A stretch of 64,000 nucleotides of DNA, taken from Deuterostichococcus epilithicus. Lineage: Eukaryota; Chlorophyta; Trebouxiophyceae; Prasiolales; Stichococcaceae. The stretch covers positions 2,728,009 through 2,792,008 of the forward strand of contig JAVTLE010000021.1 of the NCBI GenBank assembly GCA_033439295.1, written 5' to 3'. Positions 1-64,000 of the stretch are shown one piece after another. The notes beneath the pieces were generated by a model. That model saw only the letters and a program-made list of their open reading frames with translations, was not told where the DNA came from and ran no database searches. The stretch's first letter is position 1. Each line of letters begins with the position of its first letter. A program made the position numbers and the translations under genes.

Positions 1-310
1 ACCAGGCCACGTCTCGGACGTCTTCGAGGCTGCTTTGTCTCTGAATTGAATTTTTGAGTGCATTATGTCCCATGCTAATCCTGTGGAGGCAGGCGATGAA
101 GCCATGCCAAGTAGGTAGGTAGCAACCGCTTATTTTCCCCAGCTTGTGTCATACGCGCTGCACTACGAATGCACTGGAGGTACTGTTTCGACTGACCGAC
201 CCCCCGACGAGCCTCAAACAAGGCAACACACACACGACCGACAGGATCCCAACTCTGCATTTCATCGCACTTCAAACCACCCGACGCAGCCCAGAGCAGC
301 ACGCCGCTCG
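1..310. other. Left edge, 3' flank of NIP7
   Basis: This holds the downstream flank of the NIP7 gene, which is read leftward. I see no convincing coding exon, RNA gene or repeat. The open frames present are short and unlike any family I know. Confidence 0.5.
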
Positions 311-2043
311 TCAGAGGTCGTCCTCTGAGCGCAGGTACTCGCCCACGTCCGCCTGATGGAAGACCTGCAGTCAACATGAGGCACGACCCATTGAGTCATT
401 TGTAATCGATTGCTATCAACGGGTGTCATGAAGACAAGTCACCGTTGAGTCACTTTGCTCCAGCGCCACTAAGTGCCGACACAGCACCTGCACCGGCACT
501 TCGACCGGCACCGCATGTCCTCCTGCCTGCTCAGATATTCGACAAAGGTGTGGTGGAGGCGCAAATGATCGTGCCAGCAATCACATTGCTGAGCCTTGCT
601 GGGCTCAGGTGCCAACAGTCAACCCTTCCAGCCACGCACCACGATGCCACCGGGGTCCATCTTCCGGGCATCCATGGTGCTCTTGGCGGTGGTGCCAAAC
701 CCAAGCGGCACGTCCGTCATCGAGTACACCACCTGCGGATCACATTGGAATGCATCGATGATCGACCAAAGCGTTGCAAAAGATTGCCGCCATCAAGGTG
801 TGCCCGACAAGCTGGCAGGTGCTGAACATCGCACGACGGGAATGCTGCACGAGAACGGAGGCGCGTCGTCAATGAGCAGCGTAAAGTCGGGAAGGGAGCA
901 GTGGGATGGTGGGCGAGGGGCGGCTCTGCGCAGGAACAGCCAGGAAGGCGACATCGGAGAAGTATTTAAACCCGCACCACGCCGGTGTAGGCGGGCGTGC
1001 CCTCTGTGATGCGCCCCAGCCCCGACTTGAGCACATGGTTGCCGTACAGAAATTGCATCTCCGCTGAAGGCCGCACCCACACCTGCACAACGTCGAAGGA
1101 GCACTGCAGCTCAGGTGCAGGGTGGAAAGGGCGCGAGGCCACACCAGTGATGCGAGCCTGGCGGACTGGGAGCTGACTGCCAGTTCGGCTTGGCAGCTGC
1201 CATCGCAGCTCAGATATCACCTACACATGGCTCTGATGGCAGGACAGACTGGCAATGCAGTGAATTGTGCACCCTCAGGGTCGATTGTTCGACATTGGTA
1301 ACAACTCCTCATTTGTTTCGGATTGAAGACTGAATACGTTTGCTCATCAGCGGGCACACGGCTGCATCGATATGTCACTGCTTGTGATAAAATGCAGACA
1401 CAAGTGAGCGGCAGGTCTGTCAACGCCAAGCCAGAACAAAGTCCTCACCTTGTACTTTGCATATTCTGACAGGACATCGAGCGCGCCGATGCCCAGGCGG
1501 AATTTGCTGGAGTGCGTGAACTTCCCCATGCAGGTGCCCAGCGATATGAGCTTCTCCCGCGAAATCTGCGCATTGATGGCGTCAAACGTCAGTTTTTGGC
1601 GACTTGCTGGCCACCAAAGCTACCTTCGCTTGAAGGTCATCTTGCGCCAGAGGATCGTCGTCTAAGAAGAGAGTGACATGCAACACAAGGCCTGGCCGAA
1701 GAAGACTCACATTTGTTGCTCGCCGCATCATGTCCTCCCGCACATAGAACACCCTGTTCTTCTGCAGCCGGATGACGTACGACGCATCCGTCCGGTCTAT
1801 GAGCGTCTTAATATCTTTGCCGATGTACTTGTACAGCTTTTCAAATACCTGCTTCGTCTCCTGTGCCAGTGCACATGTGGCAGGTGCAGGCGCCGCACCA
1901 AAGCCGTCGCCAAATGGCACTTGCACTTTGCGCCAAGCATGTGCAAGTCAGCATGCGCGTCAGGACCAATGCATGCATGACGTACTCACGCGGGCCAGTC
2001 GTGGCGGACAATAGACACTCACCTCTTCTGTGAGGGGACGCAT
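311..2043 (-). CDS. NIP7: 60S ribosome biogenesis protein NIP7
   Basis: Six exons join in phase 0 throughout: 2023-2043, 1711-1860, 1449-1565, 978-1082, 640-732 and 311-364. They give 179 residues, the normal length for NIP7. The start reads [20 protein letters not shown], the family's N-terminus. The C-terminal PUA region shows [18 protein letters not shown], then [20 protein letters not shown], and ends [20 protein letters not shown]7 is a nucleolar factor for 27S pre-rRNA processing and 60S assembly; that role comes from family knowledge. All introns have GT-AG ends. Exon 5 would run to an early stop if the GTGCGT donor were not used, and the conserved last exon supports splicing there. 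It is divergent from eL31, so the two may share a promoter region. Confidence 0.95.
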
Positions 2044-2777
2044 GCTGCGGCCGCCGCCCACGCGCCTTTCCGGGTGCGGACAGCCGCTGCTGCACAGCAG
2101 AGCTGCACGCAGCTACCGAAGGACGTAGGCTTCTACAACTAGCCCTCCAGCTGTCGACTGCTAGGTCAAGATGGGGAATCACTGAAGGCTGAAAATTTGA
2201 CGACGGCTGCCCGAGCAAATGCCGTCCGATCTGCACAACCTTCGGGACCAGCTCTCCTTATTTGATGACTGGTGCTATTCACACGCAATGAGCGATAGAG
2301 CAGTTGCTCGGTTGTTTCCTGCAGTTCCGGAGTCTTGCAAGGATGCCGCAGTGCAAAGCAGAGATCGAGGGAGAGGACAGTGCAGGACCTGAGTAGACAC
2401 TGGAACTAGATTCTTACAAGTCAAGACTGTCCAACAATGCTGTTCTTGTGCAGTAGTGTACCTCGCGCAGTGCTTTCGAGGCGGCCTGCAGCACAGAGGT
2501 TACGTGACCGGCCGCCCGAGACAGGGTTTAGGCCTCCGGGCAGCAAAGTGCAGCCCGCGGCGCCGAGTTCGGCCTCTCAGCGCCCGCAAGCCCGGCGTGT
2601 TCCTGCTGCCGGTGTTCCAGGGCCGTCAAGGTGAGGAGCCTGCAGTCGCTCGCCGCTGCGCATGAGAGGAAGCCACCCGGCTCCAGAGTGCCCTGACTGT
2701 CAGGGTGCCTGTCCGTGGTCACTTGCTGGCAAACAGGCGGGCAGTGTGCTGATGGACGGCCTGCAACCCTGCTGCAG
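2044..2777. promoter_or_regulatory. Divergent intergenic region NIP7 / eL31
   Basis: About 730 bases separate the start codons of two ribosome-related genes on opposite strands. It must hold both 5' UTRs and both promoters. The eL31 ATG directly follows a CTGCAG, so a 5' UTR intron ending at 2777 is possible. I see no clear TATA box or telo-box. Confidence 0.5.
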
Positions 2778-3945
2778 ATGGTGGGCGGCAAGAAGAGCAG
2801 CCGGGCCAAGGACACGGTGACCCGGGAGTACACCATCAACCTGCACAAGCGGCTGCACGACAAAACCTTCAAGAAGCGGGCGCCCTTTGCTGTCAAGGAG
2901 ATCCGCAAGTTCGCAAAGAAGATGATGCACACCAACGACGTGCGGCTGGACGTCAAGCTCAACAAGGTCGTCTGGAGCCGGGTAAGTTTTGCACGACGCC
3001 GTGCTGCGGCACCCGCTGCTGCCTGCACATCTGCTCCTGCTGTTGCTAACGCTTCTGCAAGGCTCCTTCGTGCGACAGATCTGTACACGGCAGAAAGCCT
3101 GCGTCCCGCAGTCTCAGAAGTGGCAGCAGCAGGGTTGCAGCCGGCCGCAGCTGGAAGCAGCGAGCTCATAGCATCAGCCAGCGGTGGGAGAGGAGCTGGC
3201 AGGCGACGGCGTGCCTGCAGCGTTTCGGCCGGACGGCGTGTTGCTGCAGACGAGCAGCACAGAGGAGGGACACCGGGCGGAGCATGCGTCAGCGGAGCCA
3301 GGCACACGTGGCGGGCAGCTGCGCCGCGTCGCCACAGTCTTCCCGCAGGAAGGATGGCTGCGGGAAAAACGCTCGAATGGCAGCTGTCGGGCCGATGGAG
3401 TCGCAGGCGCAGCGCGGCTGCTGCGCTTCCTGTGCTCCCTGCAGACCCAACGAAGAGACAGCTTCGCCAGCCATAGGGCCAAGCCAGTGACACGGGTCCA
3501 CAGCTAGGCGCTGACCGTGGTGCCTGTCGACGCGCAGGGTGTGCGGAACGTGCCAAACCGGCTGCGCATCCAGATCTCCCGGCGGCGCAACGACGACGAG
3601 GACGCGAAGGTCAGCCCTGGTGCCATCACTCGCTTGTGTCTCCCGGCCAGCGCTGCAGCAGCGCATGCAGGCTGCAGTCGACACATGGCTATCGGGGTCT
3701 TCAACTCGCAAGTGCCCCTCCCCAAGGGCTGACAGCACATCCTTCTCGCCGGCCCGCGGAGAGGTTGCTGCTCAGCCAGCAGTCGCAATTCGTCAAGGCT
3801 TTTGCACCCATGGTTTCCACCTGTCACCCGTCCGCTCACCTGCCTCGGTGCCCGACCGCTACAGGAGGAGCTGTACTCGTACGTCACCGTCGCGGAGGAC
3901 CAGACCTTCAAGGGCAAGACCAGCGTCACGGTCGAGGGCGCCTGA
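2778..3945 (+). CDS. RPL31: 60S ribosomal protein eL31
   Basis: Three exons, 2778-2981, 3538-3609 and 3865-3945, give 118 residues, the usual length. The protein starts [20 protein letters not shown] and contains [20 protein letters not shown] and [20 protein letters not shown], which identify eL31. It is a basic protein of the large subunit near the tunnel exit, known from the family. Introns are GT-AG (GTAAGT and GTCAGC donors) and both junctions are phase 0. The 556-base first intron is the largest. A TGTAA poly(A) signal follows about 220 bases after the stop. Confidence 0.97.
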
Positions 3946-4473
3946 AGGAGCTCGCCTGAGGAGGGGTGCTGCGGAAGGGCGGCGGGGGTTCGTACGGGCA
4001 GCAGCAGAGGTGGCACCAGCGGAGGTAGCCGAGGCTGGATCACCAGCAGCGCCAGCGCGGCATTGCAGGCGGCCGGGCAGCGGCAGCACGCGCGCAATGA
4101 CGTGTTGCTCGACATGCTGCGAGCCTTGTCTGGCTTCGTATCCGCTCTGCTGTGTCTTATTGCGCTGTAAACAGTCTGTACATACAGAAAATGCGAACCT
4201 TTGCCCGGCCTGCCAAAACCTGCATCGTTGCACCAGACTTCAACGGTACAACCCTTTAAACCCGCATTGGGGGTGCCTGGTACTGAATTCTCGTTGCAAC
4301 CAGTCGTTTCCCTGACTTCCTGAAGAAGAGGCATACATGGCCTCGAGCCTTTGGCACACATCTCAATCACCCCCTGTCTGGTCACTTTCGGTCAGCAGTC
4401 TCTCGTTTTGAACCTAGTAAAGGTCGCCGTCTCCTCTCCCTCAATTCTGTGTCCGGCTGTGTGCGGCCTACGC
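3946..4473. other. Convergent intergenic region eL31 / G3PDH
   Basis: This is the shared 3' flank of two converging genes. It holds the eL31 poly(A) signal and no coding exon that I can support. Confidence 0.5.
4166..4170 (+). promoter_or_regulatory. TGTAA poly(A) signal for eL31
   Basis: TGTAA is the standard chlorophyte polyadenylation element. It lies about 220 bases after the eL31 stop in the correct orientation. Confidence 0.6.
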
Positions 4474-6989
4474 TCAAGGGCGCACCGCCGCAGCAGCAAC
4501 GGTGGCCTCGTCTACCTCTGGCCGCAGCTCCCGCGACATGACCTGCACACACCGCGCACAAAGAGGTCTACCCACAGCAATCTTGTCTGTGCTGCTTCAG
4601 GATTCAGCTGCAGCAGCTGCGCAGATATGCACGAAGCGTTGTGCTGTTCGCACGCGCTCTCGGAGACACGCGCCTGCAGAGTGACGGCGCGAGGGTCGGC
4701 GCCCTCGTGAATGACGCGGTAGATGCCCTCGATGATGGGCGCGTCCACCCCCAGCTTTTTGGCCAGGTTGTGCGCCGACCTGCGGTCGCCATTTGGGGCA
4801 ATGGACCAACATTGCAGCATTGGGACGCAGGCCGGTCAACCCGCCGGCAGCACGGGCACTCAAGCGGCAGCGAGGTGCTGCGCTCCCGGACGGCCAGCTG
4901 CTGAGGCGGGCCCTGCAGTTGATGGACCCGGGAGCAGAGCAACGAAAGGCGGAGGCAAGAACATGTTCTTGCTCCTGGGACTTGCGACTGCGCACCTGGA
5001 GGTGAGGACGCCCTCCGCCACGGCGGTCATGCCGTCGATGATCTGCTGCAGCGTTTCGCCCTTGCCGATGCGCAGCCCCACGGTGCGGTTGCGGCTCAGG
5101 TCGCCTGCGGACACGGGCAGCGAAGTGCCATGTGTACACGACGGCACGGCAACACACTGTGCAATTGCACGGTCACGAGGCCGCCCACACTGACGCCCTC
5201 GTGCAGGCCATCAGCGCGCTTCGTGCACGCTGTGCCGGTGCTGGCCCTAGTGGGCAGTCTGGCGTGCGCTCATCGTTGCGGGACTGCCGCCGCTGCGAGC
5301 GTGATCATGCACCTGATGTGTCCGCATGCCTCAGCGCCTGCACGAAAGCTGGGCAGCAGGGGGCACCTGTGCAGGTGAGGACCAGATCGCCCATCCCCGC
5401 AAGGCCCGGCATCGTGAGCGGGTGTGCGCCGCCCGCCACCGCCTGCCCGAAACGGCAATCAAGTTCACGACTTCTCGTGTCAAGGTTGTGGACAGCAGGG
5501 TTGACGCCATGGTTGACGTGGATGACATTGCACCCAGCAGTGCACAGTGTGCCCGATTCGGCACGCAGCTCGTCACAGCAGCCTCCCCGCACCAGGCGGG
5601 TCATTTCGGCCAGGCCGCGGGTGATGAGCGCGGCCCGTCCGTTGTTGCCAAAGCCCAGGCCGTCGCTGATGCCACAGGCGATGGCCAGCACATTCTTCAG
5701 CGCGCCTCCCATCTCCACGCCTGCGCACGCAGAAGGCGCTCATCGTACACTGCTGCAACCCGAGATGGCACCTGTCCCACGCCATCATTCATCAGAAGCC
5801 TGCACATCCAACACGAGCACGCACCAATCACGTCCGTGGTGCGGTAGCAGCGGAAGCGTGGCGTCGACAGCAGCGCCTGCGCGCGAGCCGCCACGCTGTC
5901 GTCCCGCGACGCAATGGTCACCACCGTCGGCAGCTCCGCAGCTACCTCCGCGGCGAACGACGGGCCGCTGAGGTATGCCAGCCGGCCGTGCAGCGCCTCC
6001 GGCAGCACCCGCTGCAGGATCTGTGCAGGGTTTACGGTTTATTTCAAGTTCATCGACGAAGCAGCTGACTGTCCTTTCGAAGCGAAGCGGTTCCCCAGAG
6101 CTGGCAGCGGCGGTCTTGGGAGCAAAAGCAACGGCTTGGGTGGTGGATTCAGCCAGGCTCCAGTCTGCTGGCATCAGCGCTACCAGGCTGGCTTTCGATG
6201 AAATGGATTTGGTGTATGTTGGCAGCAGAATGGCAGTTTGTCAAAGAGTCAAGTCCGCTGCAGGGTGGCCCGGACCTGGTTGGGCGTCTCCAGGGTGTCG
6301 TTCAGGATGCCCTTGGTGCAGGACACCAGAATCTGGTGCGGCTGCAGCACGTCGGCCAGCGGCGCAACGGTGGCCGCCACGAACGGCGTTGGGATGACCA
6401 CCAGGATGATCTCAGCGGCCCGGACCGTCTCAACCATATCGCCCGAGGCACGCAGGTTGTCTGGCAGCTTCACGCCCTGCGAGGTGCCCAGGATTATCCA
6501 AAGCCTTGTCTCCATGAAGTGCACGATGGTCGGGCGTACGCCATCATGGGAGCGACACCGTGGTTCGCAGCGCGAATGCAAAACCTGCCAACATCAGCTT
6601 GCGCGGCTCGCTGCGCCTTGCAGCGTCCGATCGGCAATGCACGCGTGCAGCGGACCGACCTTGAGGAAGGTGGTGTTCTCCTTCTCAGGGCCGTTCACCG
6701 CGGCCACGACCTCTGGCTCGCGCGCCCACAGCACGGTATCGTGGCCCATGCGGGCGGCATGTGCGGCCAGTGCGGTGCCCCATGCGCCTCCACCTGTGCA
6801 GGTAGCAGAATCGCTTCTGCAGTCACAGCGTAGCTGCGTCCCATCGAACATACCAGGATGTGTTTTGATTCGCTTTCCATCCTGCAATGGCTGCAGGGCG
6901 AGAGGAGGCACAGCGGGTGGGGGAGCCGCACCGAGGACGCCGACAGAAGTGGTCGCTGCGGGGGCCTGAGCACCTGCCGGCTGCGCCAT
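4474..6989 (-). CDS. Glycerol-3-phosphate dehydrogenase (NAD+), GpsA type
   Basis: Nine exons join cleanly: 6932-6989, 6660-6793, 6276-6476, 5825-6020, 5593-5720, 5367-5442, 4996-5104, 4686-4779 and 4474-4542. They encode 354 residues, normal for bacterial-type GpsA. The nucleotide-binding loop [15 protein letters not shown] is split across intron 1. [18 protein letters not shown] and [20 protein letters not shown] carry substrate and catalytic residues, including the Lys of [18 protein letters not shown] and [10 protein letters not shown] follow. It reduces dihydroxyacetone phosphate to glycerol 3-phosphate for lipids or glycerol. Only about 14 residues precede the Rossmann fold, so there is no clear plastid transit peptide from this ATG; an upstream start cannot be excluded. 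The last junction (GCC then GTCACT donor) is the least certain. Confidence 0.93.
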
Positions 6990-7672
6990 GGTGCCGGGTG
7001 CGGATGCGTTTGGTTGTGCGAGTGATTTTCAGAGCTGAACACTCAGGTTTCCTGCACGATTTGAGATACCAAACCGTGGGACGCGTGGGGTGATCACTTC
7101 CAATCGGTAGCCTTGCTGCAGCTTCGTCACGCTGACTTTCAGAAGCAAGAATCGGCCTGCAAGTATGCCAACGTGCTATCCAAGGCTGTACTTGGTGATC
7201 CTTATATTGGCAGCCGCGGTTTTCACAAGATCGAAGCTGGAATACCACTGGCGAGCGAAGGGGAACGCCTCGGGCGACGAGAAGGACTCTCGCCTTGCTG
7301 CAGTCCGCTTGTGTGGTCGCACGAGTGCGCGCAAGCGTTCGCTGAGATGCTGCGAATGGTCCCCGTGACAGAAATCTGTAAATGGTCTTGCGCACGATGT
7401 GAAGGCTTTGCGCTACTACTGCACGTCGCTACTTAGCAGCAATGCTGGGTCGGTCTGCATGCATTGATTTTGGGTTTTACACATCTCTCGGCGGCTCTCG
7501 CTTTCGAGTTTCTTCAGGAATGTCCACAGGATCTCTGCTGAGTCACCTTCAGCAACAGGAAGGCAGTCCATATACGGTATATCATATACTGTCTGCGCTA
7601 GAAATGTCTCCAAACCAAAGCAGTACCACGATTTAAATCGTCCGCACTGACGCTATCAAAAGCCACAACGGC
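6990..7672. promoter_or_regulatory. Upstream region of G3PDH, 3' flank of PB1 gene
   Basis: This gap lies between two tandem minus-strand genes. It should contain the G3PDH promoter and the 3' UTR of the PB1 gene. No exon or recognisable motif stands out. Confidence 0.4.
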
Positions 7673-9947
7673 TCAGCTGGTGATCAGCACGCGGCGGACG
7701 GTTGCCACGAAATCGCTCCAGCAGGCGCCGTCATATAGCAGCATCCAGTCCCCTTCGTCATCCTGCAGATTGTCCGAGTACATCGACATCAGAGAGGCAC
7801 GACGCATGCAGGCATCAGGGTACAGGCTTCGATTCTCCAAAACCCCTGACGTGCCTGCCTGTTGCTGCTGCAATGCAGACGCACCTCATAGGTGAGCAGC
7901 GCCTTCGATCGCCGAGGCAGGCTGGACGCGTGCTGTGAGTAGATCACCTTCAGCAGCTCGCCGCAGCTGCTGCACGGTTGCAGGTCCACCTCACCTGCAC
8001 ATCATCAGCATTGCGTCAGAATGGACTCAGAAGCTGCTTCCCTTCCCGTCATTGTCTGGCAGGGCCACATGCAGCAGCAGATGTGGAGGCATGGCGTGCA
8101 GACAGCTGAAGTAAACAACCCGCATCTGAATCGCTTCGCCAGGCGCTCATGTGCTACTTACCAAGCGACTCCACGCTGCTGCCATCGCGGCTGAGATGCT
8201 GCAGGTTGACGACCATTTGTGGCCCGCCCTTGGCAACCTGCTGCTGCTGCTGCTGCTGCTGTTGCTGCTGCTGCCGTGCCGTGCTCACGTCAGCAGCCTG
8301 TCGCTGCCCCCTGTTGGCGTCAGGCTGCCGCTGCGTCTTGGCGCCGCCCGCCTGCCTGAATGCACATGGCCTTGTGCCGTTTGGGGGAGGCGCAGGGTGC
8401 CTGGCATCGGCTCGTAGCTTTGCAGCCTGTCCGCCGCCGGACTCGCGACCGGCTGCAGCCGCATCTGCAGGCGGCAATGGCAGAGGCCATGCCTTGCCGC
8501 GCCGCTCGCCGGTCTCTGCATGCCCTGCAGCGCCATTTGACGGACGTGCGCCGCTCTGACAACTGCCCTTGGCCGGCCGCTGGCCCTGCGCCACGGCGTC
8601 GGGCCGCGGCTTGGCGGCCTGCTTGTCAGAGGTCCGCGGCGGCCGCGCCACTGGCTGTCCCTGGCTCCGCCCCTCCTGCTGCTGCTTTGCGTCGGCTGCC
8701 CGCTGCCGGTCCCGCTGCGGCGGCTTCACACCCGCAGACTGGCGCCGCTGCGCTGGCGCCGCTGCCTCAGCAGGCTGCCGCCGCTCAGCAGGCGCCGCAC
8801 CCTCTGCAGACTGCCTCTGCTTGACCGGCTGCGATCGCCCTGGCGCTGCTTTGGTGTCTCGCCCGCCATCCGAGGGGCCGGGGCCCCCTGCCGTCGGCTT
8901 CCGCAGGTGCAGTGGCAGCTCTGCTGCATCGCGCGCGGCTTTTGGGCGCGACGGCGGCGGCAGCTGGGCCGCCGCTGTCACGGGCACCGCCCTAGAATTC
9001 TTCGGCCACCTCTGCGCCAGCTCCGCAGGGCCTTCAGCCTTGCGTTTGCGCTGGCTGGCATTGCCACTGCCACTGCCGCCGCCGCCGCCGCTGCTGCTGC
9101 CGGGCACCGCCGCGCCTACAGCCGCCGCGCCTACCGCTCCGCCCGGCTTTCGCTGTGGGGCAGCGGCGCTCCCCTTGCGCTGCACGCCCAACGCCGCCGC
9201 CGCTGCCGCCGCCGGGCTGTGGTGCTTCGTGCTGTCGGCGTCTGAAGCCGGCGAGGCCGCTGTGGCGTCCCGCTCCGCCGGGCTGGCCAGGTGCCGAGGC
9301 AGCGCGGCGGCGGGCGAGGGCCGGGGGTGCTGTTCCGCCTCACTGTGTGCGCTGCTGGTGTCTGGCGCCGCGGCGTCCGGCCCAGCCCTCAGCCGAGCCG
9401 AAGCGTCAGGTTCCGGCTTGATGCCGGCGGGCTGCTCCAGTTTTGGCTCTGCCGTGAGGGACGACGGCAGGCTGGCCGTCGGCAGCTGCGGTGGTTGCGC
9501 CACCGCGGGCGCCCCCGTGGTGCAGCCCGGCNACGAGACAGGCACCGCCGCCTCTGCCGCCTGCGCCACGGCCGCTGCCGCCGCCTGCGCCGCGTCCGCC
9601 GCCCGCTTGGCTGCCTGCTCCGCCTCAAATTCCGCCAGCCAACGGTTCTTCATGCTCTTGAAGCCGCCAGGCAGCGGCGCGGGTGCCGGCTCTGGCTTTG
9701 GCAGCAGCTCCGCCGACAACGCTGCCGCATGCGCTGTCGGGCCATTGGCTGCTGGCTCAGCTGGCGGCAGTGCCTCCGCCTTGGCCGCCTGGCCAGGAGC
9801 ACAGAGCTGATGCATTCTGACGAAAGATGCCGCGCTTCCCCGGTGTTCAACCGACCATGCACTGTAGGCTGGCAGTACAAAAGATGTTTGGCTGGCGTGA
9901 GGCTCTTGCAGGCTCACCTTCACACGTCCTATGCGGCTAGGCGGCAT
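7673..9947 (-). CDS. Disordered protein with C-terminal AUX/IAA-like PB1 domain
   Basis: A long exon (8162-9947), then 7885-7994 and 7673-7762, give about 661 residues from the ATG at 9947; the true 5' end is not settled. The first 570 residues are Ala/Pro/Gln/Ser-rich and look disordered, with an early charged patch (GGFKSMKNRWLAEFEAEQA) and a poly-Gln run near the exon end. The last 80 residues read like a type III/IV PB1 domain: VVNLQHLSRDGSSVESLG, EVDLQPCSSCGELLKVIYSQ, then YEDDEGDWMLLYDGACWSDF and VRRVLI. The acidic DDEGDW patch matches the OPCA motif of AUX/IAA and ARF proteins. I see no B3, RWP-RK or other DNA-binding domain. Function is unknown; a protein-interaction or transcription role is inference. 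One base in the long exon is N. Confidence 0.72.
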
Positions 9948-10880
9948 CCTCACACCGCGAGCTCAACCGCCCGCAGCGCCGCTCTCTGCAGAATCATGCC
10001 AGCAACAGCAGAGCACTGTAAAGGCAGAGCACGATTATTGCATGTGCGCGAGCCACCGTCTTGCTAGGCCTTGAAGCACCAACGCCAATCATCATCGGCA
10101 TATGTATCGCTGCACTTCCGCCCGTTGCGAAGAAGTGGGTCCTGTGCATCGTGCTCCAGGAAGTCATGCCGCACAGAGGCTGTTCGGGAAGATGCAGCAA
10201 GCTGCAGCCTGGTCTGAAAAGTGTAATTGAGTGCGCTTACCGTGACAAGCAGGCTCCAGCTCTGCGCCTGCCCCCTTGTCACTGCACCAGCCCCTGTGAG
10301 ACTTGCATCTCCGGCTGCGCCCCTACCTATATGTGGACCCTTGGGCCAGCAAGTGACTCTCAGGCAGCTGCAAAGCAGGCCTTGTAGGCCAGAGACGTGC
10401 TGCTGAGGTGAACCGGAAGTTTGATGTAACTGCTGTACACTCGAGAAGACCAGCTCACCCCGTGCAAGCTTCTGCAGCCGCTTCAAAGTACTTGCTAACC
10501 TTCGCAAGGGACCAATTAATGGACTTTGACGCCTGATGGTGCTTGCAAACGCCTTTTCTGTGCTCTCTGGCGGGTTTGCTAGTCGTGTTGGGGCCTGTAC
10601 ATGATGATTAGCTGCAGCAACAGCCGGCGTCCCCAGCTGCTTCATGCAACCCAGCTGCTTCATGCAGGTGAGGAGCTGGTGCTGAGGCCTAAGCCCTCTA
10701 TAGGCGATGCGGACATCAAGTCAGAGTATCGGACGACTTTGCAACTTCACTTCCTGGCGGCACCGCGCCGTGTGTGCAGCAGCACTTGATGCAGCACCCT
10801 TACAAGGTGCTATGCAGTAAGCCAACATGAGCATACCGTCATCACAATATCCCCTTTCCATCCACCTGCAGATTAGGTCG
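9948..10880. other. Gap between PB1 gene and EMG1
   Basis: It may hold 5' exons of the PB1 gene, but no frame shows recognisable protein. A 17-base tandem doublet (CAGCTGCTTCATGCAAC type) lies near 10640-10675. The EMG1 poly(A) signal lies at its right end. Confidence 0.4.
10800..10804 (-). promoter_or_regulatory. TGTAA poly(A) signal for EMG1
   Basis: TTACA on the plus strand is TGTAA on the minus strand, about 80 bases past the EMG1 stop. Confidence 0.55.
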
Positions 10881-12148
10881 TCAAACGATGTCCCACTTCC
10901 ACTCCAGCGCATTTGTGATCTTGCTGATGCAGCACGCCGCACTGAGCGGGTACTCCGATATCGACACCATCCTGTCTGTGTAGGTGACGTCAATCTTGCC
11001 GCGCGCCATGCCTCCCACGGTGAACACCACCGGCTGCCCCGCCGGCAGCGCCTTGACGAAGCCCTGCAGCGTGCCCTGTATGAGTTCCGCCTTGTGCGAG
11101 AAGCCCACCCGCTGGGCGCCCGCCGGAAAGTACTTTGTGACCGGCCCCTTCACCACCTGTACGAGGGGCGAGTGAACACCTTGAAATACCCATACATCGA
11201 GGTTGCAGCTCTTGCTGCTGGCATAATGTCTGCGCCTGTCTGCGCCTGGATGTCATGTGTCGTTCTGCGATGCTGTGTTCAGATCCACCACCATCATCCG
11301 CATGCACCAGCGCTCATGGCAGCAAACGAGCATCGTCGTGATCGACGAGGAACAGCTAATCGACAAAGAGGAATCCGACTGAACAGACAGGGCACACCTT
11401 CAGCAGCTTTTGCGAGCCGTTGGAGGCGCGAATGCTGAGTTTCTGCAGTAGCTGCACCATCAGGCCGCAGAAGCGCTTGAAGGTACGGGGCAGCCGCACT
11501 TGCGGATTCACCTCGATGAGCACGTTCTTTGCGGTACGCACGTACACTGCCTGCAAGGTAAGCAGCATCGACAACGTCACCACATGTTTTGAGATGCCTG
11601 CATGCGCAACAGCCATGGAGCGTTGCAGCCGGGCATCATCGCACCTTGATTCTGCCTGCCTTGTTCAGCGGGCTGTCCAAGATCGCTAGCAATGCCTGCG
11701 CGTCGTGAAATGGCTCAGCTAGATATGTGCACTCCGGATAGCTCGAGTTCTGCATGCATGTGCGCATGCAAGACTGGGATGCGCCGCCACCATTGCATCC
11801 ATCCCCACCTGATGGCAGATATCCGGCCTGTAGTCTGCAGGATCCTTCCCGTTCCGTCCCAGGTACCGAGCATGGTCGTCGCAGTTCAGCAGCTGGTACG
11901 TCTGCAGTCGGAGCAGCCGGCGCAAGCAGTCAGCATGCGGACGGTCGCCGGTGCGCATTTCCGTGACGTTGCAAGACGACATTTCAGGGACGCAGTCTTC
12001 AGTAGTAAGCGTGCAGCAGGAGCACCTTGCCGACGTGCGCAGTCTCCAGGCTCGCGTTTTCCAGGACAAACACGATGCCATCCTGCTGCTGACCAGAGGT
12101 TGTGGGCGCGTCCTCGTCTTCCGGTGCCTCTACTCCGTGGCTGCTCAT
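10881..12148 (-). CDS. EMG1: rRNA pseudouridine N1-methyltransferase EMG1/NEP1
   Basis: Five exons, all phase 0: 12026-12148, 11809-11901, 11645-11695, 11398-11550 and 10881-11156, giving 231 residues. [15 protein letters not shown] opens the SPOUT fold. [40 protein letters not shown] and [20 protein letters not shown] are signature EMG1 blocks. [24 protein letters not shown] and [20 protein letters not shown] form the SAM-binding C-terminal part. EMG1 methylates the hypermodified pseudouridine of 18S rRNA and is needed for 40S assembly. The N-terminal extension is short compared with animal proteins. Confidence 0.95.
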
Positions 12149-12695
12149 CAGCTTCAGACGATTCTACGGTGTCAGTCAGCTCTGACAATATTCCAATGTG
12201 CTGCGAAAGTGGTCTGCCAAATGCACTGGAATGCAATCCGTTTGCGAGTTGCTGCGACCGATCCTCACATGCCGCGCTCTCGTTCGGCGATTGCCGGCTT
12301 TGGACAAGCAGCTTTGCGATCTGGAATTTTGCAAGTGGCAAAGTGAACTTGTAAAGAGGCAAATGTGAGGCAAAATTGCGAGGCGCCACTGTGAGTTCAT
12401 GCAGCAGCCAGCGGCATTGGATCAGAGACTTGGCTTGCATCCTGCTCTAGACTCTAGACGCTCTCTACAGGATGCCTCAACCTCATCTTGTCGTGAGACG
12501 AAACATCACCGCCAATAGAAGGCACGACTGGCGTCCGTTACACGCTGCCAACACAACCAGGGACTGCTGCCCGGCGGAGCATTTCTGTGAGCAATGCCAC
12601 CAGAGCGTTCAACCGCATCGCAACAGCAGCTGCACAAAGCTGCTGTGACAGTCGCCACTGGCGCAAACGGCCAGAGCGTCCAGTCAAGTAAACTT
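12149..12695. promoter_or_regulatory. EMG1 upstream region and NCBP1 3' flank
   Basis: About 550 bases between tandem minus-strand genes. It contains the likely NCBP1 poly(A) signal. No other feature is visible. Confidence 0.4.
12538..12542 (-). promoter_or_regulatory. TGTAA poly(A) signal for NCBP1
   Basis: TGTAA on the minus strand about 155 bases after the NCBP1 stop at 12696. Confidence 0.5.
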
Positions 12696-15600
12696 TCAGA
12701 GACGCAGGCTGAGGGTTGCCGCTTGCCGCACGTCTGCAGCAACGGACCCCTCCCCGAACAGCTCGCCCTCAAGCCTCGCCGCCAACGGCGCCAGTTGCAG
12801 GAAATACTTGCGCAGGAAAGAGCGCAGGCTGTACAGCGCAAAGGCGCGCCACGCTGCATCGGCCGACAGGCCACCCTCGCTGCTGCCATTGGCCGCCCCT
12901 GCCTCCGCCTCTGCTGCCTCCAGAGGCGTTGCTGCCAGCAGCTCTTTGAACGCCCCCAGCGTCTGCAGCAGAAGCGCCTGCACGCATCCGCAGAAATGGA
13001 CCGTGATTGTGTTCAGCAGGGGCAGTGGTTGCGCCTTGCTGCCGCAAGCTGGGTGAACAAGCAGGTGAATGGGCAGCCGGACGGATCACTGGCTGATTTG
13101 GAGGGCATCCACAGCAGGGACCACGTCTACTGCCCAATCCTTCAGTGCCCAGCGCTCCAGCTTGCAGGGGCAGCAGCAGCGCCACAGCAGAGGCGGCGCG
13201 GCAGAGGCGACGGATGTGGCACCTCCTGCTCGGCTACTGCGGCGTCGAGCGCCGCCTGCGGCTGCGCGACGGCGGCCGCCACCTCCTCGTCCGTCAGCTC
13301 CGGGTTCATCTCCCGCAGCTCCACGCTGCCCATCGCCACATCGTCGCGCGCGTCCTGTGCGTCACGACAACATGCGCTCCGAGTCGAGTGGAGGCACGGC
13401 AGGTAGATCATGCAAACATTCCTCGCCTGGCATGCCCTGTAGGACCTCAAACGGCGCCCGGCCGCGGCCCGCGCAGGCCGCTGGCCAAGCATGCTGTCGC
13501 AGATTAGCGGACATCTGCCCCTGTGCCGGCAGCCCGCCACAGCCGCGCGCTTCGTGCAAGGCCCACCACCTGAGAACCATCAGACTGCAATGAACTAGAG
13601 CGGTTGCGTGCCTGCGTGCGGGCGAGCGTCTTGTTGACGGCGGCGTACAGCGCCTCCCACGCCAGCCCCGCGCCCAGCTCGTCGTCGAAACGCTTGCGCG
13701 ACAGCTCGCCAAACGCCCAGGCCACGATGGAGGCGCCGGTCACCAGGCGCAGCGCCATGAGGCGGTCGATGGCCATGGCGGCCCGCTGCGGGGACGACGT
13801 CCACACAGCCGCGGCGGCGCTGATCATGGCCTGCTCGCCCTGCGGGGAGCGGCGCGCGACGGTTTGCGCATGTTGCGGCAACAGGAAGCTCCGGGTGCAT
13901 GCTGCACTGGTCCTCGACCGCAGTCTCATCGACATCGCTAGTTGCAATGAGACGACAGAGTGGAGATCCTCCCTGTCGGCAGGGCATCCTAGACCAGGCG
14001 AAGGATGGCGCTTCTGCACCTCCGCGACTGACCCTCGGGGTGCGCGACGACACCCTCAGCCATGGCTCGATCAGGTGGAGGGCCCCACCTCCGGGCCGGC
14101 CAGCTCCAGCAGCGCCTGCAGCAGCGCCTGGTACCGCTCCAGCGCCACCAGCGTGTGCGTGAAGCTCTTGCTTCCGGCAACCAGCAGCCCCCGCGCCGCA
14201 GCGGCGCACGCGGCGGCCGGGCCACCCAGCCGCTGCACCAGGTCGCCGCCCATGAACTCGGCGAGCACATCCTCCACCAGCATCTTGCGCTTGACCTGCG
14301 CGTTTTGCAGAATGCGGGTTCATGTAGTGTTCTTCAGATTCAGGGTTTAGGGCTGCACCTGGTCGCCGCCCACGGGTTCAGCCAGCAAGTTCTCTCCACC
14401 AGCATCTCGCGCTTCACTTGCACTCACAGTGCGCTGAGCTCGAGATTCAGGGATTAAAGCACCACACGACCGCCCGCGCAAACTTCTGCATGCGTGCGTA
14501 CTCCTCAGGTTTATGTTTGCTTTGATCCGTCAGTCTGTGCGCCACAAACCCACTCCACAGCCTCTGCACAGGAAAGCCCCACACTTTACGTGGAAGTTCT
14601 GCTTGCTTGCTTTCGCATTCTCTGGCGCACCATCTGCAACAGGTTGGCGGCGGTGGCGGCCTCCAGCGCGTCAGCATCGTCAACCCCTGCTGCCGCAGCG
14701 CCGGGCGCCGGCAGCTGCTGCGGCGCAGGCGGCGGGGGCATGAGCGTATGGAAGGCCTCCGGCACTGCCGCTTGGATGCGGTCGTAGTAGGACAGCCGCA
14801 CCAGCCGTGCCATGACGGCCGCCACGAAGTGCCTGCGCATTTGCATGCATTGACACTGTTGCCAGATCCGGCAGCTGCTCCGGCCGCGCCAACAGCAACG
14901 CCAAGGAGACGAGCCCGCATGGCAGCCCGGGCCTGTGCTGCCATATGCCGACACTCCAAGCTCTCAGCAGTCTTGTCAAGCTGCTGCCAACGCCTAAAGC
15001 ACTCTGTCAGTGCACACACTGCTCTGCAGTGGTCCGAAACGTGCATGCCGGCAGGATGCACATGGCCGTGCACCGCCCAATGGTTAGAGACCGCCTTCAC
15101 GACTGCCGCAGAACCAAGGCAGGAGGGGTCAGAGCCGCCGGCGGCGCACCGCTGCGCATCGTGCGGCGGCGCGGTGAGCACGTGACCCCACTTGGCCCAG
15201 GGCCACACGTACTCGAAGTTGGACAGGTGGTACGCCAGCCACTCCGCCAGCCGCTCCCGGACCTCCGGGTCCGCATTCTTCAGCCTGCGGCACATTGAAC
15301 CATGATGCTCGTGTCCAGCTTGGCTGCAGGTCAGCTGTCGACAGTAGAAGACTGCCCAGTTGGAGACCAGCCGCTACGCCGGCTGCTCTCGCGCCTCTGG
15401 GACTACGTTCCTCAGCCTGCGGCGGCGTACAGGGTGCTGACACTAGGGCTCGGGCAGCTTGAATGCTATGCAGCCGGACTGCTCCAAAGTGACACGCACA
15501 GAGGGCTGCGCCGGCTGCTCCGGTTGCTCGCGGTGCGCAAGCATGGGCAGCGCGACAAGCCCTTTCCTACACTTGTTGGATGGAAAACAAAGAAGGTCGA

Positions 15601-18600
15601 GCACAATTGATCTCCCACCGGGCGAAGCACTCGCGGACGCAGGCGGACATTGATCTCGGGAAAGTGGGCAGCAGCTTGCACAGGTCCACCATGAGGGCGG
15701 CGTAGGCGACGGGCTTGTGCGCCGGCGCCGGCACGCGCAGCAGCTGCGAGAAAAGCGCCTCCGCCAGCAGCGACTCGTACTTGTACGGGATCGGCAGCCC
15801 TGCAGCATTTCGCAAGGACTCACCAAGCCTGCGATTACATGTGAACAACAGAACAGAATCTTACGAGCTTCCCAGCTAGCCTGCAGCAAGCAGACTGCAA
15901 TCGTGCAAGATCGCAGACCTGAGGCGCAATTGTGGGCAGTAGAACTGGCAGCCCGGCGACCGAGTTCTAGGCGTCATCCTCTCTTGTCCGTTTGATATAG
16001 ACAGTGTTCTGAGCTTTTTAAGCAGCAGCTTGCGGTGGCTGGCAGCAGCTGCAGGGATGCCAGCAGCCTGTGCACAGCTCTAACTTGGCGCTGCAGCATC
16101 ACAGCGGCGGCGTACGCCAGCAAGCCGTCATGGCACTATGGCGCACGGCGCTGGCACTGTCACTCAATCCGGCAGCCTGCAGCTGTTCGCTGTGGGGGAG
16201 CAGCACCGGACGCACAGCCGGCCTCAAATGGAGTACCATCCTTTCAAAGTCAATTCGCAGCTGTCAAGTTGCAGCGTGAAAGGAGGAAACAGGAAAAAGG
16301 GCGGTCGTACCTGATGCCAGGCGCACGGCTGACTCCACGCGGTCGCCGTCAAAGTACAGCATCGAGTCCAGGATGTAGTCTTGTGCTATGAGGCGGTCCA
16401 GCGGCGGTCGGCCGCCGCCCGTGGCGTCCGCCGACAGCAGCGCGATGCTGCCGCGCGGTGGAAAGGCCGCTGTGACGGCCGCTGCGGCCTGCGTAGCCAT
16501 ATTGTCAGCTGTCAAAAATCAGTTTCAGGTAGTCAGCAGAGGCAGGGATGACGCGCACTTAGACAGGATGCAACCAGCCAGACCGGCCGAGCCAAGGAAG
16601 GGAGCTACAACCAAGCAAATGAGGAGAAGCGCAGAGCAAGGAAAGGACACCTCGGCAGAAGGCGCATTGGGTGGGATGCCGAGCGGGTTGCGCGGCACCG
16701 CCAGCAGCGGCAGCTTTGCCGGCTCGCCCGACGCCAGCACTGCCTCGTACTCCTGCAGCAGTGCAGTTGCATGTCACATTGATATCGGGATTTGCAGCCG
16801 TTCCAGCCGCCACGTCATGACAGCACCATCCAGGAATCTCTCCTGTCACAGGAGCGGCTGACATGGTTTGCGAGGCATGATGTTGCTTGATAGCTCGTGA
16901 ATAGCAAATTGCAGGTACGAAACGCCAGAGCGGCGACGTGGGGTGCACCTGCAGCTCCCGGCGCGGGACGGTCTCCAGCTGCCACTCGCCCGACTCCCGC
17001 CAGGCGCACACCGCGTCCCAGGCCTGCCCCAGGAAGCTGGCGCCGCCGCTGTCGCTCCTGCATTGGCAAGCAGCTGCTGAAGAACTCGATGAGAACTCGC
17101 AATCTCCCAGGAGGCTGGAGCGATGCTGGTGGCTGGGCGGCCACACGTGCAGAGTGCGCCAGAGAGGTGCCACCGTCTGCGGCGCCTGAGCCCCGGGCGG
17201 GAGAGACCACCTGACACATCATCCAACCTTGCACCAAGGATTGCCGCTGTCTCTTGCACACTCGCTCTCGCGCATCAATCATGGTACGGTTGCCGAGCGA
17301 GCCAACACGCGCACTGTGCGGCGGCGTCCTCGGGCCCGTTGGCGGCGAAGAAGGGCGCCAGGCCTGGCTGCGCCGCACGCGGCCGCGCCGCCATGTACGC
17401 CCCCGCCGCCTCCCACAGACGGTCCAGGTCGCCCGCCGCCGCGCCGCCCATGAGCTGCTCGCCGCCAAAGGGCAGTGCCGCCAGCGCCGCATACACCAGG
17501 CTGTCCGTGTATGGCTGCCAAGCGCGGCCTTCGTCGTCCCCGCCCCTCACCGCACCTGCAGGCTCATTCCCTATTGTAAGTGTGCTGCCGGAAGCAAGAT
17601 GTGATCACACCTCCATGTAACAATGCGCTGCACGTCGCACAGGCGCCATGGCCGGCTTCGACCGGCTTCGGCGTCCCAGCTCTTGCACCGGCGCCGCATC
17701 GCGCGCACGCGCGAAACGTGCACCACTCGTTGTGTCGACCATGTCGCTGTCGTCGACCCACCTTCCTGCGCAATGTCCAGCGCCGCACGCACCACCCCCT
17801 CCAGCGCGGCTATGACCGCGCTCGGGTGCAGCACGCCGGGCACCACCAGCGCCGCCAGCAAGCGCAGCAGCAGGCGCGCGCGCGTGCGGTCGCAGCCCGC
17901 CAGCGCCGCCTCGAACCCCGCCGCCGCCTGCTGCACGAGGGCGCCCACGAAGTCGCCGTCGTCCGCGTTCAGCAGCCCTGTGCGACAAGCACGAGCTGCA
18001 TCAATGACATGCCTTGTTCCCTGCGCAATCAGACGTCAGTCTTTCGTTGCGCATTCAACACCGCCACGAAGTTGCCGTCGTCTGCGTTCAGCAGCCCGTT
18101 CCGGGAGCACCAGCCGCATCAGAAAGCCGCTTCCTCTGTACCTTTTAAAAGCTGCTGCGCAAAGAAAGGCCAAGCTTCGACTTGCCCTCGGAGCGGTCAA
18201 TCGGTGCACATCGGTGCTGGCGGGGCCACTGTCCGAAAGCAAGCGCAGCATGTGCAGCTCCGAGTATGGCAAGGAGGATCGAGGTGCAGCCCGAACCAGC
18301 AGCATGGAAAACGAGGCACTGTACAAGGAGGCTGCCAGCGGCTGTCCAGCGCTTGCGCAGTTCAGTCTCCGAACTCACCAATGAGCAGAGCGTAGGTAGG
18401 CACTTTGCAGCCGAGCTCCACGACAGAGTCCAGCAGGAACTGGGTCACAGGCGCCGGCTTGGCATGCATCAGCCGCCGCATGTTCTGCGACATCTCCTCC
18501 ACCTGCTGCTCCGCCGGTCGCTCGTCTGCCTGGCCCCGCTACAGGCAGGGATCGGGGGAGGCATATTGGGCTTGCGGCACGAGCGGCATCGGGGCGCAGC

Positions 18601-18857
18601 ATTTGACAGGACAACATGACGGCCAGATTGGTTCACTTGACAAGACATCAGAGAATTACGACTGTATCCTGGCCTACCTGTTTGCGGTCGCCGAGGTAGA
18701 ACAGGTCGTAGCACAGGGAGCGCAGCCCATCATCCTCCTGCTCCTCCCTCTTCCGCTTGTTGTCATTGCGGAAGCCACCGCCGCCGCCGCCAGCAGCACC
18801 TTGGTCCGAGCTCCGGCGCGGGGCGCTGCTGTAGTGCGACACGCGGCGATCGCCCAT
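12696..18857 (-). CDS. NCBP1: Nuclear cap-binding protein subunit 1 (CBP80)
   Basis: A large gene whose conserved blocks appear in family order. The N-terminus is 18678-18857 (MGDRRVSHYSSAPRRSSDQG). The first MIF4G domain continues in 18379-18529, 17762-17977, 17315-17555 and the exon starting at 17057. Later blocks are DRLIAQDYILDSMLYFDGDR near 16400, LLAEALFSQLLRVPAPAHKP near 15740 and LAYHLSNFEYVWPWAKWGHV near 15220. RLSYYDRIQAAVPEAF lies near 14780, KSFTHTLVALERYQALLQAL near 14130 and AAMAIDRLMALRLVTGASIV near 13740. The C-terminus is in 13223 upward, then 12696-12977. It binds capped RNA with CBP20 in the nucleus. The AVAIDRMM-like and C-terminal blocks resemble plant CBP80 most. Several weakly conserved linker exons are not resolved. 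Three introns carry broken copies of the next exon. Confidence 0.9.
14227..14460 (-). repeat. Tandem copy of an NCBP1 exon start inside the preceding intron
   Basis: The exon beginning MLVEDVLAEFMGGDLVQ (ending near 14302) has a diverged copy at about 14341-14430, offset 120 bases at GGTCGCCGCC. Flanking intron sequence is copied too: AGATTCAGGG occurs at 14336 and 14443. The copy lies upstream in transcription and no longer reads like the protein. Confidence 0.75.
15190..15530 (-). repeat. Degenerate copies of the HLSNF exon start in an NCBP1 intron
   Basis: The real exon opens at about 15287 with LKNADPEVRERLAEW after a CCGCAG acceptor. A copy with the same acceptor and a related opening (LRNVVPEARE) lies about 132 bases upstream in transcription, near 15330-15420, and soon meets a stop. 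A third, weaker trace of the same C/G-rich segment lies near 15485-15530. Confidence 0.65.
17945..18115 (-). repeat. Tandem copy of NCBP1 exon 3 start
   Basis: The segment coding LLNADDGDFVGAL (17940-17977) recurs at about 18055-18100, offset 119 bases at GCGTTCAGCAGCCC. The downstream CAGCCGCATCA/GAGCTGCATCA tract is also shared. The copy sits in the intron before the real exon. Confidence 0.75.
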
Positions 18858-19461
18858 TGCGGAGGTGCGGGTCAGCTATCGCCCTTCGTGCCGCTGCCGC
18901 TGGTGCGCCGGCTAGTACAAGAGCATGAGAAGTGTGCAGCCCAGCGGCAGCGAGACTGCTCTGTCAGCTAGCACGCTGCTCTTCCGACGCCGTCTCTGAA
19001 GCCCTGCCGGGTGCTGAGTCCGGATTTGCCGGCTGGACCGATCCACGATCAGACAGTACAGTATCGCACCTATGAGCCGTGCAGGCTTCACAGCAACACA
19101 ACAAGCCGTACAAACGAAGCCGCTTCTTCAGACAGGCGTGAAATGGGGAAGTGGCCGGTCACAGCCCAGCAAATTTGCTTTCTTATAATAGAGCTATAAC
19201 CAGATCAAACAGGAGCGGGGGCTGCCAGCGACTTCGAAACTCGCTTGCACCTGCTGCGCCTCAGCAGTTTCTGTGGCACGCTCAGACGTCTCGAATGAAT
19301 CAGACATCGACAGCATCGTCCAAATTTTTCAGAGAAGCGCCTTGGTACCATCTGGTCACAGCACGACCAAACCTTTGAATTGCTGTCGCAGAGCTGAGCA
19401 CATTGCCGTGCACGAAAGCTCAAGGAAGCGGCATGTGACCTGATACAACTAACTAGTCAGC
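18858..19461. promoter_or_regulatory. Divergent intergenic region NCBP1 / HROB
   Basis: About 600 bases between the starts of two opposite-strand genes, so it should contain both promoters. No repeat or RNA gene is seen. Confidence 0.45.
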
Positions 19462-22400
19462 ATGGACGATGAGTTCGCCTTGGAGCTGGAGGACGTGGAC
19501 GATGCTCCTCCGGCCATCCCACGGCCGGCACTGCTGCGGCGGCAGCAGCAGCAGCAGCAACCACAGCGGCTACAAGCAGCAGCTTCGTCAAGTGCTCCAC
19601 TGAACCAGCACCAGCAGCTCCCTTGTGCGGCCGCTGCGCCTCCACAAGTGGGCCTGCCACAGCAGCGGGCGTCAGCACAGCATGACTACACACAGTCTGC
19701 TGGAGTCTTCGCTGATGACTCGGACTCGGAGGAGATGCTTCCCGGCGGACACCCAGATGCCAGCGTGGCGCCACTGCTGCCTCAATCGCAGCATGGCAGC
19801 CAGGCAGCAGCACCGCAGCAGGCAGTGGCGCCGCCGGTGGTCACGCAGCAGCAGCAGCAGCATATAGAGCGACCTCTCGACATGGACCTGGACGAGGATG
19901 AACATGCGACGCCAGCGGCCCGCCAGCAGGCCTCACAGCCGCTGCCGCACAATGCGTCAAAGCCGCCGCATGCATTGGCAGCACACAGGACTTTGCAGCA
20001 GGCGCAGCCCCAGCGGCGACCCGTGCCGCCGCAGAGCCTGCCGCAGGCTTCGCAGCAGCCGAGCCCGCAGCTGCCGCCAGACTGGTTGCAGCCAGGAACA
20101 CCAATGCTAGCGTCGCCGGCAGCGTTGGCCAACGGCGGGTTCGCAGCGCGGCGCGACAGCCAGCCGCCGGCAAAACAGCAGAGGACGCAGGAGCCTCACC
20201 CTCAGCAGCCCATGCGTGGCGACAGCCAGCCGCCGGCAAAACAGCAGAGGACGCAAGAGCCTTACCCTCAGCAGCCCATGACGGCGCAGCTGCGGCAGCT
20301 GCCGCCATGCAGCTCAGCGCGCTCCCAGCCTGCAGGTGCTGCACCTGTCGGGATCCATTCACAGCAGCGGCAGCAGCAGCAGCAGGGGCGGTTCCTGTCC
20401 TACCAGTCACAGCAAGCGCTGCTGGCAGCGCCAGCGCAGGCGCTGCAGTCGCAGCGAGCAGATCTGTCTCAGCCGGCAGCCCCATCGCATCTGGTGCCAT
20501 CTGTTTCAGCAGGCAGCCAGTACCCTGCAGCACAGCAGAGGTCGCAGCTGCCACGTGCCAGCCAAGGAGAGGGCATGCATGCCGATGCGGCGGACGCCAC
20601 TCCTGCAACCCAGCCAGATGCCATTGAGCCGGTGAGCTTGGGCATACATTCCCGGCCAGTTGGAGAGTTGTAGCAGGCAAGTCCACCTGGACACGTCCTT
20701 GTGGCAGCACTGTTGCTCAGGAGGGGCAGTTGCAGCACAGGCTTGCAGGCTTCCAACGTGTCTCTGGACCTTCACAGGTGGCTGCAATACCCGGTCCGGC
20801 AGGCGTGCTGCAGCGGCAGATGGCGGCGGGCGCTGTGCCGAACACCATGGCAGACCTCTTGGGCCTCACCCAGGCAAGCCACTGGCTACCGAAAGAACCT
20901 TTAAGAAGCTGCTTCCGAACCTGCGCTGTCAACCACCTGAGATGGGTTGCGATGGCTACACTTCAGTGCCTGAGGCGGGTCTGCCGCCGTTTTGCAGCTC
21001 ATCAAAGCTTGTGCTCATTACTGCGCAGGCGGCGGCCAGAGCGCGCCATGCGATGGACCCGAGGCAGCCGGCGGACCCGGACTTTCTGGCAGAGGCATGG
21101 CGCACGGCGCTCGACGCTCTGGACCTGACACACTTCGACGGTGCGGCTGCTCGTCAGGCAGTGCATGGGGGATGACTGTCCAAGCAAGTTCATCGGGATG
21201 CATCAAGCCACTGCTTGCTGCTTCATCGTCGTGGTTTCGCAACGACTCATCCTTCGCAGAAGCATGTTGAGCTGGCAGTGCACTGAAGCGCGCCGGGATG
21301 TTTGCGCGCAGAGGGCTCACCGACGCTGCGCCACACCGTGCGCCGGGTGCTCTCACATGGCGAGCCCTGCATGGTCCCGAGGGTGCGACCCCGCCGCGCC
21401 AGAGCTCCTTCAGCATCCCCCTCGCCGCAGCTACTTCAGTATCCCCTCGCCGCAGCGTCCTGCACGCGGACGTCACGTGTTTCGTGGCTGTATAAAACCC
21501 GCTGGCCGGTGTGGGACAACTCCTGACTTTTCCACACCAGCTTTTACTTTGTCTGCCTGGCGCCCGCAGATGCTGGTCCTGGTGGTGACTGTAGGCGCCG
21601 CACCCACCGGCGAGGGCTACATGACGGTCAAGGTTCGTTCCGCTGCCCCAGCTTGGGCACCCTGCTCTGCCCTCCGCAGCTCCACTGGGCATCGACGGAA
21701 GGATCTTCTGAATGCGACACATTGCTAATATGTCAGATGCGGCTGACAAAAAGGCACGCTCGTCCCTCGATGACCTCATTCTCCAGGACCAGTGGCCGCG
21801 CAGGACCCGACTGCCACCATGCGCGGCTGCCTGAGCAGGGAGGTGATGGCAGGCGAAGACTGCCCCAGGGCCGGTGCCGTGCTGATGCTGCAGCAGGTGT
21901 GCACGCCATCCGCACGAGGGGGTTGCGGACCTCTCCTGACAGCCAGCACGTGTCCTTGCTTTTGGCCTTGCTTTTGGGCAAAGCCCAAAGTTGCCGCCGG
22001 AGAATCAGTGCGGCATGGGCCCCTGCACCAGCAGCCTGTGTGACGCACGACCTGGGACGCACAGAAAGGACACAGGGCCACTGTGCGTCAAGCGCACGGT
22101 TTGTCTATGTTGTCGAAGTCAGTCCTCCCAGCTGCCGCGAGGATCCTTCTCGCCGAGTGCAGGTGCCCGTTCTGCCGCTCGGCTTTGGCGGCCCCTGCGT
22201 GCTGTGCGTCACGCCTCCCAACATCGTGCAGGTGCTCGTCTTTCTGCTCCCGCATCCCTGTCCCCATCTCATGACGCTCACCGCAAGTAGTAAATCGTTT
22301 GTCAGCCTGCAAGGCTCGAACACGCTGCCTGTCACGGTTTCCACAGATGCTGCCGCCGGACCCAGGCGGGCTGCCAAGCCAGGCCGGCGCAGCAACGGTG

Positions 22401-23129
22401 CAGCCCCTGCAGCAGCTACTGGCGTCGTCCGCGCTGGCGGCTCAGCAGCAGCGACAGCCCGGCGGACAGCCCAGCAGCGGTGGCGGCAGCCAGCGGACTG
22501 GGGCGCCGCTGCAAATAGAGTGCCCGGTGCCAAGCCAGCCAGCAGGCTCGTTACGCCAGCAGCGGCAGTCCCGGCCGCAGCAGGCAGCACGGGACGCCGC
22601 CGGGGCGCAGCAGCGGCAGCGGCAGGAGCAGCGACAGCGGGCGGCTGAGGAATACGCTCGGGCAGTGTCGCAGGCGCAGCAGCCGCCAGCGAGCTCAGGA
22701 GGCGGGCACCACTCAGGGCGCCCAGTCTCTGGCAGCCAGCGACCGGTGGACAGCCAGCCTCAGGCGCAGAATGCGTTTCCCAGCGCCGCGCCACAAAGCG
22801 GGTCCAACAGTCAGGCGGCGGCTATGCCGCTTCAGCGTGCAAGCGACCAACCGCAGTTGGCGGTCGCGACGCAGAGCGCCGCACATCGACAGGCCCTGCA
22901 CGCCGTGCCGCCGGCTTCCGCTGCCGACGCTGGCGGCCTGCAGAATCCTGTGCCGAGGCCCGTCTTTACTGATGCGACGAATGCAGGCGCTGCCGCGAGA
23001 TGCACGCCGCCCGCGCCGGTCATGCAACCTTGCTGCGGGCAGGGCGGGCGGCACCTCACCGTGCAAAGCACCGCGGGCGGTAGGACGGAGGACGAGGACA
23101 TGCTGCTAGACGGACTCGACGATTTCTAG
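19462..23129 (+). CDS. HROB: Homologous recombination OB-fold protein (HROB/MCM8IP-like)
   Basis: Eight exons keep frame: 19462-20631, 20778-20873, 21029-21140, 21312-21382, 21570-21632, 21804-21896, 22163-22231 and 22347-23129, giving 818 residues. The acidic start MDDEFALELEDVDD, the motif AAIPGPAGVLQRQM and WRTALDALDL precede an OB-fold. That fold is built from MLVLVVTVGAAPTGEGYMTV, DPTATMRGCLSREVM, GAVLMLQQ and CVTPPNIVQ, the pattern of the DUF4539 domain of HROB. HROB helps the MCM8-MCM9 helicase in recombination repair in animals. Long Gln/Pro/Ala-rich arms flank the domain, and the protein ends with acidic DEDMLLDGLDDF. Intron 2 appears to use a GC donor (CAG then GCAAGC). A 22-residue in-frame repeat lies at 20155-20286. 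Confidence 0.8.
20155..20286 (+). repeat. In-frame 66-base tandem repeat in HROB
   Basis: Two nearly identical 66-base units each encode DSQPPAKQQRTQEP plus a short tail. The length is a multiple of three, so the frame is kept. Confidence 0.9.
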
Positions 23130-23519
23130 GGATTGCGGGATTAATTTGTGAGCAATCTTCCTGGAATTCAAAGATATGTTCAATTTCCCCTCGCTTAGTC
23201 ATGCAATCTGCAACTCGGATTGTTCGCGCTCTCAGCTCGAGGCACTCTCGAGCTAAAACTTCTTGCTCACCCGATGATGTGATATATGAGACAGATGCCA
23301 GCACACTTGCCGAGCTGTGAAGCACTCCGCCTCGTTGGCCACTTGCAATCAATTTTGTGACAACTGCCGATGCAGCTTTCGGCACCCAGGGGAGGCCTAG
23401 GCTCATGTCCAAAGACTAACAACGTCATCCATAGGTAAGGGAAAATGGTACAACACTGCTGCCCCAATTTTGAAGATAAAATGCATTCTGGCACTGTGGG
23501 GTTCAACTACTCCTGCGCC
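23130..23519. promoter_or_regulatory. Gap between HROB and fibrillin gene
   Basis: A 390-base gap between tandem plus-strand genes. It is less GC-rich than its surroundings and carries the fibrillin 5' region. No coding exon is supported. Confidence 0.4.
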
Positions 23520-24915
23520 ATGTTCTTGTTACGCCTTATAATTCATGACACGGGCAGACGTGGCCGCAGGATCCAGTTGAAACGCTGCCCAAGCCACTCG
23601 AGGCCGTCAGGCAGAGGGCCTGTCGTGGCAGCGGCTGACCCACCATCTGTCAGCGGCTTCTTCCGCGGCCTGTCGGCGCCACGCATCAGGCCAGAGTGAG
23701 CAGTTTCCGGTGCTTTCGGGCTAGTCTTCTGAGCTTCTATGGTTTGAATGACTACCCTCGGTGGTGACTGCCAGTAACACCACGACTGGATGGTACAGGG
23801 ACCCAGTTTTGCAAGCGGCACAGGGGATCCGGGACGCAATCGCATCGGGGCTTGAAAACGAGGCGGTGGTGGGCGGCTTTGTGGACACACTGCAGTCGGC
23901 GGTGCAGCCTTTCGATGAGCAACAGATCGGCGGGGGGCCCTGGCAGGTGCGGTCTCAGCAATCATTCTATCAGCAGCAATCAGAGCGGCACTCGGACAAG
24001 GCGCAGTTTTTGCAGTCTCAGCAGACATCCGGACTCCGTCCTGGTATCTCAACCCGGCCACTGACAGACAAGCCGCTAGCCGCAGGTTATTTACTCGCGA
24101 GGGCCGCTGCTGTGGCAGGGCTGGACGTCCCCCGGCAAACTCGTCAATGTCAAAAACGAGGTGCGAACACAATGCTGCATCCCGCGGCGCACACGGGGGG
24201 CTAATGGTGCATGATGGCAGGCCCTCCCCTTCCTCTGTATAGCTCAGCAGAGTCTAGGGCGCTACTCGGTCCCATGGGTGCAGCTGTTGGTTCCAAGGAA
24301 CAAGGATTTATCTCCATCTGCAGGCGTCACAGGACTTCGACCCCAACAACCGCACGGTGGTCAACAAGGCGGAGGTCTTTGGCAGCAGGGTTTTTGTGAC
24401 AGCCAATGGCGCATACACGCCGCAGGTGGGCGTTGCTTGCACGCACGCTGCTTGTCGATGCCGGTGCTCAGATGGTGCTCTGGTGCTCCGATGGTGGGGC
24501 AAGCCCCTGAACACCCTGGTCGACGCGGCAGCTTTGTGGTGTGGTGATTTCAGGGGGACATCAGCGCGACGCCAGTGGAGGTGTCTGTGTCGGTTACGGG
24601 TGGCACGCTGCACTTCTTCGGCAACAAGATTGGGCTGCCAATCAGGTGCCAGAAACAGGGTCGTGCTCCCTCGGCTGCATCTGCAGACGATATACTGTTG
24701 GCAGTTCCGTTACACTTACTGACGTCAACCTGGGCAAATGCTGCGGTGTCACTCGATGCAAACCACGCTGCAGGGGCAAGGGAAGCTTCATCATCGTATA
24801 CATCGATGAGAATCTACGATTGCTGCGGAACGGCAGCAAGAGCACCAGTGGGCTGGTGGTGCAGATACGGAGGAAGGTGCTGAAGAAGCTGCTGGCCATG
24901 CAGCCAGACGCCTAA
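23520..24915 (+). CDS. Plastid lipid-associated protein (PAP/fibrillin)
   Basis: Six exons: 23520-23695, 23775-23946, 24119-24160, 24324-24425, 24554-24645 and 24774-24915, about 241 residues. After an Arg/Ser-rich N-terminus that could be a transit peptide come VVGGFVDTLQSAVQPF, GWTSPGKLVNVKNE, SQDFDPNNRTVVNKAEVFGS, VEVSVSVTGGTLHFFGNKIG and IIVYIDENLRLLRNG. The last block is the fibrillin C-terminal lipocalin motif with its conserved acidic residues. Fibrillins bind lipids in plastoglobules and thylakoids; the exact group is not clear. The start is the weak point: an in-frame upstream extension exists, and exon 1 is unlike known proteins. Confidence 0.82.
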
Positions 24916-25557
24916 TTTATTTGCACATGCAGAGCAGCCTTGACCTATATGCAAGGTGCGCGAGAACCCTGATGTGGCGGTGAGCAGAGGCAGATATGGG
25001 CGCAGGCAGAGAAACGAGCACAACAATTTTGGCGAGAAACGTGCGAGGAGGATTTAAGCTCAATTGTAGGCAGATGTGCGACTGACAGCGCGAGCATTCT
25101 TGCATTTACAAACTGATGGTGGCACGATTGGCAGAACTGTCCTGCGGCCGAATTAATCGATGTGCCAGTACCCAGGTTTCAGTGTTGCGGTGTGTATGCA
25201 GCCCTCGACGCCAACTAGTAGAGTTGCAGCGTATGTTGACTCATGTGCAGACTTCAAATTGCTCCCAAGACTTCACGCAGTCCATCAAGATTGATACTGA
25301 TGTGCCATCAGAGACCCTCCAGACCCCGCTTTCCTGGTGGGCGGGCACAAAGCATGGCGACGAGTACACAGTGGCGCTGCCAAGCCCAACAGTCTCATAT
25401 TCGGCTCTGGCTGTTGATGACGCCGGCCTAAAGCTTTGCTAAAATTTGTTTCAAGTACGCCACCAGCTGCGTGCGAGAGCGCCCCACCAACACGTGCAGA
25501 TCACTGAGTCTTCCTCATTAGCTCGTGAGATAAGTGGCACTCTGCACTCGCTCGAGT
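24916..25557. other. Convergent intergenic region fibrillin / SGNH gene
   Basis: A shared 3' flank. A TTACA at 25106-25110 could serve as TGTAA for the minus-strand gene. The frames here do not look like protein. Confidence 0.4.
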
Positions 25558-28500
25558 TCATTCCTCGTTGCACCCAGCATTGAACACCATCTGCATGACG
25601 ACGCGGTTCATGTCGTCCACGCAGTCGGCCTTGCCCTCGTTCACGCTGACAGCGTGCACCGCATACCCTGCCGCCGGAGCATACCGGAATGTGTTCAGCT
25701 TGCGGCTGTGTCCTCTCTTAGCAGCATGCCAGCACGACAACAGCAAAACACACCATGACCATGCACGGCCCGCTGACACGCATGCAGGCCTTGTGGCATC
25801 ATACAGGCTTCATCAGCATGTTTGGTACACGGGCCCACCAGTCGGAGTGATGAAGCGGTGCTCCTTCTCGCGGGCCTCGAGCACGGGGTTGCCGCCCACC
25901 GGCGCCTCAAACTTCAGGGTGCACTGCATTCCCACAATGGGTGACGTCTGACAGGCTTGCAAACCTCTGGTTGCGGCCTGCGCCACCGCGCAGGGACAAG
26001 GAACAAGACAACGGGGCTGGTCCGTGGCGTCCATGGCCCCGCTGCCACTGCCAGGGTGCTGGGCGGCGCACGCGCAGCTCCTGGCACGCACCTGGTAATG
26101 CCAGTTGTGGCCCTGGGTGCCGGGCGGCGCGTTGTCCATCCACGCCAGCTTGTCAAAGTCCACCAGCGCCACCTTGTTGTCCCGCCTTGCTGCCACCCAC
26201 TCCCGAATGGCCTGGAAGCAGCAGCAGCGACGTCCGCCATTTGCTTCCATTTGCTTCCACCAGCCTCCCACGGCACGACATGGCATGTGCGCCAGCTGGC
26301 ATGTGACCACGCACACAGCTGCTGCGTCCCATGCCGCTCGCCTGGCATCACGGGAGCTTGGGGAAAACGTGGCCGCGCCCGCACCTTGTTGCGCTGCTGC
26401 CACAGGCCCTGCTGACTGCGCAGCGGCTCGCCGATGATGCTGGTCGGCACCGTCAGCAGCACCACGCGCTTCGCTAGCGTCGCTGCCGCGTCGATCGCCG
26501 CCCAGTAGTCCTGCGGCACCTGCTCGTGGGTCGCAAGGCACTTCCTGTCAGCAGTCCTGCAGCAGCCTGAGCGGGTTGCAGGGTGCCCGAACCTGTGTTC
26601 ATGGTGGAAAAAACACAGGATATTGCCAAATACGGCAGGTCATGCCTGCCCATGCGGTGGAGGGGGCGGACCATTTAGCGGCAGCAGAGGCCGGAACAAC
26701 GACAGGAGGATGCAACTGTCTGATTGCCGCGGCAGTGGAGCGCAAGCACCTCATGCCGCCGGTCGTGGTAGCCGATCATGACGGTGAAGATGGTATCCGT
26801 CACGTCATGTGTGTTCAGATACCTGCGGCAATTGTAACACCACCCTCGTTAATCAGGTCCTATTCGGTTTCGTCAACCCAAACAATGCTAGCAGCCACGA
26901 GATTGAGAGCGCACACCAGGCTCGAGGGGGAAATCACATTTCTGGAGCCAGAAGTGAATAGAGAGCATGTGTGGGACGCGCACTTCAGGATATGAAACGC
27001 CTGCCACTCGAAGCTGATGGCCCAGATGTACTTCAGGGCCAACGGCTGGGAGGCGCAAAAGTCCAGCGGGCTGGGTCCCAGGTAGTCTGTCTCGGAGAAC
27101 AGCTCATCCGTCTGCGGGAGGTCGAGCATCACAACATATCAGCAGTTGGGCGAGCAGCTTTTGCGATGTTCAGGACAAGCTCTGTGTGCAGGACGTCAAC
27201 GACTGCCAGCTCTCCAGTGTCGAAAGGAGCTCGCATGAGACGGGCCAAGCCAGGCTTGGGCACCGCATTGTCAAGCAGCTTTCACCTCCAGGTTGCCGCT
27301 GTAGTTGAAGGGGTACTGACCGACGGGTGCCGATGCCGGCAGGAAGCGGTCGGCACCTGGCGGACAGTATCACCAACATCAGGTGCATCAGGGACCTGAT
27401 GGAGTCGACGCGACGTTGCGGGTGGGGAGGTTGGGGCCTGGCATGCACTCAAAGCTCATGCCGCATGGTGAGCCCACTGAGCGTCGCCATGCACAGCTGC
27501 TCAGCGCCTGCTTGTAGGATGTCCACCCCACCTGCGCGGGCGTTGGCGCAGACGTCGTAGCGTGCCGAGTTGTGGAAGCCAAAGTCGAACGAATGCTTTG
27601 CGCCCCGGAACATACCCACCGCCCGTGTGAACACCTGCCTCGTCATGCTGTCGCCTGCAAATGCATCAGGTCCCATTTGAGAAAAAACGATTGTGCAAGC
27701 AGAGAAGAAGATCTTTCGGAGGCAAGGTCGCAGCGTTCTTGACGCAGACTGTCATGTGGCACTGCAATATACTATATGACTGGCTTGCTGCTGTGCGGGG
27801 CCCCCGTCACTCACCGACCATGACGATGGCCGCGTTGTCACTCTTCCTGTGGAGGCACTGGAACACCTCCTGCCGCGTGAACTCGTGATACCGGCAGCCC
27901 ATGGAGTCCGCTGCCTGCAGCTCATACTGCCCCGAGAGCCGGTCCTGCACGTTGCATCACCATCGGAAAAGGTTGTTGCGTGTCCAGCACACGGCGAACT
28001 AAAAAAAAATAGCATGGACGAGCACACAGATCTGGCTGTTTCTGTGTCGGCAGGCACCGAGATGACATCGCAAGGAAGGCACAGGACGCGGTGGCAATCC
28101 ACACGGGTGGCGCTCACGATGGCAAAGTCGCCCTGCAGGACGTCCTTGACGCAGCAGGCGCCATTGCCACAGGTGGGCCGCTCCCTCATGGGCGGCCGCC
28201 AGAATGCAGGCGGCGGCGACAAGCACCTGTGGTATAAGAACGTGACACATGAGGAGTCGGAGTCGGACTTGGTCGTGGCACGGTGCTGACGGCGAGGTTG
28301 CATCGGAGTCAGACTAGTACAAGGATAGATGAGAACTCTGATGATGATACTGTACAGCATGTAGGCCTTGAAGCATCTGTAATGAATTTGGACGAGGAGC
28401 ACCATGGACCAGGCTGGTCCATGTACAGGCCCCCGCCGTGGAAGGGGCACTCCCCCAGCACCTCTCCCACGTCAAAGGTCACTGGTCCCTCCGGCTCCGG

Positions 28501-29263
28501 CGGCTGCCACGGGTGCTGCTGGCCTGCGACAGGACAAGCTTTCGCTGTCAGTGACAGAAAAGTTGAAGCGTGGCTGCAACTGATACTACATTGGTGCATC
28601 CCGGAGCATATTGGTGCCACAGATCGACTGTTGGATGCTTGCTGCTGCTCCAACTCCAAACCTCTTCTGAACGCATCGTCACACGGTTGCCGGAGCGGAC
28701 AGACGGCTGCATCACCACCTGGGATGAAGTAGCACGAGTCTGGTACAAAGCGCTCGCAGGAGGTGCCGTCTGCCATGAGGCCATGAAGGTACCGCCCGTG
28801 CAGCGGGCCAAAGGAGTGGTGCAGGAAGCCGCCGTGCGGTGGTGGCATCAGCCACACGCCCCGCTGCATCTGCGTGCGGTGAGCGGCAAATAATATGTTA
28901 GTCCACGGCATGAATGACTGTGTCGCCTCTAGGTTGCGGTGTGAGCGATGCGCCTACTAGACAGTGTTATGACAGCAACCGCAAGTGTGATGACACTATG
29001 TTCGCCCCATGCTGACTTGCCTTGCGGTGTCATTGCCTGTGGCAATCTGAGTTGCATGCACAGGAGGTTCACACCGACAGCCGACTCGCCTGCATGAAAA
29101 TGGGGATGGGCCATAGCAGCACGATGGCGGCAGTGCACGCCAGCACCGTCACGCGCGACCACCATTTCCGGCAACCTAATGGCCCAAACCATTTCCACAC
29201 CCCTGCTGCGGGCGCCTGGTCGCCGAAGGCCCGGCTCGGCAGCTCGCCCAGCGCGCCCTTCAT
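25558..29263 (-). CDS. Golgi-type SGNH / PC-esterase-like membrane protein
   Basis: The protein begins MKGALGELPSRAFGDQAPAA, followed by one hydrophobic segment (VTVLACTAAIVLLWPIPIFM), the form of a type II signal anchor. Later exons give RGVWLMPPPHGGFLHHSFGP, QPPEPEGPVTFDVGEVLGEC, CGNGACCVKDVLQGDFA and CRYHEFTR. The nucleophile block IVMVGDSMTRQVFTRAVGMF is split by an intron near 27655-27820. LPQTDELFSETDYLGPSPLD, TIFTVMIGYHDRRHE, LLTVPTSIIGEPL and VALVDFDKLAWMDNAPP follow. The layout (Cys-rich stem, GDS motif, DFDKLA) fits PC-esterase proteins of the TBL/CASD1 type, which O-acetylate glycans. A clear DxxH near the end is not visible (the tail reads ADCVDDMNRVVMQMVFN). Intron 1 may use a GC donor (CAG then GCGAGT). 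Substrate is unknown. Confidence 0.7.
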
Positions 29264-29641
29264 GCTGCAGTTTGATGTCTGCGGAGGATGGGGTGCTGAT
29301 GCGGCTGGCCCGCACAGGGGGATGGGCAGCCCTTACAGCAAGGGCGGGGCAAGCCGATCCGTCTGAGATGCAAGCATCCTTGGACTAGGGCTGCACAGCC
29401 TCCGGTCAGAGCTGCTCTGTTTGTTCTCCAAATTGCCCGGCGGCAACTTGAAGTATGACACGGCCACTCCTACTTCGTGGGTCAGCAAAGTTCAGCCTGC
29501 AGATCAAACACGGAACCCTTGTGAGACAGCCAGAATGGTTGGGTATCTGTGTCGTCCGGTGGGCAACGTGCCAAAATGTCGCTGACGTCGGGGAGTTGCT
29601 TGGCCTGCCACACGCCGACCATGCCAGGATATCGAACTGGA
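29264..29641. promoter_or_regulatory. Upstream region of the SGNH gene
   Basis: It contains the SGNH gene promoter and the 3' flank of a possible unknown gene. A minus-strand open segment at about 29482-29655 (RYPGMVGVWQAKQLPDVSDI, ending in FDLQAELC) also looks coding and could be an alternative last exon of that gene. Confidence 0.35.
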
Positions 29642-29881
29642 TCAACGAGCAGAATTCATGAGATCCAAGACCTTCGCAGCTTCTGGAATCAGGTCTGTGT
29701 CGTCTTGAGGCAGCATGCACGGTACTGCCGGCAAGTTTTCAGAATGCGCGTGGGTTCTCCTTATCCATCATATCAAACAGCAATCCATCTGATCAGCGCG
29801 TACGGCTTACAAATGGCAATGCCACCAAAGTTATGCCACGCGCATCCAGAGAAGGCGCACTTGTACCTTTCGTCAGCAGTT
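29642..29881 (-). CDS. Possible 3' exons of an unrecognised gene
   Basis: Two segments join in frame with good splice borders: 29811-29881 (TADERYKCAFSGCAWHNFGG, donor GTAAGC) and 29642-29724 (PCMLPQDDTDLIPEAAKVLD, then a stop). Composition is balanced and protein-like, unlike the surrounding noise. I do not recognise the family and cannot find the start; upstream frames to about 30060 are possible. It may instead be a gene remnant. Confidence 0.35.
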
Positions 29882-30333
29882 CTGGAGGTGCAGCCGGGTT
29901 CGCGGCGTGCAAGAATAAGGCGCCGGCGGTCTCTGACAGCCCAGTGCAGCCAGGTTGGCGTCTTGTAGGTTTCTCGACGGTTTGATTGAATGTGGAAAAT
30001 ACATGCCAGTGAAGCGGGACACCTCGAAACGTAATCGCAACAGCAAGCAGTACAGCGGCACGTGCCGGAGATCTGCTGAAACGTATCGATTTCAGTTCAA
30101 CCCTACAGTACTTGCTTCAGCACAGCGTCATACACCAGCGTGCTCCTGATGCGTACTCAAGTGGTCTTGACACGTGCAGAGCCCCTGATTATTTGTGTAC
30201 ATGCAGCATAGGAGGCAAATGCGCATGGTCATGCGCAGCCACCCCCGAACGTCTGTTCCAGCAACTGCCAGACGTCTGCTGGCAGAAGCACCCGTGCTGA
30301 TACCGGCGCCTGGACCACCTCTACAAATGCTGC

Positions 30334-33300
30334 TCATGTCCCCGGCAGGCTCCTGCCGCCTTGGAAACCGGCACACAGGGCATCCAGGTCATTGCGCCGC
30401 GTGAAGCTGGCCATCAGCGCAAAGTGCAGCACGCTCAGGTAGGCAATCACCAGCCAGGTGCGCACCGACACCTTGCCCCGGACCTGCACACGTGCAAAAC
30501 CATGTCATTGGCACCGCCAATGGCGTCGTCGATGTCGACTGGAGCCCTGGTGCCAGAAATTGCGGAGTTCTGCGCGCTGCACTTAAGCAATGGCTGCGAG
30601 AAGATGGCGTGGCACCAGACACCGAGCGGAATCAGCCTTCACCTGAAACACGACTTCCCGCCGCTTGGCGCTGGCTGCCGCCATCAAGCCGCCGCCGCCG
30701 CCGTTGACGCCTGGAGCGGACCGCAGCAGGCCTGTCTCTATGTCCTCGTCGCCCTTGACCTGCAGCAGCAGGCGCAGTTGCGATGACGTCGCGAGCGCTG
30801 CAGTCACGAGCACCCTGACATTGCCACTATCGCTGCAGTCATAGCTCGTGGGGGGCACAGCAGCGGCGGAGGCGATCAAGCTGGGTCCCAGAGCGGCCAC
30901 CTTGGGTGTGAGGCGCGCGTCCTGCCACTTGTCCAGGCCCAGCGACGCCAGAACGTCCGCCGCCGCTGGCAACCGCAGAGGCGCCGCCCGCCGAGCAGTC
31001 GCGCGCAGCTCGGCAGCCTCCCGCTCCAGGGCCGCCACCTGTACAGCGGCACAGGATCGGCTGGCTACACCTCGATGGGCCTGTGCTCCTGCCCATCATG
31101 TACGTCCATTCCAGGCTGCTAACACAGAGTGTGTATCGGGGTGCACAGCAGCAGGTCGCGGAATGATCGGCTCCAGGCGCAGACCGCCGGCGCTGCTGAC
31201 CACCAGGACGCGGCCAGGGCCTAGCATGTCGGACCCTTAGGAGTGTGTGCGACCTTCGCATCCCAGACGATGTCACGGCCAGCGGCAACCGCAGCACTAT
31301 CAACCGCACCTGGCGCCGCAGCTGCGCCGCATCGCCCGCCGCCGCGGCAGCTGCCGCCGCCGCATCGCCGGCCTCCCGCCGCAGCGCCGCCGCCTCGGCC
31401 CCACTGCCCGAGCCGGCCCCTGCCGCATTCTCGGACGCCGAGCGCGCCCCTGCGACGGCTGACAGCTTGCGCAGCTGCGTGACGGCCTCCTCGGCCCGCT
31501 CCCGCCACAGCGCAGCCTCCACGGTGCCACGACCCTCGGCCGCCGCCGCGGCGCCGCGGGCGGTCTGGGCGTCTGCTTCCGCAGCCGCCGCCCGCGCCTC
31601 GGCCTCCTCTCGCCGCCCTTGCAATGCCGCCAGTTGCGCCTCGGCCGCCTGCCGTGCCCTGCTGTGCATGTCATGAAGGATTGAAGGAGCAACAACTCAG
31701 TGGCCTGTCTGTTCATGCGGGGCGGCACTGCCGCGACGTAGGGCTGACTGAGTGAAACCATCTGGCACTGTCGGACCGACCTGAGGAATGATGCATCGTT
31801 CCGACACTATAGGTTTGATGAGACTGCTGCTATCGCGCGGAAATTGCGCACCTGTCTGCTGCCTCCAGGGCCTGCCGGGCCTCAGAAGCCGCCCGCTGCG
31901 CTGCCTGCTCTCCCGCTTGTGCCCGCTCCGCGGCCTGTCCCGACTCCGCAGCGCGCTGCTCTGCGATGTCCGCACGGCCAGTAGCAGCGTCTGCCTTGTC
32001 GGCGGCCTCAGCAGCGGTAGCGCCCGCCGCGTCTGCTTCCAGCTGCGCCTCTGTCAAGCGCGCGTCTGCCTCTTGCAGCCTGCGGTCGAGGAAGAGCTCT
32101 AAAAACCTTGGCAACCGAGGCAATGGGGGCGGCAGCCGATGCAGTGGCGACGCCGCAGACACCTCTGAAGTGGAACCCTGCTCCGGTGGCCAGCCAATCA
32201 GTGCCCCTCTGCCGCACATCCCTGTTGCAGCACGGCAGCCAGAAGCGACGGGGGAGCCGGGCGCTCTGCCAGACTGCAAACGTGCAGGATACATTTCCGA
32301 ACAACGACACGTCAATGGCGACACAAAGCTGCCAGTGCAGTGGTGTGAACAGAACAATAAACATGGAGGATGCCTGCCTGCCAAGGACGCCTCCTCTCCC
32401 CACCTGGCGGATGAGAAACACGGAGATGACCGCCTGCCAGATACGAATCAGCTATTCTCACCTGGCGGCGAGCACGTCGCGCTCCGCCTCGAGGCCGGCG
32501 CGCACACGGCCCACGGCGGCGGCCACGGCGGCATTGAAGGCCCTGGCGCGGCGCTCGGCGTCGGNGCGGAGCGCCTCCGCCTCCCCCGTCGCCGCCGCGC
32601 GCTGCTGCCGCTCCGCGTCCGCGACCGCGGCCGCCGCCTGCGCATGGCCGAATCGAGGCCTCAGTGCCACTTACAGCTCCCTCCGCGTGCAAGCTCCTCA
32701 AAGGCCCATGCTCGAGTAAGCATCAGACCTAAGCCCGACCCGACCTCTCGCGGAGCCAGCCGGCAGTCAGCCTCAGGGACTCAGGTGTGATTGATTGCGC
32801 CTTCATGCAGATCGTCAGGCCCAAGCAGCGCCTGCTAGACAGCAGAAAGCAGACCTGGGCTTCCGCCTCAGTTTCCTGGCGCAGTCGGTCCGCCGTCGCG
32901 GCGGCCGCCTCTGCGGCCGCGCGCCCCTGCTCGGCCTTTTGTGCACGTGCCTCTGCTGCGGAGGCCGCCGCCTTGGCGCTTTCCGCGGCCTCGCGTGCCG
33001 ACGCCAGGCGCGCCTCGAAACCCTCCCGCTCCACCAGGCTGAGCGCCGAGCTGGCCTGCGTCACGCGCCGCCGGCTGAGTGTGGCAGCGGCAATGCGAGG
33101 GAAGCCCTCTCATGTTTCCGAGACATGCGCTCTTGAGCCTGAGCCTTGCCGCAGGGAGCACTGCGCGCGATGGCAGCAGCGACACTCGAGGACATCAAGC
33201 AGCAGCGCAGGCGCGACGACGCCAACCAAACTGCCCGAAGCAGCAAGCCGGTAGCATTCCTCAGCGCGGCCAGCACCGACAGGCTGCACTCCATGCAAGA

Positions 33301-35506
33301 GCTGCGGCGAGGCACCTCGGTGCTGCGCTCCAATGCGGCCTCTGCAGCGGCCAGCTTGGTGGCCAGCTCAGCCGCCTGCGCCTGCACCGCCGCCACCGCC
33401 GCCGCCCTGTCGTCCAGGTCCTGCGGAGGACGGCAGCAGGGTTTCGGGGCCTCTGGCGAGTGTGCTCTGGCGGCAGTTCAAGAACTTCAGCTGCTGAGGC
33501 CCGCAATGATCCTGCTGCAAATTTCGAGTCCTCAAGCGCCCACCAGGAGCAGACACCAGGGCGCTAGCAGGCTCGTGCACAGAATCGCACAGCGGCTGTT
33601 GGAAGTGACCTTACCCGTCGCAGCGCCGCCGTGCGCTGCTCCTGCGCCTCCGCCTCGCCGGCCAGCCGTGCGCGCTCGCCGACCGACTGCATGAGCATGG
33701 TCCGCAGCTCCTCCACCGCCGCGTCCACCGCGCGCCGCTCGGCGCGCAGGCCAGCAGCTTCGGCGCGCGCCTCCGCCGCGTCTGCATCCCGCTCCTGCAC
33801 CTGCACATGGGAGCAAGTTCTGATGAGGGAAGCTAGAAAATATTGATTTAGAAAGTGCCCCTGGAGGGCGCCGCCGCAGCGTCCGCAACCCGTTTCTGAC
33901 GGAGGGTGGGTGACGGGCAGGTCTCACACCCTGACGCACAAGTGACTGAGGACCAGCTGTGCAGGCCTCTGCGTCCAACTCAAACCCTTCAGCAAGAAGG
34001 CTCAAGCACGCAGTTGACGGTTGCTGGACATGGTGTTCCCGGTTTGGATGGAGACAGAGAAACATGTCGAACGGCCGCGCCTGGGTCGTGAGACCCTGCA
34101 GGCTGGCCTCAATGTCTGCCTTCTCGCTGGCTGCCACCTTTGCCAGCTGGCGCTCGACCACCACCTGCGCAGGGGAAGGTCTTGCACTCGTATTTCGCTC
34201 TGGGCACCTCCCTGCATTGGTCCAAGGAGCTGCGAGCTATGTCCTAGGTCCATCCAGCCCATGCGACTTGACATGTGCGGCGTGTGGACGAACCATGTGG
34301 ATTAACTGGCACCTGTTGCTGCAGCAGCGCGGTCTCTCTGCGCATCGACTGCAGCTGAGCTGTCAGGGCCGCAACCCCATTGTCGGCATCTGTCAACGGC
34401 TGCTGCTGATGCTGTTGCGGTTCTGCCACTTCGTTGGCGCCAGCGCGTGCGGCTGTGGCGGCGCTGGCATCCGTTTGACGATGTGCGGGCTGGGCTGCGG
34501 CATCAGGCTGCGGGCGCTGCAAGGCACCGCCGCCGGCTGCAGTGTCCCGCAGGCCATCGAGCGGGGCCTGGTTGAAATGCAGCCGCCTCTGTGCTGATGA
34601 GTAGGGCCTCTCGGGTGGCTCTGCCTCGTGGCTGCGTGGCGTGCCGACCAGCGGGCTCCCGCCCAGCGGGCTCCTGCCTGTTGGGGCAGATGCATCATTG
34701 TGGGTCGACCAGTTGCAAGGTCAAGAGATGCTGACTACGTCACTGGGAAGTGGCGTTATCTGCGACAGGAAGAGCCTTTGCGGTCCATGTGGCCAAGTCT
34801 GGCACAGCTTTGGCGGCGGTATTCCAGCCCGTACTTGACACAGCATCAAGCGGCCGTACCTTCGTCCGTCAGCGATACAGACTCCATGCTGCCCTGGCGG
34901 CTGAGCTGCAGGAGCCTCGGCACAGTGATGTGCGCGCTGCGGGGCCTGTCATTGCCGCTGGCGGGCGAGCCAGACGGCTGGGCGCTCGCCGCCAGCATGG
35001 ATGCATAGCCCGGCGCACTGCCGGCAAAAGCCGGCCCTCCGCCAGAGGAGCCTGCCGCCAGCCCCGCAGTGCCGTGCAACTCCGAGTTGCCGTTGTGCAA
35101 TGTCGTCTTCCTGCCGCGCCTGCGCCAGCCAGGGCGACGGCAGACTTGAAGGCATACGGACCCAGTCACACCGTTGCTGTGCGCATCACTTGCATTTGCC
35201 GGGCGCAGCTGCTCACGCGGCGGCGCACCCGTCCACAAAGGACGCAGCGACGCCCACGAGCGCTGCAGCGTTCGGCTGCGCCTTCGTCGCGGTCTCTGCG
35301 GCGCGCTTGGCGGACTGCGCAGCAAGCTTGCGGCCCTGCGACAGCCAGCGCCGATGATCAGCTCGAAGGATGGCGAGCCTGTACGGCAGCATGTAGTCGC
35401 TGAAGCCACGCGGTCTTGCCTGGGTGACGCCCTGCGAAACTTCGGTGAGAGCGCCGGTGCCAAACTCCTTGACGTCGTCGACCGCCGCGCGCAGCTGGTG
35501 CCACAT
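30334..35506 (-). CDS. Golgin with C-terminal membrane anchor (golgin-84/CASP-like)
   Basis: The gene starts MWHQLRAAVDDVKEFGTGAL (35420-35506), passes a Ser/Gly-rich linker (RSAHITVPRLLQLSRQGSME near 34900), then hundreds of residues of Ala/Glu/Arg heptad coiled coil spread over exons from about 34500 to 31000. Examples are VQERDADAAEARAEAAGLRA near 33780 and LQEADARLTEAQLEADAAGA near 32080. The C-terminus has VKGDEDIETGLLRS, then SVRTWLVIAYLSVLHFALMA, a single membrane span with the Tyr and Leu-His spacing seen in CASP and golgin-84. These proteins tether vesicles at the Golgi. Whether this one is golgin-84 or CASP is not decided. Exon 1 seems to use a GC donor (CAG then GCAAGA). One exon has an N. 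Confidence 0.68.
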
Positions 35507-35952
35507 GTCTTGCACAATGGATTTGCAAGACCGCAGGCCTTGCCGATGATGCGATGCTTCCGATCAGATAAGGCTTGGAACGTGCAGCAGGAGGGAAACG
35601 AAGGCGGTCAGTGACCCAGATCTGGCGGAGTTGACGAAATTCCTAGCACGCCAAGGGTGCGCAACGCAGGCACAGCGTACAGCTCGGCGCATCGCTCATT
35701 CTGACGATGAAACGGTGGCTGCGGGTCTTCAATTCATCTGCAATTTCAGAATCTCGGTCCAGCGCATCGTGAGTCACCAAGGTGAGTGCTTGCCAGCAGC
35801 CTGTTCTCGCCTGTGTCCTACAGCGTGTTCGGGTTCACATCTCGGATCTCTCGTCACACTGCTGGTCGCACCGCACAGGCTGCGCAAGCTCCGAGAGCTT
35901 TCTTGGATTTGTTCCAGCTCACTAGTGGGAGGAAACGAGCGGAAGGGTGGTC
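35507..35952. promoter_or_regulatory. Divergent intergenic region golgin / P4H
   Basis: About 450 bases between the starts of two secretory-pathway genes on opposite strands, containing both promoters. No other feature is seen. Confidence 0.45.
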
Positions 35953-37893
35953 ATGCGGTCTGTGAGGCAAGCCTTTAGCTGCTTGCTGCTGCTGGCAGTG
36001 ATGGTTACTGTCCAGGCAGCCAGGATACCAAGGATACGGGAGAAGTTTCAGCGTGAAGCCAAACGGTGCGCCGCGGCTGCCGGTATTGACCATGTAGACG
36101 CTGCAGCATTGCCAACGAACCTTGCGAGATTCTGCATGACATCATGTTTTCGCGATGTGTTCGAGTCACATGTCAAACAACCATCTGACGCTTGGTCATG
36201 TGCCGCGCAGGACCGATGGAGACGAGGTGCTGGGCTGCATACCCACATCTGCAGTTGCCATGGCATTGCACTGCTGGCAGTGTCAAATAATCGTGTTTCT
36301 AGTTGGACTGCATCACAGCTGCACGCAGTAGTCTCACGGTGCTTTCAACGAGAAAATCCGGCCGTCACCGTGGCCTGGCGGCGCAGGTGTGGATGGAAAC
36401 GCTGTCCTGGTTTCCACGAGCATTCATGTACCACAACTTCCTGACCCAAGAGGAGTGCGAACACATGATCAACCTGGCAAAGCCCAGCATGGTGAAGTCG
36501 TCTGTGATAGACAATGACACGGGGAAGAGCATAGACAGCAGGTGGGGCGTCAGCCCACCTCCCTTGCCAGTGGTGCATGTTCTACGTGCTTTTCTACATG
36601 CTTTCAGCGTCTTATGTCAATGGTAAGGCTGCGCGCCTGAACCACGTCAGCCAAGTCCGCAAGTGCTCAGTGCAGACAGCACCGTCACAGCTGTGCCGCA
36701 GGGTCAGGACCAGCTCAGGCACGTTCCTGAACCGACATCACGACGAGATCGTGAGACGGATAGAGGACCGCATTGCCCGATTCGCAAAAATTCCTTTCGA
36801 GAACGGCGAGTCGCTACAGGTTCTACATTACGGTGGGCTGCGGTTGGCCTCATGATATGAAACCTGAGGAGTTGCCGTGTGCCCCGCCTGCTCCCTGTGC
36901 TAGGGGTAAAGGTTTGGTACATACCTCTGCCTGTGCAACTCGCGAGCCTTCCGCTTGTGACGAGCATGTGATGTGCTCGCAGAACCTTCTCAGAAGTATG
37001 GTGGGTAACAACCAGGCGCTTGACATATGGGCTTGCATCTGGACTGCCGCGCGCCCTCCTTGTGTGCTGTTTTCGCAAATGGTATTGGCCACCACATTGA
37101 TGTGCAGAGTCCCCTAATCGCCATGTTTATGCGCGCAGAGCCGCACTTCGACTATTTTCACGATCCTATCAACGCTTTGAATGGCGGGCAGCGCCTGGCG
37201 ACGATGTTGATGTACCTTTCCGATGTGGAGGAGGGCGGCGAGACGGTGTTTCCCAGCAGCTTGGACAAGCCAGTGCGTTTTTGCATGCCTGTAATGATCT
37301 CAATCACTGCCTAGTCCTCGCTGATTTGCACAAGCGTGAATCCGGAGCCCTGGGTAGGCCGCGACGTCGCCGCAAATGCATGGTGTGCGGGTGTCATCTG
37401 GTTTCATCAGTCGGAGCTGATCAAAAACGTGATCATCCGCCCTGGGTGCAATGTTGGCAAGCTTCCAGCCCATTGTGACCATATGGGCGAGTTGATCTAA
37501 GATGAAACACCTGAATTTGTTCGCGCAGAATGTGGGCAACCCCAGCTACTCGACGTGCGCGCAGCAGGGCGTGGCAGCCAAGCCCAAGGCGGGTGACGCA
37601 TTGCTGTTCTTCAGCCAGACGCCGAACGGCACGCTGGACACGCTCAGCCTGCACAGCGGCTGCCCCGTCATTCGCGGCAACAAGTGGTAAGGGAACTTGG
37701 TTGTATTCTCGTCGGGTGACGCATGGATGCATGGCGTTAACGCATGGAATGTCTGTGCCGTGCCATCCAGAGACATCCTACTACGCGCCTCGGCGCCAAG
37801 CAAGCAAGCCAGCAGGCTGAATTGCGACTGTTTCTGCTTCGGGCTTGCAGGAGCAGCACAAAATGGATACGTGTGGGCGAGTTCAAGGCTTAG
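35953..37893 (+). CDS. P4H: Prolyl 4-hydroxylase (2OG-Fe(II) oxygenase)
   Basis: The ATG at 35953 opens a signal peptide or anchor (MRSVRQAFSCLLLLAVMVTV). Conserved exons are 36387-36541 (SWFPRAFMYHNFLTQEECEH), 36702 to about 36836 (GTFLNRHHDEIVRRIEDRIA), an 18-base microexon 36983-37000, 37139-37272, 37529-37686 and 37851-37893. The Fe ligands are His and Asp of EPHFDYFHDP and the distal His of LSLHSGCPV; the 2OG-binding Lys follows in GNKWSSTKWIR. The family hydroxylates proline in secreted glycoproteins such as algal cell-wall HRGPs, in the ER/Golgi. The exon 1 donor is unresolved. Without the microexon the protein would lack the PSQKY part of the conserved YEPSQKYEPHFDYF stretch. Confidence 0.93.
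36983..37000 (+). other. P4H: 18-base microexon of P4H
   Basis: AACCTTCTCAGAAGTATG is preceded by CTCGCAG and followed by GTGGGT. It completes the reading TAC-G/AACC... to give HYEPSQKYEPHFDY, the family consensus, keeping phase 1 on both sides. Confidence 0.8.
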
Positions 37894-38802
37894 ATGGGCC
37901 AAGCCCAAAGACCATGGTCATAGCGTTCATCCAGTCTGCTGCAGAACTCTTGATCCTCTGCCGCCTTAGACGCGCCATTGCATGAATGGAGCACCAATTT
38001 TGATGTATGCCAGGCAGCCGAGGCGCGGACTTGCCACTTGGCCTCAGTGATGAGCAGGTTGTGCAGCTTGCACACGTTGGATGAATGCGCTCAGTGCCTG
38101 CTGGTGCCTCAAGATCGTGCCTGAACCTTCGCTGCCTGGAGACATGCAATGACCGTCACTACAATAGTATGGAACGGGGTCCTTAGGTGCACAGCATACC
38201 GCCCGAGATTGATTTCTGGGTCTTTCTGCGGCCCGCCCCCCCTCCGCAGGAAACCCACCTTCGGCCAGCATGATCCCGCCATAACTTCAGCTGCCTCCTG
38301 GGTTGTGCTCATGCCTCACCGACCCCGCCTGAATGCATTCTGCCAGCTGGGAATGTGAGGAACAGCAAGAACGGTCAACGTCCGCCGGTCCGCCGCCGCA
38401 CCAGGGAAGACATTTGTGTGAGCAACGAGGATCTCAAAGGCGTTTTCGCGTCCAGCAGAGCGAACGTCCCCCTGTTCCCATAACTTGATTCTCCTGTGAC
38501 CGTGCTCTCATCACTTCCATTCGCGGCTGAGCAGCTACCGCCTGTTGTGTTGCGTTCTGGTAAAAGGCCAGGCACGACTGCCTACCGGCAAACTGAGCGT
38601 GGCACGGGAGTCAGACGCCGATCTCGCCGACGAGCGGATCGTGCGAGCCACTCATATAGAACATTTAGAACCGACTGCCCGCAGAGCTCATTCGTTACAT
38701 CCTGACTCGAAACTAGTGCTACCAGTCACCACTCGCCGGCGAGACGTCGACCCAAAGAGCTTCACGGCACGCGCCTGGGCTCGGATTTGGACATTCATTG
38801 TC
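37894..38802. other. Gap between P4H and Mpv17 gene
   Basis: A 900-base gap between two plus-strand genes. A minus-strand open frame near 38109-38312 includes PQKDPEINLGRYAVHLRTPF, which looks faintly protein-like but has no family and no clear splice partners. Otherwise nothing is seen. Confidence 0.35.
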
Positions 38803-40496
38803 ATGAGGGCCGGATCGCCATTGACTCGGCTGTGGAACGCGTACAACGCATCACTGAAGGTAGTTGCTCTGATGGCAGCTAGTAAGCACCTGGGCAATCG
38901 CGCCTTTTGTCTTGATTGAACGCCTTTTCAGCGTTCTGGCCTGATTTCGATTGCCGGATGGAGATATTCCCCGCTGACAGCAGTAGCTCTGACCCCGAGT
39001 TCGCGTCACAGGACGACCGCAGCGCCGCTCTTGTGCAGGAGCACAGGCCGAATTGCACAATCGACCCGAGGTGCAGTCCCAGAGACACTCAAGCTTGTGT
39101 GCCCTGACATGCAGACGCATCCAGTGCTGACAAAGAGCCTGACCAGCACGGGCGGCTTCATCATCGGCGACACACTCGCACAGGTTGCAGTCGGCGGCTC
39201 TGAGCCCTACGACTGGTGGGCACTCTTCCCTGCCCGTTCAGCAGAGCATCATGTCGGGGACGCACTCAGATTGAATGTGTGCGACAGGCCAGTGGCCTGC
39301 GGCCGCAAACCTGCCGGCCATGCATCATCACAGAGTCCCGTCGGCATGCCAGTTGCTCAGATGCCGCTGCGGGACAAATCGCAGGCGACGCACAGCGAGG
39401 TTCGCGACCTACGGGTTCGCGGTGCACGGCCCGACATGCCACTTGTTCTACCGGTGGCTGGACGGCATGGTCGTCGGCACCGGGTGCGGCCCCGAGCTTT
39501 TCAGTAATTCAGGGCTTCTGTGCAATTCCTCCGCCTTCACGGATGTCAGCATGTACGACTTTGTGTGGAGGCGTAGGTAGTCCAGATGCATCACCATACT
39601 CGCGATGCAAATCAGCGGCTCGCGGGGAGCCGCCTTGTGTTGCGGCGGGAGGCGCCGCTGCCATCCCGGTGGTGTGGACGCCCTTGGTCCGACGCTCTGA
39701 ACATGGCCCAGGCTGTTGTGCAGTCTTTCACTGGGCCAGACGCAATTGATCGCGCAACCCGCAGGGTGCGGCAGGTGATCACCAAGGTGGCGACGGACCA
39801 GCTGCTGTTCACGCCAGTCGGCGTGTCCCTGTTTTACGCCACGCTGACGACGCTGGAGGGCCGGCCCCAGGACATCCCGGAGGTGCGCATGTTTCTGGGG
39901 TGGAGCACAGCGTACACAGCTGCCTGCCCTGGCGCAATCCGGGCTGCCTCGGCTGATCTGATTCGCACTGCATTATGGTCACTATTGTTGGTGTGGCTGG
40001 CGGTTTCAGGAAGGTCCGCTGGGCCGGCCAACCCGGGCGCAGTATTGACTGAATGATTGAATGTCTTCTGAACTTTGTCAGGTCATCAACGAGAAAATCG
40101 TGAAGACGGTGTTGGCGGGGTATATGGTGTGGCCGGCGGCACACGTCGTCAACTTCCGCTTCGTGCCGTCCGACCTGCGGGTCCTGTATATTAACTGCGT
40201 GCAGGTACGCCAGGAGGGTTTCGGAGGAGTTTCGTCCAGCCTGGTTTGCATTGAGGCCACTGAAAGACCATCACTGGCCCAGTCCAATCGATGCCACGTC
40301 ATGACCGCGCCCTCGCTCCAGGCGCTGTAGCATTCGTGTCGATGGGCTGCAAATTCGCTGACCGCGTGCCTTCTGCGCGCAGATGTTGTGGAACACAGTG
40401 CTGTGCCAGATCGCGAGCTCCAAGCCGCCCACCACGGAGAGCGAGGCAGCCGGGAAGGCCATGAAGGACGGCATCACCACGGGCAGCGCCCAGTGA
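38803..40496 (+). CDS. Mpv17/PMP22 family membrane protein
   Basis: Exons 38803-38859, 39115-39215, 39384 to about 39490, one ending at 39882, 40082-40204 and 40383-40496. The start MRAGSPLTRLWNAYNASLK joins THPVLTKSLTSTGGFIIGDT, the usual Mpv17 opening. FATYGFAVHGPTCHLFYRWL, ITKVATDQLLFTPVGVSLFY and VLAGYMVWPAAHVVNFRFVP plus SDLRVLYINCVQ are the family signature. The proteins are four-span membrane proteins of peroxisomes, mitochondria or plastids, with a pore-like role still debated. The ATG at 39110 (MQTHP) is a false start: its CAG is the acceptor. The junction between exons 3 and 4 is not settled. Confidence 0.92.
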
Positions 40497-41046
40497 CCAG
40501 GCCGCCAGCCAGCTTCGAATCGATACTTCAAAGGGGAATGGCAAGGCGATGCACGAGCGTCTGCTTGCCTGCTGGTGCACCTCCAGCATCGGCACCTCCA
40601 GCATCGGCAGGCTTGATGATACCTTGTTACTAGCAGTAGGTTCCAGCGGGCAGCGCAATTATTTGGGGAATTCTTAAATTTAATGCACCCACTTGCACTT
40701 GAGCTTGGCAATGAATTCGTCTTCATGGGCTGTCATTCAAGAATGTCGATGCGGTGACCTGCTGTATCTGCTGGTCCTTTCAACCGGATGCGCAAACAGG
40801 ATAGGCCAGGGAAAGACACGCCCGTTCGGTGCATGCCTGATTGACTAACAAGGGTGCAAGCTGCAAGCCCTTTATGTGCTGCTATAGACTTGCAGTTTTG
40901 TGGTGCTTCTGCTCGGAATTGAATTCGAAATACACTCGTTGTGCAGGACGTTGAATTGCAATCACGCGATTGGCCAGCAGAGACAGAGACAGCCACTGCA
41001 AGCAGCACGGCTGGCTATATACAACCACTCAGTCGCTTTCGAGCCG
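40497..41046. other. Convergent intergenic region Mpv17 / EMC7
   Basis: A shared 3' flank of 550 bases. A short doublet (GGCACCTCCAGCATC twice near 40580-40607) is present. No gene is seen. Confidence 0.45.
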
Positions 41047-42473
41047 TCACCGCCTATTGCGGCTGCGCTGCTGCGGGGTGGCGGCGGCAACCGCACCGCG
41101 TGACTGCGCGCCGCCCGCGGTAACACGCTCCGGCTCCGCCACTGCTTCTCCTTTCCGCTCCGCCAGCATTTCCTTCATCTCCTCAGGGTCCACCTGCAGG
41201 GCGGACATCGTACTTCACAGCATCATTGGGCCGCTGCGCCGCAGCGAGCATCAAATGTTACATGGAGGCAACTGGATGCCTGCAGCACGTGCTGACGAGC
41301 GATCCAGTGCCGATCCTATGCACGGGCAGCTCTGCACCTTTTGCAGCTGGTCGTCATCGCTTCGCGGCAGAACACGATGAGCAGCTGCCGGCAGGCCATG
41401 CTCACCTTCAGGTAAGGCATGATGACGAGCGCAAACACCATGAACGCCCCCATCATGCCCATCGGGCTCTTCAGGAACCCCATGATGTTGAACGGCAACA
41501 CTTTCTGCATCGAACCGTGAAAGCGAGACACGTCAGTCGACTGGCCACATCACGGCAGCCAGAGCAGGTGGGACGGGCAATGCCCCCCAATGTGCGAGTA
41601 ACCAGCAGGAGCGTCTCGAGGTGGTGGCGGTGTAACACATGCGCCAAGGTCTGGTGCTACCAGAAAGCAACAGACCCAGAGGGAGCGCACATCAAAGTAG
41701 TCCACTGGCATGGCGCGCAGGTGGATGGGCACTGGCAGCGCTGTGCTGGGCGACTCAGTGTATGACGCTGCCACCTCGCCGGCCTCACTGACGTCCAACC
41801 GCACCTGCAAGCGGTGCAAACAGCATCACCTCAGACTCCCATCACGGGGTTGACTGAGGGCCTCGCAGCGAAAAACCCGATGGTGGCCAGGAGCCGCGAT
41901 CCAAGACACCCGACCCACAAGTCGACAGATGCTTCGAAAAGCAGTTGCGACCCTGCAGGGAGGGCAGCAGCCGGCAGTGCGAGGCATCTGCTCGAGCGTC
42001 TGGACCTCACCGACGGCATGATGAATCCCAGGGCGGTGGTGTCCAGCACGTGCTTGCCCGCCGGCACGCCGCGCACCCAGAAGCTGGTGTTGGCATGCGG
42101 GTATGCACGCAGCTGCCTCCCACCCTCCAGCGTCAGTGTGATCTGGGAATGCAGCAGCGCCACTTGACGCCAGACGGCAGGGAGAGCCACAGAGGCATAG
42201 ACGCATGCATAGCATGCGTCTGCAAGGACAGTCGCGCTCTTGTAGCTGTCTGGAGAATCGCGCGGCAGGGCCACCGCCACAACCTGCATGACTATCGCAG
42301 ACGTTTTGGTTGCGCGCCTGAATGGACGAGATCGGCGGTGCACGGCCTATGGGAAAGAACAGTCGGCCTTCGACGTCCTTTGAGACTGTGCTCTGCTGGC
42401 AGTGCGCAGGCGGGCATGAAAGCGCCAGGCATGCCGTGAGCACCAGCAGGGCATACAGCCTACGCAAGCTCAT
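41047..42473 (-). CDS. EMC7: ER membrane protein complex subunit 7 (EMC7)
   Basis: Five phase-0 exons, 42318-42473, 42011-42142, 41691-41804, 41406-41504 and 41047-41193, give 215 residues. A signal peptide (MSLRRLYALLVLTACLALSC) leads to a beta-sandwich lumenal domain with ITLTLEGGRQLRAYPHANTS, FWVRGVPAGKHVLDTTALGF and VRLDVSEAGEVAASY. One span follows (MGMMGAFMVFALVIMPYLK), then VDPEEMKEMLAERKGE, the EMC7 cytosolic start. EMC inserts and folds tail-anchored and multi-pass proteins in the ER. Intron 1 appears to begin with GC (CAG then GCGCGC), because no usable GT lies near the conserved border. Confidence 0.93.
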
Positions 42474-43231
42474 GGCTGATGCTCCGCCCGCGTGGCCTCG
42501 CCAGATGGTGGACTGTCAAGTGGTTTCTGCTCTAGAGCGGCTGGAGCTGCCGTCTGCGGCTGCACTCCTTTAGAAGGAGGCTTCAGCAGATGGTACGACG
42601 GAGTGAATTGCGCCCAGCAGTCAACACCACAAATCGAGGATTGTAAATGGTTGCATGTGTTTGTGTGATCAAGTTGAACAGTCGTATAAACATAACCGAG
42701 CCCGAAAGCCCGATGCGAGCTTGCTGTGCTGAGGTTAGAGTGGCCAAAACCTCCCCACAAGTACAGTTCGACCAGGGTATTATCCTGGTATTACCTAATG
42801 CTGGTTCAAACACGCGAAAAGGCGAGAAAAGCGTGCAGCTTCCAAGCTGTCAACAGGGGGTTCGTACGCGCCGGGGGAGCCCAGCTAGCGTTTCTGAGCC
42901 CCGCTTCACAATGCGCAGTGCCGTGATGCAAGGCACAGGGCCGTGAAGCCGGCGCAGCCTGAACACGGCGTCGCGTGCAACGCCAGAAACATAACGCGAA
43001 GCACCCACGCCAGCCTGCCCGCCGCATAGCTTTGACTCGCGACTGCAGCAGAGAGCCATCGGACCACTCGCTGCTAGTCCAGAGCTCTGACGGCAAACGC
43101 GCAGTCGCCTAGGGCCACGAAGATTCCGTTCAGTGTTGAGACATCCGGACCGCCTGAACAGCCGGGCCGGGCGCCACTGCCGACAGTCTCACAGCGCCGC
43201 CAGCACTGCAAGCGGGCCTTGATTAGCAGCC
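42474..43231. promoter_or_regulatory. Divergent intergenic region EMC7 / WEE1
   Basis: About 760 bases between two starts. The part near 42650-42690 is AT-rich and includes CGTATAAACATA, a possible TATA-like element. No exon is supported. Confidence 0.45.
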
Positions 43232-46200
43232 ATGACGACCGCGGAGCGCCAGGCGGAGCACAAGCAGCCGGTTTTGTCGCCCACCAGCGTCTTCGACTTG
43301 CTCAGCCTGAACTCGCCAGCCTCCTCCGTCGCCACCACGCCTGGAGCCTCACCGTGGGGCTTGCTCGCCGCGACTGGCCCGCAAATCATACCCACACGGC
43401 AGTCGGACCGGCGCGGCCTGCCACCGCCGGGAGCTGCGGCCCCTCGCAGTGGGCTGCCGCCGCATTGCTGCGACAGGCTCGCGCCGGCGGCGCAAGGAGC
43501 GGCTGCATCCACGCAGCAGGGCGCAGTTTCGGCCTCGCAGCCATGGTGGCACGCGGGCGCTGCGGCCGCTATGACCCACCTGGGGTTGGGCCGCCGGCCA
43601 TCGGCCGAGTTGCCACCGCTGCCGCGGGCCCCACCCGGCCTCAAGCCGAACGCCAGCGAGGACTGCCCAACGCCCGTGCTGTTCGGCCGGTCGAAGCGGC
43701 ATCCCCGCGGCGGCCGGCGGCGACCTATTCCCGGCGGCGAAGGCGGCAGCGGCGCGCCCCTCGAGACACGGCCGCCGCAGCCACCGCAGGCGGCACCGCT
43801 GCCGCCGCTGCCGATGCTGCGCCTGGAACGCAGCAGCAGCATGTCCTCCGAAGGCAGCTTCAGCCTGCGGTGCAGCGACAGCGGGGTGTCGTCTTCGGAC
43901 GTGCGCCCCAGCGGCAGCGCACGATCGTCGGAGCGCGGCTCCTTCGATCTGGTGCGGCAGCGCAGCGGCCGCGGCTCGTTCGACCTGGGCCGGCCGCGGC
44001 CGCTCGACCGCACGTCCAGCCTCAATGAAGCCAAAGTGAGCGGTCCGGAGCATTGCCCCCGCATTACATCTGCTGCCCTGGCACACAGTGGGGTTGCGTG
44101 GGCAACATCTTGCTGCCAGCTGAATGTCAGGCTGCTCAGGCTGAGTTTGAGCGTTGATACCTCCTGCTGCTGTCCCACTCACCGCTCACTCTGCTCCAAA
44201 CAGCCTGCCGCCGCCATGCCACAGGTGCTGCTGGCGACGGAGCTCAAGCGCACAGCGAGCGTTGTCAGCCCGCAGCTGTTCCACTTTGACGACCACTTTG
44301 AGTTCGAGGAGATCATCGGCCGCTCCAACATGAGCGAGGTGCAGTCTTGAGCGTCAGGCAGTCTCCGTGTGAAATTTTGCAATGCCATTCGTGCCTCCCG
44401 GTGCTGACGTTGCAGCAGCTGCTCATGCCTCACAACACCGCACCAGGCTTCACAAGCATATCACATATCGCCGGACGCAGGTGTTCCGTGTGCGGCACAA
44501 GCACACCAACGAGCCGTTTGCCGTCAAGCGCTCCCGCCGCAAGTTTGCGTCGCGCGCGCACCGCAAGAGGTGGACACCAGTCGCATTTCTGTCCGCCGTC
44601 AGCTGCATGAACGCTCCTGCTCGGCGAATCAGTGCCGGGCCTGCACGACTCACTCAGCTGTGCAGGCACGGAGTGTCACCAGGCTGTTGTGCTTTGCTTC
44701 AGGTAGCAGCCTATCAGGTGACCTGTGCATGTGCTGCAGGTGCCTGCACGAGATCCAGGCGGTGGCGTCCCTGCCGGAGCACCCAAACCTGGTGGGCCAG
44801 TACCGCGCCTGGCAGCAGGGCGGCCACTTTTACATCCAGATGGACCTGTGCGAGGGCGGCTCCCTCGCCCAACTGCTGCGCCAGGTGCGGCGAAGCGATC
44901 TCAGAGTAGAACTGCAGGTTACATCAGATGCACATCAGTATCGGTAGCATTGACGGGGTGCCGGCCCGCGCCCTCTGGCAGCTGTCACATCACAGCCATA
45001 GCGCTCTGGCACGAACAGGTGCATTGACGGTGGGCAAGGAGTGTCACAGCAGCACCGCCGTCAATGGCACGGGCTGACGGGAAATCGGCCGGCGGGTTTG
45101 CCAGGAATGCCCCTGGGAACCTGATCCCCAATCCGTTTCAACCGCAGGCGGAGACGGAGGGCCGGGCGGGCCTGGGCGAGGCGGCAGCGTGGCAGGTGGC
45201 GACGGAGGTGGCGGCAGGGCTCGCCTTCCTGCACGCCGCCGGCGTGCTGCACCTGGACGTCAAGCCCGGCAACGTGTTTGTGGACGCCGCCGGCGGCCTT
45301 CGCCTTGGGGACTTCGGCCTGGCGGTGCTGCGTCACGAGTGGGTGCGCTGTGCCCCATCCCTTCCTGCTTCGATCTCTGAGAATGTGGCATGCTGTGTCT
45401 GGGGACGACCAGAGCATATCACCCTCCACCTGCAGCAGGCCACACAGGGCACAGCGGCCGCGAGCATGTCCTCCTGAAGCCGCTTGCCGCCTGCAACCTC
45501 TGCAATTGCCGCTGCTGCCAGGCAGAGACTTACCTGAAGCCTGGCTGCTGTCCTGATCTGCATTGTTTTCACAGAACTCCCTGAACCTCAATTCGCGCTG
45601 CACAGGAGTGGGAGGAGGGCGACGGCGACTACGTGGCGCCCGAGCTGCTGGCAGCCGGCAGCGACGCCGCTCCTGCATCAGACCTGTTTTCTCTTGGAGC
45701 CACCCTGTACGAGGTGGTCGCCGGCGCCAAGCTGCCGCGCTCCGTGCCCGCGGAGGCGGCCGTGGGGCGGCTGCAAGGCGCGTCGCCGGCGCTGCGGCGG
45801 CTCGTTGCCGCGCTGCTGCGGCCGGACCCCGCCGAGCGGCCGGCTGCCCAGGTGTGATTACCGCTCTCGTGTTTGCGCAGGTGTTGATCACCTTGACGGA
45901 CCCAACCTCCCGCTGGCTGTGTCGGCGCTCACGACTGCTGAACGAGGCATGGATTAGGGCTGCTGCACAACACGTGCAGTGGCCTCCTAGCAGCTGGCGC
46001 TCCAGTCATCCCTGCTCACACAATGTGGCTTGCTGACCGTGCGTGGCGCCCGAAGGTGGTGGCGCGGGAGGCGGCCGCAGCGCTGGCGGCCATCGAGGCT
46101 GGTGGGCCGGCGGGCGGCGCTGCTGCGGCGACTCTTTGTGCCGCGTGTCCCGCCTTTGGGCCGCAGCACATGCAGTCGCCCATCGCGGGCTTGCTGGCCA

Positions 46201-47875
46201 GGCGGCGCGCGCCGACGCCGTTGACAGACGACACCATGGCAGGTGTGCGGACGGACGGCTTGCAGACGGTCTGTCATCTTGTTGCTGCCCACTATCGGAG
46301 TCAGCATGTCGGGAAGCCATCAATGGCCGCAGCCTGACCCCATAACGGAGGCCCGGATCCATAATGGGAGGGCGCCGCTGCACTGTTCGTCATTCAAGAC
46401 ACAGCAGCGGGCGCACCTTGTCTCTGGCGTGCCTCCAGACCACACAGCATGTCGTCCCGACCCGGAATTGCCATGCTGCGCCGCAGACTCGACGCCGCGG
46501 TCGGAGCGGCTGACGCCGTTCAGCGCCCTCAGCGCGACGCCGCCATCGCCGGTGCGCGGCGCCCGCCCCGCCCGGACGAGGAGTCCGCCTCCCCGCGACG
46601 CCCTGCCTGCGGCTGCCGCTGTGCGGCAGCGCCGCCGGCGCGGGCCTGTCCGGACGGCGCGCGGCGCGGCGCGGCCACGCCGGACATGGCGGCGGCGCTG
46701 CGATTTGGGAGCTGCGCCGGCGGCGGCGCGGGACCGGCGGAGGCGGCCACCCCCACCATGGGCTCCGGGCCAGTCTCCATGGCGCCCGTCAAGGTGGGTC
46801 ACGTGGGCATGTGGGCGCTCGGGGTGTGTAGGACGCAAAGGCCGGATGGTTTATGCTGCTACAGCTTCAACTGCCCCCTCTTGTGTCTGCCGCTGCTTCG
46901 AGGAGGACGGGGCACAGGGCCGAGTGGGCTGCGCACGGAAGCAACATCGGCAGATGAGTGGAGCAGCGACACCATCCCGGGCCAAGGCACCAGGCCGCTG
47001 ACGTGTCAGCCTTATACCTTTGTGATGAAAGCTGATGCAGAGGCGCACACGCTTCGCTGCAGGTGCCGCCGTCGCTCGACGGCTGGCACGCCGAGGAGGC
47101 AGCCTCGCCTGGCGCAGCGGCGAGCCCCATGGAGCGATGGCCCCGCCGCCGCTTCAGCTTCGGCCCCGACAGCCCCACAGCAGGGTCGTCCATCGCGTCT
47201 GCGTGGCCGGCTGCTTCAGGGTCCGACAGCGATGCTGCCGCCGACCGCTCGCCTGGGTGGCGGTTGCTGGGCGCGGCCTTCGGCGCTGCGGAGCGGTGCA
47301 GGCCCGACAGCGCGACGCCGCGGCACCCCTGGGCTGACAAGTCCGACGACGGCAACAACAGCGATGGCAGCGCCGCGCCGATGCAGGAGGGTGGCGGTGC
47401 AGAATGCGGCGCATCTCCAGACGTGTCGCGCAGGTGAGTGCTGTCAGCAGTATCGTTTGGGATTCAAGGTGTGTGGGGCTACTGCTCGCCTCCAGAACAT
47501 GAGCCCAACATCTGGGCAGCACCCACCTGGAACCAATGCCAGCTGACTGGTCGCGGTCACAAATCTGTACATCGGCACAGGAGCAGCGGCCGGCAGCCCG
47601 CTCATAAGCCGCGAGCACATCAATGTCACTGCAAATGCGCACGGTGGCTCCTGCCAAGACCGGTGCAGAGCCCCGGCCTCGCAGTGGTGTCTGGGCTGCA
47701 CGCTGACGTGTTTTGTGGGCAGTGCAGCTTCACGAGGGCGCCGCCGCGGACGCCGGCGACGGTGGGCGTCAAGCGGCGGCTGTCTCGCCGATCAGGTGCA
47801 GCGTCCATTCGCGACCATCTCCGTCTCTTGAATGCCCTAGCGCAGGCTCAGCGCTGCTGGAGCACGAGCATCTGA
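43232..47875 (+). CDS. WEE1: WEE1 protein kinase
   Basis: Exon 1 (43232-44035) encodes a disordered N-terminus ending in repeated RGSFDL boxes. The kinase spans 44204-44338, 44481-44569, 44740-44884, 45148-45342 and 45606-45851. It has HFEFEEIIGRSNMSEVFRVR (loop), FAVKRSRRKF (Lys), HPNLVGQYRAWQQGGHFYIQ, LHLDVKPGNVFV (catalytic Asp, in the HLDVKP form typical of WEE1), LGDFGLAV and EEGDGDYVAPELL. HLDVKP and EEGDGxY point to WEE1 rather than a generic kinase. WEE1 phosphorylates CDK on the inhibitory Tyr to delay mitosis. Exons after 46030 add a long Ala/Pro/Arg-rich tail ending ALAQAQRCWSTSI; its exon borders are provisional. The glycine loop has Ser in place of the second Gly. Confidence 0.88.
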
Positions 47876-50420
47876 AAGCATACGACTTCAGTATCACTTG
47901 GTCTCACCGACGTCTGGAGGCACCGGCATGAGGCAGCATGTGGTCCATGCAGGGGACTGGCAACGGCAACATCATGCCGGGATGCACGAGTGGTCGGCTG
48001 ACGTCGATGGGCGGCCGGCGGGGCTGTCCCCGATGCAGCACGGGCGGCAGGCAGGCATGACGCCAGCAGCAGAACGCGTCACGATGGCTGCCGCCGCTGG
48101 AAAAGCGGTCGAGGAGCAGACACACGGCTTTGGCTGCATGTCGTTGTGAGTATTGCACCGGCGGGACACAATGTGGTCGCGTAATCAGATCGGAACTGTT
48201 GAGTACTGGTTTTCCTCGCTCGTGGCTTGAGTCTGTGGCATGCTCAGCGGGAGGTTTGTTGGTGGCTCCTCCCGCCTCTAACCTCCAAAGCATTGTGTTT
48301 CCTAAATGCGAACGTGCGGCAACATGCGGCGGAAACCCTGCAGCACACAGATTCAAGCCTGCTGGCCGAGGTCCAAGCTGGGTCGCTGTGTGTGCAAGGG
48401 CTGGTAGGTACCGCTGGCCTTGAGCCAAAGCCAGGTTCGTCGTCAGGAAGGGCAGCAATGCTTGGCGGGGCGGCGGGCCAATCATGACGGTAAGCGCCGC
48501 CGTTGCCGCGAGGCGAGTGGGTTGCCAGGTCAGCGCTTGGCGTTGCCCGCCCCAAACCAACCGATTTGGGGGAGGGGGGGGGGGGATGNCCNGCCCTNTA
48601 TTTCGGCGAACCACACAGGTGCACGTCAGACGCCTCTGGGCCAACAGGAGCGCGCACCACAAGAGCACAAACGACCAGTTTATAGGACCCAGCAATGCCA
48701 TTCAAGCCAGCGTAGAACGGAACCACAACAAAGCACACTGCATGCACTGAACTACACCTATGCCCTCTACTAGGCGCTGCGTGCCAATCAGACGACTGCT
48801 CGCCGCTGCAGCTGGCTGCTGAAACCTGATGAAGGGCCCCTGGGCGGCGGCGAACCCCCGCCATCCCTTTGGGGGCCCTTCTTGCTGCACAAAGCTTCGA
48901 CATGACGCCCAAGAAGCGCGCCACGGCCGCCCGCTGCACCCGTAAGGCCAGCTGCGGCCCCGGCCACGCTGCCTGCTGCCCATCCAGGATGTGGCGGGCC
49001 GACAGCCTGCGCCCATAGTCCATGGCGGACAGGGCTGCTAGGCACACCAGGCACCGACCCCCCGCGCCACCCCTTGTTGGTGAGCCAGACGTCCACCGCC
49101 CGCAGCCGCCGCCCCTGCTGCGACCGCCCCTGCTGCTGCTGCTGCTGCACTGGCGCCTGCCGCCGCTGCTGCCGGTCTGCCGCCACTGCTGCCATCTTGG
49201 AACTGCAGCGGCCAGTGGCGCTGCTCCTGCGGCGGCAGCTGCTCCGGCCGCCCACAGCTCGGCCTCGAGGGCGGAGACCAGCGCGCGGGCAATTGTGCAC
49301 CGCCAATAGTGCTGCACACGGCCTGGGTTCCTCACCTCACCGCACTCAGGCACACAACTCGCCGACGTCCGGCGGGCCCGGACCGGGCGGTAGCATCGGC
49401 ACTGTTTGGGCAATGCCGCCCGCCGCCCTGCCCGTGCCGCTCGCGCATCAGCGTGCGGCTGGTCCTGGCTGCCGGGCACTGCGGCAGCCGCCTCGGTAAC
49501 GCCGCCGCCGTGCTGCGTGTCACAGAAAGGTCTACTTATGTGAGTTTGACATGACCCCTAAGCCAGAGGCTTGAGGGATGTGCCCTCTAGATGCTCAGTG
49601 TAGCGTTGGAGCAGCATTGGAGGTTTGATCAGATGATCTCCCTCAGCACGTGAAGGCTCACGTGGGCAAAACAAAAGTGACAGTCCTGCCACCATGAATG
49701 AACGGTGATTTTGATCACCCCCACCACACTGGAAAGCTTGTACACGCTAATTGTTTGAGAGAAAGACACAATTGTCACACTGCGGCGCTGCAGCTGGCGG
49801 GGCTGCGGCTGCCGCGGGCTGGGCGCTGGCGCCCCTCTGGCCCCCGGCGCGTGAGGCGCCGCAGGCCTAAGCGCGGGTGCTGAACTCTGCTGCTGTTGCG
49901 CCGGCGTGGCCGAGACGCCGCCATGCTGCGGCGCCAACGCTAGGGGCTGCCGCGGCCACGGCTGGCTGAGCGCCGGCCGTGTGCTTTCCGGCCAGCGTCT
50001 GAGGCTTGGCAGGAGCACGCTGCCGCGGAGCGGCGCCGCCGGCTCGCTGCCGGGCTGCCGCTGCCGGGCTGCCGCCGCGGTGTGCCGCCGCTCCGCCGTC
50101 GGCAGCCCGCCCAGGACAAGGCGCCAGAAATACCTCCTTGTGGTTGATGGCGACTCTGGCCTTGCGTCAAACGCAGTGAGCAGCAGCCCCGACCCCGCTT
50201 GAGTGCCCTCCACCCGCTCGCGCTGCTGGGGACGCTCTCAACCGTTGCAAGGACCGTGGTGAGCACGAGCCCCGCAGGATGTTACCAGTTCGTGCAGTTT
50301 CGACGATATGTAGCCAAAGAAAGCGGCTGCCGAGCACCCAGGAAGCCCCGAGACACGCCTCGGGACCTGCCTCGAACACGACTGAACAGCCCCCCGCGCA
50401 AGCAGGGACGGTGCACAACC
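47876..50420. other. Gene-poor stretch with poly-G, N bases and a dispersed repeat
   Basis: No gene is convincing here. The interval holds the WEE1 3' flank, a G run with several N bases at 48569-48598, and Pro/Arg/Gln-rich open frames on the minus strand (about 48780-49479 and 49629-50213) whose composition could simply reflect high GC. A short repeat shared with 58.8 kb lies at 48990-49060. A TE remnant or an unrecognised gene is possible. Confidence 0.4.
48990..49062 (-). repeat. Dispersed repeat, copy A
   Basis: About 65-70 bases including CCTGCGCCCA, TGGCGGACAGGGC and CACACCAGGC match 58811-58874 with only a few differences. Both copies are in the same orientation. On the minus strand both read ALSAxDxGRRL, so the source may have been coding. 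Confidence 0.6.
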
Positions 50421-50493
50421 GCCGGGTTAGCTCAGTTGGCAGAGCGTCAGACTCTTAATCTGGTGGTCGCGGGTTCGAGCCCCGCATCCGGCT
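50421..50493 (+). tRNA. tRNA-Lys(CUU)
   Basis: A full cloverleaf of 73 bases without intron. The 7-bp acceptor stem pairs GCCGGGT with ATCCGGC (one G-U), the D stem pairs GCTC/GAGC, the anticodon loop is CTCTTAA (anticodon CTT) and the T arm is GCGGG-TTCGAGC-CCCGC. The discriminator base is T. A T run follows at 50502. Confidence 0.96.
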
Positions 50494-50703
50494 TGGTTTG
50501 CTTTTGCCGCTGTTCGTTGTCTTGGGCTCATCCCACCCCCGCCTGCTGGCGGCGGCGGCTGCTTTCGAGCCCCGCATCCGGCTTGGTTTGCTTTTGCCGC
50601 TGTTCGTTGTTTGGGGCTCATCCCACCCCCGCCTGCTGGCGGCGGGCCTGCCGCTGGGGGCCGCCAAGCCAGCGGCGGCAGCTTTCGAGCCCCGCATCCG
50701 GCT
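50473..50703 (+). repeat. Three tandem copies of the tRNA-Lys 3' end and flank
   Basis: TTCGAGCCCCGCATCCGGCT occurs at 50474 (inside the tRNA), 50564 and 50684, offsets 90 and 120. The first two are followed by the same flank (TTGGTTTGCTTTTGCCGCTG), including the T-run terminator and a GGCTCATCCCACCCCCGCC tract. The copies lack the 5' half and the full B box. Confidence 0.92.
50502..50505 (+). terminator. Pol III T-run after tRNA-Lys
   Basis: TTTT nine bases after the tRNA end. It is repeated with the duplicated flank at about 50592. Confidence 0.6.
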
Positions 50704-51639
50704 CAGGCCTCATGTTGCTGCTGCCAGCCCGCCGCTGCGGCTCTGCGAGCGCATCAGCAGCTCGGCAGCAGCAGCTTGTTTGCGCGGCATCCGGCTGCAG
50801 CCTCCGGCAGCGCCGACCACGCAGCGGGCATTCGCCTTGGGTCGTCTGTCGGCCCTGCCGCGGCTGCGGAGCCCCGCACCGCAATTGCGGCTTGGCTCCT
50901 TCGAACTGCATTGACTGCTCGTTGCTCCAGCAGACCTGCACTCTCTGCTCACAAACCTCGGCGGGACATGAATGCATGGCGGCCGATCGAGGCCAGCAAA
51001 AAGGATATCAGGGTTCACACGTGTCCCGACAGGTGATGTGTGGATCGAGGATGTTCAAGTCTGGATGATGTGACGGCGGCAAGCGGTTACTAGATGGCGG
51101 CATGCAATGCATATCAGAGGCATCCCTCGCCCGATCGAGACGGTGCAGGGAGAGGCGTCGGCTGTTTTCTTCGCAGCTCTTCCCCTGCATGGTGCAAGGG
51201 CGACACAACTCAGCCATCTGCGAGCAGGCAACCTCACGGGCATCACGGAGGCAGCGAGTTTGCGCCTGTTGCCACCAGCGCACACCTCCTGGAAGGAATG
51301 TGAGTCCCCACGAGTTCTTCCACCCTGCACAGCGTGTGCAGTCCTCACAACAAGCGCAAGGACGTAAACTGCTCGATGATCTTCGAGATCTCCAAGGTTT
51401 TGGAGGTCATCCGTGATGACTTACGCAAGCTTCCCGGGCCACCTCTGAAGTTTTCCACAGACTTGTTTCAGCTCCCATGCTGCAGCGCCGGTGCTGCAGC
51501 GTACGACACGCAGACGCATGGCATGCCCCAAGCTTCACCGGCAGGTGCATTCGTTCAAATCGTGAAGAACGTACCGGGACCAAGGCTCCGTGAGCCCCGA
51601 GCGACGCTCAAGCCGTGCCCCGATCGCATCCTCGTCGCA
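50704..51639. other. Gap between tRNA repeats and membrane-protein gene
   Basis: It should contain the promoter and 5' UTR of the next gene. Several open frames exist on both strands, but none resembles a protein family or has good splice partners. Confidence 0.4.
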
Positions 51640-54093
51640 ATGTCGGACAACGCATCAGCGTCGGACGCCAAGCCCGCCACCCAAGCCGCGCCAGCGGATG
51701 CCCCGGCGATGGCGGCGTCAGACCCGTATACCGAGCCGCAGCCTGCGGGCGAGCAAGTCGATGTCTTCCTGCCACGGAGCCAGCCGTCGCCGACTGCGGC
51801 CGCCATCGCGCAGTGGCTGCTGTGCCCGGCGCTGTTTGTGGTCGGCTGCTGGGCGGCAGCGGCGGCGCCGCGGCGCTTCGCCGCCGCGCTGCCGGCGCCG
51901 CGCCACGGCTGGCTGCTGGGCGGGCCGCGGGCGAAGGTGTATACCGTGCTGGACTCGCTGCCGCGCTCGATGCATGCGGCGTGGCAGCTCGGCCGGCTCG
52001 CGGGGCGGCTGGAGGCCGGCAGCGGCGGCGGCGGNGGTGGCGCGGCAGTGGCGGAGGCGGCCGCGGTGCTGGGCGTGCCGGCGCAGCGGCTGTCCGCGGA
52101 CCAGCTGCTGGATCTGGGCGCCCAGCTCAAGGTGGGTGCGGCTGGTGTGTCGCGTCTGCACTCCGTCCGGAAAAGCTGATGTGTTTCGAGTCTCCGAGGC
52201 AGCAGCCGCAGCCACGAGCCCTTCCCTGCCGGCAGTCCTGCCTGCCTGGTCCGGCGTGAGTATCTATGCCAATGTGTGAGCACAGTCCACCTGTCCAAAC
52301 TCGAATTGGGATCCTTCTGCGGAGAGCATCGCGCATACAACATGTGCACAGGACCTGGATGCGCGCCACGGCGTCGCGGCGCGCCTGGCGGGCGCCGTGA
52401 GCTTCGTCAACGTCATGTGGGGCGCCGCGATCCTGGGCGTCGCGGTGTCCGTCGGCCCGGCGCTGGCCGTCGTGGCCGCCCCGGNGGCGGCCGCGCTGCT
52501 GGCGGCGCTGCGGCGCGTCGCGGTCCTGGCGGCGCGCCTCGCGCTGGCGGCGCAGCCGCTGTGGGAGCTGCTGATGTACGCGGCGTGCCTGTACATCATC
52601 GGTGACCTCCTCGTTCTTGCGATGTCGAGACCAAAGGCAGCACGGCACAGGGTGTAGAGCAGGCTCTTTCTGCCGCCGGGGGTGCGCGCTTGTCGTCCAG
52701 TTGCGGTGTGTGGGTGCGACAGTGTGGCGGGCATCCCCATACAGGCCATCTTCGAGGAGGGTGCTTTTCGGCCACTGCGCGGACGTCCTCAAAGCTGGCG
52801 CACTCACGCCTGACCGCAGGCGCCGCCGCGAGGTACCCGCCCGAGTCTGCCGGCCTCATCGCGGCCACCGGCTGCACGCTGGCGCTCCCGGCTTTCATGT
52901 ACTCCACGCGACGCCACGCCCCGGCCGGCGGCGGCGGCGGCGCCTTCGGCGCCGTCCTCAACACCTACCTGGCGCTGGTGCTGGCGCCGGCGGCGGTGGC
53001 GCACCAGTCGGGCCTGCTGGGATTCGCGGCGGCGGCGGCGCTGTTCGGTGCCGTCGGCTTCAGCGTGGTGCCCTACGGCCTGCACTGGGCCGTGGGCTTC
53101 GACAGCGCCGACGGCATGGCGCGAGCGTCGTCGACCGCCGGCGTCATCCTGGCACTCATGGTCGGGCTGCGGGTGGGATTCTATTCTGATGCAACATCGA
53201 TACGTTGAAGCAAGGCGCTTGCCTCACCTGGACAGTGCAGGCAGGGCAAGGGCAGCATTCACATATTAACAGATGCAAAGCGTGGCTCCAGGCGGTGCAT
53301 CGAGTGCTGCCAGCATCAGGACCCTGCACCTCCAGGCAGGGCAGAGCACCGGCTGAGCAGCGGCCGTCGGCAGAGCAGTGCATAACGCAGTGCGATCCAA
53401 TGCAGGTGGGCAACGTGGATGGCGCATTGGTGGACCCCTTCCGAGCGGGGCTCGCCGTCTTCGGCGCCATCACCCTGTTCCTGGCCGGCCTCATCCGCAC
53501 CAGCCTCTTCTACTGGCCCTCGACGCGTGGGATGTTTTCCTCTGACGCCGCCGCTGCCGCCGCCGCCCACCGGCAATACTTGGCCGCGAATGCGCTGTAC
53601 CTCGTGCTGCTGACGATCGCGACGGTGCGGCCCTTCGTCCAGTCCCCAAAAAGAGTGGCCATGACCTGGAGCAATGCTCACCACGCAGATGCTGCAGACT
53701 TTGGTGGCAGCTTGCAGGTTTGCTTCGGATGTTGGACAGACGCCAAGGCTACGTGTGATGCTGTGTTTGCATGCCATTTGCTGGCTTCGTGGATGCACAG
53801 CAGCCGCTGCATAGGTTGCCTGCCGAGATCTGGCTGATCGCCTTTCGTATTGGCCAAGAGGCCCACTTTGCCCGAGTTTTCACACGCAGGCTGCCGGCAC
53901 AGTGCTGGACCTGGCGCCGCTGAGCAACACGGCAATCACGTTCGGCGTGCTGTGGGTTGGCGAGAAGGGCGTTGAGCACGCCGCGGGACGCTGGCTGTGG
54001 CTCGCCGTCTTTGGCGGCTCGCTGGCGCTGTGGCAGGCGGCGCTGTTCCTGCACTCGCGCCCCGACTGGCTGGCCAGCCTGGTGGACTGGTGA
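51640..54093 (+). CDS. Multi-pass membrane protein of unknown function
   Basis: Five exons keep phase: 51640-52131, 52352-52601, 52820-53172, 53406-53624 and 53890-54093, giving 505 residues. A polar N-terminus (MSDNASASDAKPATQAAPAD) is followed by about nine hydrophobic segments, for example LLCPALFVVGCWAAAAA, MWGAAILGVAVSVGPALAV, LLGFAAAAALFGAVGFSVVP, LAVFGAITLFLAGLI and LWLAVFGGSLALWQAALFL. A soluble part between spans reads LDSLPRSMHAAWQLGRLAGR and LSADQLLDLGAQLKDLDARH. I do not recognise the family; it looks like a conserved gene because exons, phases and spans are regular. Two N bases fall in Ala-rich exon sequence. Confidence 0.65.
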
Positions 54094-54858
54094 CTGCTGT
54101 CCGCGGGGAGGGGGGCAGCTTGGGGTGTGTACGATTTGTCCATTGCAGTTGACTGGCGCTGTGGCCGGCAAGCGCTGTTGCTAGGCTTGAGCACAATAGA
54201 GACGTCAAGTGTCACTTTCATGCTGTTCGTCTCGAACTCCTGGCTTGGTGCAAGCTGTTCATCGATCTCGTTTCAGCATGTTGTCTGGGGGCTGCGCACC
54301 CCCCACTATTCGGTCTAGGAACCTTGTTGCTGCGTTGATCAAGGAACAGCTGTGGATCAGATACTGTACCTGCGTCTAGATTGGCGTCTCATGGGAAGGA
54401 CATGCGAGAGAACGTACGATTTCGAGCTTGTTTAAATACATATGATGCCGATATATTGCTGCCGCTTTTCGCACGACAACCATCCTGGTGTGCCTCCTTT
54501 ACAGCTGCCGCGGCCTGCATCGACCCGCTCTCTACTTTGCAGAACCTTTTGCAGCAGAGATGGTGCCGCGCAATGACAGGTGCACGATTGCTATCATTTG
54601 CTGTACAAGCAGGCACCCAAGGCAGGGGACTGACAATCTCATCCGCACCTCCCTACTACGGTACCTCCATCTAGGTGTGAACACGAACAGCAAAAACAGA
54701 ACCTAGCCACTGGAGACAGTGTACACATCTGCGCTCAGAGCCTGCAAGCCTGGCGCATATTTCAACCAATGAGGCGATACTAAATCGCAGCTGCGCCGCG
54801 GCTCACACGCTCGCGTTCTCGCCTCTCTACACTCACTCCACACCAAATCGCGTCCACA
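54094..54858. other. Convergent intergenic region of two membrane-protein genes
   Basis: A shared 3' flank. TTACA at 54499-54503 could be the minus-strand gene's TGTAA signal. No exon or RNA gene is seen. Confidence 0.4.
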
Positions 54859-57800
54859 TCAGATCCACCCGCTCTTCTGAGCGATCTTGTATGCGCTCAT
54901 CAGCCAGCCGATAACAAGGCCGCTGACCACGCCCTTGGTGATCTTCTGAGTCTGCGAGAACAGTTTGCCTGCGCCGAAGAGAGGGGCGCAGTTGTCATGC
55001 CCGGAGCTGCTTCGACCTGACAGCATCGTGCTCGGTGTGCTGGCACAGAGCTGACCGCAGAGAGGGACGACAGATGGCAACAGTGGGACGTGCTGTGTGT
55101 GTCAGCACACATTGGACGATGCAGCCGAGGCCGCCTGCGCACGTGCTGACCATGTGAAGACATGAAATTTCACAGACGCACTGAGGCCCTGGTCGCCGAG
55201 CGCGGTGATGAGGTTCTCGATGTCGTGGCCCGCTGTGGTGATTGCGCGGCAGAAAAACCCGGCGGCGATGAACAGCAGGCTGGCTCGCAGGCTCTGGTCC
55301 AGGAGGTGGAATCCGAAGTTCCAGGCGTCCCACCCCAGCTCCAGCCAGCCGCTGCTGTGCACCAGCGTCGCCGCGGCTGCGGGTAACAGAACTTGAGAGC
55401 TTAGCGACTGGCTTGGGAGGACAGGGTTCACGAGTCACAGCCGAGGACGCAGGCGTCCACCCCAGCTCCAGCCAGCCGCTGCTGTGATCCCGCGTCGCCA
55501 CAGCCGCGGGTGGCGGCCGAGAAAGCGTACCTCAGGGCCTTCGATGGAGCATCATGCTGCATCACCGACATGACCCTACATGTCCCCACCCCACTTCCAG
55601 ACAGCCGCTGCTGTGCCAGAGTAGCATTGCCGCAGCTGCATGTGGCATGAAAGTGGAGGCCTGCTCGGAAACATGTCTCTCGGCACCTCCTTGTGCAGCC
55701 TGATGACCAAACGACAACAGCATGCGGGCGCGGCCTTGCGGGGCTGTGTCAACTAAACGGTAGCCAGCATGCGACGGGTGGCAGATTTCCGTTCATTTCG
55801 GGCGTGCGGACGGTGGCGCACCCAGCGCGATGGTGGAGAAGGCCTGCAGGCTGAGCGCGATGCCGGCGACGCGCATGCCGTTCATCACCAGCTCCAGGAG
55901 CTGCTCCTCCTGCGGCACAGCGACGAGAGGACAGTAAAACTTGTGAGACCGAGGCACGACTCTTGGGCGTGCTGACCAACAACGGCTGGCAGGAGCAAGG
56001 CGCCGTCATTGCATGTCCAGTGGCAAGTGCCGGCTTGCGGCTGCAGCAGCTGCTTCTTCTGCAAAGGCGTGGCGTACAACGGCCCAGCTGAGGCTGCTCA
56101 CTCAGTGCGCGATCACCCGACGCACTCCAGCAGCGACGGCTGCCGAGCTGATCTGTTCCCGAGTGTGGCGGCGCGACAGCACAGCACCGGCAGTCGTGCC
56201 CCGACCTGCGGCTTGAACTCGTACTCGTGCGCCGGCGCCGCGGCCTCCTCTTCCTTGTCGACCTCTGGCGTGCGGCCTTCCGCCCGCGCCCGCTTCACGC
56301 CTTCTGGCTCCTGCTCCGCCCCGTCCTCGTCCTGGGCCCCCGGAAACTGTGCGGCGGCGGCCATACCGACAGGGTGTGAGTTGCATGGCAGAAGCTTTGC
56401 GAACCCGCTCGGACTTGGCCAGCGAGCCGCTGCACATCCATGGCACCGCTGGATCTTGGCCGGTGTCGCCTTCTCCAACAGCGCTGCGCCGCTGTCAGTG
56501 CCTGTGCGGCTGTCGATTTCAAGTTTGAGAGCCAGCTCTGCGGCTTGTGTGTGGAGGGAGTTTCGCAGGGTCGCAACCATCCTGCACACACATTTCTGGA
56601 CACCCATTGAGCGGCAGCAGCAGGCTGCTCCTCGCTGGTGACACACAGCGGCATGGTCTGCCACCGGCCAGGGACAGGACACTGCGAACGCTCCGGGCCG
56701 GCGCGCACCTTCTGCTGCTGGCTGTCCATGGTGAGCGGCAGCACCAGGCCGCCCACGACCGCGAGCGCGGCGCGGTCCGTCCACGGCATGCGCCGCCGCA
56801 GCTGCTTCGCCTGCCCGCCGCGCATGGCCAGCATGACGGCCAGCGCGCGGCCGCTGCCGGGCGTATAGCGGCTGAGGATGCGGGCCAGGGCGATGGCGCG
56901 CACCGCAGCGGCCAGCGCCGCCGCGCCAGTCACCCACGTCACCAGCGGCGGCCACCTGCGGGTCCAAGGTGCCATGCGCTGGGTGCTGTGTACCATGTAC
57001 GTGTGGTACAAACAGCTCTGGCGCTCAGGCACACCATCGCTGGGACCACAGTGCGGGGGTGGTTGGATCAAGAGCCCTCGGAGCGCTGCCGGATGCAGAG
57101 CGGCCGCAGCGGCACGCGTCTGGCTGCGACCCTGGGAGCGGGTCCCACCTGCGGGCGGCCTGCAGCAGCTGGATGACGCCCATGGACATGGTGATCGTGG
57201 ATGCCTGCATGAACACGAAGCCCAGCTGCAGCAGCCCCTGCAGGCGCACAAACCCACAATTCTGAAGGGCAACCGTGTTGACAAGCAGGAAGGCTGCCTT
57301 GCATAGACTGCCAGTCGTGTGCAGCGCTGCAGCTCGAACCGGATATCATGTCGATGCAAGGAGCTCACGATGCACGGCTGGACCACCCTGAGGCATGCGC
57401 ACAAGCCGGGGCAGCAAACGTTGGGCGCTGCAGCATGTTACATCTGTTCTCGTGCTTGGTTTGCAGTCCTTGACGTGCAGACCTGGAAGACAAACTGCAG
57501 CTGGTGCTTGCCGCTGTTGAGGACGCGCTTGAAGGACTTTGCGGCCATGAACAGCAGCACGCTGGTCAGGCCGTAGTCCAGGATGACGGCGACGTTGTTG
57601 ACGTGCACGCCTCCCACGATGAGCACCGCGTCGCTGGCGTTGCCGCCATAGATCGCCTGGGGCACACGTTGCAGGCAATGACCTGCAGGTGTCGGTGTGT
57701 CGTGTTTTGCAGCACCACCACGAGCACCTCGTCGCCGGCATTCGCCGACGCGACTGGCCTGGGGCGAACACGCAGTCGACGTAGAGCTGCTCATGCCCCT

Positions 57801-59329
57801 CGTGATGCTTTTGTCCGGGGGTGCCACCGGCAGAAAGCTGTTCGAGGTTTCTGGCTGCACACTACATTATTAAATACCACAACTTACAGGAGGGAACTGC
57901 CGCTGGGCGCGTGCCCCCCAACAGGTTATCCCCCCGCGGCAGGTATGCCCCCGCTAGCCCTCATACTGCCCCCCGGGACTCACCTTGCCAGTGGTAGTCA
58001 GGATCTCCAGCACGGCGACCGCGCCAGACGCCACCGCGCAGCCCCTGATGCCGCTGATGAGCTTCTCAATCACCTGCACAGCACCGCGCATCAGCTTCCA
58101 CCGGTTGGTCTGCATGCCAATGAACAGCACTGCACGGTTGAGCCCTTGAAAGCGGCGTTCTGCTGGCTTGCCAGATGCCTCGATAGTCGCAGTTCGGTGC
58201 CTTTGAGCAGGGGTGCCACCATCCGCAGGGCCTGCGGCCTGAGCTCCAACCTTGCGCTGTGACCCGTCAAAGTCGTACATGCATGGACGGTGGTGGAGCA
58301 CTGCTCCGAGGCCCTTCGAGGGCCGACACCCAGGTCGCGCCCTCACCTTGAGCTGCGACTCGTCAAAGTCGTACTCCCCAAACTCGCCCTTGACGGCCTT
58401 CTCCAGGCGGCCGCCGCCGCCGCGCTGCGGCTCCTCCGCATGCTCGTCCAGGGAATCCGCTATGCGCTCCACAGGGGCTGCCACTGCGGCGCGCGCCTCC
58501 TCCTGCATCAGGTTTCAGAAAGAGAGACTCGTGTCGCTCCCTCCCCAGGATATCAAGTCCAGCAAAGTCTTCTGTGCGCCCCACCGGCGCCGCCACCGCA
58601 GCAGGCGGCTCCTCCTGCAGCAGACTCGAGGCTGACCCACAGCTTCCTGGTCTGTCACGTCCACTGAACTTGCTATCTGCTCCTCCGGCGCCGTCACCGG
58701 CCGCGCCCGACTCCTCCTGTGGCAGGGATCACGGTCTGATGTGCGACAGCTCTCCTCTTGTGCTCTGATCTGCCGAGTCTGCCGTCCGCTTCTACAGCCC
58801 CCCCGGCGGGGGGCGGCCAGCCTGCGCCCACGATCCGTGGCGGACAGGGCCGCCCAACACACCAGGCGCCACACCCCCCACTCCATGGCCTCACACGAGT
58901 GATCCTGCTGAGGGGACTGGGAGCCGCTTCCGTCGGCACTTGCTACTGCTCCTCACCTGCCGCACAAAATGTGTGATTCGTTGTCCGCTTGCCACAGCTG
59001 CTCTCGCGCACTTTGTTGTGTGTTGAAGGAAGTGTGCGAGTTGCGAATCGCATGGTCAGAGGAGGATGATAGCGCACCTGGGCGTGCTCCATGCTGTCCT
59101 GCACCTCCTGCACCTTGCTGCCCGCCTGCTTGAACACCTCGCCCGGTTCTTTTGTCTCGTCGCCCGCGTCCCTGACCGTCTCCCCCGCCTCCTTCACCTT
59201 GTCCCCCGCCTCCATCGCCCGCCCACCGGCTCGCTTCGCATACTCGGCCACGCCGGCGCCTTCAACGTCGTCGCGGGCGGCTGCGGCGCATCGTCGCCTG
59301 CGCGGCGGGTGCGGATTCGAGGATGTCAT
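54859..59329 (-). CDS. Membrane protein with LEA-like N-terminus, function unknown
   Basis: Exon 1 (59078-59329) starts MTSSNPHPPRRRR, which could begin a plastid transit peptide, and continues with a Lys/Glu/Ala 11-mer region (AGDKVKEAGETVRDAGDETK) like LEA proteins. Exons 58347-58502, 57984-58073, 57483-57656, about 57167-57252, about 56705-56958, 56209 to about 56350, 55816-55916, 55170-55389 and 54859-54968 follow. They carry about seven membrane segments: LISGIRGCAVASGAVAVLEI, ILDYGLTSVLLFMAA, LVTWVTGAAALAAAV, VVGGLVLPLTM, MRVAGIALSLQAFSTIALG, ASLLFIAAGFFCRAI and VVSGLVIGWLMSAYK. An acidic linker (DEDGAEQEPEGVKRARAEGR) sits in the middle. I do not recognise the family. Several introns carry copies of neighbouring exon ends. 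Confidence 0.65.
55325..55645 (-). repeat. Three tandem copies of an exon start in the membrane-protein gene
   Basis: The real exon opens around 55380 with TLVHSSGWLELGWDAWNFG. Copies of the same stretch (HSSGWLELGW, then HSSGCLEVGW) lie about 127 and 257 bases upstream in transcription, near 55440-55515 and 55570-55640. CAGCCGCTGCTGTG is kept in all three and identity falls with distance. Confidence 0.85.
58264..58372 (-). repeat. Copy of an exon end with its donor side
   Basis: The exon end coding YDFDESQLK (58347-58373) recurs as YDFDGSQRK at about 58250-58277, offset 96 bases at CGTCAAAGTCGTAC. This copy lies downstream in transcription, as expected for a duplication spanning a donor site. 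Confidence 0.75.
58460..58730 (-). repeat. Three tandem copies of an acceptor plus EEARAAVAAP exon start
   Basis: The exon starting at 58502 (EEARAAVAAPVERIAD) is preceded in the intron by EEPPAAVAAPVGRTED (start near 58615) and EESGAAGDGAGGADSK (start near 58716). Each follows a CAG acceptor, with offsets of about 113 and 102 bases. Confidence 0.8.
58811..58880 (-). repeat. Dispersed repeat, copy B
   Basis: Second copy of the element at 48990-49062. It lies in the first intron of the membrane-protein gene. Confidence 0.6.
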
Positions 59330-60343
59330 TTAGGCTGCTGCGGTTGCACACATCCCAATTTGCTGTTGCATATCCCACGCCACCGCGTACATGATGGCTG
59401 TACCGCAAGTGGCGCCTAAATGTGGAGCGATGTACGAATGTTCCGCTGCTGCTGGCGTCGCTTGATGGCTGGTGACTGCTTCTGCTGTTCTGCTGTAGCA
59501 CCCACCAGACATGCAAAGCGAGCGTTTCACACCTGACTGAGGAGCGCTGGCGCATGCTGCCAAGCCCTGCTGCAGGCTGCGAGACTGACGGACCGCTCTG
59601 TCGAGATTGGCTTGCGTCTGCACTGCTTTGGCTGCTGCGGCTGCCCGTGCTGCGTGTCTGCACCGGCGCTCGCTGCAACCGAGGCACGGTGCCCCGCGCC
59701 AACGCTTGCGACGAGCAGGCGACCAGGAGGGGCGGGCTGGCGGATGATCTGAAACATTCAGCTCGGTGGCACCATCGCAACAACTGTGGGTGCGGCATGG
59801 CCATTTTCCGACCAAGGGCTGGGGTGGTTCAGTGCCTTGCAAGAAGAAGCCGCGGGCAAGTCAAAGCGCTGACTAGTCGATAGTATTTCTTGTCGAATCG
59901 AAATGCAACGAAACGAAGTTGTCTGGTCACTTGTGAGCTCAAGCCGCTTGGTGAGGTTTGCTGCACGGTCTACACGGCGAAAGTTCAAAAGGCTGGCGGG
60001 ACACCGCAGGCTGCAGGTGTGCCAGCACGAAAGATGCGAGTCATGCGTACAACTTGTGAGCACACAATTCACGCTTTCTGGCTGGTCCGTTTGGTATTGG
60101 GGCTGAGCTGGCAGTCCTCCGATTGGGGATCTCCGCTCTCGATCAATCTCGACAAGGCCGTTTAGCTTTGTGGGAGGGTTGCTGCTCGATTGGGAGCAAA
60201 CTCTGCCGCACTTCGCGTTCGCACCCGGACATTTCAAGCCTGCGGAATTCGACTTTGCTTGCCGTTCTCCAGTTTCCGCAAAGCAGAGGAACGCCACCGC
60301 TGCAGCAGCTGCGACATTTTGGTTCCGGCGATTAGCGAGCAGC
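59330..60343. promoter_or_regulatory. Divergent intergenic region membrane protein / NIFK
   Basis: About 1 kb between two starts. It should contain both promoters. I find no convincing exon among the short frames. Confidence 0.4.
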
Positions 60344-61795
60344 ATGTCGGCGAGCAAAGCGGCTGGAGCAGTAAGGTCGCGAGCGCAAACAGCAGCGACA
60401 GCGAAGCGGAAACAGCCAGATGCAGCAGCCAATCGCGGCGGCCCCGCAGGCACCAGCGGAGCAGGGGAGGAGGACCTGAGTGGCATCCTATACATCGGGT
60501 GTGTTGCATGCTGCGAATGCATGCATGCTGCTGCCGGCTTGACCAGTAGAGATCACGAGACAACGCAGCTGCGTCTGCCGCTGGACGTCACGCCACGCCA
60601 TGAGATGTGCGCAAGCTGCTGTGGCATGCCGCATGACGGCCGCCGGCAGAGCGCACACGCCGACGCTCACTGCTGTTGCCGACACCCCTGATGTGAACCT
60701 GCGATGCAGGCACTTGCCGCACGGCTTCTACGAGAAGGAAATGAAGGGTGCGCACCTGCATGTCCCGGACACGCTGGCACTTGCGCTGCAGCTCTGTGCT
60801 GTGTGGCGATGTGCCGCGCGACGTCGCCTCGGGCGATGCGATGGCAGTGCGTGACTGATTCCCCTTGGGCCGTCGCAGGCTTCTTCGGGCAGTTTGGCAG
60901 CGTCAAGAACGTGCGGCTGTCGCGCAGCAAAAAGACCGCCAAGAGCAAGGGCTTCGCCTTTGTGGAGTTCAAGTGCCCGGAGGTGGCGCCCATCGCCGCC
61001 AAGGCCATGGACGGTTACATGATGTTCTCGCAAAAGCTCAAGGTGCACGTGGTGAAGCAGGCGGACGTGCACCCGGAGCTGTTCAAAGGTGGGCTGCCGC
61101 ATATGTCCCACAGGGCGCGCTGCAGTGTCCTGTAGTGCCGAAGCGGCTGCACGGCAACACTGTGGTCGCTGCAGAGACCCCAAGCGCGCTGCAGCAGTCG
61201 ACAGCGCGTGCAGCAGTGCCTTGCAAAGAGGGGACGGCTGCAGAAGCAGGGCGTAGTCACATCACAGGCGCCCAGCTGCGTTTGCATCAAGGCGCATCTG
61301 GCCGCTTCGTTTTCGTGGAGGTTAGGCTAGACGACCGAAGTCGGCGACTTCCTGGCTCGCAGGCGCGAACAAGAAGTTCAAAGAGAAGCCGTGGCGGGGC
61401 ATGGAGGCGGCGAAGCACAACAAGGAGCGCAGCGCAGAGGAGTCGACGGCGCGCGTCGCGCGGGCGCTCAAACGTGACAAGGTGCACATGCCATACCAAG
61501 CGGAAGCTTGCGCGGGGGATGGCTGCTATGCGTAACTGCCCCGCTGGAAAGGGGTTTATGTGTCAGCCGCGCTGCAACATGTATTTCGTGGACAGCAGCC
61601 TGGATCATCCTGCGAGTCGGCTGCTTTTCGCCCGCTGCCGGTCCGTCCGGCTTCGCTCTGAGCTGACTCAACACACCCAATGGCGCGCAGATGCGGCAAC
61701 AGGCGATCGCGGCCTCAGGCATCGACTACAGCTATGACGGCCTCGCAGGGGCGGCGCCGAAGAAGGCAAAGCGCACAGTGTTCGCAGATGCCTGA
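60344..61795 (+). CDS. NIFK: Nucleolar RRM protein, NIFK/Nop15-like
   Basis: Five exons, 60344-60498, 60710-60747, 60879-61088, 61363-61481 and 61691-61795, give 208 residues. The RRM has RNP2 ILYIGHLPHGFYEKEMKGFF and RNP1 in SKGFAFVEF, with VRLSRSKKTAKSKG between them, the signature of human NIFK and yeast Nop15. KVHVVKQADVHPELFKG, then NKKFKEKPWRGMEAAKHNKE and a basic C-terminus follow. Family members act in 27S pre-rRNA processing for the 60S subunit. The 38-base exon 2 carries most of HLPHGFYEKEMK and is needed for a complete RRM. Phases (2, 1, 1, 0) match throughout. Confidence 0.93.
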
Positions 61796-62186
61796 TGCAG
61801 TAAGGGCTGCAGTCTTGGTCCAGACATCATGTCTAGTGCAAATTGATTTCAGAGGTGGTTTCAGAGTGCGGATTCTTTTGTTGTCTCATGACCCGTGGGC
61901 TTTTCACAAGGATAGGCAGGGCTCATATCGAAGCCGCAGAGAACGTCAGGCGAATCCTGACTGAACGTCTGGGCAGCCAGCGAACCTTGTAGCCATCTCA
62001 TCTTGAATGGGTTGAGCCGGCAGCGGATGCTGAAAGTCCTCTTAGCAAACAAACCAAACGCTGAAGGTTGTACGCTGAAACTCTTGCTCCCACAACGCTC
62101 TCCATTTATATGATTGCAACCTTGCTAATCCTTCGTGAAAACGGCTGCCTGCGTCTCAGGCTCCCCTCATGCAACTCAGGCCCGTC
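61796..62186. other. Convergent intergenic region NIFK / branching enzyme
   Basis: A 390-base shared 3' flank, less GC-rich than the genes. No feature is seen. Confidence 0.4.
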
Positions 62187-64000
62187 TCATTCTGGCACAC
62201 GGCGGTATGCAACCACTGTCCGAGCCGGCGCCAGCACCAGCATTGAGTGCGGCCGGTTGTTGAAGTTCGTCTCCGGCTTACCTGCAAAAGCAGAATGCAG
62301 ATCGTGAGTCTTAACAATGGTTTTTTACTTGGAAGACCTTGCGCAACACACACACGAGGTGTGACGCGCTTGAAGGGCACAGCATTCCTGAAGTGCGGCG
62401 TCCCCAGTGTCGTGCAGGCTGGCTGCAAGCTTCAGCGCACGGCGATGGTCCATCACGCTGTGGCTGCTCGCGCATGGCGGAGCGGTCAGAGCCGCACCCG
62501 GCTCCCCCTCTGGCTGCGTGAAGTGGTCGGTGTCGTGGCCGACGCGCCCCTGGCCACCGAATCGCCGTTCGTCAGAGTCTAGCACCACCCTGTACTTGCC
62601 GCCCTCCCCTGCGCCCACCTGTAGTTGTGCACGGCCTGGACTCATAGATCAACTTCGGAAGCGACTGCTCATGCAGCGTGCAGCAGCGGCTCGTCAGCGT
62701 CCAGCAGCACCCTGTACTCACCGCCCTCCCCCGCACCTGTGGTCCAGTGGAGGGCTGCTAACTACGATCACTAGACTGGTCAAGCTGGCAGGCAGCTGCC
62801 GCAGGCTCCAGCAGTAGGCCATGCATCTCCCGCCTCTCACCGCCCAACCAAACCACGAGGCTGCCCCGCCGCCTGGGGCTCGGAAAACCCTGTTCAAGCT
62901 GCCAGGCACATTTAGGCGCATTGCCCCACGATCCCAGACAATTCGCCATGTCTGCCGGTGCGCCTCAGATCCTGTGAGGCGGCAGAGCGGCCGGTACCTT
63001 CAGGCCCTCGTAGCTCTCGGTGGGCGAGAAGTTGAACACCCACACAAGCGGCCCCCGCTCCGCCACGATCACCTGCAGAACAGCAGTCGACCATCGTCCA
63101 CGAGGTGCCGTAGCAGGAGGCGCCTGCCGCCACAGCCAATCTCGCGGCCACAACCGCCCTGCAGACAGCACCAGTGACGCCCTGTATATCATTCGTCACA
63201 ACCTAACCCTGCCAGCACTCTGCTTGCTGTGCTCGCTGAACAAGCACACAGCAAGCTTTTCAAAGTTGAGAAACACCTCATCTGGGCATCCCGGAATAAC
63301 CCCTGGGTGGGCGCCCACCTGCCGCTCATCATCGGCGTGGGCAATCTGGTGCGAGGCACTCAGGAACTGGAACTCATCGTCGGCCGCGTGCAGTGCGCTC
63401 TCGAATGCCAGCAGGTGCGCGTAGCGCAGGTGGCTCTGGTCGGCGAGGCCCCACTGCCGCCGCGCGTACGCGTGGCTCCAGCTGTTGCCCTCCCTGCGAC
63501 ACCGTGTGCCGGCACCAGCCTCAGCAGAATTCATCGGTTGGACGCACCTGAGCAAGCCTCATCAGCAGAGGAGCGCTGCCCAGACTGAGCCTTGCTTGGC
63601 CACCACCTGCAGGCGGCCTGTGCAGCGACCGTCGCTGTGCTGGTTTCGTGGGGACTGAACGGTGTTGGACGGCGGTGCCCGAATGCACCTGGGAAAGTCG
63701 ATCCACTCGGGGTGGCCAAACTCGTTGCCCATGAAGCCCAGCCAGGCGTCGCCTCCGATCGCCATGGTCACCTGCAGTGGAGACGCAGAGCGCCGTCCGA
63801 CCTCCAAGCAGATTGAGCACTTGCGTCGACCGTTGTGCCGCAGACATGATGTGGGCGGCTGGCGAGCGGCACGTGCCAGGCGGCAAACAGCCGCATGCAC
63901 GGCTCCAGGTGCACATCGCTCTGATGAGCCCTACAGGCAGCGGCGCACAGCTCTGCGCACATAGAATCTGTAGACTTGTGACGGAGTGCTGATGGAGTGA
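62187..64000 (-). CDS. SBE: 1,4-alpha-glucan (starch) branching enzyme, C-terminal part
   Basis: The gene enters from beyond the right edge; only its 3' exons are here: 63689-63771, 63319-63493, 62998-63072, 62498-62618 and 62187-62281. They read [85 protein letters not shown] and [20 protein letters not shown], ending RRVPE. This is the end of the GH13 barrel and the C-terminal beta domain of SBE/GBE. The enzyme makes alpha-1,6 branches in starch in the plastid. All listed junctions keep phase. The exon or exons to the right of 63771 could not be fixed. An intron copy of the 62498-62618 exon start lies upstream. Confidence 0.93.
62575..62750 (-). repeat. Tandem copy of a branching-enzyme exon start
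   Basis: The exon starting at 62618 ([17 protein letters not shown]) has a copy with acceptor at about 62740 reading [14 protein letters not shown] before a stop. The offset is 122 bases at TGTACT. Three bases are missing near its start. The copy sits in the preceding intron. Confidence 0.88.

What the first reader, a model, noticed from the sequence alone, without database searches (positions are those of the whole stretch)
14227..62750. Window-wide pattern: 90-130 base tandem duplications across exon or tRNA boundaries
Seven or more independent loci (three NCBP1 introns, three sites in the 54.9-59.3 kb gene, branching enzyme, tRNA-Lys) show the same thing: a segment crossing a functional boundary is copied in tandem with an offset close to 120 (119, 120, 132, 127/130, 113/102, 96, 122, 90/120). 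Copies at acceptors lie upstream and copies at donors or tRNA ends lie downstream, as simple tandem duplication predicts. Different decay levels imply repeated events over time. Duplications wholly inside exons would be removed unless in frame, so selection may explain why boundary copies survive. The near-constant length suggests one mechanism, for example replication slippage or repair with a size preference.
Basis: partly seen in the sequence, partly recalled or inferred. Interest (0 to 1): 0.8.

Follow-up and report, generated by a model that had tools for sequence, protein, structure and literature searches.

The report
Short tandem duplications lengthening algal introns
In this stretch of a probable green-alga chromosome, pieces of about 100 to 130 bases spanning the edge of an exon have been copied next to themselves several times, making introns longer in steps; it is a real and unusually size-restricted pattern, most likely a known kind of DNA-repair error filtered by splicing.

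Summary
Ungapped self-matches scoring 22 or more, low-complexity ones removed, occur at offsets 66-132 (9 segments) and nowhere else from 20 to 6000; 60 resampled windows gave none. Of 109 introns, 10 hold a copy of their own exon edge (8 acceptors, copy upstream; 2 donors, copy downstream; about 0.12 of each expected), at offsets 96-132. Affected introns are longer (median 357 versus 208) and ordinary once the copies are subtracted. A sharp upper limit near 130 bases, plus the need to carry at least 50 bases of intron and enough exon to be seen, reproduces the size range; flat or rice-like limits do not. Best reading: repair-type small tandem duplications, as in rice and human cells, tolerated where the spliced message is unchanged. 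A similar duplication made a new intron in potato; two of seven loci examined allow that anatomy. Unexplained: an acceptor excess, clustering in two genes, and intron-side halves more decayed than exon-side halves. The mechanism is inferred: no whole genome, algal relative or RNA data were available.

The parts
17945..18097 (-). NCBP1 intron 18378-17978: exon start (17945-17978) copied upstream at 18064-18097, offset 119; no AG left at the copy
15235..15423 (-). NCBP1 intron 15618-15285: exon start (15235-15291) copied upstream at 15367-15423, offset 132; the copy keeps a good acceptor, then an in-frame stop
14232..14421 (-). NCBP1 intron 14629-14296: exon start copied upstream at 14352-14421, offset 120-122, copy frameshifted
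55322..55646 (-). 54.9-59.3 kb gene, intron 55821-55377: three stacked copies of the acceptor region (55322-55384, 55450-55511, 55586-55646), offsets 127-128 and 129
57614..57772 (-). 54.9-59.3 kb gene, intron 57983-57657: exon start copied upstream at 57715-57772, offset 101-102 (not in the finding)
58446..58719 (-). 54.9-59.3 kb gene, intron 59077-58503: three stacked acceptor copies, offsets 111-112 and 102; the middle copy allows an in-frame 30-nt pseudo-exon (58585-58614)
58249..58374 (-). 54.9-59.3 kb gene, intron 58346-58074: exon end copied downstream at 58249-58278, offset 96 (donor type)
56604..56757 (-). 54.9-59.3 kb gene, intron 56708-56332 (predicted): exon end copied downstream, offset 123 (donor type, weaker, score 18.3)
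62569..62755 (-). Branching-enzyme intron 62997-62619: exon start copied upstream at 62691-62755, offset 122; the copy holds an AG, 15 in-frame bases and a GTGAGT
33762..33898 (-). Predicted gene 25558-35506, intron 34137-33801: exon start copied upstream at 33863-33898, offset 101 (weaker, score 20)
50421..50796 (+). tRNA-Lys(CTT) 50421-50493; its 3' end plus 62 nt of flank duplicated (50474-50555 to 50564-50645, offset 90, 98%); a 32-nt copy at 50672-50703 and a decayed one at 50765-50796
20148..20280 (+). 66-base tandem duplication, open in the frame that starts at 19462 (403 codons, HROB-like gene model); the gene finder places it in an intron, so coding status is inferred

Best explanation
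Small tandem duplications of up to about 130 bases arise repeatedly in this genome, most likely when two nearby nicks on opposite strands, or a break with long overhangs, are filled in and rejoined. Inside exons they would survive only in frame. Across a splice site they are tolerated because the outer copy is spliced away with the intron: at acceptors the exon-adjacent copy, which carries its own branch-point region and AG, is used; at donors the first GT is used. The intron grows by one unit each time and the stranded exon fragment decays. Shown here: the copies, their polarity, offsets, size restriction and the association with longer introns. Inferred: the break-repair mechanism, the role of selection, and which acceptor is used.
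For: Chance excluded. 10 of 109 introns hold a copy of their own exon edge on the predicted side. Affected introns are longer (MWU p=5e-5) and match the others after subtraction (p=0.23). A cap at 132 with at least 50-55 nt of intron and 25-30 nt of exon gives P 0.13-0.54 for all ten offsets in 96-132; a flat size prior with those limits gives 3e-12 or less. The one candidate exon-internal case is 66 nt, in frame. In one search's alignments 4 of 7 acceptor copies (14295, 55376, 57656, 62618) have frameshifting gaps, and 15284 has a stop; 2 of 7 have no AG near the aligned boundary. Rice shows an upper limit near 125 bp (PMC7971508); human and mouse small tandem duplications arise by fill-in at overhangs (PMC8355091).
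Against: Intron-side halves are more decayed than a neutral model predicts from the exon-side halves (Fisher p 1e-4 to 8e-3 by parameters, 7 loci). Compared with other acceptors, only 2 of 8 intron halves score below P 0.05, and at 33800 and 62618 they do not exceed unrelated intron sequence. Acceptor events outnumber donor events 8 to 2: p 0.002-0.015 if acceptors must carry 50 nt of intron, 0.055 if both are equally likely. The cap was set from the data, and with looser limits (2-20 nt of intron) it fits poorly (1e-4 to 0.01); a rice-like soft limit gives 1e-6 to 6e-5. Junctions are too decayed to read microhomology.
Confidence: 0.6

Rival explanations
1. The stranded exon copies are functional: decoy acceptors, poison exons or new mini-exons that create new introns by activating a donor in the copy, as in the potato RdRp gene. 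This would explain why exon copies are better kept than the intron halves.
For: Exon-side conservation exceeds the neutral expectation. 4 of 7 upstream acceptors still score within the range of hand-set real ones, and 2 of 7 loci (58502, 62618) offer an in-frame pseudo-exon with a usable donor, giving new introns of 82 and 103 nt; a third candidate at 14295 has an acceptor just below the range. The gene finder called the first two as exons. Potato precedent PMC4974935.
Against: 2 of 7 copies have no AG near the aligned boundary; 4 of 7 are frameshifted and one more has a stop; rice branching enzyme has no extra residues at the site. No RNA data.
Confidence: 0.16
2. Spaced copying: a 35-65 base piece around the exon edge was copied and inserted about 60-85 bases upstream (templated insertion), so the offset is a distance and not a unit length.
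For: In the local alignments similarity runs only 0-26 bases into the intron at the seven acceptors. The third tRNA copy is a 32-base piece at offset 120 with abrupt ends.
Against: Intron halves score above unrelated intron sequence at P 0.032 or less in 6 of 8 loci, and the donor alignment runs 35 bases into the intron. Introns with copies are longer by about the full offset. The youngest cases, 66 and 90, are head-to-tail or nearly so (82 of 90).
Confidence: 0.13
3. Mutation is directed to acceptors (for example by co-transcriptional structures or nucleosome-linked nicks), which sets both place and size.
For: 8 of 10 at acceptors and 8 of 10 in two genes; narrow size range.
Against: Duplications also lie at a tRNA, at donors and in an open frame. 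Intron-only events are nearly invisible at this age. The hand-modelled genes were chosen because they held duplications.
Confidence: 0.08
4. Chance similarity in GC-rich or repetitive sequence, or assembly error.
For: The window is rich in CAG and GCC runs, and some hits are of this kind (31362, and six at far offsets).
Against: the copies differ at about 2% to 30% of positions, which an assembly artefact would not give.
Confidence: 0.03

Closest known systems
Tandem-duplication insertions ascribed to patch repair in rice (PMC7971508; passages and section 7 read)
   Same: Head-to-tail insertions with a size limit: their share of events declines beyond 125 bp, from 70% to 5% by 200 bp
   Different: Here the limit looks sharper (none over 132 among ten), the copies are old, and they are seen mainly at splice sites
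Intron gain by acceptor-spanning tandem duplication, potato RdRp gene (PMC4974935; passages and section 5 read)
   Same: The unit runs from the intron 3' part into the next exon, so acceptor and branch-point region are duplicated
   Different: In potato RNA-seq reads show a new intron; here most events seem only to lengthen an old intron
Pol alpha-primase/CST fill-in duplications at breaks with 3' overhangs in human and mouse cells (PMC8355091; abstract, introduction and passages read)
   Same: Small tandem duplications made by end joining after fill-in
   Different: The overhangs tested there were as small as 43 bp, and its introduction speaks of insertions under 100 bp; no factor was tested here
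Drosophila introns from tandem duplication of proto-splice sites (PMC2891723; passages read)
   Same: Tandem duplication alters exon-intron structure
   Different: There the new intron has the size of the duplication; here introns are 177-361 nt longer than the copies they hold

Membership tests
Small tandem duplications (patch-repair class) | Adjacent direct copies, unit length equal to offset | tested here: inconclusive
   Met at 20148 (66) and nearly at the tRNA (82 of 90); intron halves are related in 6 of 8 loci but strongly decayed
Small tandem duplications (patch-repair class) | Upper size limit near 125 bp | tested here: met
   No ungapped offset above 132 up to 6000 at score 22; gapped hits beyond are stacked copies or compositionally biased
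Small tandem duplications (patch-repair class) | Junction without slippage-type homology; repair-factor dependence | not testable with these tools
   Junctions decayed; needs young alleles or mutants
Intron gain by tandem duplication (potato type) | Duplication includes intron 3' part and exon 5' part | tested here: met
   Exon part at 8 acceptor loci; intron part above unrelated intron sequence at 6 of 8
Intron gain by tandem duplication (potato type) | Activated donor in the copy, in frame | tested here: inconclusive
   Sequence allows it at 2 of 7 loci examined
Intron gain by tandem duplication (potato type) | New intron shown by RNA and absent in relatives | not testable with these tools
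   No RNA data; no algal relative found
Introners (dispersed intron-making elements) | Related sequence inserted at many unlinked sites | tested here: not met
   Exon edges against 25 randomly drawn other introns each gave no match of 22 or more, while own introns gave 7
Mutually exclusive duplicated exons | Copy is a complete open exon with both splice sites | tested here: not met
   Copies are partial; 5 of 7 examined have no in-frame option within the score ranges of real sites

The most novel reading that the evidence does not exclude
In this algal lineage, acceptor-centred tandem duplications of at most about 130 bases are the main engine of intron growth: introns lengthen in steps of about 115 bases, and the duplicated acceptors act as a standing supply of decoy and new splice sites from which new introns and mini-exons are made.
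Probability: 0.18. Interest if true: 0.75.

Novelty: new variant of a known kind. Interest (0 to 1): 0.5.

Why it matters
If it holds genome-wide, it gives a directly countable mechanism for intron-length growth and a readable fossil record: each stranded exon fragment dates one event against a conserved copy beside it. It would also let the size limit of a repair process be measured from sequence alone, and would warn annotators, since a gene finder called two of the stranded copies as exons.

Tried and rejected
Rejected or unsupported: my recalled guess that the 54.9-59.3 kb gene is a RETICULATA/DUF3411 protein (no Pfam support); chance or low complexity for the strong loci; introners; simple de novo intron gain with offset equal to intron length (introns are 177-361 nt longer than the copies they hold). 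A constant-length model is less needed than a cap model. Led nowhere: Pfam on 20 raw ORFs gave one family hit; NCBP1 relatives in viral contigs, none; genome contigs with branching enzyme, bacterial records only by title among the 80 loci kept of 583; the first gapped scan overlapped itself in its 50-150 range, and a first alignment script self-matched and stopped; redone. Searches for a report of this pattern listed none that I recognised as describing splice-site tandem duplications with a size cap in an alga; apart from the four papers named above I saw only listings and the start of abstracts. The 2014 rice paper on patch-mediated repair is recalled and is not held.
Full report
What the window is. 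GC is 58-67% by 4-kb block. Genes are intron-rich, GC3 is 0.89 in hand-built exons, and the branching enzyme is closest to the plant chloroplast type (258 and 256 bits; the other branching enzymes listed 131-141). It is a nuclear eukaryotic sequence, probably of a green alga; that label is an inference. No whole genome of it is held.

Is the pattern real? An ungapped scan of offsets 20-6000, with low-complexity segments removed, gave 9 segments scoring 22 or more, one at 66 and eight at 90-132, and none beyond. Among segments dropped by the filter were offsets 36, 129 and 256; the last two are further copies at 55.3-55.6 kb. Sixty resamples that keep local trinucleotide make-up gave 0 at offsets 60-200, against 9 in the real sequence. 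A gapped scan gave 14 hits of 24 or more at near offsets and 8 in 19 other ranges. Looking at those 8, two are sums of stacked copies and six are GC-rich, compositionally biased stretches; a scan of contiguous ranges up to offset about 490 added only one more of the biased kind, at offset 430. One of the 14 near hits (31362) is biased too.

Gene models. Exons of NCBP1, the branching enzyme and an unidentified gene at 54.9-59.3 kb were set by hand. Branching-enzyme exons spliced at 4 junctions match rice BEI over 182 residues (E=5e-76) with one single-residue gap, not at a junction. NCBP1 pieces match human CBP80 (E=2e-24 and 2e-4), covering the junctions at 15284 and 17977. The 14295 junction lies outside the matched stretches. 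A home-made HMM gene finder then gave 9 genes and 125 introns; it recovers 13 of 18 hand-set introns exactly and 17 of 18 acceptors. It was first trained on these same genes. Pfam gives hits for 5 of 7 further predicted proteins or pieces.

Boundary test. For 109 introns of 60 bases or more, up to 60 bases of exon edge were compared with the adjoining intron and with 25 randomly drawn other introns. At score 18, 8 acceptor-side and 2 donor-side matches were seen, against 0.12 expected for each. Offsets were 101, 102, 112, 119, 122, 122, 127, 132 (acceptor) and 96, 123 (donor). 8 of the 10 are among the 18 hand-set introns, in genes picked because they hold the finding; 2 are among the other 91, one of them in the same 54.9-59.3 kb gene. 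So 10 of 109 is the fairer figure, and weaker gene models elsewhere may hide cases. Eight of ten lie in two genes, which may be real clustering.

Effect on introns. Introns with copies have median length 357; the 95 others under 1 kb (4 longer ones left out) have median 208 (p=5e-5). After subtracting the copies the median is 230 (p=0.23). A longer intron can also hold a copy more easily, so this supports growth but does not prove it. In the 18 hand-set introns, copies make up 1163 of 5337 bases, with the selection caveat above.

Size. The ten offsets have mean 115.6 and SD 12.2. Counting every placement that leaves the message intact, priors that are flat, 1/L or 1/L^2 give at most 5e-7 for all ten lying in 96-132. 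A hard cap at 132 with at least 50-55 bases of intron and 25-30 of exon gives 0.13-0.54. With 40 bases of intron it gives 0.04-0.08, and with 2-20 bases 1e-4 to 0.01. A rice-like soft limit gives 1e-6 to 6e-5 throughout. The cap was set from the data, so this shows sufficiency and is not an independent test. The lower edge would follow from splicing (the exon-adjacent acceptor must bring its branch-point region) and from detection. Lengths free of that rule are 66 and 90.

Decay. Of 7 upstream acceptor copies examined (33800 was not), two have no AG near the boundary (17977, 55376), one is just below the range of real sites (14295), and four still score like real sites (15284, 57656, 58502, 62618). 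Four of the 7 are frameshifted and 15284 meets a stop. Given how similar the exon halves are, neutral simulation expects more similarity in the intron halves than is seen, most clearly at 17977 (expected about 45-58, seen 12) and 55376 (about 28-32, seen 6); the combined p runs from 1e-4 to 8e-3 with assumptions. Intron halves exceed unrelated intron sequence at P 0.032 or less in 6 of 8 loci, but exceed other acceptors at P below 0.05 in only 2 of 8. Either some exon copies are kept or re-copied, or the copied pieces were shorter than the offset. I could not decide.

Place. The intron test looks only at exon edges, so all ten lie at boundaries by construction. In the gene-model-free scan the 14 near hits are 8 splice-site crossings, 2 pairs of stacked copies, 2 tRNA, 1 at 20153 and 1 biased. 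With equal visibility, boundary placements are 0.44 of allowed non-exonic placements for a 115-base unit, so a lack of intron-only events needs the detection argument: an intron-only copy of this age would score about 16 against a threshold of 24. Acceptors are 0.37 of allowed boundary placements if they must carry 50 bases of intron, so 8 of 10 is unexpected (0.007; 0.002-0.015 over unit lengths); with equal odds it is 0.055.

The 66-base case. It lies in the frame that starts at 19462 and stays open for 403 codons. The gene finder put an intron there, so it is coding by inference only.

Known biology. Tandem duplications are the commonest insertions in a rice comparison, with a limit beyond 125 bp, ascribed to patch repair (PMC7971508). 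Fill-in at 3' overhangs makes small tandem duplications in mammalian cells (PMC8355091). In potato a duplication running from intron into exon made a new intron, and a separate 83-bp duplication lay inside the first intron (PMC4974935). So the kind is known. The density, the sharp limit and the acceptor excess are what looks new here, on ten loci.

Verdict. Confirmed observation; an ordinary class of mutation with an unusually clear size limit and a visible association with longer introns; mechanism inferred.

Noticed in passing
50421-50796 (+): Copies 3 and 4 of the tRNA-Lys 3' end stop at the tRNA's last bases (CATCCGGCT), unlike copy 2, which runs 62 bases past; this looks like short templated copying or tRNA-end recurrence, not a 120-base unit.
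   Followed up: partly
19462-24915 (+): Predicted gene matches HROB (homologous recombination OB-fold protein, Pfam E=8e-12); the open frame at its start holds the 66-base in-frame duplication.
   Followed up: partly
58585-58614 and 62722-62736 (-): Duplicated acceptor copies with in-frame mini-exons that the gene finder calls as exons; candidates for new introns of 82 and 103 bases.
   Followed up: partly
311-6989 (-): NAD-dependent glycerol-3-phosphate dehydrogenase and a NIP7-like gene, merged by the gene finder.
   Followed up: no
7673-18857 (-): NCBP1 is followed on the same strand by an EMG1/NEP1 methyltransferase gene; the gene finder merged them.
   Followed up: no
30983-32643: Predicted coiled-coil coding region with weak, compositionally biased internal repeats at several offsets (68, 123, 355, 1049); not taken as duplications of the kind described.
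   Followed up: partly
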